The position numbers and the translations under genes were made by a program. From Brachionus manjavacas (Eukaryota > Rotifera > Eurotatoria > Ploima > Brachionidae), in the NCBI GenBank assembly GCA_019054805.1, contig JAHQIY010000023.1, positions 1,036,609-1,100,608 of the forward strand: a stretch of DNA of 64,000 nucleotides. The letters run 5' to 3'. The notes beneath the pieces are model-generated. The model worked only from the letters and a program-made list of their open reading frames with translations. It made no database searches and was not told where the DNA came from. This document shows, piece by piece, positions 1 to 64,000 of this stretch (positions are counted from its first letter, which is position 1; every line of letters begins with the position of its first letter).

Positions 1-1502
1 AATTCACTTAAGTAAAATAGATTTAAAAAAATACTGCAACATAGTGCAACAAACTTTGTTGCATCTAATACACTTAAAAAAACTTTTTTTTCTTTCTTTT
101 TTTAGCTACAAAATCAATAATTTTATTATCAAACAGAAATTAAAAAAAAGTATAAATTGGAGGATTAAGAAGATAAAAGAAATCGTTTAGAAATCAAGAT
201 TTAAATTTAAATTACTTTTCAACCAAACTTGAATATTAATTTTCTTAAAATTAAAATTTTCCGTTCAATTTTCGAAAATACATTTATTCGAATTATGTTT
301 GAATATCCCATATTTAAATTCATCACTAAAAAAGTTACAGAGTTTTCTAATTTTGGATTTTTTTTGTTCTGAAATTTTTCAAGGGAAAGTGAAGTTAAGA
401 AAAATAGAGCTGGTATGAATTTCAGGATTATGATAATTTTTTTTTATGAAGATGTTATGACTTAAATAAAGTAAAAATTTTTTAAAATTAATTTAGGCTG
501 GAATGGAGACTTAGTCTTTCCTTTCAGCCACATGATTAAATTTTGAAAACACAAAAATTAAAAATAAATTTTGAATTAAGTTTTCTAATTTTTCTTAAAT
601 GAATGTCGAAAAAAATTCATTAATGAACATAAAAATATTAAAAATTCATTACGTAAAATTTTAATAAAATTAAAAGATTAATAATTATGTGCTATTTTTA
701 GGAAAAAGTTGAATGGAGTGTTGAATTTTGGTCAATTTGATTGTAATAATACATGTCTCCCGGATTAGAGGAGACGACTAAGAGGGTTAGGGAAATTTTT
801 AGATAACTAAATGCATATATTTTTTAGCAATACAATCTTCAAAGTTTTGTGTATATCAAAATAAGTTAAAATTTTTTATGGTGAAAATACATATAGATCA
901 AAAATCTAGATTCGGCCTCTGCAAAAACTCCGCATGCCACAATTTAAATTTTATTTTTCGCACCACAATAGCAAATTAATGGCAATGTGAAATTTTAAAT
1001 TACAGTACTAAAAAGAAAAACCTTAATTTTTTTTTTACTAATTGTTCAAAAATGATTATGAAAATAGTATAATTTTGTTCAAATTTGTACAATTTATTGT
1101 ATATTTTAGTCAAATTTTTTTTGATAGTTTACATTTTACTGTATCTGTAGAGTATTTGCAGAGCTTAGAATTCGAACAAATTTTTACAAAATTTTACAAT
1201 TAGAACAAAAATTTAAGGTTTTTCTTTTTTGTACTAAAATTTCACATTGCCAAATTTTTTAAAATTTGTTAAATTTATTATTTTTAAATTTAAATTTTAA
1301 AACTAAAAAATTTGTTTAAAAAATTAATCACTCACTCACTAACCGAAGACAGGAAATCACTTTTTTAACTTTTTGAAATTATTTTTTTTCTAACCCAACA
1401 TGATCAGGAATATCTGGGTACAAATTGGACATGACCATAATTTTTGTTCCAAATTTTTATTTGTCTTTTCAAATATTAGACAGAAAAACATATTTATTGC
1501 AG
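1..1502. other. UTP4 upstream intron or flank, no exon recognised
   Basis: This stretch precedes the first UTP4 exon that can be recognised. It is rich in A and T runs and I find no convincing coding segment on either strand. About 250 N-terminal residues of UTP4 are missing from the recognised exons, so earlier exons must lie outside the window, or be too short to recognise here. The only structured object is the inverted-repeat element at 980-1252. A small hairpin with 6-bp arms, GTCTCC and GGAGAC, lies near 754-774. Confidence 0.5.
980..1252. mobile_element. MITE-like inverted-repeat element
   Basis: The left arm (980-1045, beginning TGGCAATGTGAAATTTT) is matched in reverse complement by the right arm (1198-1252, ending AAAATTTCACATTGCCA). 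The arms agree over about 55 positions apart from a 7-nt gap and a few substitutions, and enclose an AT-rich core of about 150 bp with no reading frame. Size, long terminal inverted repeats and lack of coding capacity fit a non-autonomous DNA transposon of the MITE type. I see no convincing target-site duplication, so the superfamily is undetermined. It lies inside the presumed UTP4 intron. Confidence 0.5.
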
Positions 1503-2924
1503 TGGCATCGATCCGTCCATAGTCCAACTTGATTATGTAGCCACTTCTCAGGAAGACAATTACAAAACCTGGGTAAAATCGAATGTCTACTATCAGCATA
1601 GTCACGATGTGCGCTCACTTTTGATTGCCGACAATCAACTAATTTCTGCCGGAGTCGACACAAAAATAGTCTTCAAGTCACTTGAAAAAAAGCACTCCTC
1701 AAAAAACCGCAAGTACAATTCAATGCCTCAAAAGTGTCTGATTCATACATGCAGGGATTATGTTCTTTTACAGCACGATAAACACTTGGAAATATGGAAG
1801 CTAGGCCAGTCGGGCGACAGCCTCAATTTTGATGACAAAAAAGACGGAGACTGTCTGTCAATATTGAGATCGGCCAAAAAATTCCTCCACCTTAACTCCA
1901 AAAATGACTTGAACATTGTTTGCTCGTCAATCGGAGCCCTTCCGTCCCAGCAAAACACCCAGACCATTTGGATGTCCTATTCAGATTTGAATGCAATACA
2001 CATTTACAAAGTAGAAATCAGTTCAAAGCAGCTACTGGAGCCCAAAATAAAAGTCAACAAAATAAAATCACTTCCGCTAGCATGCGGAAATCGACCAGCA
2101 GTCATGATGAATTTTTACTATTCCACATCCTCTAACCAACTCAGACTTAACTACTTGACCAACAAGTCGTGTCTGCAAAGTTTGTATCTACTGAATGATG
2201 AGCTTGGATTTGCGCTCGATTCCACCATACAGTGCATTCCTCAAGATTTACTATTGACCGACAATCGAGTTTATTTAATGGACTTCAAAGAGGACTATGT
2301 AGCCACAGCCGATACTGACATGAACATTGTTATTTGGTCTTTGAAGAGCCAGAGTCAGCTTTGCAACTTGCCAAAATATGAAAGACTGGCAACAGGCTTC
2401 AAATTTCATCCGAACAAAAGCCTATTGCTTGTTTGCTATGCAAACCGGACAATAGTTGAATATGATTATGAACTGAATGAATACTCAGATTGGAGCCGGG
2501 AGTCGAGCAAACTTTGGCCAAAACAGTGGCTAAAATCGAACAACAAAATACTTAACTGTTTCTATGATAGTCGAGATGAGGACAAAATAATACTGCACGA
2601 TGAACAGTATTTGATAATAATAGATAAAAAAGAAAAGATGCCTGATTTTAATGAAAAAATTTTTCAGCCTAAATATTCAATCAAGAGTAAAAGTGAAAAT
2701 GGTCATGGCGATAAGCAGCATGCAATTCATGTTTCAGACAAATATAGGGTATGTTTTAATTTAAGGCTAATTATTTTTATTTATTTAAAAAAAAATTTTT
2801 TGTAAAGTATATTGTTCATGTGAGTGAACCGATGCAAGCTCAGTTATTAATTGTTGAAGTAACACCTTTGAGTGTTTCGGAGCGACTGCCACCGTCCTTA
2901 AAACAGAAAAAATTTGGAACATAA
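1503..2924 (+). CDS. UTP4: UTP4/cirhin homologue, C-terminal part (two exons)
   Basis: UTP4 (cirhin, CIRH1A) is a WD40 beta-propeller subunit of the t-UTP/UTP-A subcomplex of the nucleolar small-subunit processome, needed for early pre-18S rRNA processing. Two exons are visible: 1503-2748 (entered in codon phase 2 after TTTATTGCAG) and 2808-2924, joined in phase 0 across a 59-nt GT-AG intron (donor AGG|GTATGT). Together they give about 453 residues, matching the last two thirds of the roughly 690-residue animal protein. Family features seen: SGIDPSIVQ at the start, QHSHDVRSLL, GVDTKIVFK, HLEIWKLG, EYSDWSRES, ILHDEQYLIIIDK, and the terminal KQKKFGT just before the TAA, which matches the conserved cirhin tail. 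The open frame runs back past the GTG at 1609 to the acceptor, so 1609 is not the start. The N-terminal propeller lies beyond the window's left edge or in unrecognised exons. Identification is by recalled family similarity. Confidence 0.88.
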
Positions 2925-2945
2925 ACTTCAATTTTTTTAAAATAA

Positions 2946-3266
2946 TTAAAAATAAAAAAAAGAATAAAAATATCAATTGAGCCTTTTTTTTCTGTAGCTT
3001 CAATCAATGTTGGGTTTAAGTCCTTAAGTCAATCGAAATTTATTGAAATGACAAAAATTTTTAATCCAAAAATAGATTTAACAATATGTTTTGGAAAAAT
3101 TGAAAATGGCAATTTGTATTTGGTTTTATTAATTTTAGAAAAAAAATCTGGTCTAACTTGGGCCAACTCCTAATCCATTCTTTTCAATACATTTTGTTCT
3201 ACAGGTTCGGATGATAGAGAGGTGGTCTTGATGGAGAAAAAAGTCGCTTCGTGGAATATTCGCTGA
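2946..3266 (+). other. Unrecognised open frame with one stop, possibly two exons
   Basis: One frame stays open from 2946 to a TAA at 3171-3173 and then reopens to a TGA at 3264-3266. The translation looks more protein-like than its surroundings: stretches include NPKIDLTICFGKIENGNLYL before the stop and GSDDREVVLMEKKVASWNIR after it. If 3151-3204 is a 54-nt intron (weak donor G|GTCTAA, good acceptor TTCTACAG), the two parts join in frame and the stop is removed. I do not recognise the product and see no secure start codon. It could be the end of an overlapping gene, a decayed gene, or chance. It overlaps the expected UTP4 3' UTR. Confidence 0.22.
2951..2968 (+). promoter_or_regulatory. Possible UTP4 polyadenylation signals
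   Basis: Two AATAAA hexamers (2951-2956 and 2963-2968) lie 27-39 nt after the UTP4 stop codon at 2922-2924, which is a sensible place for a poly(A) signal. In DNA this rich in A and T the hexamer is common by chance, so position is the only real support. Confidence 0.35.
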
Positions 3267-4018
3267 TAATTGCGAAAAAAATTTGAGTAATTTGTCACAA
3301 TTTGAAAAAAACTAATGTAATAACTAATAAAAAATTAAGAAAATTCCTAACATTATATCATAAAAAAATTTTGGTTCAACTCAGACATGTATTGTACTTA
3401 AAGAAGGTCTTTATACATTTTCCACACTTTTTTTTTCCTATTTTCCCCACCGTACAAATTTTCTTCTTAACATTTTTCCTTCTTGCAAAATTTAGATCGC
3501 TGTATAAAAATTAAAATGCGATTACTTTCTTTGCACACTCAACTTAAAGTCAAGATTGGGTTTATTAAAAAGTATTCCAATCAAGTGTGCAATTACATTG
3601 CAGAGTTTTTGTAGACATATTTATTTGGATTAAGCAAAGTTGCTTAATCGTTAAGCATTTTACAGAACTAAATTATCTCTTTTAGTAAAAACGTTATTAA
3701 AATTTTTCTGAATTGAAACGATCAAATTGAAATGAACTTCACAACCCCGGTTTGATAAAACCGTTTCGATTAACCATTTTCCAGCATCAGCATACAAAGA
3801 GCTCATTCAAATATATGAAGGTGAGGAAAAAATTATTTGAACGGAAATGAAACATTTGACGACATTGCAATAGTGAATTTTTATGAAAACTTTTCATGTG
3901 ACTATTTATTAAGATTAAGTTTAATTTTTATAAAAAGTTGATAAATTTTGAATTTTTAGCTATTATAAAAATCAAATTTTTCTTTAGTAATTGTAGTTCA
4001 AATAACCGCTACAAGGTA
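3267..4018. other. AT-rich intergenic DNA with a 10-bp hairpin
   Basis: No gene is supported here. The 70-codon frame at 3302-3514 is Lys/Phe/Leu-rich, has no family features and is best explained by base composition. A perfect inverted repeat with 10-bp arms (GATTAAGCAA) and a 2-nt loop sits at 3628-3649. It is palindromic DNA of unknown role. Confidence 0.4.
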
Positions 4019-4027
4019 ATTTTATTT

Positions 4028-4076
4028 GGGTTATATTTAATCGATTTCTATAATTACTGAACCTATCTCCTAAAAA
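4028..4076 (+). repeat. Left terminal inverted repeat of the MULE
   Basis: This 49-bp terminus pairs with 5860-5908. Only two positions differ, in the TCGATTTC versus TCCATCTC segment. The 9-bp target-site duplication ATTTTATTT immediately precedes it at 4019-4027. Confidence 0.85.
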
Positions 4077-4704
4077 ATATTATCTGTTAAATACACAAAA
4101 AGCAGTCACTTGGATTACTGGAATTGTCTCTATAAATTATTATTTTTATAACTAAAATTAATGAAAGTATAGCAATTTTTTTTAAATGTTTTATTAAAAA
4201 TTAATTGAAATTTAAAAAAAAAAAATATGAAACTGACTCTGTTTCTATTTCTTTTTTTGAAACTGCAGCAATTGTTGTAGGTAATGATCTAATGCCTTTC
4301 TAGCTTTATTCATTAAAAGTTATAATTTAAAAATTAGATAAGTATAAAATAATTAATTTAAGATATTAATTAAATAATTTAAGATACATTTTTAGAAAGA
4401 TAAGTATCATATTTCGCATAAATTCTTTCTGTACCTCTAAAATATTAAAATGTACCTCAAATAAATAAAAATTTTCATCTATTAAATTAAAAAATGTGCT
4501 ATTTTTAAAATTAACCATCTAAACTTAAAAAGTACATCTAATAATTTAAATTACCATTTAATTATTATAAAGAAAGGCTAGTTAATTTAAAGAATCTCTA
4601 AATTTTAAATAAAAACCTCTAACTCTTGATGTTTTGTTCAAATTTCACACATTATTAGAATTTTCCTATTTCTTTTATACAATAATTGACAACTAAATAA
4701 CTAG

Positions 4705-4991
4705 TTAATTTATGTAAATATCATCAATAAATTTTATATTTATAATTATAAAAATAATTATCCCTATTCTATCCTAGTAGATAATGGGGAGGCGCTCATC
4801 TCCTTTTCAAGTACCTTTTTGAGCAACGGCTACGACCTGACACAGAGGCTACTACATCGAGTTGATCATCTACACCGCAATTATTACCCAGTCGAAACTG
4901 GTCCCCCTACTTTTATGATGAAAGAGGTTTAAACATTCGCCCCGTATTGCACAGATATTTTGAAGATTTTTTCACCCTCAGCGGGTTTTGA
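4705..4991 (+). other. GC-richer island with overlapping open frames
   Basis: Between about 4765 and 4990 base composition and codon texture change abruptly inside the AT-rich transposon. One plus frame is open from 4705 to a TAA at 4930-4932 (75 codons) and includes GYDLTQRLLHRVDHLHRNYY. The frame one base back is open from 4866 to a TGA at 4989-4991 and includes NIRPVLHRYFEDFF. The handover of protein-like text from one frame to the other suggests a former coding segment with a frameshift near 4880-4930. I do not recognise the protein. It could be leftover transposase, a captured host exon or a nested short element. Confidence 0.3.
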
Positions 4992-5089
4992 ATACTATAT
5001 TTAGCTACAACTTATTTCCTTAAATAAATAAAAAAAAAGTTATTCTCTATTATCTATTATTAAATTGTAATTGAAATTCTAACACTAAA

Positions 5090-5462
5090 ATGAGTAAAAC
5101 AGAATCATTAGAACATATATTAGAAAATGAAATCGACGATACCCTCAATGACTCTGATGAGATTGTAAGAAAACCACAATCTAAAAAAGGAAGAGTTTAT
5201 GTAAAGTTTATGAGCATTATTGAGACTTTGATTCATTCGAAGAAATTATTGAAAAAATCAAAAATGGACTAGAATGAAAAAATGTAACTTTGACCTATTT
5301 GCTATTGATTTACCATTCGAATCTAATAGAAAAAGAGGAGCACCAAAAAAAAAAATGCAGCTTGCTAACAACGTCAACAAAATGAAACAAATGCATCAAA
5401 TGAACCTCCAAAAGGTATTGAATCTGATGCTATCTCTCAGTCGTCAAAAAGAATACGAGTAG
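5090..5462 (+). pseudogene. Broken MULE-encoded reading frame
   Basis: Three pieces in different frames follow one another. The first is a 60-codon frame from ATG 5090 to TAG 5270-5272, with an acidic start and a basic KPQSKKGRVYVKF segment. The second is a +2-frame stretch over about 5195-5277, with a TGA inside it and another at its end, carrying DFDSFEEIIEKIKNGLE. The third is a 62-codon frame at 5274-5462 containing KRGAPKKK, like the basic GRPKK-type segments of MULE and FLYWCH-associated proteins. The SFEE..I..G pattern recalls the N-terminal DNA-binding region of MULE products. No catalytic DDE core remains, so this is probably an internally deleted, frameshifted relic. Family assignment rests mainly on the element's ends. 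Confidence 0.5.
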
Positions 5463-5859
5463 ACGAAACAAAGGACAACTATGCAGTATGCAACTCAGAA
5501 ATGCGACGAAAACGTTGTTTGTATTGTCCAAACAAGTGCAAAAATTATTTATTTTTTCTTTTTTATTAGCTTATTTTTCAATTAAAAGCTTTTTTTAAAT
5601 AAAATATCTGATAATTTACTAAAATAGATACTTTTTTATTAGAATAGAGTATTTTTAATACAATAGATGAAAAAATAAAATTTAGCTTTTGTTTTAATAT
5701 ATTAGAAGTAAATTTTTATTTATTAGAGGTCTATTTTAATATTTTAGAAGTATGCAAAGGACATATGCCGAACTATCGGTTTGTAACACTTTTTTTTAAA
5801 TAAATGATAAAGCATATAAAAAAATAATTTAAGAGACAAAGTAACAAAAAATATATACA

Positions 5860-5908
5860 TTTTTAGGAGATAGGTTCAGTAATTATAGAGATGGATTAAA
5901 TATAACCC
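5860..5908 (-). repeat. Right terminal inverted repeat of the MULE
   Basis: Inverted partner of 4028-4076, ending ATATAACCC, directly followed by the second copy of the 9-bp duplication ATTTTATTT at 5909-5917. Confidence 0.85.
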
Positions 5909-5917
5909 ATTTTATTT

Positions 5918-7097
5918 TATTTAGTTAAAAATAGGAATCACATTTTGTAGAATAGACCTCGGCTAAATAAACTCAAAAGTTTACTTGATTATCTGTTTTA
6001 AAATAGAATTTTCAAGCCAAATGTTTATTCCTGATTTTAGCCCCAAAAAAGCTCATTTGAATAATTATGAAAAGACTTTTGCATAAAACGCTTTTGCGTG
6101 CATCAAGAAATAAGTTAAAACTAATTGCAGATAAGACTTGTCTAATTTTAAACTTTTATGATTAAGTTTTTGATCAAATATTTAGCCAAAAATTTTTATT
6201 AAATCTTTAATTGACATGAATAAAGTTTGAAGTGTTTGTGTCATTCAATATTATTTTATCTAGAAATTCTGCATTTTTTATATATCTTATTAAATACAAA
6301 ATTAGCAAAAAAAATCAATATATTCTTTTCATAAATTAGAAGTAAGCTCAATTGGTCAAAAGTGAGTTATCAAATGTGGCCACGTTTGCTTCTATTTTAG
6401 GCACCTGTTTGAATCTTCGATTAGACTAGGTCAACTACAAACTTGATAATTTAACATTCATTTAACAATGTAAATTTAAATAAAACATTAAAAAAATTAA
6501 ATCGATTGCCAATTTATTCAGTTTGCCTAGTTTTTTTTCAATTTGAAATAAATTATGAAATAAAATATGAAATATTTTGATTTTGTTCGTGGAATCAGCA
6601 ATTTGTGGCTTAATTTGGAATAATTTTAGTTTAGGATTATGAGAATGATGTTGTTTTTTGATAAGAATAAAATCGATTTCATTACTAGAAATTTCACTTT
6701 TATTTTTTAGTCATCGTCTTAATCATAATTACATTAGCTCTGGTCAAAATATGAGAATGAGAATTATTTTTTCAGTTTTTCCTTATTTTAATTTAACTCG
6801 TTTTTTACTTTTAATTTTTTAATTAAAAAAAAGAATTCTCAATTTTATTAAGATTTAATAAATTAATGCTGTTAATATTTTTATTTAACAAAAAGGAAAT
6901 TAAAAAAGTCAATTAGCCGCCAAAATTTTTAATTAAGCTATTAGATAATTTAGTCTCAAAATGTTAGAGATCAACACTTTAGAAAACATTAAAACTCAGT
7001 GCAATTAAGCTTAGAACATGAATTTTAATTTTATTTAATGACCCATCAAAGTAGCATTTTGAAATTGATAATTTATATTTTGTCTTTAGATGATTCT
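5918..7097. other. AT-rich intergenic region upstream of TBC1D24
   Basis: This interval separates the transposon from TBC1D24 and presumably holds its promoter and any 5' UTR exons, but no core promoter element can be told apart from the background. The one structured stretch apart from the hairpin at its right end is the tRNA-like relic at 6341-6430. Confidence 0.4.
6341..6430 (+). repeat. Degenerate tRNA-like or SINE relic
   Basis: TAAGCTCAATTGGTCAAAAG (6343-6362) resembles the D-arm and A-box of a tRNA (GCTCAATTGGT type). About 50 nt later, TGTTTGAATCT (6406-6416) resembles a decayed B-box (GGTTCGAATCC). The stems do not pair well enough for a working tRNA. A tRNA-derived SINE head or an old tRNA pseudogene would explain both boxes. 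Chance is also possible. Confidence 0.2.
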
Positions 7098-7162
7098 AGA
7101 ACTGATCAGAATTCAATTTTCAAGACTTTAGAAGATTTGAAAATTGAATTCTGATCAGTTCT
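7098..7162. repeat. Perfect 26-bp inverted repeat (hairpin)
   Basis: Arms 7098-7123 and 7137-7162 are exact reverse complements, separated by a 13-nt loop (GACTTTAGAAGAT). Weaker complementarity continues outward for about 12 nt (CTTTAGATGA against CTTTATGACT), so a transcript would form a stem of 26-38 bp. It ends 207 bp before the TBC1D24 start codon. It could be a miRNA-precursor-like hairpin, a tiny foldback element or a cruciform-forming site. No family is recognised. Confidence 0.8.
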
Positions 7163-7342
7163 TAAGTAGTCATAAAGAAAAGCTCTTTTCTTTTTTATCT
7201 TATCTACAAGTTCAGCTATATTAAATTACCACAATCATCAAGTTTTATCTTGAAGCAAAAGAATAAGTTTCAATGCAAATTTTGACTTTAATTGAACTAT
7301 CACGTGATTTAAAATTAAAAATTAGAAAAAAATTTAGATCAG

Positions 7343-7360
7343 ATGAAAGTTTCAAAATAA
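7343..7360 (+). promoter_or_regulatory. Possible minimal upstream ORF of TBC1D24
   Basis: ATG AAA GTT TCA AAA TAA lies 9 nt before the proposed TBC1D24 start and in the same frame. If transcription begins upstream of 7343, ribosomes would meet this five-codon frame first. Its TAA also rules out a longer N-terminus in this frame from unspliced sequence. Whether this part is in the mRNA is unknown. Confidence 0.25.
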
Positions 7361-7369
7361 CTTCAAATA

Positions 7370-10300
7370 ATGATCGAATCTGGGCTCTGTTTTAACCTAG
7401 GATTTATAGACACGGAAAAATTGGCCACTTTTTTAGGAGAAACAAACTTGGATCACTTGACCGATCGATTAAACCAGACAACTTGCAATGCAGTTGAAGA
7501 GGCCAGCTATGACAAAGCAGTTAAAAACAATAAATTTAACAGTTTTCCAATGCGAAAAAAAAGCTCCACCAGCTCCAGAACCATGCGACAAAGTCAAAAA
7601 TCGTTTTCGAATCTCACAAGTTTAAACATTGTGGAAATCAGCCAAGACGAGTTGAACTTGAGTGTTCGTCTTGCCAGCAATAGACAGCAAGAAAGCAACA
7701 GACTGAAAAATTTGATTCGTAGCAACTTTTGGCCTCTAAATCATCCGATCAGAAAATACCTTTGGAAATGTCTTCTCCAAAGGCCGCAACTAAGTTCGAA
7801 TAAAGAAAATTCAAAATCAAATTCCCATTTGAAAAACATAGATTTCAGTGAGTTTGAGTACAACAAAAACTTGAACCAAATTTTTGGAAAAAGTATTTTA
7901 AATAATGGCAAAAAATTGCTTTATTTTTTTATTTCAAAAGTGGGAGAAATTGACATTAGTCTACCAGATTTTGTAAATATGAACACAAGGCAAGAGAATT
8001 CGAGTGATCACATGAATTATTATTTTTTAAATAGCAAAGGAAAACAGGCAATCAAGCGAATCCTCTGCGTATATGAATACCACTTTCCTCAAGTGACATT
8101 TAACCCTGGTCTTCTGTCCATTTCCAGTCTCCTATTGCACTACATGCAAGAACACGAAGTATTCGCCTCACTTTGCTATATGTCTTCAAGTAAAGAGCAT
8201 TTGATTGAATCAAAAACTTGCTGGGACACCACATGTTCTGTATTTACCAAGTTATTGAAAAATTATTGTGTAAGTAAATTTAAAGCTTAAGATTTAAGTG
8301 AAAAAAAAGTCCTCAAATACACGGCTTAAGCTGAATTATAAGCTAGGCATAAATAAATTTAAGTTTTTTTTTTAAGTTAGAAATAAAGGAATTTAATTGA
8401 AAATAAAAAAATCGATTTTTAAACAAAAAAGTCCAAAAATGAAAAAATTTAAAGGCTTTTGTTTTTTTTGTTATACAAATAACAATGCTAGAACAGAGCT
8501 AATAAATATTTTTTTTGGGAAAAGGAAATCTCTATTCCAGTTTTTCTGGCACATGGAAAAGAAAAGCTTTTGATCAAGCGTTCAAATCTAAGTGCCAAAA
8601 TTATTAAGAAATTACTAAAGTGTTAAATATTTCAGGGCTAAAGGAAATTAATTTTTTGTTATTTGAATTTAATTTAAAAAAAATGACTATGCTTTGGAAT
8701 CTTCATTGAGAAAAAAAAAGGCTTCTTGACAAAAAATCTCTGAGAAAAAGCAATGAAAAGATAGTTAGAGATTCTGTTTTTTTTTACAAATTAAAAATAT
8801 TAATTATCGCTCTTCTAAAGGGTTCTTGCTAATGAAAAAGCAATTGAAGATATTATTGAACCTTATTTAGAAATTTCTGTCAAAAATTGTGAAAAAAAAA
8901 TTCAAAATCTAAAGCTTTAATAACTTTTTTTATATTTCCGCTTTCGAAAAATTTAAAAAAGACCCTTTTAACAAAGGTTTAAAATGTAATTTTTAATTCA
9001 CATAAATTTGTTAAGTTAATTTTAGATTTAAAAAAAGTGAAAAAAAATCTTTTAATTCTTGAAAAAATTATTAGAATTATTAATAAAAAAATTTATTTTC
9101 TTGGCTTTTAATATTTTACTATTTTTACATAATTAATTATTATACATTATTACACATTTAGCGTCATTTTTTCGAATTCTAATATTTTCTTATTTTGAAG
9201 CAATAAAGACTTGACTTGGTCAAATTTTTCAGCTTTATGAAAACAGTATAAAATATAAATATAAAAATGTAAATTAATTGAAAATTAAACTAAATTTTAC
9301 ATTAACGTAACTTAGTGGGTTAAACAATTTTGTTTTTTTTTTCAAATAAACTGTGATAATGATTTAATTTATAATAGTTCTATAATGCCATACTAATGAC
9401 AGATGAGCTTTATTGAAAAAGATTACCAGAATTAAATCTAAAGTTGATTAGAGTTAAAATAAGGAATATATTAACTCTTTAAATTATAAAAAAAATGAAA
9501 GATAATCAATAAACTGAATAATTTTTTACTTTTTTTTTTTTTGCTCTTGATTTGATTTAATTTCACTTATTTAGAAAATATCTAATCGTCTCGAAAATTA
9601 AGAAAAATAGTAAAAGTTTGAAAATCTAAAATTCGTAAATAATTTAAATTTAAAATTCTTAATAAATATATCCTAAGATAAATAGTCGCAATAAATAATT
9701 TATCCAAAATAACTAATGAATAATGCACACTCTAGTCTGCTCATAAAGTTTAATTAAATTTTTTAAAATAATTAATTCTCAAATATCACATGTTGTAGGT
9801 TAATTTATTTTTCTAATTAAGAAATCAAGTTATGAAACCATATCAAAATATGCCATTGTCTCACTTGATTCCATATTAAATGAATGGTACTGGTGGATAT
9901 TCGACTCTCTTTCATTTGATTATCTAGTCAAAATAATGGATTGCTTTCTGTTCGAGGGACAAAAAATATTCTACCGAGTTAGCTTAGCCCTGGCGCAGCA
10001 GTTTTCCCGCTGTAAGTATATCTAAAGAATTTTTATGCTGTTCAAGCTGATTAATGTTGAATGTTGTATCATGCTAGACATCGAGCTAATTGAAGAATGT
10101 GAATTGATTGACGAGTATTTTTTTAATGGTATACTAAAATCATCATTTATTAATTTGGATACTAACAATTACTAACAAAGTTTAGTTGACACTTTTAACT
10201 ATTATTATTAAATCTACTAATAAAAGGTATTCTGAATTTTGGAAAAAATAATAAAAATATAAGACTAAGTGACATTTTTTTTGGGTGTCCAAAATTAGTT

Positions 10301-12476
10301 CTGTAATTTATTTTAGCTCTTACATACAAAGTGATAAAGAAATTTTCTGTTATGATTATAATTATTATTTAATACAATTTTGAATTCTTATTTACAAAAT
10401 AGAAAAAAATATGTTAAAAAATTCAAAACACTCTTCAAAATTGAGTTCTAAATAAAAAAAATCATCGGTAAAGTTTCAAAATAATTTCATCTCAATAAAA
10501 CAAAATTTTTTTACAATTTTTAGAATTTCCAAAATTTCAAATTTCTTTCACTAGCGGAAAAATGACATTTAGCTATATATATGTATAGCAGCTTGGCAAA
10601 AGATAAGTGACATTTATTTAGAAAGGAAACTTTTATTTTTAAATGTTAAAATTTAACAAGATAAATTCAAAAGATTTACTTGTACCTAGAGCTTATGCTA
10701 GCTATTTAAATGATGCATGTGTAGATTTGGATTGAGTCAATAAATATATATTTAAATATTTTATTTGCTTTTAGCTTTAAAAATGACCTTTTTTGTTATG
10801 AAAAATTAATAAATTTTTGATAAAATGATTTTTATTTTAGCCTTAAGAAGCGAGAGTTTAAGAGTGGACAAGCATTCAATTCACCAATTTTGCAAATCTA
10901 GTGCGAACCTGGATAGTATAGACAAACTAATGAAGGTAAACCAAGTCGGTAAACTAAAGCAAATATCACCGTGACTTACTAGGTCTTAAATTTAGAATAA
11001 GATAAAAGTTTTGTTCTAAATTTTAAAAGAGAATACGAAACGATTATTTTCAAAGGCTTAATATTTCAAAGCAAATATTTGTAGGATCAAATTGGATATT
11101 TTTTATTTTCAATTTCGTTGGAAACTTTACCATAATTAGATTTGAATACTAAGAAAATAAAAAAAACAAGAAGAAAATAAAAAATATGCATGTTGTTGAT
11201 TCAAAACTTCAAATTTTTATTAATAAACAACTGCAAAAGGTTAGCTTTGATATACGCAACTTGAAGCGGTCTACGATCAAAGAATACTATTCAAAAGAAG
11301 AGAACAAACGCAAAAACTTCACCAAATATGACAAGAACCACAACAAAACGCTTGTCAGCATTGAAAGTGAGACATTTTTTGCCTAAATTTTTCTCTTGAA
11401 TAAATTGATTGATTTAGAATATTTTTTGATTATTTTTAAGAAATTTATTTTAGAGCGAGTATTTAGAGCGCAATTATTTTATTAAATTAAAAAAGTTTTA
11501 ATTTTTGATTATTCTCTAGACAACCAAAAAAGCAGCCCGACCCGGATTTATTTGAACGAAACAATGACCAGTGTACTGTCCCATGCAAATGTAAGATTTT
11601 TGCTCAAAAATATTTAGTCCTTTATTTGATACCTACAAATTTTTGTCATCCGTCCTGTCACCTTTATTTTAGAATGCATGAAGATTTTATCTTTTAACCA
11701 TTTAGTCGATGCATCTTGACCAAAAACATCGTTCCTTAAATAATCTATGCAACTAAATAAAATGTAACTGGTCTTTTAGCTTCACTGATCTAGATTACAA
11801 ATCCATTTTGTTAAAATGGGTGAATGTAAGACCTGTTTACATAATATTAAATGTCACTTTTGAACTGCTTTAATGTCTTTGTCTATGACCAAGTTAAAAA
11901 GAAAAAAAAATAATTTTTTTTTAAAGCTGTGCAGTATTTGGAATTGGATACCGCAACGATTAAGTATTTGCACCCCGAACATGCTGTTCACTACGCAAGA
12001 AAATGGCACCAGTCTAAATACATTGTTCAATGTGCTTGACGAGTTGGAATATTGTCTGGTTGTGATAAAAACATTTGATGATGAAATATTTGGAGCGTTT
12101 TGTGCCGGAGACTGGAACGAGCGGAAAAATCCAAAAACTTTGTATTTTGGCACAGGGGAAACATTTTTATTTACTCTTAGTCCTGAAAAAAGTGTATTTA
12201 AATGGGTTGGTTTGAAGCAAGAAACAAAGCCTAACCAGGAAATGTTTATTCGCGTAAATACGAACAAGATTTCGATCGGAGGAGGGTATTAAAATTTGTC
12301 TATCTTGAATAAAAAAGTTTATTTTTTTTTTAAGAAGCAGGGAAGGACTTGTGATTAAATCGAATTTGTTGGAGGGAGAGACAAATCAATGTGATACTTT
12401 TGCTAATGAACCTCTTTGTCGAACGAAAATTTTTCAAATAGCTATTTTAGAAGTGGTTGGATTCAGCAGCCGATGA
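7370..12476 (+). CDS. TBC1D24: TBC1D24/Skywalker homologue, seven exons (TBC + TLDc)
   Basis: TBC1D24 (Drosophila Skywalker) is a membrane-associated TBC-TLDc protein acting in synaptic-vesicle and endosomal trafficking, with links to ARF6/Rab35 and oxidative-stress resistance. Exons read: 7370-8269, 9822-10011, 10841-10935, 11240-11366, 11520-11590, 11927-12285, 12341-12476. Every intron is GT-AG, all phases match, and the joined frame is 625 codons plus TGA (a second TGA follows). Residues ~110-395 form the TBC domain (NHPIRKYLW, Arg128 where the human protein has the phosphoinositide-binding Arg40; LPDFVN; LLHYM; NEWYWWIFDSLSFDYLVKIM; FEGQKIFYRVSLAL). Residues ~460-625 form TLDc (SIWNWIPQRL, FGAFCAGDWNER, LYFGTGETFLF, SIGGG, CDTFANEPLC, LEVVGF). 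The N-terminus, with a Ser/Lys-rich segment at 59-79, is some 70-100 residues longer than the human one. The start is the first ATG after an in-frame TAA at 7358. Homology is recalled, not searched. Confidence 0.9.
8270..9821 (+). other. TBC1D24 intron 1
   Basis: A phase-0 intron of 1,552 nt with donor TGT|GTAAGT and acceptor TAATTAAG. It interrupts the TBC domain between LLKNYC and KSSYETISKYAIV. The interior is AT homopolymer-rich with no reading frame or repeat that I can support. Confidence 0.75.
10078..10128 (+). other. Candidate 51-nt cassette exon in TBC1D24 intron 2
   Basis: Between exon 2 (ends 10011, phase 1) and exon 3 lies a 51-nt segment with acceptor CATGCTAG and donor AATG|GTATAC. 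Both junctions are phase 1, so it could be included without breaking the frame, adding about 17 residues containing IELIEECELIDEYFFN. The preceding intron would be 66 nt. The family alignment does not need it, and the frame is open to 10177 anyway. It may be an alternative exon or coincidence. Confidence 0.25.
12332..12340 (+). promoter_or_regulatory. Triple tandem splice acceptor (AAG AAG CAG)
   Basis: After the T-run of TBC1D24 intron 6, three AG dinucleotides stand exactly 3 nt apart. All three acceptors keep the frame, with the last exon starting at 12335, 12338 or 12341. The products differ only by zero, one or two residues right after the SIGGG motif of the TLDc domain: GGG-E, G-G-G-R-E or GGGS-R-E. 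The third acceptor gives the form closest to the family pattern. NAGNAG acceptors are a known source of subtle isoforms. Confidence 0.6.
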
Positions 12477-13865
12477 TGATTGTTTTTTATTTTTTAAACT
12501 TTTTATCAAAAAGAAAGAAAAATTGAAAAATTTTGTTTAATTGTTTTCTCACCCTCCATTTCCTTAAGATTCCTCTTTGCTGACGAAACAAAATAAAGGT
12601 TCAAATTTTACGTTCTAACAAAATAAAAGTACATTTAATTTTATTAATTTTTAAAAAAGCTTAAAATTGTAAAGTTTTTAAATGTATAGTAATAATTAGC
12701 TTTTTTTAATTTGTCTACTAGTTACAGTAAAAAACAAATTTAAATTTATTTTTTATTTTTTTAAGAAAAAAAAAACTAAAATAAAACTTATTTAGTTTAA
12801 TCATTTTTTATTAAATTTTAGAAATAAAGCAATTTTAATGAATATTTTTTAATTTTTTTTTTCAGATTGATTTCTAAATTTTAATTTTTTAAATCAAAAA
12901 TTTTTGAATAAAACAAAAAAGTTGAAAATTGAAAATGTTTTATATCTATTGAGATGAAGTCGATGATTTAAATTGTATCTGGATTCACCCTTATAAAAAC
13001 TGTATATTTTCTTTATTAAAGCACCTTCATTAAAAAATTATTTATTAGTATGCACAGGAACCAAATTTTCAATTTTTTCTCCCATTTTGAATCATTAATT
13101 ATTTATATTAGATCGAAATTTAGAATTTAAACTGGAAAAAAATTAAATATTCTCATTTCCTAAGAATCAACAGTTTAATGCATTTTAATGATTGGTATAA
13201 AATTTTCCACACAATAAAAAATTTAGTACAAAATTAGTCATCTATTAAAATAATTTCTTTGAAAATTCATTTGTTCATTTAAAAGTCCATCATTACTAAA
13301 AAAAATTTTTTTTTATAATCAATGAAATTACATTGCTTTAAACTTCTCTTTTCCTATCTAGTAGAATTTAATTATATTAAAAAGATAAAAAATCGATAGA
13401 TTTAATTTTTTTAGATTTACTAAATTTGGGAGAAACAAGAAATTTAAATATTTTCTATTTTTTAATTTTTGATATTGTAAAAAAAAGAGCAAGGAATTCA
13501 AAATTATTAGAGACAAAATCAAATTGGTAAAATTTTAATTTGCCTCTACAAAAACTTGGTATTCTTATGGAATTTGAACACAAGATCAAATGGCTAAATA
13601 AAAATTGTCAGTTCGTATAAAGAGATTTGCTGAACTTAACAAATATCATTTAAAGAAACTTAAACTCAATTCAAAGTACCAAGTTAATTAAATATTTATT
13701 TTGATTTAATAATGCAAAACTGCTCTTTTTGTATTAAACAACTTTTTTTAATTGAAAACATTTACTTCAAGAATTATAAATACTTTATCAAGTCTATGAA
13801 TGGCAATAAGATTTTTTTGCTCACAATTTGGGGTTTATGCTATTTTGCAATATAATTTAGGAGAC
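12477..13865. other. TBC1D24 3' UTR and AT-rich flank before the satellite
   Basis: No reading frame or RNA gene is supported. The last 60-70 bases (about 13800-13865) show weak resemblance to the satellite, for example AATTTAGGAGACTAAAAAG where the monomer has AATTCAAGAGCGCAAAAAG. The array edge therefore probably fades into this flank. Confidence 0.5.
12592..12597 (+). promoter_or_regulatory. Likely TBC1D24 polyadenylation signal
   Basis: An AATAAA lies 116 nt after the TGA at 12474-12476, followed by T-rich sequence. Another ATAAAA-type site is near 12621. Base composition makes chance matches common. Confidence 0.4.
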
Positions 13866-14205
13866 TAAAAAGTTCTACATCTAGAGTTTAAAGGAGTCCA
13901 AAAATGAAAAAGGAGGAGAAATTAGGCGACTTCGAAAATGAGCAAAAAACCCACTTTTTTACGTTTTTCAGATAGGTTTTTTGCAATGAATTTTTCGAAT
14001 TATGGAAAACCGAAGATACCACTAGATAGATCTTGAAATTTTCTTGACTTTGGCTTTTACAGATCAAAAAAAGGTCAAAGATTCGAAAAGCTATGCACAT
14101 GGGAAACTTGCAAGTGATTACCAGTCACTTAGTTTTCAATTCACTGCAGAATGGTCAATTTTTTAGCTACGATAATGATTAATAGCTCAAATTCAAGATC
14201 GCAAA
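13866..14205. repeat. Diverged edge monomer of the satellite
   Basis: The outermost unit differs from the consensus more than any other: TCTACATCTAGAGTTTAAAG replaces TCTACATGATACAATTTACA, GGAGGAGAAATTAGGCGAC replaces the ACAAGATTTTAGGCGAC linker, ACGTTTTTC is preceded by a changed T-run, GATCGC replaces GAGCGC, and GCTATGC replaces GTTATGC. Such decay at the end of an array is typical where unequal crossing-over no longer homogenises units. Confidence 0.8.
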
Positions 14206-17200
14206 AAGTTCTACATGATACAATTTACAGGACTCAAAAAATATAAAAGGACAAGATTTTAGGCGACTTCGAAAATGAGCAAAAAACCCATTTTTTGACG
14301 TTTTTCAGAAAGGCTTTTTTGCAATAAATTTTTCGAATTATGGAAAACCGAAGATACCAATAGATAGATCTTGAAATTTTCTTGACTTTGGCTTTTACAG
14401 ATCAAAAAATAGTCAAAGATTCGAAAAGTTATGCACATGGGAAACTTGCAAGTGATTACCAGTCACTTAGTTTTCAATTCACTGCAGAATGGTCAATTTT
14501 TTAGCTACGATAATAATTAATAGCTCAAATTCAAGAGCGCAAAAAGTTCTACATGATACAATTTACAGGACTCAAAAAAAATAAAAGGACAAGATTTTAG
14601 GCGACTTCGAAAATGAGCAAAAAACCCATTTTTTGACGTTTTTCAGATAGGCTTTTTGCAATGAATTTTTCGAATTATGGAAAACCGAAGATACCACTAG
14701 ATAGATCTTGAAATTTTCTTGACTTTGGCTTTTACAGATCAAAAAAAGGTCAAAGATTCGAAAAGTTATGCACATGGGAAACTTGCAAGTGATTACCAGT
14801 CACTTAGTTTTCAATTCACTGCAGAATGGTCAATTTTTTAGCTACGATAATGATTAATAGCTCAAATTCAAGAGCGCAAAAAGTTCTACATGATACAATT
14901 TACAGGACTCAAAAAATATAAAAGGACAAGATTTTAGGCGACTTCGAAAATGAGCAAAAAACCCATTTTTTGACGTTTTTCAGATAGGCTTTTTGCAATG
15001 AATTTTTCGAATTATGGAAAACCGAAGATACCACTAGATAGATCTTGAAATTTTCTTGACTTTGGCTTTTACAGATCAAAAAATAGTCAAAGATTCGAAA
15101 AGTTATGCACATGGGAAACTTGCAAGTGATTACCAGTCACTTAGTTTTCAATTCACTGCAGAATGGTCAATTTTTTAGCTACGATAATAATTAATAGCTC
15201 AAATTCAAGAGCGCAAAAAGTTCTACATGATACAATTTACAGGACTCAAAAAAGTTAAAAGGACAAGATTTTAGGCGACTTCGAAAATGAGCAAAAAACC
15301 CATTTTTTGACGTTTTTCAGATAGGTTTTTTGCAATGAATTTTTCGAATTATGGAAAACCGAAGATACCACTAGATAGATCTTGAAATTTTCTTGACTTT
15401 GGCTTTTACAGATCAAAAAAAGGTCAAAGATTCGAAAAGTTATGCACATGGGAAACTTGCAAGTGATTACCAGTCACTTAGTTTTCAATTCACTGCAGAA
15501 TGGTCAATTTTTTAGCTACGATAATGATTAATAGCTCAAATTCAAGAGCGCAAAAAGTTCTACATGATACAATTTACAGGACTCAAAAAAGTTAAAAGGA
15601 CAAGATTTTAGGCGACTTCGAAAATGAGCAAAAAACCCATTTTTTGACGTTTTTCAGAAAGGCTTTTTTGCAATAAATTTTTCGAATTATGGAAAACCGA
15701 AGATACCACTAGATAGATCTTGAAATTTTCTTGACTTTGGCTTTTACAGATCAAAAAAAGGTCAAAGATTCGAAAAGTTATGCACATGGGAAACTTGCAA
15801 GTGATTACCAGTCACTTAGTTTTCAATTCACTGCAGAATGGTCAATTTTTTAGCTACGATAATGATTAATAGCTTAAAATTAAGAGCGCAAAAAGTTCTA
15901 CATGATACAATTTACAGGACTCAAAAAAGTTAAAAGGACAAGATTTTAGGCGACTTCGAAAATGAGCAAAAAACCCATTTTTTGACGTTTTTCAGATAGG
16001 TTTTTTGCAATGAATTTTTCGAATTATGGAAAACCGAAGATACCACTAGATAGATCTTGAAATTTTCTTGACTTTGGCTTTTACAGATCAAAAAAAGGTC
16101 AAAGATTCGAAAAGTTATGCACATGGGAAACTTGCAAGTGATTACCAGTCACTTAGTTTTCAATTCACTGCAGAATGGTCAATTTTTTAGCTACGATAAT
16201 GATTAATAGCTCAAATTCAAGAGCGCAAAAAGTTCTACATGATACAATTTACAGGACTCAAAAAAGTTAAAAGGACAAGATTTTAGGCGACTTCGAAAAT
16301 GAGCAAAAAACCCATTTTTTGACGTTTTTCAGATAGGTTTTTTGCAATGAATTTTTCGAATTATGGAAAACCGAAGATACCACTAGATAGATCTTGAAAT
16401 TTTCTTGACTTTGGCTTTTACAGATCAAAAAAAGGTCAAAGATTCGAAAAGTTATGCACATGGGAAACTTGCAAGTGATTACCAGTCACTTAGTTTTCAA
16501 TTCACTGCAGAATGGTCAATTTTTTAGCTACGATAATGATTAATAGCTCAAATTCAAGAGCGCAAAAAGTTCTACATGATACAATTTACAGGACTCAAAA
16601 AATATAAAAGGACAAGATTTTAGGCGACTTCGAAAATGAGCAAAAAACCCATTTTTTGACGTTTTTCAGATAGGTTTTTTGCAATGAATTTTTCGAATTA
16701 TGGAAAACCGAAGATACCACTAGATAGATCTTGAAATTTTCTTGACTTTGGCTTTTACAGATCAAAAAAGGTCAAAGATTCGAAAAGTTATGCACATGGG
16801 AAACTTGCAAGTGATTACCAGTCACTTAGTTTTCAATTCACTGCAGAATGGTCAATTTTTTAGCTACGATAATGATTAATAGCTCAAATTCAAGAGCGCA
16901 AAAAGTTCTACATGATACAATTTACAGGACTCAAAAAAGTTAAAAGGACAAGATTTTAGGCGACTTCGAAAATGAGCAAAAAACCCATTTTTTGACGTTT
17001 TTCAGATAGGTTTTTTGCAATGAATTTTTCGAATTATGGAAAACCGAAGATACCACTAGATAGATCTTGAAATTTTCTTGACTTTGGCTTTTACAGATCA
17101 AAAAAAGGTCAAAGATTCGAAAAGTTATGCACATGGGAAACTTGCAAGTGATTACCAGTCACTTAGTTTTCAATTCACTGCAGAATGGTCAATTTTTTAG

Positions 17201-20200
17201 CTACGATAATGATTAATAGCTCAAATTCAAGAGCGCAAAAAGTTCTACATGATACAATTTACAGGACTCAAAAAATATAAAAGGACAAGATTTTAGGCGA
17301 CTTCGAAAATGAGCAAAAAACCCATTTTTTGACGTTTTTCAGATAGGTTTTTTGCAATGAATTTTTCGAATTATGGAAAACCGAAGATACCACTAGATAG
17401 ATCTTGAAATTTTCTTGACTTTGGCTTTTACAGATCAAAAAAAGGTCAAAGATTCGAAAAGTTATGCACATGGGAAACTTGCAAGTGATTACCAGTCACT
17501 TAGTTTTCAATTCACTGCAGAATGGTCAATTTTTTAGCTACGATAATGATTAATAGCTCAAATTCAAGAGCGCAAAAAGTTCTACATGATACAATTTACA
17601 GGACTCAAAAAAGTTAAAAGGACAAGATTTTAGGCGACTTCGAAAATGAGCAAAAAACCCATTTTTTGACGTTTTTCAGATAGGTTTTTTGCAATGAATT
17701 TTTCGAATTATGGAAAACCGAAGATACCACTAGATAGATCTTGAAATTTTCTTGACTTTGGCTTTTACAGATCAAAAAAAGGTCAAAGATTCGAAAAGTT
17801 ATGCACATGGGAAACTTGCAAGTGATTACCAGTCACTTAGTTTTCAATTCACTGCAGAATGGTCAATTTTTTAGCTACGATAATGATTAATAGCTCAAAT
17901 TCAAGAGCGCAAAAAGTTCTACATGATACAATTTACAGGACTCAAAAAAGTTAAAAGGACAAGATTTTAGGCGACTTCGAAAATGAGCAAAAAACCCATT
18001 TTTTGACGTTTTTCAGATAGGTTTTTTGCAATGAATTTTTCGAATTATGGAAAACCGAAGATACCACTAGATAGATCTTGAAATTTTCTTGACTTTGGCT
18101 TTTACAGATCAAAAAAGGTCAAAGATTCGAAAAGTTATGCACATGGGAAACTTGCAAGTGATTACCAGTCACTTAGTTTTCAATTCACTGCAGAATGGTC
18201 AATTTTTTAGCTACGATAATGATTAATAGCTCAAATTCAAGAGCGCAAAAAGTTCTACATGATACAATTTACAGGACTCAAAAAATATAAAAGGACAAGA
18301 TTTTAGGCGACTTCGAAAATGAGCAAAAAACCCATTTTTTGACGTTTTTCAGATAGGTTTTTTGCAATGAATTTTTCGAATTATGGAAAACCGAAGATAC
18401 CACTAGATAGATCTTGAAATTTTCTTGACTTTGGCTTTTACAGATCAAAAAAGGTCAAAGATTCGAAAAGTTATGCACATGGGAAACTTGCAAGTGATTA
18501 CCAGTCACTTAGTTTTCAATTCACTGCAGAATGGTCAATTTTTTAGCTACGATAATGATTAATAGCTCAAATTCAAGAGCGCAAAAAGTTCTACATGATA
18601 CAATTTACAGGACTCAAAAAAGTTAAAAGGACAAGATTTTAGGCGACTTCGAAAATGAGCAAAAAACCCATTTTTTGACGTTTTTCAGATAGGTTTTTTG
18701 CAATGAATTTTTCGAATTATGGAAAACCGAAGATACCACTAGATAGATCTTGAAATTTTCTTGACTTTGGCTTTTACAGATCAAAAAAAGGTCAAAGATT
18801 CGAAAAGTTATGCACATGGGAAACTTGCAAGTGATTACCAGTCACTTAGTTTTCAATTCACTGCAGAATGGTCAATTTTTTAGCTACGATAATGATTAAT
18901 AGCTCAAATTCAAGAGCGCAAAAAGTTCTACATGATACAATTTACAGGACTCAAAAAAGTTAAAAGGACAAGATTTTAGGCGACTTCGAAAATGAGCAAA
19001 AAACCCATTTTTTGACGTTTTTCAGATAGGTTTTTTGCAATGAATTTTTCGAATTATGGAAAACCGAAGATACCACTAGATAGATCTTGAAATTTTCTTG
19101 ACTTTGGCTTTTACAGATCAAAAAAAGGTCAAAGATTCGAAAAGTTATGCACATGGGAAACTTGCAAGTGATTACCAGTCACTTAGTTTTCAATTCACTG
19201 CAGAATGGTCAATTTTTTAGCTACGATAATGATTAATAGCTCAAATTCAAGAGCGCAAAAAGTTCTACATGATACAATTTACAGGACTCAAAAAATATAA
19301 AAGGACAAGATTTTAGGCGACTTCGAAAATGAGCAAAAAACCCATTTTTTGACGTTTTTCAGATAGGTTTTTTGCAATGAATTTTTCGAATTATGGAAAA
19401 CCGAAGATACCACTAGATAGATCTTGAAATTTTCTTGACTTTGGCTTTTACAGATCAAAAAAAGGTCAAAGATTCGAAAAGTTATGCACATGGGAAACTT
19501 GCAAGTGATTACCAGTCACTTAGTTTTCAATTCACTGCAGAATGGTCAATTTTTTAGCTACGATAATAATTAATAGCTCAAATTCAAGAGCGCAAAAAGT
19601 TCTACATGATACAATTTACAGGACTCAAAAAAGTTAAAAGGACAAGATTTTAGGCGACTTCGAAAATGAGCAAAAAACCCATTTTTTGACGTTTTTCAGA
19701 TAGGTTTTTTGCAATGAATTTTTCGAATTATGGAAAACCGAAGATACCACTAGATAGATCTTGAAATTTTCTTGACTTTGGCTTTTACAGATCAAAAAAA
19801 GGTCAAAGATTCGAAAAGTTATGCACATGGGAAACTTGCAAGTGATTACCAGTCACTTAGTTTTCAATTCACTGCAGAATGGTCAATTTTTTAGCTACGA
19901 TAATGATTAATAGCTCAAATTCAAGAGCGCAAAAAGTTCTACATGATACAATTTACAGGACTCAAAAAAGTTAAAAGGACAAGATTTTAGGCGACTTCGA
20001 AAATGAGCAAAAAACCCATTTTTTGACGTTTTTCAGATAGGTTTTTTGCAATGAATTTTTCGAATTATGGAAAACCGAAGATACCACTAGATAGATCTTG
20101 AAATTTTCTTGACTTTGGCTTTTACAGATCAAAAAAAGGTCAAAGATTCGAAAAGTTATGCACATGGGAAACTTGCAAGTGATTACCAGTCACTTAGTTT

Positions 20201-23200
20201 TCAATTCACTGCAGAATGGTCAATTTTTTAGCTACGATAATAATTAATAGCTCAAATTCAAGAGCGCAAAAAGTTCTACATGATACAATTTACAGGACTC
20301 AAAAAAGTTAAAAGGACAAGATTTTAGGCGACTTCGAAAATGAGCAAAAAACCCATTTTTTGACGTTTTTCAGATAGGTTTTTTGCAATGAATTTTTCGA
20401 ATTATGGAAAACCGAAGATACCACTAGATAGATCTTGAAATTTTCTTGACTTTGGCTTTTACAGATCAAAAAAAGGTCAAAGATTCGAAAAGTTATGCAC
20501 ATGGGAAACTTGCAAGTGATTACCAGTCACTTAGTTTTCAATTCACTGCAGAATGGTCAATTTTTTAGCTACGATAATGATTAATAGCTCAAATTCAAGA
20601 GCGCAAAAAGTTCTACATGATACAATTTACAGGACTCAAAAAAATAAAAGGACAAGATTTTAGGCGACTTCGAAAATGAGCAAAAAACCCATTTTTTGAC
20701 GTTTTTCAGATAGGTTTTTTGCAATGAATTTTTCGAATTATGGAAAACCGAAGATACCACTAGATAGATCTTGAAATTTTCTTGACTTTGGCTTTTACAG
20801 ATCAAAAAAAGGTCAAAGATTCGAAAAGTTATGCACATGGGAAACTTGCAAGTGATTACCAGTCACTTAGTTTTCAATTCACTGCAGAATGGTCAATTTT
20901 TTAGCTACGATAATGATTAATAGCTCAAATTCAAGAGCGCAAAAAGTTCTACATGATACAATTTACAGGACTCAAAAAAAATAAAAGGACAAGATTTTAG
21001 GCGACTTCGAAAATGAGCAAAAAACCCATTTTTTGACGTTTTTCAGATAGGTTTTTTGCAATGAATTTTTCGAATTATGGAAAACCGAAGATACCACTAG
21101 ATAGATCTTGAAATTTTCTTGACTTTGGCTTTTACAGATCAAAAAAAGGTCAAAGATTCGAAAAGTTATGCACATGGGAAACTTGCAAGTGATTACCAGT
21201 CACTTAGTTTTCAATTCACTGCAGAATGGTCAATTTTTTAGCTACGATAATGATTAATAGCTCAAATTCAAGAGCGCAAAAAGTTCTACATGATACAATT
21301 TACAGGACTCAAAAAAGTTAAAAGGACAAGATTTTAGGCGACTTCGAAAATGAGCAAAAAACCCATTTTTTGACGTTTTTCAGATAGGTTTTTTGCAATG
21401 AATTTTTCGAATTATGGAAAACCGAAGATACCACTAGATAGATCTTGAAATTTTCTTGACTTTGGCTTTTACAGATCAAAAAAAGGTCAAAGATTCGAAA
21501 AGTTATGCACATGGGAAACTTGCAAGTGATTACCAGTCACTTAGTTTTCAATTCACTGCAGAATGGTCAATTTTTTAGCTACGATAATGATTAATAGCTC
21601 AAATTCAAGAGCGCAAAAAGTTCTACATGATACAATTTACAGGACTCAAAAAAGTTAAAAGGACAAGATTTTAGGCGACTTCGAAAATGAGCAAAAAACC
21701 CATTTTTTGACGTTTTTCAGATAGGTTTTTTGCAATGAATTTTTCGAATTATGGAAAACCGAAGATACCACTAGATAGATCTTGAAATTTTCTTGACTTT
21801 GGCTTTTACAGATCAAAAAAAGGTCAAAGATTCGAAAAGTTATGCACATGGGAAACTTGCAAGTGATTACCAGTCACTTAGTTTTCAATTCACTGCAGAA
21901 TGGTCAATTTTTTAGCTACGATAATGATTAATAGCTCAAATTCAAGAGCGCAAAAAGTTCTACATGATACAATTTACAGGACTCAAAAAGAAAAAGGACA
22001 AGATTTTAGGCGACTTCGAAAATGAGCAAAAAACCCATTTTTTGACGTTTTTCAGATAGGTTTTTTGCAATGAATTTTTCGAATTATGGAAAACCGAAGA
22101 TACCACTAGATAGATCTTGAAATTTTCTTGACTTTGGCTTTTACAGATCAAAAAAAGGTCAAAGATTCGAAAAGTTATGCACATGGGAAACTTGCAAGTG
22201 ATTACCAGTCACTTAGTTTTCAATTCACTGCAGAATGGTCAATTTTTTAGCTACGATAATGATTAATAGCTCAAATTCAAGAGCGCAAAAAGTTCTACAT
22301 GATACAATTTACAGGACTCAAAAAAGTTAAAAGGACAAGATTTTAGGCGACTTCGAAAATGAGCAAAAAACCCATTTTTTGACGTTTTTCAGATAGGTTT
22401 TTTGCAATGAATTTTTCGAATTATGGAAAACCGAAGATACCACTAGATAGATCTTGAAATTTTCTTGACTTTGGCTTTTACAGATCAAAAAAAGGTCAAA
22501 GATTCGAAAAGTTATGCACATGGGAAACTTGCAAGTGATTACCAGTCACTTAGTTTTCAATTCACTGCAGAATGGTCAATTTTTTAGCTACGATAATGAT
22601 TAATAGCTCAAATTCAAGAGCGCAAAAAGTTCTACATGATACAATTTACAGGACTCAAAAAAATAAAAGGACAAGATTTTAGGCGACTTCGAAAATGAGC
22701 AAAAAACCCATTTTTTGACGTTTTTCAGATAGGTTTTTTGCAATGAATTTTTCGAATTATGGAAAACCGAAGATACCACTAGATAGATCTTGAAATTTTC
22801 TTGACTTTGGCTTTTACAGATCAAAAAAAGGTCAAAGATTCGAAAAGTTATGCACATGGGAAACTTGCAAGTGATTACCAGTCACTTAGTTTTCAATTCA
22901 CTGCAGAATGGTCAATTTTTTAGCTACGATAATGATTAATAGCTCAAATTCAAGAGCGCAAAAAGTTCTACATGATACAATTTACAGGACTCAAAAAAGT
23001 TAAAAGGACAAGATTTTAGGCGACTTCGAAAATGAGCAAAAAACCCATTTTTTGACGTTTTTCAGATAGGTTTTTTGCAATGAATTTTTCGAATTATGGA
23101 AAACCGAAGATACCACTAGATAGATCTTGAAATTTTCTTGACTTTGGCTTTTACAGATCAAAAAAAGGTCAAAGATTCGAAAAGTTATGCACATGGGAAA

Positions 23201-26200
23201 CTTGCAAGTGATTACCAGTCACTTAGTTTTCAATTCACTGCAGAATGGTCAATTTTTTAGCTACGATAATGATTAATAGCTCAAATTCAAGAGCGCAAAA
23301 AGTTCTACATGATACAATTTACAGGACTCAAAAAAGTTAAAAGGACAAGATTTTAGGCGACTTCGAAAATGAGCAAAAAACCCATTTTTTGACGTTTTTC
23401 AGATAGGTTTTTTGCAATGAATTTTTCGAATTATGGAAAACCGAAGATACCACTAGATAGATCTTGAAATTTTCTTGACTTTGGCTTTTACAGATCAAAA
23501 AAAGGTCAAAGATTCGAAAAGTTATGCACATGGGAAACTTGCAAGTGATTACCAGTCACTTAGTTTTCAATTCACTGCAGAATGGTCAATTTTTTAGCTA
23601 CGATAATGATTAATAGCTCAAATTCAAGAGCGCAAAAAGTTCTACATGATACAATTTACAGGACTCAAAAAAGTTAAAAGGACAAGATTTTAGGCGACTT
23701 CGAAAATGAGCAAAAAACCCATTTTTTGACGTTTTTCAGATAGGTTTTTTGCAATGAATTTTTCGAATTATGGAAAACCGAAGATACCACTAGATAGATC
23801 TTGAAATTTTCTTGACTTTGGCTTTTACAGATCAAAAAAAGGTCAAAGATTCGAAAAGTTATGCACATGGGAAACTTGCAAGTGATTACCAGTCACTTAG
23901 TTTTCAATTCACTGCAGAATGGTCAATTTTTTAGCTACGATAATGATTAATAGCTCAAATTCAAGAGCGCAAAAAGTTCTACATGATACAATTTACAGGA
24001 CTCAAAAAAGTTAAAAGGACAAGATTTTAGGCGACTTCGAAAATGAGCAAAAAACCCATTTTTTGACGTTTTTCAGATAGGTTTTTTGCAATGAATTTTT
24101 CGAATTATGGAAAACCGAAGATACCACTAGATAGATCTTGAAATTTTCTTGACTTTGGCTTTTACAGATCAAAAAAAGGTCAAAGATTCGAAAAGTTATG
24201 CACATGGGAAACTTGCAAGTGATTACCAGTCACTTAGTTTTCAATTCACTGCAGAATGGTCAATTTTTTAGCTACGATAATGATTAATAGCTCAAATTCA
24301 AGAGCGCAAAAAGTTCTACATGATACAATTTACAGGACTCAAAAAAGTTAAAAGGACAAGATTTTAGGCGACTTCGAAAATGAGCAAAAAACCCATTTTT
24401 TGACGTTTTTCAGATAGGTTTTTTGCAATGAATTTTTCGAATTATGGAAAACCGAAGATACCACTAGATAGATCTTGAAATTTTCTTGACTTTGGCTTTT
24501 ACAGATCAAAAAAAGGTCAAAGATTCGAAAAGTTATGCACATGGGAAACTTGCAAGTGATTACCAGTCACTTAGTTTTCAATTCACTGCAGAATGGTCAA
24601 TTTTTTAGCTACGATAATGATTAATAGCTCAAATTCAAGAGCGCAAAAAGTTCTACATGATACAATTTACAGGACTCAAAAAAGTTAAAAGGACAAGATT
24701 TTAGGCGACTTCGAAAATGAGCAAAAAACCCATTTTTTGACGTTTTTCAGATAGGTTTTTTGCAATGAATTTTTCGAATTATGGAAAACCGAAGATACCA
24801 CTAGATAGATCTTGAAATTTTCTTGACTTTGGCTTTTACAGATCAAAAAAAGGTCAAAGATTCGAAAAGTTATGCACATGGGAAACTTGCAAGTGATTAC
24901 CAGTCACTTAGTTTTCAATTCACTGCAGAATGGTCAATTTTTTAGCTACGATAATGATTAATAGCTCAAATTCAAGAGAGCAAAAAGTTCTACATGATAC
25001 AATTTACAGGACTCAAAAAAATTAAAAGGACAAGATTTTAGGCGACTTCGAAAATGAGCAAAAAACCCATTTTTTGACGTTTTTCAGATAGGTTTTTTGC
25101 AATGAATTTTTCGAATTATGGAAAACCGAAGATACCACTAGATAGATCTTGAAATTTTCTTGACTTTGGCTTTTACAGATCAAAAAAAGGTCAAAGATTC
25201 GAAAAGTTATGCACATGGGAAACTTGCAAGTGATTACCAGTCACTTAGTTTTCAATTCACTGCAGAATGGTCAATTTTTTAGCTACGATAATGATTAATA
25301 GCTCAAATTCAAGAGCGCAAAAAGTTCTACATGATACAATTTACAGGACTCAAAAAAATAAAAGGACAAGATTTTAGGCGACTTCGAAAATGAGCAAAAA
25401 ACCCATTTTTTGACGTTTTTCAGATAGGTTTTTTGCAATGAATTTTTCGAATTATGGAAAACCGAAGATACCACTAGATAGATCTTGAAATTTTCTTGAC
25501 TTTGGCTTTTACAGATCAAAAAAAGGTCAAAGATTCGAAAAGTTATGCACATGGGAAACTTGCAAGTGATTACCAGTCACTTAGTTTTCAATTCACTGCA
25601 GAATGGTCAATTTTTTAGCTACGATAATGATTAATAGCTCAAATTCAAGAGCGCAAAAAGTTCTACATGATACAATTTACAGGACTCAAAAAAGTTAAAA
25701 GGACAAGATTTTAGGCGACTTCGAAAATGAGCAAAAAACCCATTTTTTGACGTTTTTCAGATAGGTTTTTTGCAATGAATTTTTCGAATTATGGAAAACC
25801 GAAGATACCACTAGATAGATCTTGAAATTTTCTTGACTTTGGCTTTTACAGATCAAAAAAAGGTCAAAGATTCGAAAAGTTATGCACATGGGAAACTTGC
25901 AAGTGATTACCAGTCACTTAGTTTTCAATTCACTGCAGAATGGTCAATTTTTTAGCTACGATAATGATTAATAGCTCAAATTCAAGAGCGCAAAAAGTTC
26001 TACATGATACAATTTACAGGACTCAAAAAAGTTAAAAGGACAAGATTTTAGGCGACTTCGAAAATGAGCAAAAAACCCATTTTTTGACGTTTTTCAGATA
26101 GGTTTTTTGCAATGAATTTTTCGAATTATGGAAAACCGAAGATACCACTAGATAGATCTTGAAATTTTCTTGACTTTGGCTTTTACAGATCAAAAAAGGT

Positions 26201-28650
26201 CAAAGATTCGAAAAGTTATGCACATGGGAAACTTGCAAGTGATTACCAGTCACTTAGTTTTCAATTCACTGCAGAATGGTCAATTTTTTAGCTACGATAA
26301 TGATTAATAGCTCAAATTCAAGAGCGCAAAAAGTTCTACATGATACAATTTACAGGACTCAAAAAAGTTAAAAGGACAAGATTTTAGGCGACTTCGAAAA
26401 TGAGCAAAAAACCCATTTTTTGACGTTTTTCAGATAGGTTTTTTGCAATGAATTTTTCGAATTATGGAAAACCGAAGATACCACTAGATAGATCTTGAAA
26501 TTTTCTTGACTTTGGCTTTTACAGATCAAAAAAGGTCAAAGATTCGAAAAGTTATGCACATGGGAAACTTGCAAGTGATTACCAGTCACTTAGTTTTCAA
26601 TTCACTGCAGAATGGTCAATTTTTTAGCTACGATAATGATTAATAGCTCAAATTCAAGAGCGCAAAAAGTTCTACATGATACAATTTACAGGACTCAAAA
26701 AAGTTAAAAGGACAAGATTTTAGGCGACTTCGAAAATGAGCAAAAAACCCATTTTTTGACGTTTTTCAGATAGGTTTTTTGCAATGAATTTTTCGAATTA
26801 TGGAAAACCGAAGATACCACTAGATAGATCTTGAAATTTTCTTGACTTTGGCTTTTACAGATCAAAAAAAGGTCAAAGATTCGAAAAGTTATGCACATGG
26901 GAAACTTGCAAGTGATTACCAGTCACTTAGTTTTCAATTCACTGCAGAATGGTCAATTTTTTAGCTACGATAATGATTAATAGCTCAAATTCAAGAGCGC
27001 AAAAAGTTCTACATGATACAATTTACAGGACTCAAAAAAGTTAAAAGGACAAGATTTTAGGCGACTTCGAAAATGAGCAAAAAACCCATTTTTTGACGTT
27101 TTTCAGATAGGTTTTTTGCAATGAATTTTTCGAATTATGGAAAACCGAAGATACCACTAGATAGATCTTGAAATTTTCTTGACTTTGGCTTTTACAGATC
27201 AAAAAAAGGTCAAAGATTCGAAAAGTTATGCACATGGGAAACTTGCAAGTGATTACCAGTCACTTAGTTTTCAATTCACTGCAGAATGGTCAATTTTTTA
27301 GCTACGATAATGATTAATAGCTCAAATTCAAGAGCGCAAAAAGTTCTACATGATACAATTTACAGGACTCAAAAAAGTTAAAAGGACAAGATTTTAGGCG
27401 ACTTCGAAAATGAGCAAAAAACCCATTTTTTGACGTTTTTCAGATAGGTTTTTTGCAATGAATTTTTCGAATTATGGAAAACCGAAGATACCACTAGATA
27501 GATCTTGAAATTTTCTTGACTTTGGCTTTTACAGATCAAAAAAAGGTCAAAGATTCGAAAAGTTATGCACATGGGAAACTTGCAAGTGATTACCAGTCAC
27601 TTAGTTTTCAATTCACTGCAGAATGGTCAATTTTTTAGCTACGATAATGATTAATAGCTCAAATTCAAGAGCGCAAAAAGTTCTACATGATACAATTTAC
27701 AGGACTCAAAAAAGTTAAAAGGACAAGATTTTAGGCGACTTCGAAAATGAGCAAAAAACCCATTTTTTGACGTTTTTCAGATAGGTTTTTTGCAATGAAT
27801 TTTTCGAATTATGGAAAACCGAAGATACCACTAGATAGATCTTGAAATTTTCTTGACTTTGGCTTTTACAGATCAAAAAAGGTCAAAGATTCGAAAAGTT
27901 ATGCACATGGGAAACTTGCAAGTGATTACCAGTCACTTAGTTTTCAATTCACTGCAGAATGGTCAATTTTTTAGCTACGATAATGATTAATAGCTCAAAT
28001 TCAAGAGCGCAAAAAGTTCTACATGATACAATTTACAGGACTCAAAAAAGTTAAAAGGACAAGATTTTAGGCGACTTCGAAAATGAGCAAAAAACCCATT
28101 TTTTGACGTTTTTCAGATAGGTTTTTTGCAATGAATTTTTCGAATTATGGAAAACCGAAGATACCACTAGATAGATCTTGAAATTTTCTTGACTTTGGCT
28201 TTTACAGATCAAAAAAAGGTCAAAGATTCGAAAAGTTATGCACATGGGAAACTTGCAAGTGATTACCAGTCACTTAGTTTTCAATTCACTGCAGAATGGT
28301 CAATTTTTTAGCTACGATAATGATTAATAGCTCAAATTCAAGAGCGCAAAAAGTTCTACATGATACAATTTACAGGACTCAAAAAAGTTAAAAGGACAAG
28401 ATTTTAGGCGACTTCGAAAATGAGCAAAAAACCCATTTTTTGACGTTTTTCAGATAGGTTTTTTGCAATGAATTTTTCGAATTATGGAAAACCGAAGATA
28501 CCACTAGATAGATCTTGAAATTTTCTTGACTTTGGCTTTTACAGATCAAAAAAAGGTCAAAGATTCGAAAAGTTATGCACATGGGAAACTTGCAAGTGAT
28601 TACCAGTCACTTAGTTTTCAATTCACTGCAGAATGGTCAATTTTTTAGCT
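14206..28650. repeat. Heterogeneous left block of the satellite array
   Basis: About 43 units with several coexisting variants. Most have GATAATGATTAATAG, with GATAATAATTAATAG at about 14514, 15187, 19567 and 20240. The linker after GGACTC is AAAAAAGTTAAAAGG, AAAAAATATAAAAGG (14.2-19.3 kb), AAAAAAAATAAAAGG (14.6 and 21.0 kb), AAAAAAATAAAAGG (20.6, 22.7 and 25.4 kb) or AAAAAGAAAAAGG (22.0 kb). Two units 1,348 bp apart (near 14312 and 15660) share CTTTTTTGCAATAAATTT. This is the more variable part of the array. Confidence 0.8.
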
Positions 28651-31600
28651 ACGATAATAATTAATAGCTCAAATTCAAGAGCGCAAAAAGTTCTACATGA
28701 TACAATTTACAGGACTCAAAAAAGTTAAAAGGACAAGATTTTAGGCGACTTCGAAAATGAGCAAAAAACCCATTTTTTGACGTTTTTCAGATAGGTTTTT
28801 TGCAATGAATTTTTCGAATTATGGAAAACCGAAGATACCACTAGATAGATCTTGAAATTTTCTTGACTTTGGCTTTTACAGATCAAAAAAAGGTCAAAGA
28901 TTCGAAAAGTTATGCACATGGGAAACTTGCAAGTGATTACCAGTCACTTAGTTTTCAATTCACTGCAGAATGGTCAATTTTTTAGCTACGATAATAATTA
29001 ATAGCTCAAATTCAAGAGCGCAAAAAGTTCTACATGATACAATTTACAGGACTCAAAAAAGTTAAAAGGACAAGATTTTAGGCGACTTCGAAAATGAGCA
29101 AAAAACCCATTTTTTGACGTTTTTCAGATAGGTTTTTTGCAATGAATTTTTCGAATTATGGAAAACCGAAGATACCACTAGATAGATCTTGAAATTTTCT
29201 TGACTTTGGCTTTTACAGATCAAAAAAGGTCAAAGATTCGAAAAGTTATGCACATGGGAAACTTGCAAGTGATTACCAGTCACTTAGTTTTCAATTCACT
29301 GCAGAATGGTCAATTTTTTAGCTACGATAATAATTAATAGCTCAAATTCAAGAGCGCAAAAAGTTCTACATGATACAATTTACAGGACTCAAAAAAGTTA
29401 AAAGGACAAGATTTTAGGCGACTTCGAAAATGAGCAAAAAACCCATTTTTTGACGTTTTTCAGATAGGTTTTTTGCAATGAATTTTTCGAATTATGGAAA
29501 ACCGAAGATACCACTAGATAGATCTTGAAATTTTCTTGACTTTGGCTTTTACAGATCAAAAAAAGGTCAAAGATTCGAAAAGTTATGCACATGGGAAACT
29601 TGCAAGTGATTACCAGTCACTTAGTTTTCAATTCACTGCAGAATGGTCAATTTTTTAGCTACGATAATAATTAATAGCTCAAATTCAAGAGCGCAAAAAG
29701 TTCTACATGATACAATTTACAGGACTCAAAAAAGTTAAAAGGACAAGATTTTAGGCGACTTCGAAAATGAGCAAAAAACCCATTTTTTGACGTTTTTCAG
29801 ATAGGTTTTTTGCAATGAATTTTTCGAATTATGGAAAACCGAAGATACCACTAGATAGATCTTGAAATTTTCTTGACTTTGGCTTTTACAGATCAAAAAA
29901 AGGTCAAAGATTCGAAAAGTTATGCACATGGGAAACTTGCAAGTGATTACCAGTCACTTAGTTTTCAATTCACTGCAGAATGGTCAATTTTTTAGCTACG
30001 ATAATAATTAATAGCTCAAATTCAAGAGCGCAAAAAGTTCTACATGATACAATTTACAGGACTCAAAAAAGTTAAAAGGACAAGATTTTAGGCGACTTCG
30101 AAAATGAGCAAAAAACCCATTTTTTGACGTTTTTCAGATAGGTTTTTTGCAATGAATTTTTCGAATTATGGAAAACCGAAGATACCACTAGATAGATCTT
30201 GAAATTTTCTTGACTTTGGCTTTTACAGATCAAAAAAAGGTCAAAGATTCGAAAAGTTATGCACATGGGAAACTTGCAAGTGATTACCAGTCACTTAGTT
30301 TTCAATTCACTGCAGAATGGTCAATTTTTTAGCTACGATAATAATTAATAGCTCAAATTCAAGAGCGCAAAAAGTTCTACATGATACAATTTACAGGACT
30401 CAAAAAAGTTAAAAGGACAAGATTTTAGGCGACTTCGAAAATGAGCAAAAAACCCATTTTTTGACGTTTTTCAGATAGGTTTTTTGCAATGAATTTTTCG
30501 AATTATGGAAAACCGAAGATACCACTAGATAGATCTTGAAATTTTCTTGACTTTGGCTTTTACAGATCAAAAAAAGGTCAAAGATTCGAAAAGTTATGCA
30601 CATGGGAAACTTGCAAGTGATTACCAGTCACTTAGTTTTCAATTCACTGCAGAATGGTCAATTTTTTAGCTACGATAATAATTAATAGCTCAAATTCAAG
30701 AGCGCAAAAAGTTCTACATGATACAATTTACAGGACTCAAAAAAGTTAAAAGGACAAGATTTTAGGCGACTTCGAAAATGAGCAAAAAACCCATTTTTTG
30801 ACGTTTTTCAGATAGGTTTTTTGCAATGAATTTTTCGAATTATGGAAAACCGAAGATACCACTAGATAGATCTTGAAATTTTCTTGACTTTGGCTTTTAC
30901 AGATCAAAAAAAGGTCAAAGATTCGAAAAGTTATGCACATGGGAAACTTGCAAGTGATTACCAGTCACTTAGTTTTCAATTCACTGCAGAATGGTCAATT
31001 TTTTAGCTACGATAATAATTAATAGCTCAAATTCAAGAGCGCAAAAAGTTCTACATGATACAATTTACAGGACTCAAAAAAGTTAAAAGGACAAGATTTT
31101 AGGCGACTTCGAAAATGAGCAAAAAACCCATTTTTTGACGTTTTTCAGATAGGTTTTTTGCAATGAATTTTTCGAATTATGGAAAACCGAAGATACCACT
31201 AGATAGATCTTGAAATTTTCTTGACTTTGGCTTTTACAGATCAAAAAAAGGTCAAAGATTCGAAAAGTTATGCACATGGGAAACTTGCAAGTGATTACCA
31301 GTCACTTAGTTTTCAATTCACTGCAGAATGGTCAATTTTTTAGCTACGATAATAATTAATAGCTCAAATTCAAGAGCGCAAAAAGTTCTACATGATACAA
31401 TTTACAGGACTCAAAAAAGTTAAAAGGACAAGATTTTAGGCGACTTCGAAAATGAGCAAAAAACCCATTTTTTGACGTTTTTCAGATAGGTTTTTTGCAA
31501 TGAATTTTTCGAATTATGGAAAACCGAAGATACCACTAGATAGATCTTGAAATTTTCTTGACTTTGGCTTTTACAGATCAAAAAAAGGTCAAAGATTCGA

Positions 31601-34600
31601 AAAGTTATGCACATGGGAAACTTGCAAGTGATTACCAGTCACTTAGTTTTCAATTCACTGCAGAATGGTCAATTTTTTAGCTACGATAATAATTAATAGC
31701 TCAAATTCAAGAGCGCAAAAAGTTCTACATGATACAATTTACAGGACTCAAAAAAGTTAAAAGGACAAGATTTTAGGCGACTTCGAAAATGAGCAAAAAA
31801 CCCATTTTTTGACGTTTTTCAGATAGGTTTTTTGCAATGAATTTTTCGAATTATGGAAAACCGAAGATACCACTAGATAGATCTTGAAATTTTCTTGACT
31901 TTGGCTTTTACAGATCAAAAAAAGGTCAAAGATTCGAAAAGTTATGCACATGGGAAACTTGCAAGTGATTACCAGTCACTTAGTTTTCAATTCACTGCAG
32001 AATGGTCAATTTTTTAGCTACGATAATAATTAATAGCTCAAATTCAAGAGCGCAAAAAGTTCTACATGATACAATTTACAGGACTCAAAAAAGTTAAAAG
32101 GACAAGATTTTAGGCGACTTCGAAAATGAGCAAAAAACCCATTTTTTGACGTTTTTCAGATAGGTTTTTTGCAATGAATTTTTCGAATTATGGAAAACCG
32201 AAGATACCACTAGATAGATCTTGAAATTTTCTTGACTTTGGCTTTTACAGATCAAAAAAAGGTCAAAGATTCGAAAAGTTATGCACATGGGAAACTTGCA
32301 AGTGATTACCAGTCACTTAGTTTTCAATTCACTGCAGAATGGTCAATTTTTTAGCTACGATAATAATTAATAGCTCAAATTCAAGAGCGCAAAAAGTTCT
32401 ACATGATACAATTTACAGGACTCAAAAAAGTTAAAAGGACAAGATTTTAGGCGACTTCGAAAATGAGCAAAAAACCCATTTTTTGACGTTTTTCAGATAG
32501 GTTTTTTGCAATGAATTTTTCGAATTATGGAAAACCGAAGATACCACTAGATAGATCTTGAAATTTTCTTGACTTTGGCTTTTACAGATCAAAAAAAGGT
32601 CAAAGATTCGAAAAGTTATGCACATGGGAAACTTGCAAGTGATTACCAGTCACTTAGTTTTCAATTCACTGCAGAATGGTCAATTTTTTAGCTACGATAA
32701 TAATTAATAGCTCAAATTCAAGAGCGCAAAAAGTTCTACATGATACAATTTACAGGACTCAAAAAAGTTAAAAGGACAAGATTTTAGGCGACTTCGAAAA
32801 TGAGCAAAAAACCCATTTTTTGACGTTTTTCAGATAGGTTTTTTGCAATGAATTTTTCGAATTATGGAAAACCGAAGATACCACTAGATAGATCTTGAAA
32901 TTTTCTTGACTTTGGCTTTTACAGATCAAAAAAAGGTCAAAGATTCGAAAAGTTATGCACATGGGAAACTTGCAAGTGATTACCAGTCACTTAGTTTTCA
33001 ATTCACTGCAGAATGGTCAATTTTTTAGCTACGATAATAATTAATAGCTCAAATTCAAGAGCGCAAAAAGTTCTACATGATACAATTTACAGGACTCAAA
33101 AAAGTTAAAAGGACAAGATTTTAGGCGACTTCGAAAATGAGCAAAAAACCCATTTTTTGACGTTTTTCAGATAGGTTTTTTGCAATGAATTTTTCGAATT
33201 ATGGAAAACCGAAGATACCACTAGATAGATCTTGAAATTTTCTTGACTTTGGCTTTTACAGATCAAAAAAAGGTCAAAGATTCGAAAAGTTATGCACATG
33301 GGAAACTTGCAAGTGATTACCAGTCACTTAGTTTTCAATTCACTGCAGAATGGTCAATTTTTTAGCTACGATAATAATTAATAGCTCAAATTCAAGAGCG
33401 CAAAAAGTTCTACATGATACAATTTACAGGACTCAAAAAAGTTAAAAGGACAAGATTTTAGGCGACTTCGAAAATGAGCAAAAAACCCATTTTTTGACGT
33501 TTTTCAGATAGGTTTTTTGCAATGAATTTTTCGAATTATGGAAAACCGAAGATACCACTAGATAGATCTTGAAATTTTCTTGACTTTGGCTTTTACAGAT
33601 CAAAAAAAGGTCAAAGATTCGAAAAGTTATGCACATGGGAAACTTGCAAGTGATTACCAGTCACTTAGTTTTCAATTCACTGCAGAATGGTCAATTTTTT
33701 AGCTACGATAATAATTAATAGCTCAAATTCAAGAGCGCAAAAAGTTCTACATGATACAATTTACAGGACTCAAAAAAGTTAAAAGGACAAGATTTTAGGC
33801 GACTTCGAAAATGAGCAAAAAACCCATTTTTTGACGTTTTTCAGATAGGTTTTTTGCAATGAATTTTTCGAATTATGGAAAACCGAAGATACCACTAGAT
33901 AGATCTTGAAATTTTCTTGACTTTGGCTTTTACAGATCAAAAAAAGGTCAAAGATTCGAAAAGTTATGCACATGGGAAACTTGCAAGTGATTACCAGTCA
34001 CTTAGTTTTCAATTCACTGCAGAATGGTCAATTTTTTAGCTACGATAATAATTAATAGCTCAAATTCAAGAGCGCAAAAAGTTCTACATGATACAATTTA
34101 CAGGACTCAAAAAAGTTAAAAGGACAAGATTTTAGGCGACTTCGAAAATGAGCAAAAAACCCATTTTTTGACGTTTTTCAGATAGGTTTTTTGCAATGAA
34201 TTTTTCGAATTATGGAAAACCGAAGATACCACTAGATAGATCTTGAAATTTTCTTGACTTTGGCTTTTACAGATCAAAAAAAGGTCAAAGATTCGAAAAG
34301 TTATGCACATGGGAAACTTGCAAGTGATTACCAGTCACTTAGTTTTCAATTCACTGCAGAATGGTCAATTTTTTAGCTACGATAATAATTAATAGCTCAA
34401 ATTCAAGAGCGCAAAAAGTTCTACATGATACAATTTACAGGACTCAAAAAAGTTAAAAGGACAAGATTTTAGGCGACTTCGAAAATGAGCAAAAAACCCA
34501 TTTTTTGACGTTTTTCAGATAGGTTTTTTGCAATGAATTTTTCGAATTATGGAAAACCGAAGATACCACTAGATAGATCTTGAAATTTTCTTGACTTTGG

Positions 34601-37600
34601 CTTTTACAGATCAAAAAAAGGTCAAAGATTCGAAAAGTTATGCACATGGGAAACTTGCAAGTGATTACCAGTCACTTAGTTTTCAATTCACTGCAGAATG
34701 GTCAATTTTTTAGCTACGATAATAATTAATAGCTCAAATTCAAGAGCGCAAAAAGTTCTACATGATACAATTTACAGGACTCAAAAAAGTTAAAAGGACA
34801 AGATTTTAGGCGACTTCGAAAATGAGCAAAAAACCCATTTTTTGACGTTTTTCAGATAGGTTTTTTGCAATGAATTTTTCGAATTATGGAAAACCGAAGA
34901 TACCACTAGATAGATCTTGAAATTTTCTTGACTTTGGCTTTTACAGATCAAAAAAAGGTCAAAGATTCGAAAAGTTATGCACATGGGAAACTTGCAAGTG
35001 ATTACCAGTCACTTAGTTTTCAATTCACTGCAGAATGGTCAATTTTTTAGCTACGATAATAATTAATAGCTCAAATTCAAGAGCGCAAAAAGTTCTACAT
35101 GATACAATTTACAGGACTCAAAAAAGTTAAAAGGACAAGATTTTAGGCGACTTCGAAAATGAGCAAAAAACCCATTTTTTGACGTTTTTCAGATAGGTTT
35201 TTTGCAATGAATTTTTCGAATTATGGAAAACCGAAGATACCACTAGATAGATCTTGAAATTTTCTTGACTTTGGCTTTTACAGATCAAAAAAAGGTCAAA
35301 GATTCGAAAAGTTATGCACATGGGAAACTTGCAAGTGATTACCAGTCACTTAGTTTTCAATTCACTGCAGAATGGTCAATTTTTTAGCTACGATAATAAT
35401 TAATAGCTCAAATTCAAGAGCGCAAAAAGTTCTACATGATACAATTTACAGGACTCAAAAAAGTTAAAAGGACAAGATTTTAGGCGACTTCGAAAATGAG
35501 CAAAAAACCCATTTTTTGACGTTTTTCAGATAGGTTTTTTGCAATGAATTTTTCGAATTATGGAAAACCGAAGATACCACTAGATAGATCTTGAAATTTT
35601 CTTGACTTTGGCTTTTACAGATCAAAAAAAGGTCAAAGATTCGAAAAGTTATGCACATGGGAAACTTGCAAGTGATTACCAGTCACTTAGTTTTCAATTC
35701 ACTGCAGAATGGTCAATTTTTTAGCTACGATAATAATTAATAGCTCAAATTCAAGAGCGCAAAAAGTTCTACATGATACAATTTACAGGACTCAAAAAAG
35801 TTAAAAGGACAAGATTTTAGGCGACTTCGAAAATGAGCAAAAAACCCATTTTTTGACGTTTTTCAGATAGGTTTTTTGCAATGAATTTTTCGAATTATGG
35901 AAAACCGAAGATACCACTAGATAGATCTTGAAATTTTCTTGACTTTGGCTTTTACAGATCAAAAAAAGGTCAAAGATTCGAAAAGTTATGCACATGGGAA
36001 ACTTGCAAGTGATTACCAGTCACTTAGTTTTCAATTCACTGCAGAATGGTCAATTTTTTAGCTACGATAATAATTAATAGCTCAAATTCAAGAGCGCAAA
36101 AAGTTCTACATGATACAATTTACAGGACTCAAAAAAGTTAAAAGGACAAGATTTTAGGCGACTTCGAAAATGAGCAAAAAACCCATTTTTTGACGTTTTT
36201 CAGATAGGTTTTTTGCAATGAATTTTTCGAATTATGGAAAACCGAAGATACCACTAGATAGATCTTGAAATTTTCTTGACTTTGGCTTTTACAGATCAAA
36301 AAAAGGTCAAAGATTCGAAAAGTTATGCACATGGGAAACTTGCAAGTGATTACCAGTCACTTAGTTTTCAATTCACTGCAGAATGGTCAATTTTTTAGCT
36401 ACGATAATAATTAATAGCTCAAATTCAAGAGCGCAAAAAGTTCTACATGATACAATTTACAGGACTCAAAAAAGTTAAAAGGACAAGATTTTAGGCGACT
36501 TCGAAAATGAGCAAAAAACCCATTTTTTGACGTTTTTCAGATAGGTTTTTTGCAATGAATTTTTCGAATTATGGAAAACCGAAGATACCACTAGATAGAT
36601 CTTGAAATTTTCTTGACTTTGGCTTTTACAGATCAAAAAAAGGTCAAAGATTCGAAAAGTTATGCACATGGGAAACTTGCAAGTGATTACCAGTCACTTA
36701 GTTTTCAATTCACTGCAGAATGGTCAATTTTTTAGCTACGATAATAATTAATAGCTCAAATTCAAGAGCGCAAAAAGTTCTACATGATACAATTTACAGG
36801 ACTCAAAAAAGTTAAAAGGACAAGATTTTAGGCGACTTCGAAAATGAGCAAAAAACCCATTTTTTGACGTTTTTCAGATAGGTTTTTTGCAATGAATTTT
36901 TCGAATTATGGAAAACCGAAGATACCACTAGATAGATCTTGAAATTTTCTTGACTTTGGCTTTTACAGATCAAAAAAAGGTCAAAGATTCGAAAAGTTAT
37001 GCACATGGGAAACTTGCAAGTGATTACCAGTCACTTAGTTTTCAATTCACTGCAGAATGGTCAATTTTTTAGCTACGATAATAATTAATAGCTCAAATTC
37101 AAGAGCGCAAAAAGTTCTACATGATACAATTTACAGGACTCAAAAAAGTTAAAAGGACAAGATTTTAGGCGACTTCGAAAATGAGCAAAAAACCCATTTT
37201 TTGACGTTTTTCAGATAGGTTTTTTGCAATGAATTTTTCGAATTATGGAAAACCGAAGATACCACTAGATAGATCTTGAAATTTTCTTGACTTTGGCTTT
37301 TACAGATCAAAAAAAGGTCAAAGATTCGAAAAGTTATGCACATGGGAAACTTGCAAGTGATTACCAGTCACTTAGTTTTCAATTCACTGCAGAATGGTCA
37401 ATTTTTTAGCTACGATAATAATTAATAGCTCAAATTCAAGAGCGCAAAAAGTTCTACATGATACAATTTACAGGACTCAAAAAAGTTAAAAGGACAAGAT
37501 TTTAGGCGACTTCGAAAATGAGCAAAAAACCCATTTTTTGACGTTTTTCAGATAGGTTTTTTGCAATGAATTTTTCGAATTATGGAAAACCGAAGATACC

Positions 37601-40600
37601 ACTAGATAGATCTTGAAATTTTCTTGACTTTGGCTTTTACAGATCAAAAAAAGGTCAAAGATTCGAAAAGTTATGCACATGGGAAACTTGCAAGTGATTA
37701 CCAGTCACTTAGTTTTCAATTCACTGCAGAATGGTCAATTTTTTAGCTACGATAATAATTAATAGCTCAAATTCAAGAGCGCAAAAAGTTCTACATGATA
37801 CAATTTACAGGACTCAAAAAAGTTAAAAGGACAAGATTTTAGGCGACTTCGAAAATGAGCAAAAAACCCATTTTTTGACGTTTTTCAGATAGGTTTTTTG
37901 CAATGAATTTTTCGAATTATGGAAAACCGAAGATACCACTAGATAGATCTTGAAATTTTCTTGACTTTGGCTTTTACAGATCAAAAAAAGGTCAAAGATT
38001 CGAAAAGTTATGCACATGGGAAACTTGCAAGTGATTACCAGTCACTTAGTTTTCAATTCACTGCAGAATGGTCAATTTTTTAGCTACGATAATAATTAAT
38101 AGCTCAAATTCAAGAGCGCAAAAAGTTCTACATGATACAATTTACAGGACTCAAAAAAGTTAAAAGGACAAGATTTTAGGCGACTTCGAAAATGAGCAAA
38201 AAACCCATTTTTTGACGTTTTTCAGATAGGTTTTTTGCAATGAATTTTTCGAATTATGGAAAACCGAAGATACCACTAGATAGATCTTGAAATTTTCTTG
38301 ACTTTGGCTTTTACAGATCAAAAAAAGGTCAAAGATTCGAAAAGTTATGCACATGGGAAACTTGCAAGTGATTACCAGTCACTTAGTTTTCAATTCACTG
38401 CAGAATGGTCAATTTTTTAGCTACGATAATAATTAATAGCTCAAATTCAAGAGCGCAAAAAGTTCTACATGATACAATTTACAGGACTCAAAAAAGTTAA
38501 AAGGACAAGATTTTAGGCGACTTCGAAAATGAGCAAAAAACCCATTTTTTGACGTTTTTCAGATAGGTTTTTTGCAATGAATTTTTCGAATTATGGAAAA
38601 CCGAAGATACCACTAGATAGATCTTGAAATTTTCTTGACTTTGGCTTTTACAGATCAAAAAAAGGTCAAAGATTCGAAAAGTTATGCACATGGGAAACTT
38701 GCAAGTGATTACCAGTCACTTAGTTTTCAATTCACTGCAGAATGGTCAATTTTTTAGCTACGATAATAATTAATAGCTCAAATTCAAGAGCGCAAAAAGT
38801 TCTACATGATACAATTTACAGGACTCAAAAAAGTTAAAAGGACAAGATTTTAGGCGACTTCGAAAATGAGCAAAAAACCCATTTTTTGACGTTTTTCAGA
38901 TAGGTTTTTTGCAATGAATTTTTCGAATTATGGAAAACCGAAGATACCACTAGATAGATCTTGAAATTTTCTTGACTTTGGCTTTTACAGATCAAAAAAA
39001 GGTCAAAGATTCGAAAAGTTATGCACATGGGAAACTTGCAAGTGATTACCAGTCACTTAGTTTTCAATTCACTGCAGAATGGTCAATTTTTTAGCTACGA
39101 TAATAATTAATAGCTCAAATTCAAGAGCGCAAAAAGTTCTACATGATACAATTTACAGGACTCAAAAAAGTTAAAAGGACAAGATTTTAGGCGACTTCGA
39201 AAATGAGCAAAAAACCCATTTTTTGACGTTTTTCAGATAGGTTTTTTGCAATGAATTTTTCGAATTATGGAAAACCGAAGATACCACTAGATAGATCTTG
39301 AAATTTTCTTGACTTTGGCTTTTACAGATCAAAAAAAGGTCAAAGATTCGAAAAGTTATGCACATGGGAAACTTGCAAGTGATTACCAGTCACTTAGTTT
39401 TCAATTCACTGCAGAATGGTCAATTTTTTAGCTACGATAATAATTAATAGCTCAAATTCAAGAGCGCAAAAAGTTCTACATGATACAATTTACAGGACTC
39501 AAAAAAGTTAAAAGGACAAGATTTTAGGCGACTTCGAAAATGAGCAAAAAACCCATTTTTTGACGTTTTTCAGATAGGTTTTTTGCAATGAATTTTTCGA
39601 ATTATGGAAAACCGAAGATACCACTAGATAGATCTTGAAATTTTCTTGACTTTGGCTTTTACAGATCAAAAAAGGTCAAAGATTCGAAAAGTTATGCACA
39701 TGGGAAACTTGCAAGTGATTACCAGTCACTTAGTTTTCAATTCACTGCAGAATGGTCAATTTTTTAGCTACGATAATAATTAATAGCTCAAATTCAAGAG
39801 CGCAAAAAGTTCTACATGATACAATTTACAGGACTCAAAAAAGTTAAAAGGACAAGATTTTAGGCGACTTCGAAAATGAGCAAAAAACCCATTTTTTGAC
39901 GTTTTTCAGATAGGTTTTTTGCAATGAATTTTTCGAATTATGGAAAACCGAAGATACCACTAGATAGATCTTGAAATTTTCTTGACTTTGGCTTTTACAG
40001 ATCAAAAAAAGGTCAAAGATTCGAAAAGTTATGCACATGGGAAACTTGCAAGTGATTACCAGTCACTTAGTTTTCAATTCACTGCAGAATGGTCAATTTT
40101 TTAGCTACGATAATAATTAATAGCTCAAATTCAAGAGCGCAAAAAGTTCTACATGATACAATTTACAGGACTCAAAAAAGTTAAAAGGACAAGATTTTAG
40201 GCGACTTCGAAAATGAGCAAAAAACCCATTTTTTGACGTTTTTCAGATAGGTTTTTTGCAATGAATTTTTCGAATTATGGAAAACCGAAGATACCACTAG
40301 ATAGATCTTGAAATTTTCTTGACTTTGGCTTTTACAGATCAAAAAAAGGTCAAAGATTCGAAAAGTTATGCACATGGGAAACTTGCAAGTGATTACCAGT
40401 CACTTAGTTTTCAATTCACTGCAGAATGGTCAATTTTTTAGCTACGATAATAATTAATAGCTCAAATTCAAGAGCGCAAAAAGTTCTACATGATACAATT
40501 TACAGGACTCAAAAAAGTTAAAAGGACAAGATTTTAGGCGACTTCGAAAATGAGCAAAAAACCCATTTTTTGACGTTTTTCAGATAGGTTTTTTGCAATG

Positions 40601-43600
40601 AATTTTTCGAATTATGGAAAACCGAAGATACCACTAGATAGATCTTGAAATTTTCTTGACTTTGGCTTTTACAGATCAAAAAAAGGTCAAAGATTCGAAA
40701 AGTTATGCACATGGGAAACTTGCAAGTGATTACCAGTCACTTAGTTTTCAATTCACTGCAGAATGGTCAATTTTTTAGCTACGATAATAATTAATAGCTC
40801 AAATTCAAGAGCGCAAAAAGTTCTACATGATACAATTTACAGGACTCAAAAAAGTTAAAAGGACAAGATTTTAGGCGACTTCGAAAATGAGCAAAAAACC
40901 CATTTTTTGACGTTTTTCAGATAGGTTTTTTGCAATGAATTTTTCGAATTATGGAAAACCGAAGATACCACTAGATAGATCTTGAAATTTTCTTGACTTT
41001 GGCTTTTACAGATCAAAAAAAGGTCAAAGATTCGAAAAGTTATGCACATGGGAAACTTGCAAGTGATTACCAGTCACTTAGTTTTCAATTCACTGCAGAA
41101 TGGTCAATTTTTTAGCTACGATAATAATTAATAGCTCAAATTCAAGAGCGCAAAAAGTTCTACATGATACAATTTACAGGACTCAAAAAAGTTAAAAGGA
41201 CAAGATTTTAGGCGACTTCGAAAATGAGCAAAAAACCCATTTTTTGACGTTTTTCAGATAGGTTTTTTGCAATGAATTTTTCGAATTATGGAAAACCGAA
41301 GATACCACTAGATAGATCTTGAAATTTTCTTGACTTTGGCTTTTACAGATCAAAAAAAGGTCAAAGATTCGAAAAGTTATGCACATGGGAAACTTGCAAG
41401 TGATTACCAGTCACTTAGTTTTCAATTCACTGCAGAATGGTCAATTTTTTAGCTACGATAATAATTAATAGCTCAAATTCAAGAGCGCAAAAAGTTCTAC
41501 ATGATACAATTTACAGGACTCAAAAAAGTTAAAAGGACAAGATTTTAGGCGACTTCGAAAATGAGCAAAAAACCCATTTTTTGACGTTTTTCAGATAGGT
41601 TTTTTGCAATGAATTTTTCGAATTATGGAAAACCGAAGATACCACTAGATAGATCTTGAAATTTTCTTGACTTTGGCTTTTACAGATCAAAAAAAGGTCA
41701 AAGATTCGAAAAGTTATGCACATGGGAAACTTGCAAGTGATTACCAGTCACTTAGTTTTCAATTCACTGCAGAATGGTCAATTTTTTAGCTACGATAATA
41801 ATTAATAGCTCAAATTCAAGAGCGCAAAAAGTTCTACATGATACAATTTACAGGACTCAAAAAAGTTAAAAGGACAAGATTTTAGGCGACTTCGAAAATG
41901 AGCAAAAAACCCATTTTTTGACGTTTTTCAGATAGGTTTTTTGCAATGAATTTTTCGAATTATGGAAAACCGAAGATACCACTAGATAGATCTTGAAATT
42001 TTCTTGACTTTGGCTTTTACAGATCAAAAAAAGGTCAAAGATTCGAAAAGTTATGCACATGGGAAACTTGCAAGTGATTACCAGTCACTTAGTTTTCAAT
42101 TCACTGCAGAATGGTCAATTTTTTAGCTACGATAATAATTAATAGCTCAAATTCAAGAGCGCAAAAAGTTCTACATGATACAATTTACAGGACTCAAAAA
42201 AGTTAAAAGGACAAGATTTTAGGCGACTTCGAAAATGAGCAAAAAACCCATTTTTTGACGTTTTTCAGATAGGTTTTTTGCAATGAATTTTTCGAATTAT
42301 GGAAAACCGAAGATACCACTAGATAGATCTTGAAATTTTCTTGACTTTGGCTTTTACAGATCAAAAAAAGGTCAAAGATTCGAAAAGTTATGCACATGGG
42401 AAACTTGCAAGTGATTACCAGTCACTTAGTTTTCAATTCACTGCAGAATGGTCAATTTTTTAGCTACGATAATAATTAATAGCTCAAATTCAAGAGCGCA
42501 AAAAGTTCTACATGATACAATTTACAGGACTCAAAAAAGTTAAAAGGACAAGATTTTAGGCGACTTCGAAAATGAGCAAAAAACCCATTTTTTGACGTTT
42601 TTCAGATAGGTTTTTTGCAATGAATTTTTCGAATTATGGAAAACCGAAGATACCACTAGATAGATCTTGAAATTTTCTTGACTTTGGCTTTTACAGATCA
42701 AAAAAAGGTCAAAGATTCGAAAAGTTATGCACATGGGAAACTTGCAAGTGATTACCAGTCACTTAGTTTTCAATTCACTGCAGAATGGTCAATTTTTTAG
42801 CTACGATAATAATTAATAGCTCAAATTCAAGAGCGCAAAAAGTTCTACATGATACAATTTACAGGACTCAAAAAAGTTAAAAGGACAAGATTTTAGGCGA
42901 CTTCGAAAATGAGCAAAAAACCCATTTTTTGACGTTTTTCAGATAGGTTTTTTGCAATGAATTTTTCGAATTATGGAAAACCGAAGATACCACTAGATAG
43001 ATCTTGAAATTTTCTTGACTTTGGCTTTTACAGATCAAAAAAAGGTCAAAGATTCGAAAAGTTATGCACATGGGAAACTTGCAAGTGATTACCAGTCACT
43101 TAGTTTTCAATTCACTGCAGAATGGTCAATTTTTTAGCTACGATAATAATTAATAGCTCAAATTCAAGAGCGCAAAAAGTTCTACATGATACAATTTACA
43201 GGACTCAAAAAAGTTAAAAGGACAAGATTTTAGGCGACTTCGAAAATGAGCAAAAAACCCATTTTTTGACGTTTTTCAGATAGGTTTTTTGCAATGAATT
43301 TTTCGAATTATGGAAAACCGAAGATACCACTAGATAGATCTTGAAATTTTCTTGACTTTGGCTTTTACAGATCAAAAAAAGGTCAAAGATTCGAAAAGTT
43401 ATGCACATGGGAAACTTGCAAGTGATTACCAGTCACTTAGTTTTCAATTCACTGCAGAATGGTCAATTTTTTAGCTACGATAATAATTAATAGCTCAAAT
43501 TCAAGAGCGCAAAAAGTTCTACATGATACAATTTACAGGACTCAAAAAAGTTAAAAGGACAAGATTTTAGGCGACTTCGAAAATGAGCAAAAAACCCATT

Positions 43601-46600
43601 TTTTGACGTTTTTCAGATAGGTTTTTTGCAATGAATTTTTCGAATTATGGAAAACCGAAGATACCACTAGATAGATCTTGAAATTTTCTTGACTTTGGCT
43701 TTTACAGATCAAAAAAAGGTCAAAGATTCGAAAAGTTATGCACATGGGAAACTTGCAAGTGATTACCAGTCACTTAGTTTTCAATTCACTGCAGAATGGT
43801 CAATTTTTTAGCTACGATAATAATTAATAGCTCAAATTCAAGAGCGCAAAAAGTTCTACATGATACAATTTACAGGACTCAAAAAAGTTAAAAGGACAAG
43901 ATTTTAGGCGACTTCGAAAATGAGCAAAAAACCCATTTTTTGACGTTTTTCAGATAGGTTTTTTGCAATGAATTTTTCGAATTATGGAAAACCGAAGATA
44001 CCACTAGATAGATCTTGAAATTTTCTTGACTTTGGCTTTTACAGATCAAAAAAAGGTCAAAGATTCGAAAAGTTATGCACATGGGAAACTTGCAAGTGAT
44101 TACCAGTCACTTAGTTTTCAATTCACTGCAGAATGGTCAATTTTTTAGCTACGATAATAATTAATAGCTCAAATTCAAGAGCGCAAAAAGTTCTACATGA
44201 TACAATTTACAGGACTCAAAAAAGTTAAAAGGACAAGATTTTAGGCGACTTCGAAAATGAGCAAAAAACCCATTTTTTGACGTTTTTCAGATAGGTTTTT
44301 TGCAATGAATTTTTCGAATTATGGAAAACCGAAGATACCACTAGATAGATCTTGAAATTTTCTTGACTTTGGCTTTTACAGATCAAAAAAAGGTCAAAGA
44401 TTCGAAAAGTTATGCACATGGGAAACTTGCAAGTGATTACCAGTCACTTAGTTTTCAATTCACTGCAGAATGGTCAATTTTTTAGCTACGATAATAATTA
44501 ATAGCTCAAATTCAAGAGCGCAAAAAGTTCTACATGATACAATTTACAGGACTCAAAAAAGTTAAAAGGACAAGATTTTAGGCGACTTCGAAAATGAGCA
44601 AAAAACCCATTTTTTGACGTTTTTCAGATAGGTTTTTTGCAATGAATTTTTCGAATTATGGAAAACCGAAGATACCACTAGATAGATCTTGAAATTTTCT
44701 TGACTTTGGCTTTTACAGATCAAAAAAAGGTCAAAGATTCGAAAAGTTATGCACATGGGAAACTTGCAAGTGATTACCAGTCACTTAGTTTTCAATTCAC
44801 TGCAGAATGGTCAATTTTTTAGCTACGATAATAATTAATAGCTCAAATTCAAGAGCGCAAAAAGTTCTACATGATACAATTTACAGGACTCAAAAAAGTT
44901 AAAAGGACAAGATTTTAGGCGACTTCGAAAATGAGCAAAAAACCCATTTTTTGACGTTTTTCAGATAGGTTTTTTGCAATGAATTTTTCGAATTATGGAA
45001 AACCGAAGATACCACTAGATAGATCTTGAAATTTTCTTGACTTTGGCTTTTACAGATCAAAAAAAGGTCAAAGATTCGAAAAGTTATGCACATGGGAAAC
45101 TTGCAAGTGATTACCAGTCACTTAGTTTTCAATTCACTGCAGAATGGTCAATTTTTTAGCTACGATAATAATTAATAGCTCAAATTCAAGAGCGCAAAAA
45201 GTTCTACATGATACAATTTACAGGACTCAAAAAAGTTAAAAGGACAAGATTTTAGGCGACTTCGAAAATGAGCAAAAAACCCATTTTTTGACGTTTTTCA
45301 GATAGGTTTTTTGCAATGAATTTTTCGAATTATGGAAAACCGAAGATACCACTAGATAGATCTTGAAATTTTCTTGACTTTGGCTTTTACAGATCAAAAA
45401 AAGGTCAAAGATTCGAAAAGTTATGCACATGGGAAACTTGCAAGTGATTACCAGTCACTTAGTTTTCAATTCACTGCAGAATGGTCAATTTTTTAGCTAC
45501 GATAATAATTAATAGCTCAAATTCAAGAGCGCAAAAAGTTCTACATGATACAATTTACAGGACTCAAAAAAGTTAAAAGGACAAGATTTTAGGCGACTTC
45601 GAAAATGAGCAAAAAACCCATTTTTTGACGTTTTTCAGATAGGTTTTTTGCAATGAATTTTTCGAATTATGGAAAACCGAAGATACCACTAGATAGATCT
45701 TGAAATTTTCTTGACTTTGGCTTTTACAGATCAAAAAAAGGTCAAAGATTCGAAAAGTTATGCACATGGGAAACTTGCAAGTGATTACCAGTCACTTAGT
45801 TTTCAATTCACTGCAGAATGGTCAATTTTTTAGCTACGATAATAATTAATAGCTCAAATTCAAGAGCGCAAAAAGTTCTACATGATACAATTTACAGGAC
45901 TCAAAAAAGTTAAAAGGACAAGATTTTAGGCGACTTCGAAAATGAGCAAAAAACCCATTTTTTGACGTTTTTCAGATAGGTTTTTTGCAATGAATTTTTC
46001 GAATTATGGAAAACCGAAGATACCACTAGATAGATCTTGAAATTTTCTTGACTTTGGCTTTTACAGATCAAAAAAAGGTCAAAGATTCGAAAAGTTATGC
46101 ACATGGGAAACTTGCAAGTGATTACCAGTCACTTAGTTTTCAATTCACTGCAGAATGGTCAATTTTTTAGCTACGATAATAATTAATAGCTCAAATTCAA
46201 GAGCGCAAAAAGTTCTACATGATACAATTTACAGGACTCAAAAAAGTTAAAAGGACAAGATTTTAGGCGACTTCGAAAATGAGCAAAAAACCCATTTTTT
46301 GACGTTTTTCAGATAGGTTTTTTGCAATGAATTTTTCGAATTATGGAAAACCGAAGATACCACTAGATAGATCTTGAAATTTTCTTGACTTTGGCTTTTA
46401 CAGATCAAAAAAAGGTCAAAGATTCGAAAAGTTATGCACATGGGAAACTTGCAAGTGATTACCAGTCACTTAGTTTTCAATTCACTGCAGAATGGTCAAT
46501 TTTTTAGCTACGATAATAATTAATAGCTCAAATTCAAGAGCGCAAAAAGTTCTACATGATACAATTTACAGGACTCAAAAAAGTTAAAAGGACAAGATTT

Positions 46601-49600
46601 TAGGCGACTTCGAAAATGAGCAAAAAACCCATTTTTTGACGTTTTTCAGATAGGTTTTTTGCAATGAATTTTTCGAATTATGGAAAACCGAAGATACCAC
46701 TAGATAGATCTTGAAATTTTCTTGACTTTGGCTTTTACAGATCAAAAAAAGGTCAAAGATTCGAAAAGTTATGCACATGGGAAACTTGCAAGTGATTACC
46801 AGTCACTTAGTTTTCAATTCACTGCAGAATGGTCAATTTTTTAGCTACGATAATAATTAATAGCTCAAATTCAAGAGCGCAAAAAGTTCTACATGATACA
46901 ATTTACAGGACTCAAAAAAGTTAAAAGGACAAGATTTTAGGCGACTTCGAAAATGAGCAAAAAACCCATTTTTTGACGTTTTTCAGATAGGTTTTTTGCA
47001 ATGAATTTTTCGAATTATGGAAAACCGAAGATACCACTAGATAGATCTTGAAATTTTCTTGACTTTGGCTTTTACAGATCAAAAAAAGGTCAAAGATTCG
47101 AAAAGTTATGCACATGGGAAACTTGCAAGTGATTACCAGTCACTTAGTTTTCAATTCACTGCAGAATGGTCAATTTTTTAGCTACGATAATAATTAATAG
47201 CTCAAATTCAAGAGCGCAAAAAGTTCTACATGATACAATTTACAGGACTCAAAAAAGTTAAAAGGACAAGATTTTAGGCGACTTCGAAAATGAGCAAAAA
47301 ACCCATTTTTTGACGTTTTTCAGATAGGTTTTTTGCAATGAATTTTTCGAATTATGGAAAACCGAAGATACCACTAGATAGATCTTGAAATTTTCTTGAC
47401 TTTGGCTTTTACAGATCAAAAAAAGGTCAAAGATTCGAAAAGTTATGCACATGGGAAACTTGCAAGTGATTACCAGTCACTTAGTTTTCAATTCACTGCA
47501 GAATGGTCAATTTTTTAGCTACGATAATAATTAATAGCTCAAATTCAAGAGCGCAAAAAGTTCTACATGATACAATTTACAGGACTCAAAAAAGTTAAAA
47601 GGACAAGATTTTAGGCGACTTCGAAAATGAGCAAAAAACCCATTTTTTGACGTTTTTCAGATAGGTTTTTTGCAATGAATTTTTCGAATTATGGAAAACC
47701 GAAGATACCACTAGATAGATCTTGAAATTTTCTTGACTTTGGCTTTTACAGATCAAAAAAAGGTCAAAGATTCGAAAAGTTATGCACATGGGAAACTTGC
47801 AAGTGATTACCAGTCACTTAGTTTTCAATTCACTGCAGAATGGTCAATTTTTTAGCTACGATAATAATTAATAGCTCAAATTCAAGAGCGCAAAAAGTTC
47901 TACATGATACAATTTACAGGACTCAAAAAAGTTAAAAGGACAAGATTTTAGGCGACTTCGAAAATGAGCAAAAAACCCATTTTTTGACGTTTTTCAGATA
48001 GGTTTTTTGCAATGAATTTTTCGAATTATGGAAAACCGAAGATACCACTAGATAGATCTTGAAATTTTCTTGACTTTGGCTTTTACAGATCAAAAAAGGT
48101 CAAAGATTCGAAAAGTTATGCACATGGGAAACTTGCAAGTGATTACCAGTCACTTAGTTTTCAATTCACTGCAGAATGGTCAATTTTTTAGCTACGATAA
48201 TAATTAATAGCTCAAATTCAAGAGCGCAAAAAGTTCTACATGATACAATTTACAGGACTCAAAAAAGTTAAAAGGACAAGATTTTAGGCGACTTCGAAAA
48301 TGAGCAAAAAACCCATTTTTTGACGTTTTTCAGATAGGTTTTTTGCAATGAATTTTTCGAATTATGGAAAACCGAAGATACCACTAGATAGATCTTGAAA
48401 TTTTCTTGACTTTGGCTTTTACAGATCAAAAAAAGGTCAAAGATTCGAAAAGTTATGCACATGGGAAACTTGCAAGTGATTACCAGTCACTTAGTTTTCA
48501 ATTCACTGCAGAATGGTCAATTTTTTAGCTACGATAATAATTAATAGCTCAAATTCAAGAGCGCAAAAAGTTCTACATGATACAATTTACAGGACTCAAA
48601 AAAGTTAAAAGGACAAGATTTTAGGCGACTTCGAAAATGAGCAAAAAACCCATTTTTTGACGTTTTTCAGATAGGTTTTTTGCAATGAATTTTTCGAATT
48701 ATGGAAAACCGAAGATACCACTAGATAGATCTTGAAATTTTCTTGACTTTGGCTTTTACAGATCAAAAAAAGGTCAAAGATTCGAAAAGTTATGCACATG
48801 GGAAACTTGCAAGTGATTACCAGTCACTTAGTTTTCAATTCACTGCAGAATGGTCAATTTTTTAGCTACGATAATAATTAATAGCTCAAATTCAAGAGCG
48901 CAAAAAGTTCTACATGATACAATTTACAGGACTCAAAAAAGTTAAAAGGACAAGATTTTAGGCGACTTCGAAAATGAGCAAAAAACCCATTTTTTGACGT
49001 TTTTCAGATAGGTTTTTTGCAATGAATTTTTCGAATTATGGAAAACCGAAGATACCACTAGATAGATCTTGAAATTTTCTTGACTTTGGCTTTTACAGAT
49101 CAAAAAAAGGTCAAAGATTCGAAAAGTTATGCACATGGGAAACTTGCAAGTGATTACCAGTCACTTAGTTTTCAATTCACTGCAGAATGGTCAATTTTTT
49201 AGCTACGATAATAATTAATAGCTCAAATTCAAGAGCGCAAAAAGTTCTACATGATACAATTTACAGGACTCAAAAAAGTTAAAAGGACAAGATTTTAGGC
49301 GACTTCGAAAATGAGCAAAAAACCCATTTTTTGACGTTTTTCAGATAGGTTTTTTGCAATGAATTTTTCGAATTATGGAAAACCGAAGATACCACTAGAT
49401 AGATCTTGAAATTTTCTTGACTTTGGCTTTTACAGATCAAAAAAAGGTCAAAGATTCGAAAAGTTATGCACATGGGAAACTTGCAAGTGATTACCAGTCA
49501 CTTAGTTTTCAATTCACTGCAGAATGGTCAATTTTTTAGCTACGATAATAATTAATAGCTCAAATTCAAGAGCGCAAAAAGTTCTACATGATACAATTTA

Positions 49601-52600
49601 CAGGACTCAAAAAAGTTAAAAGGACAAGATTTTAGGCGACTTCGAAAATGAGCAAAAAACCCATTTTTTGACGTTTTTCAGATAGGTTTTTTGCAATGAA
49701 TTTTTCGAATTATGGAAAACCGAAGATACCACTAGATAGATCTTGAAATTTTCTTGACTTTGGCTTTTACAGATCAAAAAAAGGTCAAAGATTCGAAAAG
49801 TTATGCACATGGGAAACTTGCAAGTGATTACCAGTCACTTAGTTTTCAATTCACTGCAGAATGGTCAATTTTTTAGCTACGATAATAATTAATAGCTCAA
49901 ATTCAAGAGCGCAAAAAGTTCTACATGATACAATTTACAGGACTCAAAAAAGTTAAAAGGACAAGATTTTAGGCGACTTCGAAAATGAGCAAAAAACCCA
50001 TTTTTTGACGTTTTTCAGATAGGTTTTTTGCAATGAATTTTTCGAATTATGGAAAACCGAAGATACCACTAGATAGATCTTGAAATTTTCTTGACTTTGG
50101 CTTTTACAGATCAAAAAAAGGTCAAAGATTCGAAAAGTTATGCACATGGGAAACTTGCAAGTGATTACCAGTCACTTAGTTTTCAATTCACTGCAGAATG
50201 GTCAATTTTTTAGCTACGATAATAATTAATAGCTCAAATTCAAGAGCGCAAAAAGTTCTACATGATACAATTTACAGGACTCAAAAAAGTTAAAAGGACA
50301 AGATTTTAGGCGACTTCGAAAATGAGCAAAAAACCCATTTTTTGACGTTTTTCAGATAGGTTTTTTGCAATGAATTTTTCGAATTATGGAAAACCGAAGA
50401 TACCACTAGATAGATCTTGAAATTTTCTTGACTTTGGCTTTTACAGATCAAAAAAAGGTCAAAGATTCGAAAAGTTATGCACATGGGAAACTTGCAAGTG
50501 ATTACCAGTCACTTAGTTTTCAATTCACTGCAGAATGGTCAATTTTTTAGCTACGATAATAATTAATAGCTCAAATTCAAGAGCGCAAAAAGTTCTACAT
50601 GATACAATTTACAGGACTCAAAAAAGTTAAAAGGACAAGATTTTAGGCGACTTCGAAAATGAGCAAAAAACCCATTTTTTGACGTTTTTCAGATAGGTTT
50701 TTTGCAATGAATTTTTCGAATTATGGAAAACCGAAGATACCACTAGATAGATCTTGAAATTTTCTTGACTTTGGCTTTTACAGATCAAAAAAAGGTCAAA
50801 GATTCGAAAAGTTATGCACATGGGAAACTTGCAAGTGATTACCAGTCACTTAGTTTTCAATTCACTGCAGAATGGTCAATTTTTTAGCTACGATAATAAT
50901 TAATAGCTCAAATTCAAGAGCGCAAAAAGTTCTACATGATACAATTTACAGGACTCAAAAAAGTTAAAAGGACAAGATTTTAGGCGACTTCGAAAATGAG
51001 CAAAAAACCCATTTTTTGACGTTTTTCAGATAGGTTTTTTGCAATGAATTTTTCGAATTATGGAAAACCGAAGATACCACTAGATAGATCTTGAAATTTT
51101 CTTGACTTTGGCTTTTACAGATCAAAAAAAGGTCAAAGATTCGAAAAGTTATGCACATGGGAAACTTGCAAGTGATTACCAGTCACTTAGTTTTCAATTC
51201 ACTGCAGAATGGTCAATTTTTTAGCTACGATAATAATTAATAGCTCAAATTCAAGAGCGCAAAAAGTTCTACATGATACAATTTACAGGACTCAAAAAAG
51301 TTAAAAGGACAAGATTTTAGGCGACTTCGAAAATGAGCAAAAAACCCATTTTTTGACGTTTTTCAGATAGGTTTTTTGCAATGAATTTTTCGAATTATGG
51401 AAAACCGAAGATACCACTAGATAGATCTTGAAATTTTCTTGACTTTGGCTTTTACAGATCAAAAAAAGGTCAAAGATTCGAAAAGTTATGCACATGGGAA
51501 ACTTGCAAGTGATTACCAGTCACTTAGTTTTCAATTCACTGCAGAATGGTCAATTTTTTAGCTACGATAATAATTAATAGCTCAAATTCAAGAGCGCAAA
51601 AAGTTCTACATGATACAATTTACAGGACTCAAAAAAGTTAAAAGGACAAGATTTTAGGCGACTTCGAAAATGAGCAAAAAACCCATTTTTTGACGTTTTT
51701 CAGATAGGTTTTTTGCAATGAATTTTTCGAATTATGGAAAACCGAAGATACCACTAGATAGATCTTGAAATTTTCTTGACTTTGGCTTTTACAGATCAAA
51801 AAAGGTCAAAGATTCGAAAAGTTATGCACATGGGAAACTTGCAAGTGATTACCAGTCACTTAGTTTTCAATTCACTGCAGAATGGTCAATTTTTTAGCTA
51901 CGATAATAATTAATAGCTCAAATTCAAGAGCGCAAAAAGTTCTACATGATACAATTTACAGGACTCAAAAAAGTTAAAAGGACAAGATTTTAGGCGACTT
52001 CGAAAATGAGCAAAAAACCCATTTTTTGACGTTTTTCAGATAGGTTTTTTGCAATGAATTTTTCGAATTATGGAAAACCGAAGATACCACTAGATAGATC
52101 TTGAAATTTTCTTGACTTTGGCTTTTACAGATCAAAAAAAGGTCAAAGATTCGAAAAGTTATGCACATGGGAAACTTGCAAGTGATTACCAGTCACTTAG
52201 TTTTCAATTCACTGCAGAATGGTCAATTTTTTAGCTACGATAATAATTAATAGCTCAAATTCAAGAGCGCAAAAAGTTCTACATGATACAATTTACAGGA
52301 CTCAAAAAAGTTAAAAGGACAAGATTTTAGGCGACTTCGAAAATGAGCAAAAAACCCATTTTTTGACGTTTTTCAGATAGGTTTTTTGCAATGAATTTTT
52401 CGAATTATGGAAAACCGAAGATACCACTAGATAGATCTTGAAATTTTCTTGACTTTGGCTTTTACAGATCAAAAAAAGGTCAAAGATTCGAAAAGTTATG
52501 CACATGGGAAACTTGCAAGTGATTACCAGTCACTTAGTTTTCAATTCACTGCAGAATGGTCAATTTTTTAGCTACGATAATGATTAATAGCTCAAATTCA

Positions 52601-55600
52601 AGAGCGCAAAAAGTTCTACATGATACAATTTACAGGACTCAAAAAAGTTAAAAGGACAAGATTTTAGGCGACTTCGAAAATGAGCAAAAAACCCATTTTT
52701 TGACGTTTTTCAGATAGGTTTTTTGCAATGAATTTTTCGAATTATGGAAAACCGAAGATACCACTAGATAGATCTTGAAATTTTCTTGACTTTGGCTTTT
52801 ACAGATCAAAAAAAGGTCAAAGATTCGAAAAGTTATGCACATGGGAAACTTGCAAGTGATTACCAGTCACTTAGTTTTCAATTCACTGCAGAATGGTCAA
52901 TTTTTTAGCTACGATAATAATTAATAGCTCAAATTCAAGAGCGCAAAAAGTTCTACATGATACAATTTACAGGACTCAAAAAAGTTAAAAGGACAAGATT
53001 TTAGGCGACTTCGAAAATGAGCAAAAAACCCATTTTTTGACGTTTTTCAGATAGGTTTTTTGCAATGAATTTTTCGAATTATGGAAAACCGAAGATACCA
53101 CTAGATAGATCTTGAAATTTTCTTGACTTTGGCTTTTACAGATCAAAAAAAGGTCAAAGATTCGAAAAGTTATGCACATGGGAAACTTGCAAGTGATTAC
53201 CAGTCACTTAGTTTTCAATTCACTGCAGAATGGTCAATTTTTTAGCTACGATAATAATTAATAGCTCAAATTCAAGAGCGCAAAAAGTTCTACATGATAC
53301 AATTTACAGGACTCAAAAAAGTTAAAAGGACAAGATTTTAGGCGACTTCGAAAATGAGCAAAAAACCCATTTTTTGACGTTTTTCAGATAGGTTTTTTGC
53401 AATGAATTTTTCGAATTATGGAAAACCGAAGATACCACTAGATAGATCTTGAAATTTTCTTGACTTTGGCTTTTACAGATCAAAAAAAGGTCAAAGATTC
53501 GAAAAGTTATGCACATGGGAAACTTGCAAGTGATTACCAGTCACTTAGTTTTCAATTCACTGCAGAATGGTCAATTTTTTAGCTACGATAATAATTAATA
53601 GCTCAAATTCAAGAGCGCAAAAAGTTCTACATGATACAATTTACAGGACTCAAAAAAGTTAAAAGGACAAGATTTTAGGCGACTTCGAAAATGAGCAAAA
53701 AACCCATTTTTTGACGTTTTTCAGATAGGTTTTTTGCAATGAATTTTTCGAATTATGGAAAACCGAAGATACCACTAGATAGATCTTGAAATTTTCTTGA
53801 CTTTGGCTTTTACAGATCAAAAAAAGGTCAAAGATTCGAAAAGTTATGCACATGGGAAACTTGCAAGTGATTACCAGTCACTTAGTTTTCAATTCACTGC
53901 AGAATGGTCAATTTTTTAGCTACGATAATAATTAATAGCTCAAATTCAAGAGCGCAAAAAGTTCTACATGATACAATTTACAGGACTCAAAAAAGTTAAA
54001 AGGACAAGATTTTAGGCGACTTCGAAAATGAGCAAAAAACCCATTTTTTGACGTTTTTCAGATAGGTTTTTTGCAATGAATTTTTCGAATTATGGAAAAC
54101 CGAAGATACCACTAGATAGATCTTGAAATTTTCTTGACTTTGGCTTTTACAGATCAAAAAAAGGTCAAAGATTCGAAAAGTTATGCACATGGGAAACTTG
54201 CAAGTGATTACCAGTCACTTAGTTTTCAATTCACTGCAGAATGGTCAATTTTTTAGCTACGATAATAATTAATAGCTCAAATTCAAGAGCGCAAAAAGTT
54301 CTACATGATACAATTTACAGGACTCAAAAAAGTTAAAAGGACAAGATTTTAGGCGACTTCGAAAATGAGCAAAAAACCCATTTTTTGACGTTTTTCAGAT
54401 AGGTTTTTTGCAATGAATTTTTCGAATTATGGAAAACCGAAGATACCACTAGATAGATCTTGAAATTTTCTTGACTTTGGCTTTTACAGATCAAAAAAAG
54501 GTCAAAGATTCGAAAAGTTATGCACATGGGAAACTTGCAAGTGATTACCAGTCACTTAGTTTTCAATTCACTGCAGAATGGTCAATTTTTTAGCTACGAT
54601 AATAATTAATAGCTCAAATTCAAGAGCGCAAAAAGTTCTACATGATACAATTTACAGGACTCAAAAAAGTTAAAAGGACAAGATTTTAGGCGACTTCGAA
54701 AATGAGCAAAAAACCCATTTTTTGACGTTTTTCAGATAGGTTTTTTGCAATGAATTTTTCGAATTATGGAAAACCGAAGATACCACTAGATAGATCTTGA
54801 AATTTTCTTGACTTTGGCTTTTACAGATCAAAAAAGGTCAAAGATTCGAAAAGTTATGCACATGGGAAACTTGCAAGTGATTACCAGTCACTTAGTTTTC
54901 AATTCACTGCAGAATGGTCAATTTTTTAGCTACGATAATAATTAATAGCTCAAATTCAAGAGCGCAAAAAGTTCTACATGATACAATTTACAGGACTCAA
55001 AAAAGTTAAAAGGACAAGATTTTAGGCGACTTCGAAAATGAGCAAAAAACCCATTTTTTGACGTTTTTCAGATAGGTTTTTTGCAATGAATTTTTCGAAT
55101 TATGGAAAACCGAAGATACCACTAGATAGATCTTGAAATTTTCTTGACTTTGGCTTTTACAGATCAAAAAAAGGTCAAAGATTCGAAAAGTTATGCACAT
55201 GGGAAACTTGCAAGTGATTACCAGTCACTTAGTTTTCAATTCACTGCAGAATGGTCAATTTTTTAGCTACGATAATGATTAATAGCTCAAATTCAAGAGC
55301 GCAAAAAGTTCTACATGATACAATTTACAGGACTCAAAAAAGTTAAAAGGACAAGATTTTAGGCGACTTCGAAAATGAGCAAAAAACCCATTTTTTGACG
55401 TTTTTCAGATAGGTTTTTTGCAATGAATTTTTCGAATTATGGAAAACCGAAGATACCACTAGATAGATCTTGAAATTTTCTTGACTTTGGCTTTTACAGA
55501 TCAAAAAAAGGTCAAAGATTCGAAAAGTTATGCACATGGGAAACTTGCAAGTGATTACCAGTCACTTAGTTTTCAATTCACTGCAGAATGGTCAATTTTT

Positions 55601-58600
55601 TAGCTACGATAATAATTAATAGCTCAAATTCAAGAGCGCAAAAAGTTCTACATGATACAATTTACAGGACTCAAAAAAGTTAAAAGGACAAGATTTTAGG
55701 CGACTTCGAAAATGAGCAAAAAACCCATTTTTTGACGTTTTTCAGATAGGTTTTTTGCAATGAATTTTTCGAATTATGGAAAACCGAAGATACCACTAGA
55801 TAGATCTTGAAATTTTCTTGACTTTGGCTTTTACAGATCAAAAAAAGGTCAAAGATTCGAAAAGTTATGCACATGGGAAACTTGCAAGTGATTACCAGTC
55901 ACTTAGTTTTCAATTCACTGCAGAATGGTCAATTTTTTAGCTACGATAATAATTAATAGCTCAAATTCAAGAGCGCAAAAAGTTCTACATGATACAATTT
56001 ACAGGACTCAAAAAAGTTAAAAGGACAAGATTTTAGGCGACTTCGAAAATGAGCAAAAAACCCATTTTTTGACGTTTTTCAGATAGGTTTTTTGCAATGA
56101 ATTTTTCGAATTATGGAAAACCGAAGATACCACTAGATAGATCTTGAAATTTTCTTGACTTTGGCTTTTACAGATCAAAAAAAGGTCAAAGATTCGAAAA
56201 GTTATGCACATGGGAAACTTGCAAGTGATTACCAGTCACTTAGTTTTCAATTCACTGCAGAATGGTCAATTTTTTAGCTACGATAATAATTAATAGCTCA
56301 AATTCAAGAGCGCAAAAAGTTCTACATGATACAATTTACAGGACTCAAAAAAGTTAAAAGGACAAGATTTTAGGCGACTTCGAAAATGAGCAAAAAACCC
56401 ATTTTTTGACGTTTTTCAGATAGGTTTTTTGCAATGAATTTTTCGAATTATGGAAAACCGAAGATACCACTAGATAGATCTTGAAATTTTCTTGACTTTG
56501 GCTTTTACAGATCAAAAAAAGGTCAAAGATTCGAAAAGTTATGCACATGGGAAACTTGCAAGTGATTACCAGTCACTTAGTTTTCAATTCACTGCAGAAT
56601 GGTCAATTTTTTAGCTACGATAATAATTAATAGCTCAAATTCAAGAGCGCAAAAAGTTCTACATGATACAATTTACAGGACTCAAAAAAGTTAAAAGGAC
56701 AAGATTTTAGGCGACTTCGAAAATGAGCAAAAAACCCATTTTTTGACGTTTTTCAGATAGGTTTTTTGCAATGAATTTTTCGAATTATGGAAAACCGAAG
56801 ATACCACTAGATAGATCTTGAAATTTTCTTGACTTTGGCTTTTACAGATCAAAAAAAGGTCAAAGATTCGAAAAGTTATGCACATGGGAAACTTGCAAGT
56901 GATTACCAGTCACTTAGTTTTCAATTCACTGCAGAATGGTCAATTTTTTAGCTACGATAATAATTAATAGCTCAAATTCAAGAGCGCAAAAAGTTCTACA
57001 TGATACAATTTACAGGACTCAAAAAAGTTAAAAGGACAAGATTTTAGGCGACTTCGAAAATGAGCAAAAAACCCATTTTTTGACGTTTTTCAGATAGGTT
57101 TTTTGCAATGAATTTTTCGAATTATGGAAAACCGAAGATACCACTAGATAGATCTTGAAATTTTCTTGACTTTGGCTTTTACAGATCAAAAAAAGGTCAA
57201 AGATTCGAAAAGTTATGCACATGGGAAACTTGCAAGTGATTACCAGTCACTTAGTTTTCAATTCACTGCAGAATGGTCAATTTTTTAGCTACGATAATAA
57301 TTAATAGCTCAAATTCAAGAGCGCAAAAAGTTCTACATGATACAATTTACAGGACTCAAAAAAGTTAAAAGGACAAGATTTTAGGCGACTTCGAAAATGA
57401 GCAAAAAACCCATTTTTTGACGTTTTTCAGATAGGTTTTTTGCAATGAATTTTTCGAATTATGGAAAACCGAAGATACCACTAGATAGATCTTGAAATTT
57501 TCTTGACTTTGGCTTTTACAGATCAAAAAAAGGTCAAAGATTCGAAAAGTTATGCACATGGGAAACTTGCAAGTGATTACCAGTCACTTAGTTTTCAATT
57601 CACTGCAGAATGGTCAATTTTTTAGCTACGATAATAATTAATAGCTCAAATTCAAGAGCGCAAAAAGTTCTACATGATACAATTTACAGGACTCAAAAAA
57701 GTTAAAAGGACAAGATTTTAGGCGACTTCGAAAATGAGCAAAAAACCCATTTTTTGACGTTTTTCAGATAGGTTTTTTGCAATGAATTTTTCGAATTATG
57801 GAAAACCGAAGATACCACTAGATAGATCTTGAAATTTTCTTGACTTTGGCTTTTACAGATCAAAAAAAGGTCAAAGATTCGAAAAGTTATGCACATGGGA
57901 AACTTGCAAGTGATTACCAGTCACTTAGTTTTCAATTCACTGCAGAATGGTCAATTTTTTAGCTACGATAATAATTAATAGCTCAAATTCAAGAGCGCAA
58001 AAAGTTCTACATGATACAATTTACAGGACTCAAAAAAGTTAAAAGGACAAGATTTTAGGCGACTTCGAAAATGAGCAAAAAACCCATTTTTTGACGTTTT
58101 TCAGATAGGTTTTTTGCAATGAATTTTTCGAATTATGGAAAACCGAAGATACCACTAGATAGATCTTGAAATTTTCTTGACTTTGGCTTTTACAGATCAA
58201 AAAAAGGTCAAAGATTCGAAAAGTTATGCACATGGGAAACTTGCAAGTGATTACCAGTCACTTAGTTTTCAATTCACTGCAGAATGGTCAATTTTTTAGC
58301 TACGATAATAATTAATAGCTCAAATTCAAGAGCGCAAAAAGTTCTACATGATACAATTTACAGGACTCAAAAAAGTTAAAAGGACAAGATTTTAGGCGAC
58401 TTCGAAAATGAGCAAAAAACCCATTTTTTGACGTTTTTCAGATAGGTTTTTTGCAATGAATTTTTCGAATTATGGAAAACCGAAGATACCACTAGATAGA
58501 TCTTGAAATTTTCTTGACTTTGGCTTTTACAGATCAAAAAAAGGTCAAAGATTCGAAAAGTTATGCACATGGGAAACTTGCAAGTGATTACCAGTCACTT

Positions 58601-61600
58601 AGTTTTCAATTCACTGCAGAATGGTCAATTTTTTAGCTACGATAATAATTAATAGCTCAAATTCAAGAGCGCAAAAAGTTCTACATGATACAATTTACAG
58701 GACTCAAAAAAGTTAAAAGGACAAGATTTTAGGCGACTTCGAAAATGAGCAAAAAACCCATTTTTTGACGTTTTTCAGATAGGTTTTTTGCAATGAATTT
58801 TTCGAATTATGGAAAACCGAAGATACCACTAGATAGATCTTGAAATTTTCTTGACTTTGGCTTTTACAGATCAAAAAAAGGTCAAAGATTCGAAAAGTTA
58901 TGCACATGGGAAACTTGCAAGTGATTACCAGTCACTTAGTTTTCAATTCACTGCAGAATGGTCAATTTTTTAGCTACGATAATAATTAATAGCTCAAATT
59001 CAAGAGCGCAAAAAGTTCTACATGATACAATTTACAGGACTCAAAAAAGTTAAAAGGACAAGATTTTAGGCGACTTCGAAAATGAGCAAAAAACCCATTT
59101 TTTGACGTTTTTCAGATAGGTTTTTTGCAATGAATTTTTCGAATTATGGAAAACCGAAGATACCACTAGATAGATCTTGAAATTTTCTTGACTTTGGCTT
59201 TTACAGATCAAAAAAAGGTCAAAGATTCGAAAAGTTATGCACATGGGAAACTTGCAAGTGATTACCAGTCACTTAGTTTTCAATTCACTGCAGAATGGTC
59301 AATTTTTTAGCTACGATAATAATTAATAGCTCAAATTCAAGAGCGCAAAAAGTTCTACATGATACAATTTACAGGACTCAAAAAAGTTAAAAGGACAAGA
59401 TTTTAGGCGACTTCGAAAATGAGCAAAAAACCCATTTTTTGACGTTTTTCAGATAGGTTTTTTGCAATGAATTTTTCGAATTATGGAAAACCGAAGATAC
59501 CACTAGATAGATCTTGAAATTTTCTTGACTTTGGCTTTTACAGATCAAAAAAAGGTCAAAGATTCGAAAAGTTATGCACATGGGAAACTTGCAAGTGATT
59601 ACCAGTCACTTAGTTTTCAATTCACTGCAGAATGGTCAATTTTTTAGCTACGATAATAATTAATAGCTCAAATTCAAGAGCGCAAAAAGTTCTACATGAT
59701 ACAATTTACAGGACTCAAAAAAGTTAAAAGGACAAGATTTTAGGCGACTTCGAAAATGAGCAAAAAACCCATTTTTTGACGTTTTTCAGATAGGTTTTTT
59801 GCAATGAATTTTTCGAATTATGGAAAACCGAAGATACCACTAGATAGATCTTGAAATTTTCTTGACTTTGGCTTTTACAGATCAAAAAAAGGTCAAAGAT
59901 TCGAAAAGTTATGCACATGGGAAACTTGCAAGTGATTACCAGTCACTTAGTTTTCAATTCACTGCAGAATGGTCAATTTTTTAGCTACGATAATAATTAA
60001 TAGCTCAAATTCAAGAGCGCAAAAAGTTCTACATGATACAATTTACAGGACTCAAAAAAGTTAAAAGGACAAGATTTTAGGCGACTTCGAAAATGAGCAA
60101 AAAACCCATTTTTTGACGTTTTTCAGATAGGTTTTTTGCAATGAATTTTTCGAATTATGGAAAACCGAAGATACCACTAGATAGATCTTGAAATTTTCTT
60201 GACTTTGGCTTTTACAGATCAAAAAAGGTCAAAGATTCGAAAAGTTATGCACATGGGAAACTTGCAAGTGATTACCAGTCACTTAGTTTTCAATTCACTG
60301 CAGAATGGTCAATTTTTTAGCTACGATAATAATTAATAGCTCAAATTCAAGAGCGCAAAAAGTTCTACATGATACAATTTACAGGACTCAAAAAAGTTAA
60401 AAGGACAAGATTTTAGGCGACTTCGAAAATGAGCAAAAAACCCATTTTTTGACGTTTTTCAGATAGGTTTTTTGCAATGAATTTTTCGAATTATGGAAAA
60501 CCGAAGATACCACTAGATAGATCTTGAAATTTTCTTGACTTTGGCTTTTACAGATCAAAAAAAGGTCAAAGATTCGAAAAGTTATGCACATGGGAAACTT
60601 GCAAGTGATTACCAGTCACTTAGTTTTCAATTCACTGCAGAATGGTCAATTTTTTAGCTACGATAATAATTAATAGCTCAAATTCAAGAGCGCAAAAAGT
60701 TCTACATGATACAATTTACAGGACTCAAAAAAGTTAAAAGGACAAGATTTTAGGCGACTTCGAAAATGAGCAAAAAACCCATTTTTTGACGTTTTTCAGA
60801 TAGGTTTTTTGCAATGAATTTTTCGAATTATGGAAAACCGAAGATACCACTAGATAGATCTTGAAATTTTCTTGACTTTGGCTTTTACAGATCAAAAAAA
60901 GGTCAAAGATTCGAAAAGTTATGCACATGGGAAACTTGCAAGTGATTACCAGTCACTTAGTTTTCAATTCACTGCAGAATGGTCAATTTTTTAGCTACGA
61001 TAATAATTAATAGCTCAAATTCAAGAGCGCAAAAAGTTCTACATGATACAATTTACAGGACTCAAAAAAGTTAAAAGGACAAGATTTTAGGCGACTTCGA
61101 AAATGAGCAAAAAACCCATTTTTTGACGTTTTTCAGATAGGTTTTTTGCAATGAATTTTTCGAATTATGGAAAACCGAAGATACCACTAGATAGATCTTG
61201 AAATTTTCTTGACTTTGGCTTTTACAGATCAAAAAAAGGTCAAAGATTCGAAAAGTTATGCACATGGGAAACTTGCAAGTGATTACCAGTCACTTAGTTT
61301 TCAATTCACTGCAGAATGGTCAATTTTTTAGCTACGATAATAATTAATAGCTCAAATTCAAGAGCGCAAAAAGTTCTACATGATACAATTTACAGGACTC
61401 AAAAAAGTTAAAAGGACAAGATTTTAGGCGACTTCGAAAATGAGCAAAAAACCCATTTTTTGACGTTTTTCAGATAGGTTTTTTGCAATGAATTTTTCGA
61501 ATTATGGAAAACCGAAGATACCACTAGATAGATCTTGAAATTTTCTTGACTTTGGCTTTTACAGATCAAAAAAAGGTCAAAGATTCGAAAAGTTATGCAC

Positions 61601-63650
61601 ATGGGAAACTTGCAAGTGATTACCAGTCACTTAGTTTTCAATTCACTGCAGAATGGTCAATTTTTTAGCTACGATAATAATTAATAGCTCAAATTCAAGA
61701 GCGCAAAAAGTTCTACATGATACAATTTACAGGACTCAAAAAAGTTAAAAGGACAAGATTTTAGGCGACTTCGAAAATGAGCAAAAAACCCATTTTTTGA
61801 CGTTTTTCAGATAGGTTTTTTGCAATGAATTTTTCGAATTATGGAAAACCGAAGATACCACTAGATAGATCTTGAAATTTTCTTGACTTTGGCTTTTACA
61901 GATCAAAAAAAGGTCAAAGATTCGAAAAGTTATGCACATGGGAAACTTGCAAGTGATTACCAGTCACTTAGTTTTCAATTCACTGCAGAATGGTCAATTT
62001 TTTAGCTACGATAATAATTAATAGCTCAAATTCAAGAGCGCAAAAAGTTCTACATGATACAATTTACAGGACTCAAAAAAGTTAAAAGGACAAGATTTTA
62101 GGCGACTTCGAAAATGAGCAAAAAACCCATTTTTTGACGTTTTTCAGATAGGTTTTTTGCAATGAATTTTTCGAATTATGGAAAACCGAAGATACCACTA
62201 GATAGATCTTGAAATTTTCTTGACTTTGGCTTTTACAGATCAAAAAAAGGTCAAAGATTCGAAAAGTTATGCACATGGGAAACTTGCAAGTGATTACCAG
62301 TCACTTAGTTTTCAATTCACTGCAGAATGGTCAATTTTTTAGCTACGATAATGATTAATAGCTCAAATTCAAGAGCGCAAAAAGTTCTACATGATACAAT
62401 TTACAGGACTCAAAAAAGTTAAAAGGACAAGATTTTAGGCGACTTCGAAAATGAGCAAAAAACCCATTTTTTGACGTTTTTCAGATAGGTTTTTTGCAAT
62501 GAATTTTTCGAATTATGGAAAACCGAAGATACCACTAGATAGATCTTGAAATTTTCTTGACTTTGGCTTTTACAGATCAAAAAAAGGTCAAAGATTCGAA
62601 AAGTTATGCACATGGGAAACTTGCAAGTGATTACCAGTCACTTAGTTTTCAATTCACTGCAGAATGGTCAATTTTTTAGCTACGATAATAATTAATAGCT
62701 CAAATTCAAGAGCGCAAAAAGTTCTACATGATACAATTTACAGGACTCAAAAAAGTTAAAAGGACAAGATTTTAGGCGACTTCGAAAATGAGCAAAAAAC
62801 CCATTTTTTGACGTTTTTCAGATAGGTTTTTTGCAATGAATTTTTCGAATTATGGAAAACCGAAGATACCACTAGATAGATCTTGAAATTTTCTTGACTT
62901 TGGCTTTTACAGATCAAAAAAAGGTCAAAGATTCGAAAAGTTATGCACATGGGAAACTTGCAAGTGATTACCAGTCACTTAGTTTTCAATTCACTGCAGA
63001 ATGGTCAATTTTTTAGCTACGATAATAATTAATAGCTCAAATTCAAGAGCGCAAAAAGTTCTACATGATACAATTTACAGGACTCAAAAAAGTTAAAAGG
63101 ACAAGATTTTAGGCGACTTCGAAAATGAGCAAAAAACCCATTTTTTGACGTTTTTCAGATAGGTTTTTTGCAATGAATTTTTCGAATTATGGAAAACCGA
63201 AGATACCACTAGATAGATCTTGAAATTTTCTTGACTTTGGCTTTTACAGATCAAAAAAAGGTCAAAGATTCGAAAAGTTATGCACATGGGAAACTTGCAA
63301 GTGATTACCAGTCACTTAGTTTTCAATTCACTGCAGAATGGTCAATTTTTTAGCTACGATAATAATTAATAGCTCAAATTCAAGAGCGCAAAAAGTTCTA
63401 CATGATACAATTTACAGGACTCAAAAAAGTTAAAAGGACAAGATTTTAGGCGACTTCGAAAATGAGCAAAAAACCCATTTTTTGACGTTTTTCAGATAGG
63501 TTTTTTGCAATGAATTTTTCGAATTATGGAAAACCGAAGATACCACTAGATAGATCTTGAAATTTTCTTGACTTTGGCTTTTACAGATCAAAAAAAGGTC
63601 AAAGATTCGAAAAGTTATGCACATGGGAAACTTGCAAGTGATTACCAGTC
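28651..63650. repeat. Nearly invariant right block of the satellite array
   Basis: From about 28651 the units switch to GATAATAATTAATAG and become almost identical for about 35 kb. The only variation I can see is the six-A version of the run before GGTCAAAG (near 29222, 39668, 48092, 51798, 54830 and 60221) and isolated returns to the TGATT form near 52579, 55275 and 62350. This uniformity points to recent amplification or strong homogenisation, or to consensus smoothing during assembly. Confidence 0.8.
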
Positions 63651-64000
63651 ACTTAGTTTTCAATTCACTGCAGAATGGTCAATTTTTTAGCTACGATAAT
63701 GATTAATAGCTCAAATTCAAGAGCGCAAAAAGTTCTACATGATACAATTTACAGGACTCAAAAAGAAAAAGGACAAGATTTTAGGCGACTTCGAAAATGA
63801 GCAAAAACCCATTTTTTGACGTTTTTCAGATAGGTTTTTTGCAATGAATTTTTCGAATTATGGAAAACCGAAGATACCACTAGATAGATCTTGAAATTTT
63901 CTTGACTTTGGCTTTTACAGATCAAAAAAAGGTCAAAGATTCGAAAAGTTATGCACATGGGAAACTTGCAAGTGATTACCAGTCACTTAGTTTTCAATTC

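Follow-up and report, generated by a model that had tools for sequence, protein, structure and literature searches.

A 337-bp satellite of the rotifer Brachionus manjavacas as a candidate for (peri)centromeric DNA

Among the closest described systems are two satellites of Brachionus asplanchnoidis, rotiSat1 and rotiSat2, for which passages of the paper describing them (PMC8447722) give units of 154 bp and 143 bp, respectively, and which make up copy-number-variable regions in that species. A satellite of the congener B. manjavacas is like these two in forming long homogeneous arrays that can break or dominate contigs, and, as far as those passages go, its 337-bp unit is set apart from theirs by length. 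No named satellite matching the 337-bp unit was found in a comparison that lay outside the published Brachionus satellite consensus sequences, and none of the papers listed by searches of the literature library deals with the sequence of a rotifer centromere. Enough metaphase plates were unobtainable in B. asplanchnoidis, according to the authors in one part of PMC7145553.

The window is the whole stretch of 64,000 nucleotides analyzed here, positions 1036609 to 1100608 of contig C23, which is 1,100,608 bases long. Position 64000 is therefore the physical end of the contig, such that the satellite array is cut off there and 50 kb is a minimum for its length. The features of the window are as follows.

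1609..2805, + strand: UTP4-like WD40 exon, with one genome match
7370..8290, + strand: RabGAP-TBC exon of a TBC1D24-like gene (open reading frame)
11873..12292, + strand: TLDc exon of the TBC1D24-like gene (open reading frame)
12293..13866, no strand: AT-rich unique spacer, from the last exon to the array
13867..64000, + strand: 337-bp satellite array, 149 unit starts, the last unit cut to 274 bases by the contig end
13867..15214, + strand: outer edge of the array, units 1 to 4, four different sequences
15215..28010, + strand: intermediate zone, units 5 to 42, 12 distinct sequences, the commonest in 21 of 38
28011..63726, + strand: homogeneous core, units 43 to 148, three distinct sequences, one of them in 95 of 106

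The RabGAP-TBC and TLDc exons, a combination that we take to be that of TBC1D24, back the TBC1D24 homologue that an earlier note on this DNA placed beside the array. The gap between gene and array, given there as about 1.4 kb, measures 1,574 bases from the TLDc exon stop to the array start.

The array is a single head-to-tail series with a period of 337, 148.8 copies, and 99% matches in Tandem Repeats Finder, which rules out chance or low complexity as its origin. An anchor search of the + strand only, allowing up to two substitutions, places the 149 unit starts at spacings of 335 to 338, with exactly 337 in 129 of the 148 intervals. The array is thus real in its period, unit number, uniformity, and single strand, and, as first noticed, no interruption or inversion is seen across it inside the window. 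There are 18 distinct unit sequences, the cut last unit included, and 96 of the 149 units are letter-identical. A diverged edge, with unit 1 the most diverged among full units (median identity, 0.944), grades into a core with little variation. Such a core would be kept uniform by unequal exchange and gene conversion, with edge units decaying. The extreme uniformity of the core could also have been produced by assembly or polishing from a real, more varied array, which would bear on uniformity alone and is compatible with any other reading of the satellite. The letter-identical units and the stop of the array at the contig end suit such an effect, but edge units and array-specific variants are retained in place, so the differences have not all been erased, and we regard it as rather unlikely.

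The satellite is not confined to a few copies in the assembly of 114.2 Mb and 61 contigs, which holds about 4,390 units in all, net of control. The earlier note suggested a genome-size role, and a large one is not shown, as the satellite accounts for a minimum of about 1.3% of the assembled sequence. Its long head-to-tail arrays, many copies, and several loci are those of satellite DNA, and it evolves in concert, with an identity of 97.2% within arrays versus 87.9% between arrays. Of 125 units sampled from 18 arrays, 106 have their nearest neighbor within their own array, and most arrays have their own homogenized variant; the C14 end, a derivative with a 140-bp period, is excluded from the identity matrix yet counted as a satellite end. 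Array-specific variants and a uniform core with a diverged edge are shared with primate alpha satellite, the DNA of a regional centromere. Unlike centromeric satellites of that kind, the window unit has no CENP-B box (box scan), and its array has no higher-order repeat, with identity flat by lag and no peak in a scan of lags 1 to 59. Contamination is ruled out by the presence of the satellite on contigs that also bear rotifer guide-RNA targets, such as C6; two published 20-mers of such targets have a single exact match each in the assembly. An exact 26-mer of the unit had no match in viral and prokaryote contig collections, in which B. manjavacas records are possibly left out.

The arrays are concentrated at contig ends, and the satellite fills 19 of the 42 ends examined, those of C1 to C20 and C23; none of the 23 other ends has even weak homology to it. 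Among the 20 longest contigs (C1 to C20), 15 have satellite at exactly one end, one (C1, 12.1 Mb) at both, and four (C4, C10, C18, and C20) at neither, with a P value of 0.03 for at least 15 single-ended contigs when 17 satellite ends are dealt randomly over 40. C23 is a gene-bearing island with satellite on both sides, C22 has matches near its start and near 1.16 Mb, C1 has one interior match (C1:1283673), matches reach 222 kb into C24, and the C6 and C7 arrays invert. The outward polarity of the satellite ends is plus in 8, minus in 10, and both in 1. In the two pairs of array ends that resemble each other most, C2 start with C13 start and C23 end with C11 end, the partners are of opposite polarity, which is the pattern expected from two flanks of one internal array; polarity is the same in two of the five most similar pairs.

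These positions could reflect assembly breaks alone if the arrays were heterochromatic blocks scattered over the chromosomes with no centromere role, as tandem arrays generally break contigs, several contig ends that lack the satellite hold other tandem families, and islands such as C23 exist. We consider this improbable, since single satellite ends recur from contig to contig more regularly than a random distribution would give, and the lack of satellite at telomere-side-like ends described below would be unexpected. An accessory (B-like) or copy-number-variable element, comparable to the megabase satellite arrays that differ between B. asplanchnoidis individuals in the portion of PMC8447722 concerned, is very improbable: the UTP4-like exon on C23 with its one genome match is unlike a dispensable chromosome, the satellite also occurs on contigs as long as 12 Mb, and the unit size is unlike those of rotiSat1 and rotiSat2. 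An accessory chromosome as the main reading is ruled out by that single-copy exon.

The satellite end of a contig apparently faces away from the telomere. The satellite is at the opposite end from the TTAGGG blocks in all five TTAGGG-bearing long contigs, although these blocks are short and lie 13 to 66 kb inside the contigs, and the one at C19:13548 points inward. No TTAGGG block is listed on C1 to C5, C7, C9 to C13, or C16 to C18, so the chromosome ends of these contigs are unseen. With the telomere side of contigs taken as we infer it, satellite is present at 0 of 10 telomere-side-like ends versus 17 of 30 other ends of C1 to C20 (P value of 0.001, for a group drawn up afterwards), and at 8 of the 10 ends opposite them versus 9 of 20 others (P value of 0.07, not significant alone). 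The C5 end, linked only at 72 to 78% identity, is left out of the telomere-side-like group; with it included, the counts are 0/11 and 9/11.

A subtelomeric satellite, with arrays just inside chromosome ends and contigs stopping short of the telomere, would be expected to point the same way at every chromosome end, whereas the outward polarity here is variable. Subtelomeric satellites are, like this one, terminal on contigs, and C1 has satellite at both ends, but the 337-bp arrays are absent from the telomere-side-like ends and from the TTAGGG side of every TTAGGG-bearing long contig, and the unseen chromosome ends of the other contigs also count against this placement. At about 114 Mb and a 2n of 22 or 25, as quoted for the species complex in part of PMC7145553, the longest contigs approach whole chromosomes in size, and satellite at a single end could then mark one end of the chromosome as special. 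Overall, we find a subtelomeric position unlikely.

The array in the window is, on balance, probably a (peri)centromeric satellite truncated by assembly and lying in or beside a centromere, and the 337-bp satellite, as judged from sequence, makes a good candidate for centromere DNA, though an unproven one. On most of the long contigs it forms a single block that seems to lie away from the telomeres, as a centromeric satellite might, and this reading draws on the mostly single satellite ends, their position opposite the TTAGGG blocks, the satellite-free telomere-side-like ends, the mixed polarity, the opposite-polarity similar pairs, the array-specific homogenization, and the uniform core with its diverged edge. 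The arrays would be internal, unassembled stretches linking two chromosome arms, and such stretches may carry kinetochore chromatin or adjoining heterochromatin. Against the centromere reading, both ends of C1 and two sites on C22 are not explained by a single array per chromosome, and the four contigs lacking satellite ends, the C6 and C7 inversions, the interior C1 match, and the C24 spread also fit poorly. The short, internal, and in one case inward TTAGGG blocks, the P value for the opposite ends, and the same-polarity pairs weigh on the same side, and contigs breaking at any long tandem repeat would place satellites at contig ends too. A search for PF11699 (CENP-C family) gave no match and is uninformative, as its control gave a signal in 4 of 14 genomes, each of them prokaryotic, and never above the cut-off. 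The edge had been proposed at the outset to be pericentromeric, subtelomeric, or accessory; a chromosomal satellite edge holds and a pericentromeric one is favored, whereas the subtelomeric version falters on the telomere-side-like ends and unfixed polarity and the accessory version on the UTP4-like exon.

A fuller model, which we offer tentatively as somewhat short of probable, has regional-monocentric chromosomes each on its own 337-bp variant, C23-like gene islands in the pericentromere, and C2-C13 and C23-C11 as arms beside one array each; it would be the first sequence-level rotifer centromere candidate. A satellite marking most long contigs is a probe for FISH, CENP-A mapping, and scaffolding, and it would let one ask whether the satellites behind Brachionus genome-size change are centromeric or a separate set. 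Gene editing already exists in B. manjavacas, as part of PMC10395877 reports.

There is only a hint that the 337-bp unit descends from an ancient dimer with halves of about 168 bp. A gapped half-to-half alignment is ordinary, with 55 of 300 and 241 of 1,000 controls reaching it; when the unit is compared with itself without gaps at an offset of 168/169, 134 of 337 positions match, a value that 0 of 500 shuffles reach. Among controls, 1 of 5,000 reaches it at the same offset and 8 of 1,000 across all offsets.

The 337-bp repeat is a real, large satellite of a known kind, present on many contigs of the Brachionus manjavacas assembly, and its placement and polarity favor a pericentromeric or centromeric location. 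In the window, it forms a single array of 148.8 copies with 99% matches (Tandem Repeats Finder), with 149 unit-start anchors spaced by 335 to 338 bases, exactly 337 in 129 of 148 intervals. Units 2 to 148 share 99.66% mean pairwise identity, bearing out the period, count, and uniformity in the earlier note, and polishing may exaggerate the uniformity. There are 18 distinct sequences among the 149 units (counting the cut last unit), the commonest accounting for 96, and these are unevenly distributed: units 1 to 4 at the outer edge each differ, units 5 to 42 include 12 sequences, and units 43 to 148 only 3, one of them in 95 of 106 units. The unit has a GC content of 0.32, as does the array (vs 0.24 to 0.30 in 2-kb steps upstream of position 14000), and its longest run without a stop is 72 codons; a scan of the unit revealed no CENP-B box, and there is a hint that it descended from a dimer of ∼168-bp units.

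Upstream of the array are the TBC and TLDc exons of a TBC1D24-like gene, and the gap between the TLDc exon and the array is 1,574 bases rather than the ∼1.4 kb given earlier. The window also contains a WD40 exon; among its relatives, two proteins bear the name U3 small nucleolar RNA-associated protein 4. A genome search with this exon gives a single match, which speaks for an ordinary chromosome. Features of the window are as follows.

4027-5909: 50-base terminal inverted repeats (96% complementary) around ∼1.8 kb, resembling a decayed DNA transposon
7098-7162: hairpin of two 31-base arms (94% complementary) around a 3-base loop, matching microRNA models only below gathering scores
13867-64000, + strand: 337-bp satellite array

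The window corresponds to C23:1036609-1100608, its end coinciding with the end of contig C23 (1,100,608 bases), and C23 opens with 10 kb of satellite as well (∼87% identity, opposite strand); the window array is thus truncated, and the 1.1-Mb contig is satellite bounded on both sides. We examined 42 contig ends, comprising the first 10 kb of C1 to C20 and C23, the last 2 kb of C1 to C20, and the window (one is partly masked; the ends of C21, C22, and C24 to C61 lie outside this count), and the satellite fills 19 of them.

Satellite at contig starts: C1, C2, C5, C9, C13, C16, C23
Satellite at contig ends: C1, C3, C6, C7, C8, C11, C12, C14, C15, C17, C19, C23

At the C15 end, 1,808 of 2,000 bases are satellite. 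The C14 end (L035, C14:2442251-2444250) carries a 140-bp-period array made from part of the 337-bp unit, possibly a derived satellite. Among C1 to C20, 15 contigs carry satellite at one end only, C1 at both, and C4, C10, C18, and C20 at neither; the P for 15 or more single-ended contigs is 0.03 if 17 satellite ends are dealt randomly over 40.

Contig interiors were sampled with four rare-variant patterns, each reporting positions without letters and covering only some satellite variants. On C1 to C20, matches lie no more than 70 kb from a contig end for the first pattern (24 of its 50 matches), 30 kb for the second (15 of 34), and 43 kb for the third (among the 100 of 103 matches listed). The fourth has 400 matches; of the 100 listed, 99 belong to arrays that terminate C1 and C3, and the other sits far within C1, at 1.28 Mb (C1:1283673). 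It is the sole interior match on C1 to C20 among those listed for the four patterns and possibly a lone copy or small internal block. Rare-variant matches are also present on C22 (near the start and at 1.16 Mb), C24 (extending to 222 kb from the start), C25, C26, C28, C34 to C37, and C48. The whole assembly has 114,169,980 bases in 61 contigs. Two 20-mers targeting vasa and mlh3 of B. manjavacas (Table 1 of PMC10395877) each have a single, exact match in it (C6:3501247 and C28:263281) when up to two mismatches are tolerated, with none for the reversed control, pointing to B. manjavacas or a very close relative. For the satellite, a 48-mer taken from the unit gives 695 + 1,287 exact matches (control, 0), and a 20-mer of it with up to two mismatches gives 4,583 (control, 193). 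Net of control, the satellite totals at least about 4,390 units, or 1.48 Mb (1.3% of the assembly), a floor because the 20-mer exceeds 0.5 matches per unit in only 15 of the 19 arrays of the loci examined and because contig ends cut arrays.

The earlier note left pericentromeric, subtelomeric, and accessory locations side by side. Four copies of TTAGGG match 48 times genome-wide (20 + 28) in a few clusters, with none for the reversed control. Those among C1 to C20 are on C6, C8, C14, C15, and C19, 13 to 66 kb from the contig start, and point outward except for one of two on C19; all five contigs have satellite at the opposite end. Because these clusters are short and nonterminal, we infer rather than observe a telomere side. 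Ten satellite-free ends are linked by shared repeats into two blocks (s, start; e, end), each including TTAGGG-bearing contigs.

Block 1: C6s, C8s, C15s
Block 2: C4s, C11s, C14s, C16e, C17s, C18e, C19s

Satellite is at none of these 10 ends vs 17 of the 30 other C1 to C20 ends (P of 0.001), and lies opposite 8 of the 10 vs 9 of the 20 remaining ends (P of 0.07), both P values being guides only because the group was drawn up after the data were seen. C5e, linked at 72 to 78% identity, is excluded; its inclusion gives 0/11 and 9/11. The starts of C6, C8, and C15 (L007, L009, and L016), taken as telomere side, share a second tandem family with units of roughly 333 to 357 bp, in which no resemblance to the 337-bp satellite is detectable.

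A subtelomeric repeat is expected to hold one direction, whereas an internal array cut in two yields one of each. Read outward from unique sequence, arrays are + in 8 cases, − in 10, and both in C7. The most similar terminal 2-kb pairs, C2s/C13s (31-mer Jaccard index, 0.81) and C23e/C11e (0.67), are each of opposite polarity, predicting that C2-C13 and C23-C11 are neighbors across an array. Counting against this simple picture, two of the next three pairs (0.55 to 0.49) have the same polarity, and the C6 array inverts, with minus matches at 6.655 to 6.666 Mb and plus in the final 2 kb. Overall, place and polarity favor (peri)centromeric DNA, with a candidate centromere role, over subtelomeric or accessory DNA.

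The satellite was matched to no named family. In the accessible text of PMC8447722, the Brachionus asplanchnoidis satellites rotiSat1 and rotiSat2 have 154- and 143-bp units, arrays up to megabases, and variable copy number; the 337-bp unit differs from theirs in size. That text uses the word "centromere" once, in general terms, and it does not occur in the accessible text of PMC6555955 and PMC11954553, which mention satellites in general, or PMC7145553, which quotes 2n = 22 and 25 for the species complex that includes B. manjavacas. No rotifer centromere sequence was found in the literature searched, most subscription papers falling outside it.

Units are 97.2% identical within arrays and 87.9% between them; in a sample of 125 units drawn from 18 arrays, the nearest neighbor belongs to the same array for 106. 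The C2s, C13s, C6e, C8e, C11e, C16s, and C23e arrays share 97 to 100% identity, whereas C1s diverges most, at 77% to the array of the window. Local exchange coupled with edge decay would fit the passage from diverged units 1 to 4 to near-uniform units 43 to 148.

Other tandem families also occupy contig ends. The C10 start (L011, C10:1-10000) carries a 156-bp array at 4-9988, directly upstream of 18S and 5.8S rRNA genes, and the family recurs at the C7 start (L008, C7:1-10000) at ∼83% identity; it may be an rDNA spacer repeat. At the C18 start (L019, C18:1-10000), an array of 568-bp units (286-9751) contains 12 RAGATH-11 RNA (Rfam RF03148) matches above the gathering score, all on one strand. 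A literature search by name found no paper joining RAGATH-11 with rotifers, and satellite amplification of a structured RNA would be worth separate study.
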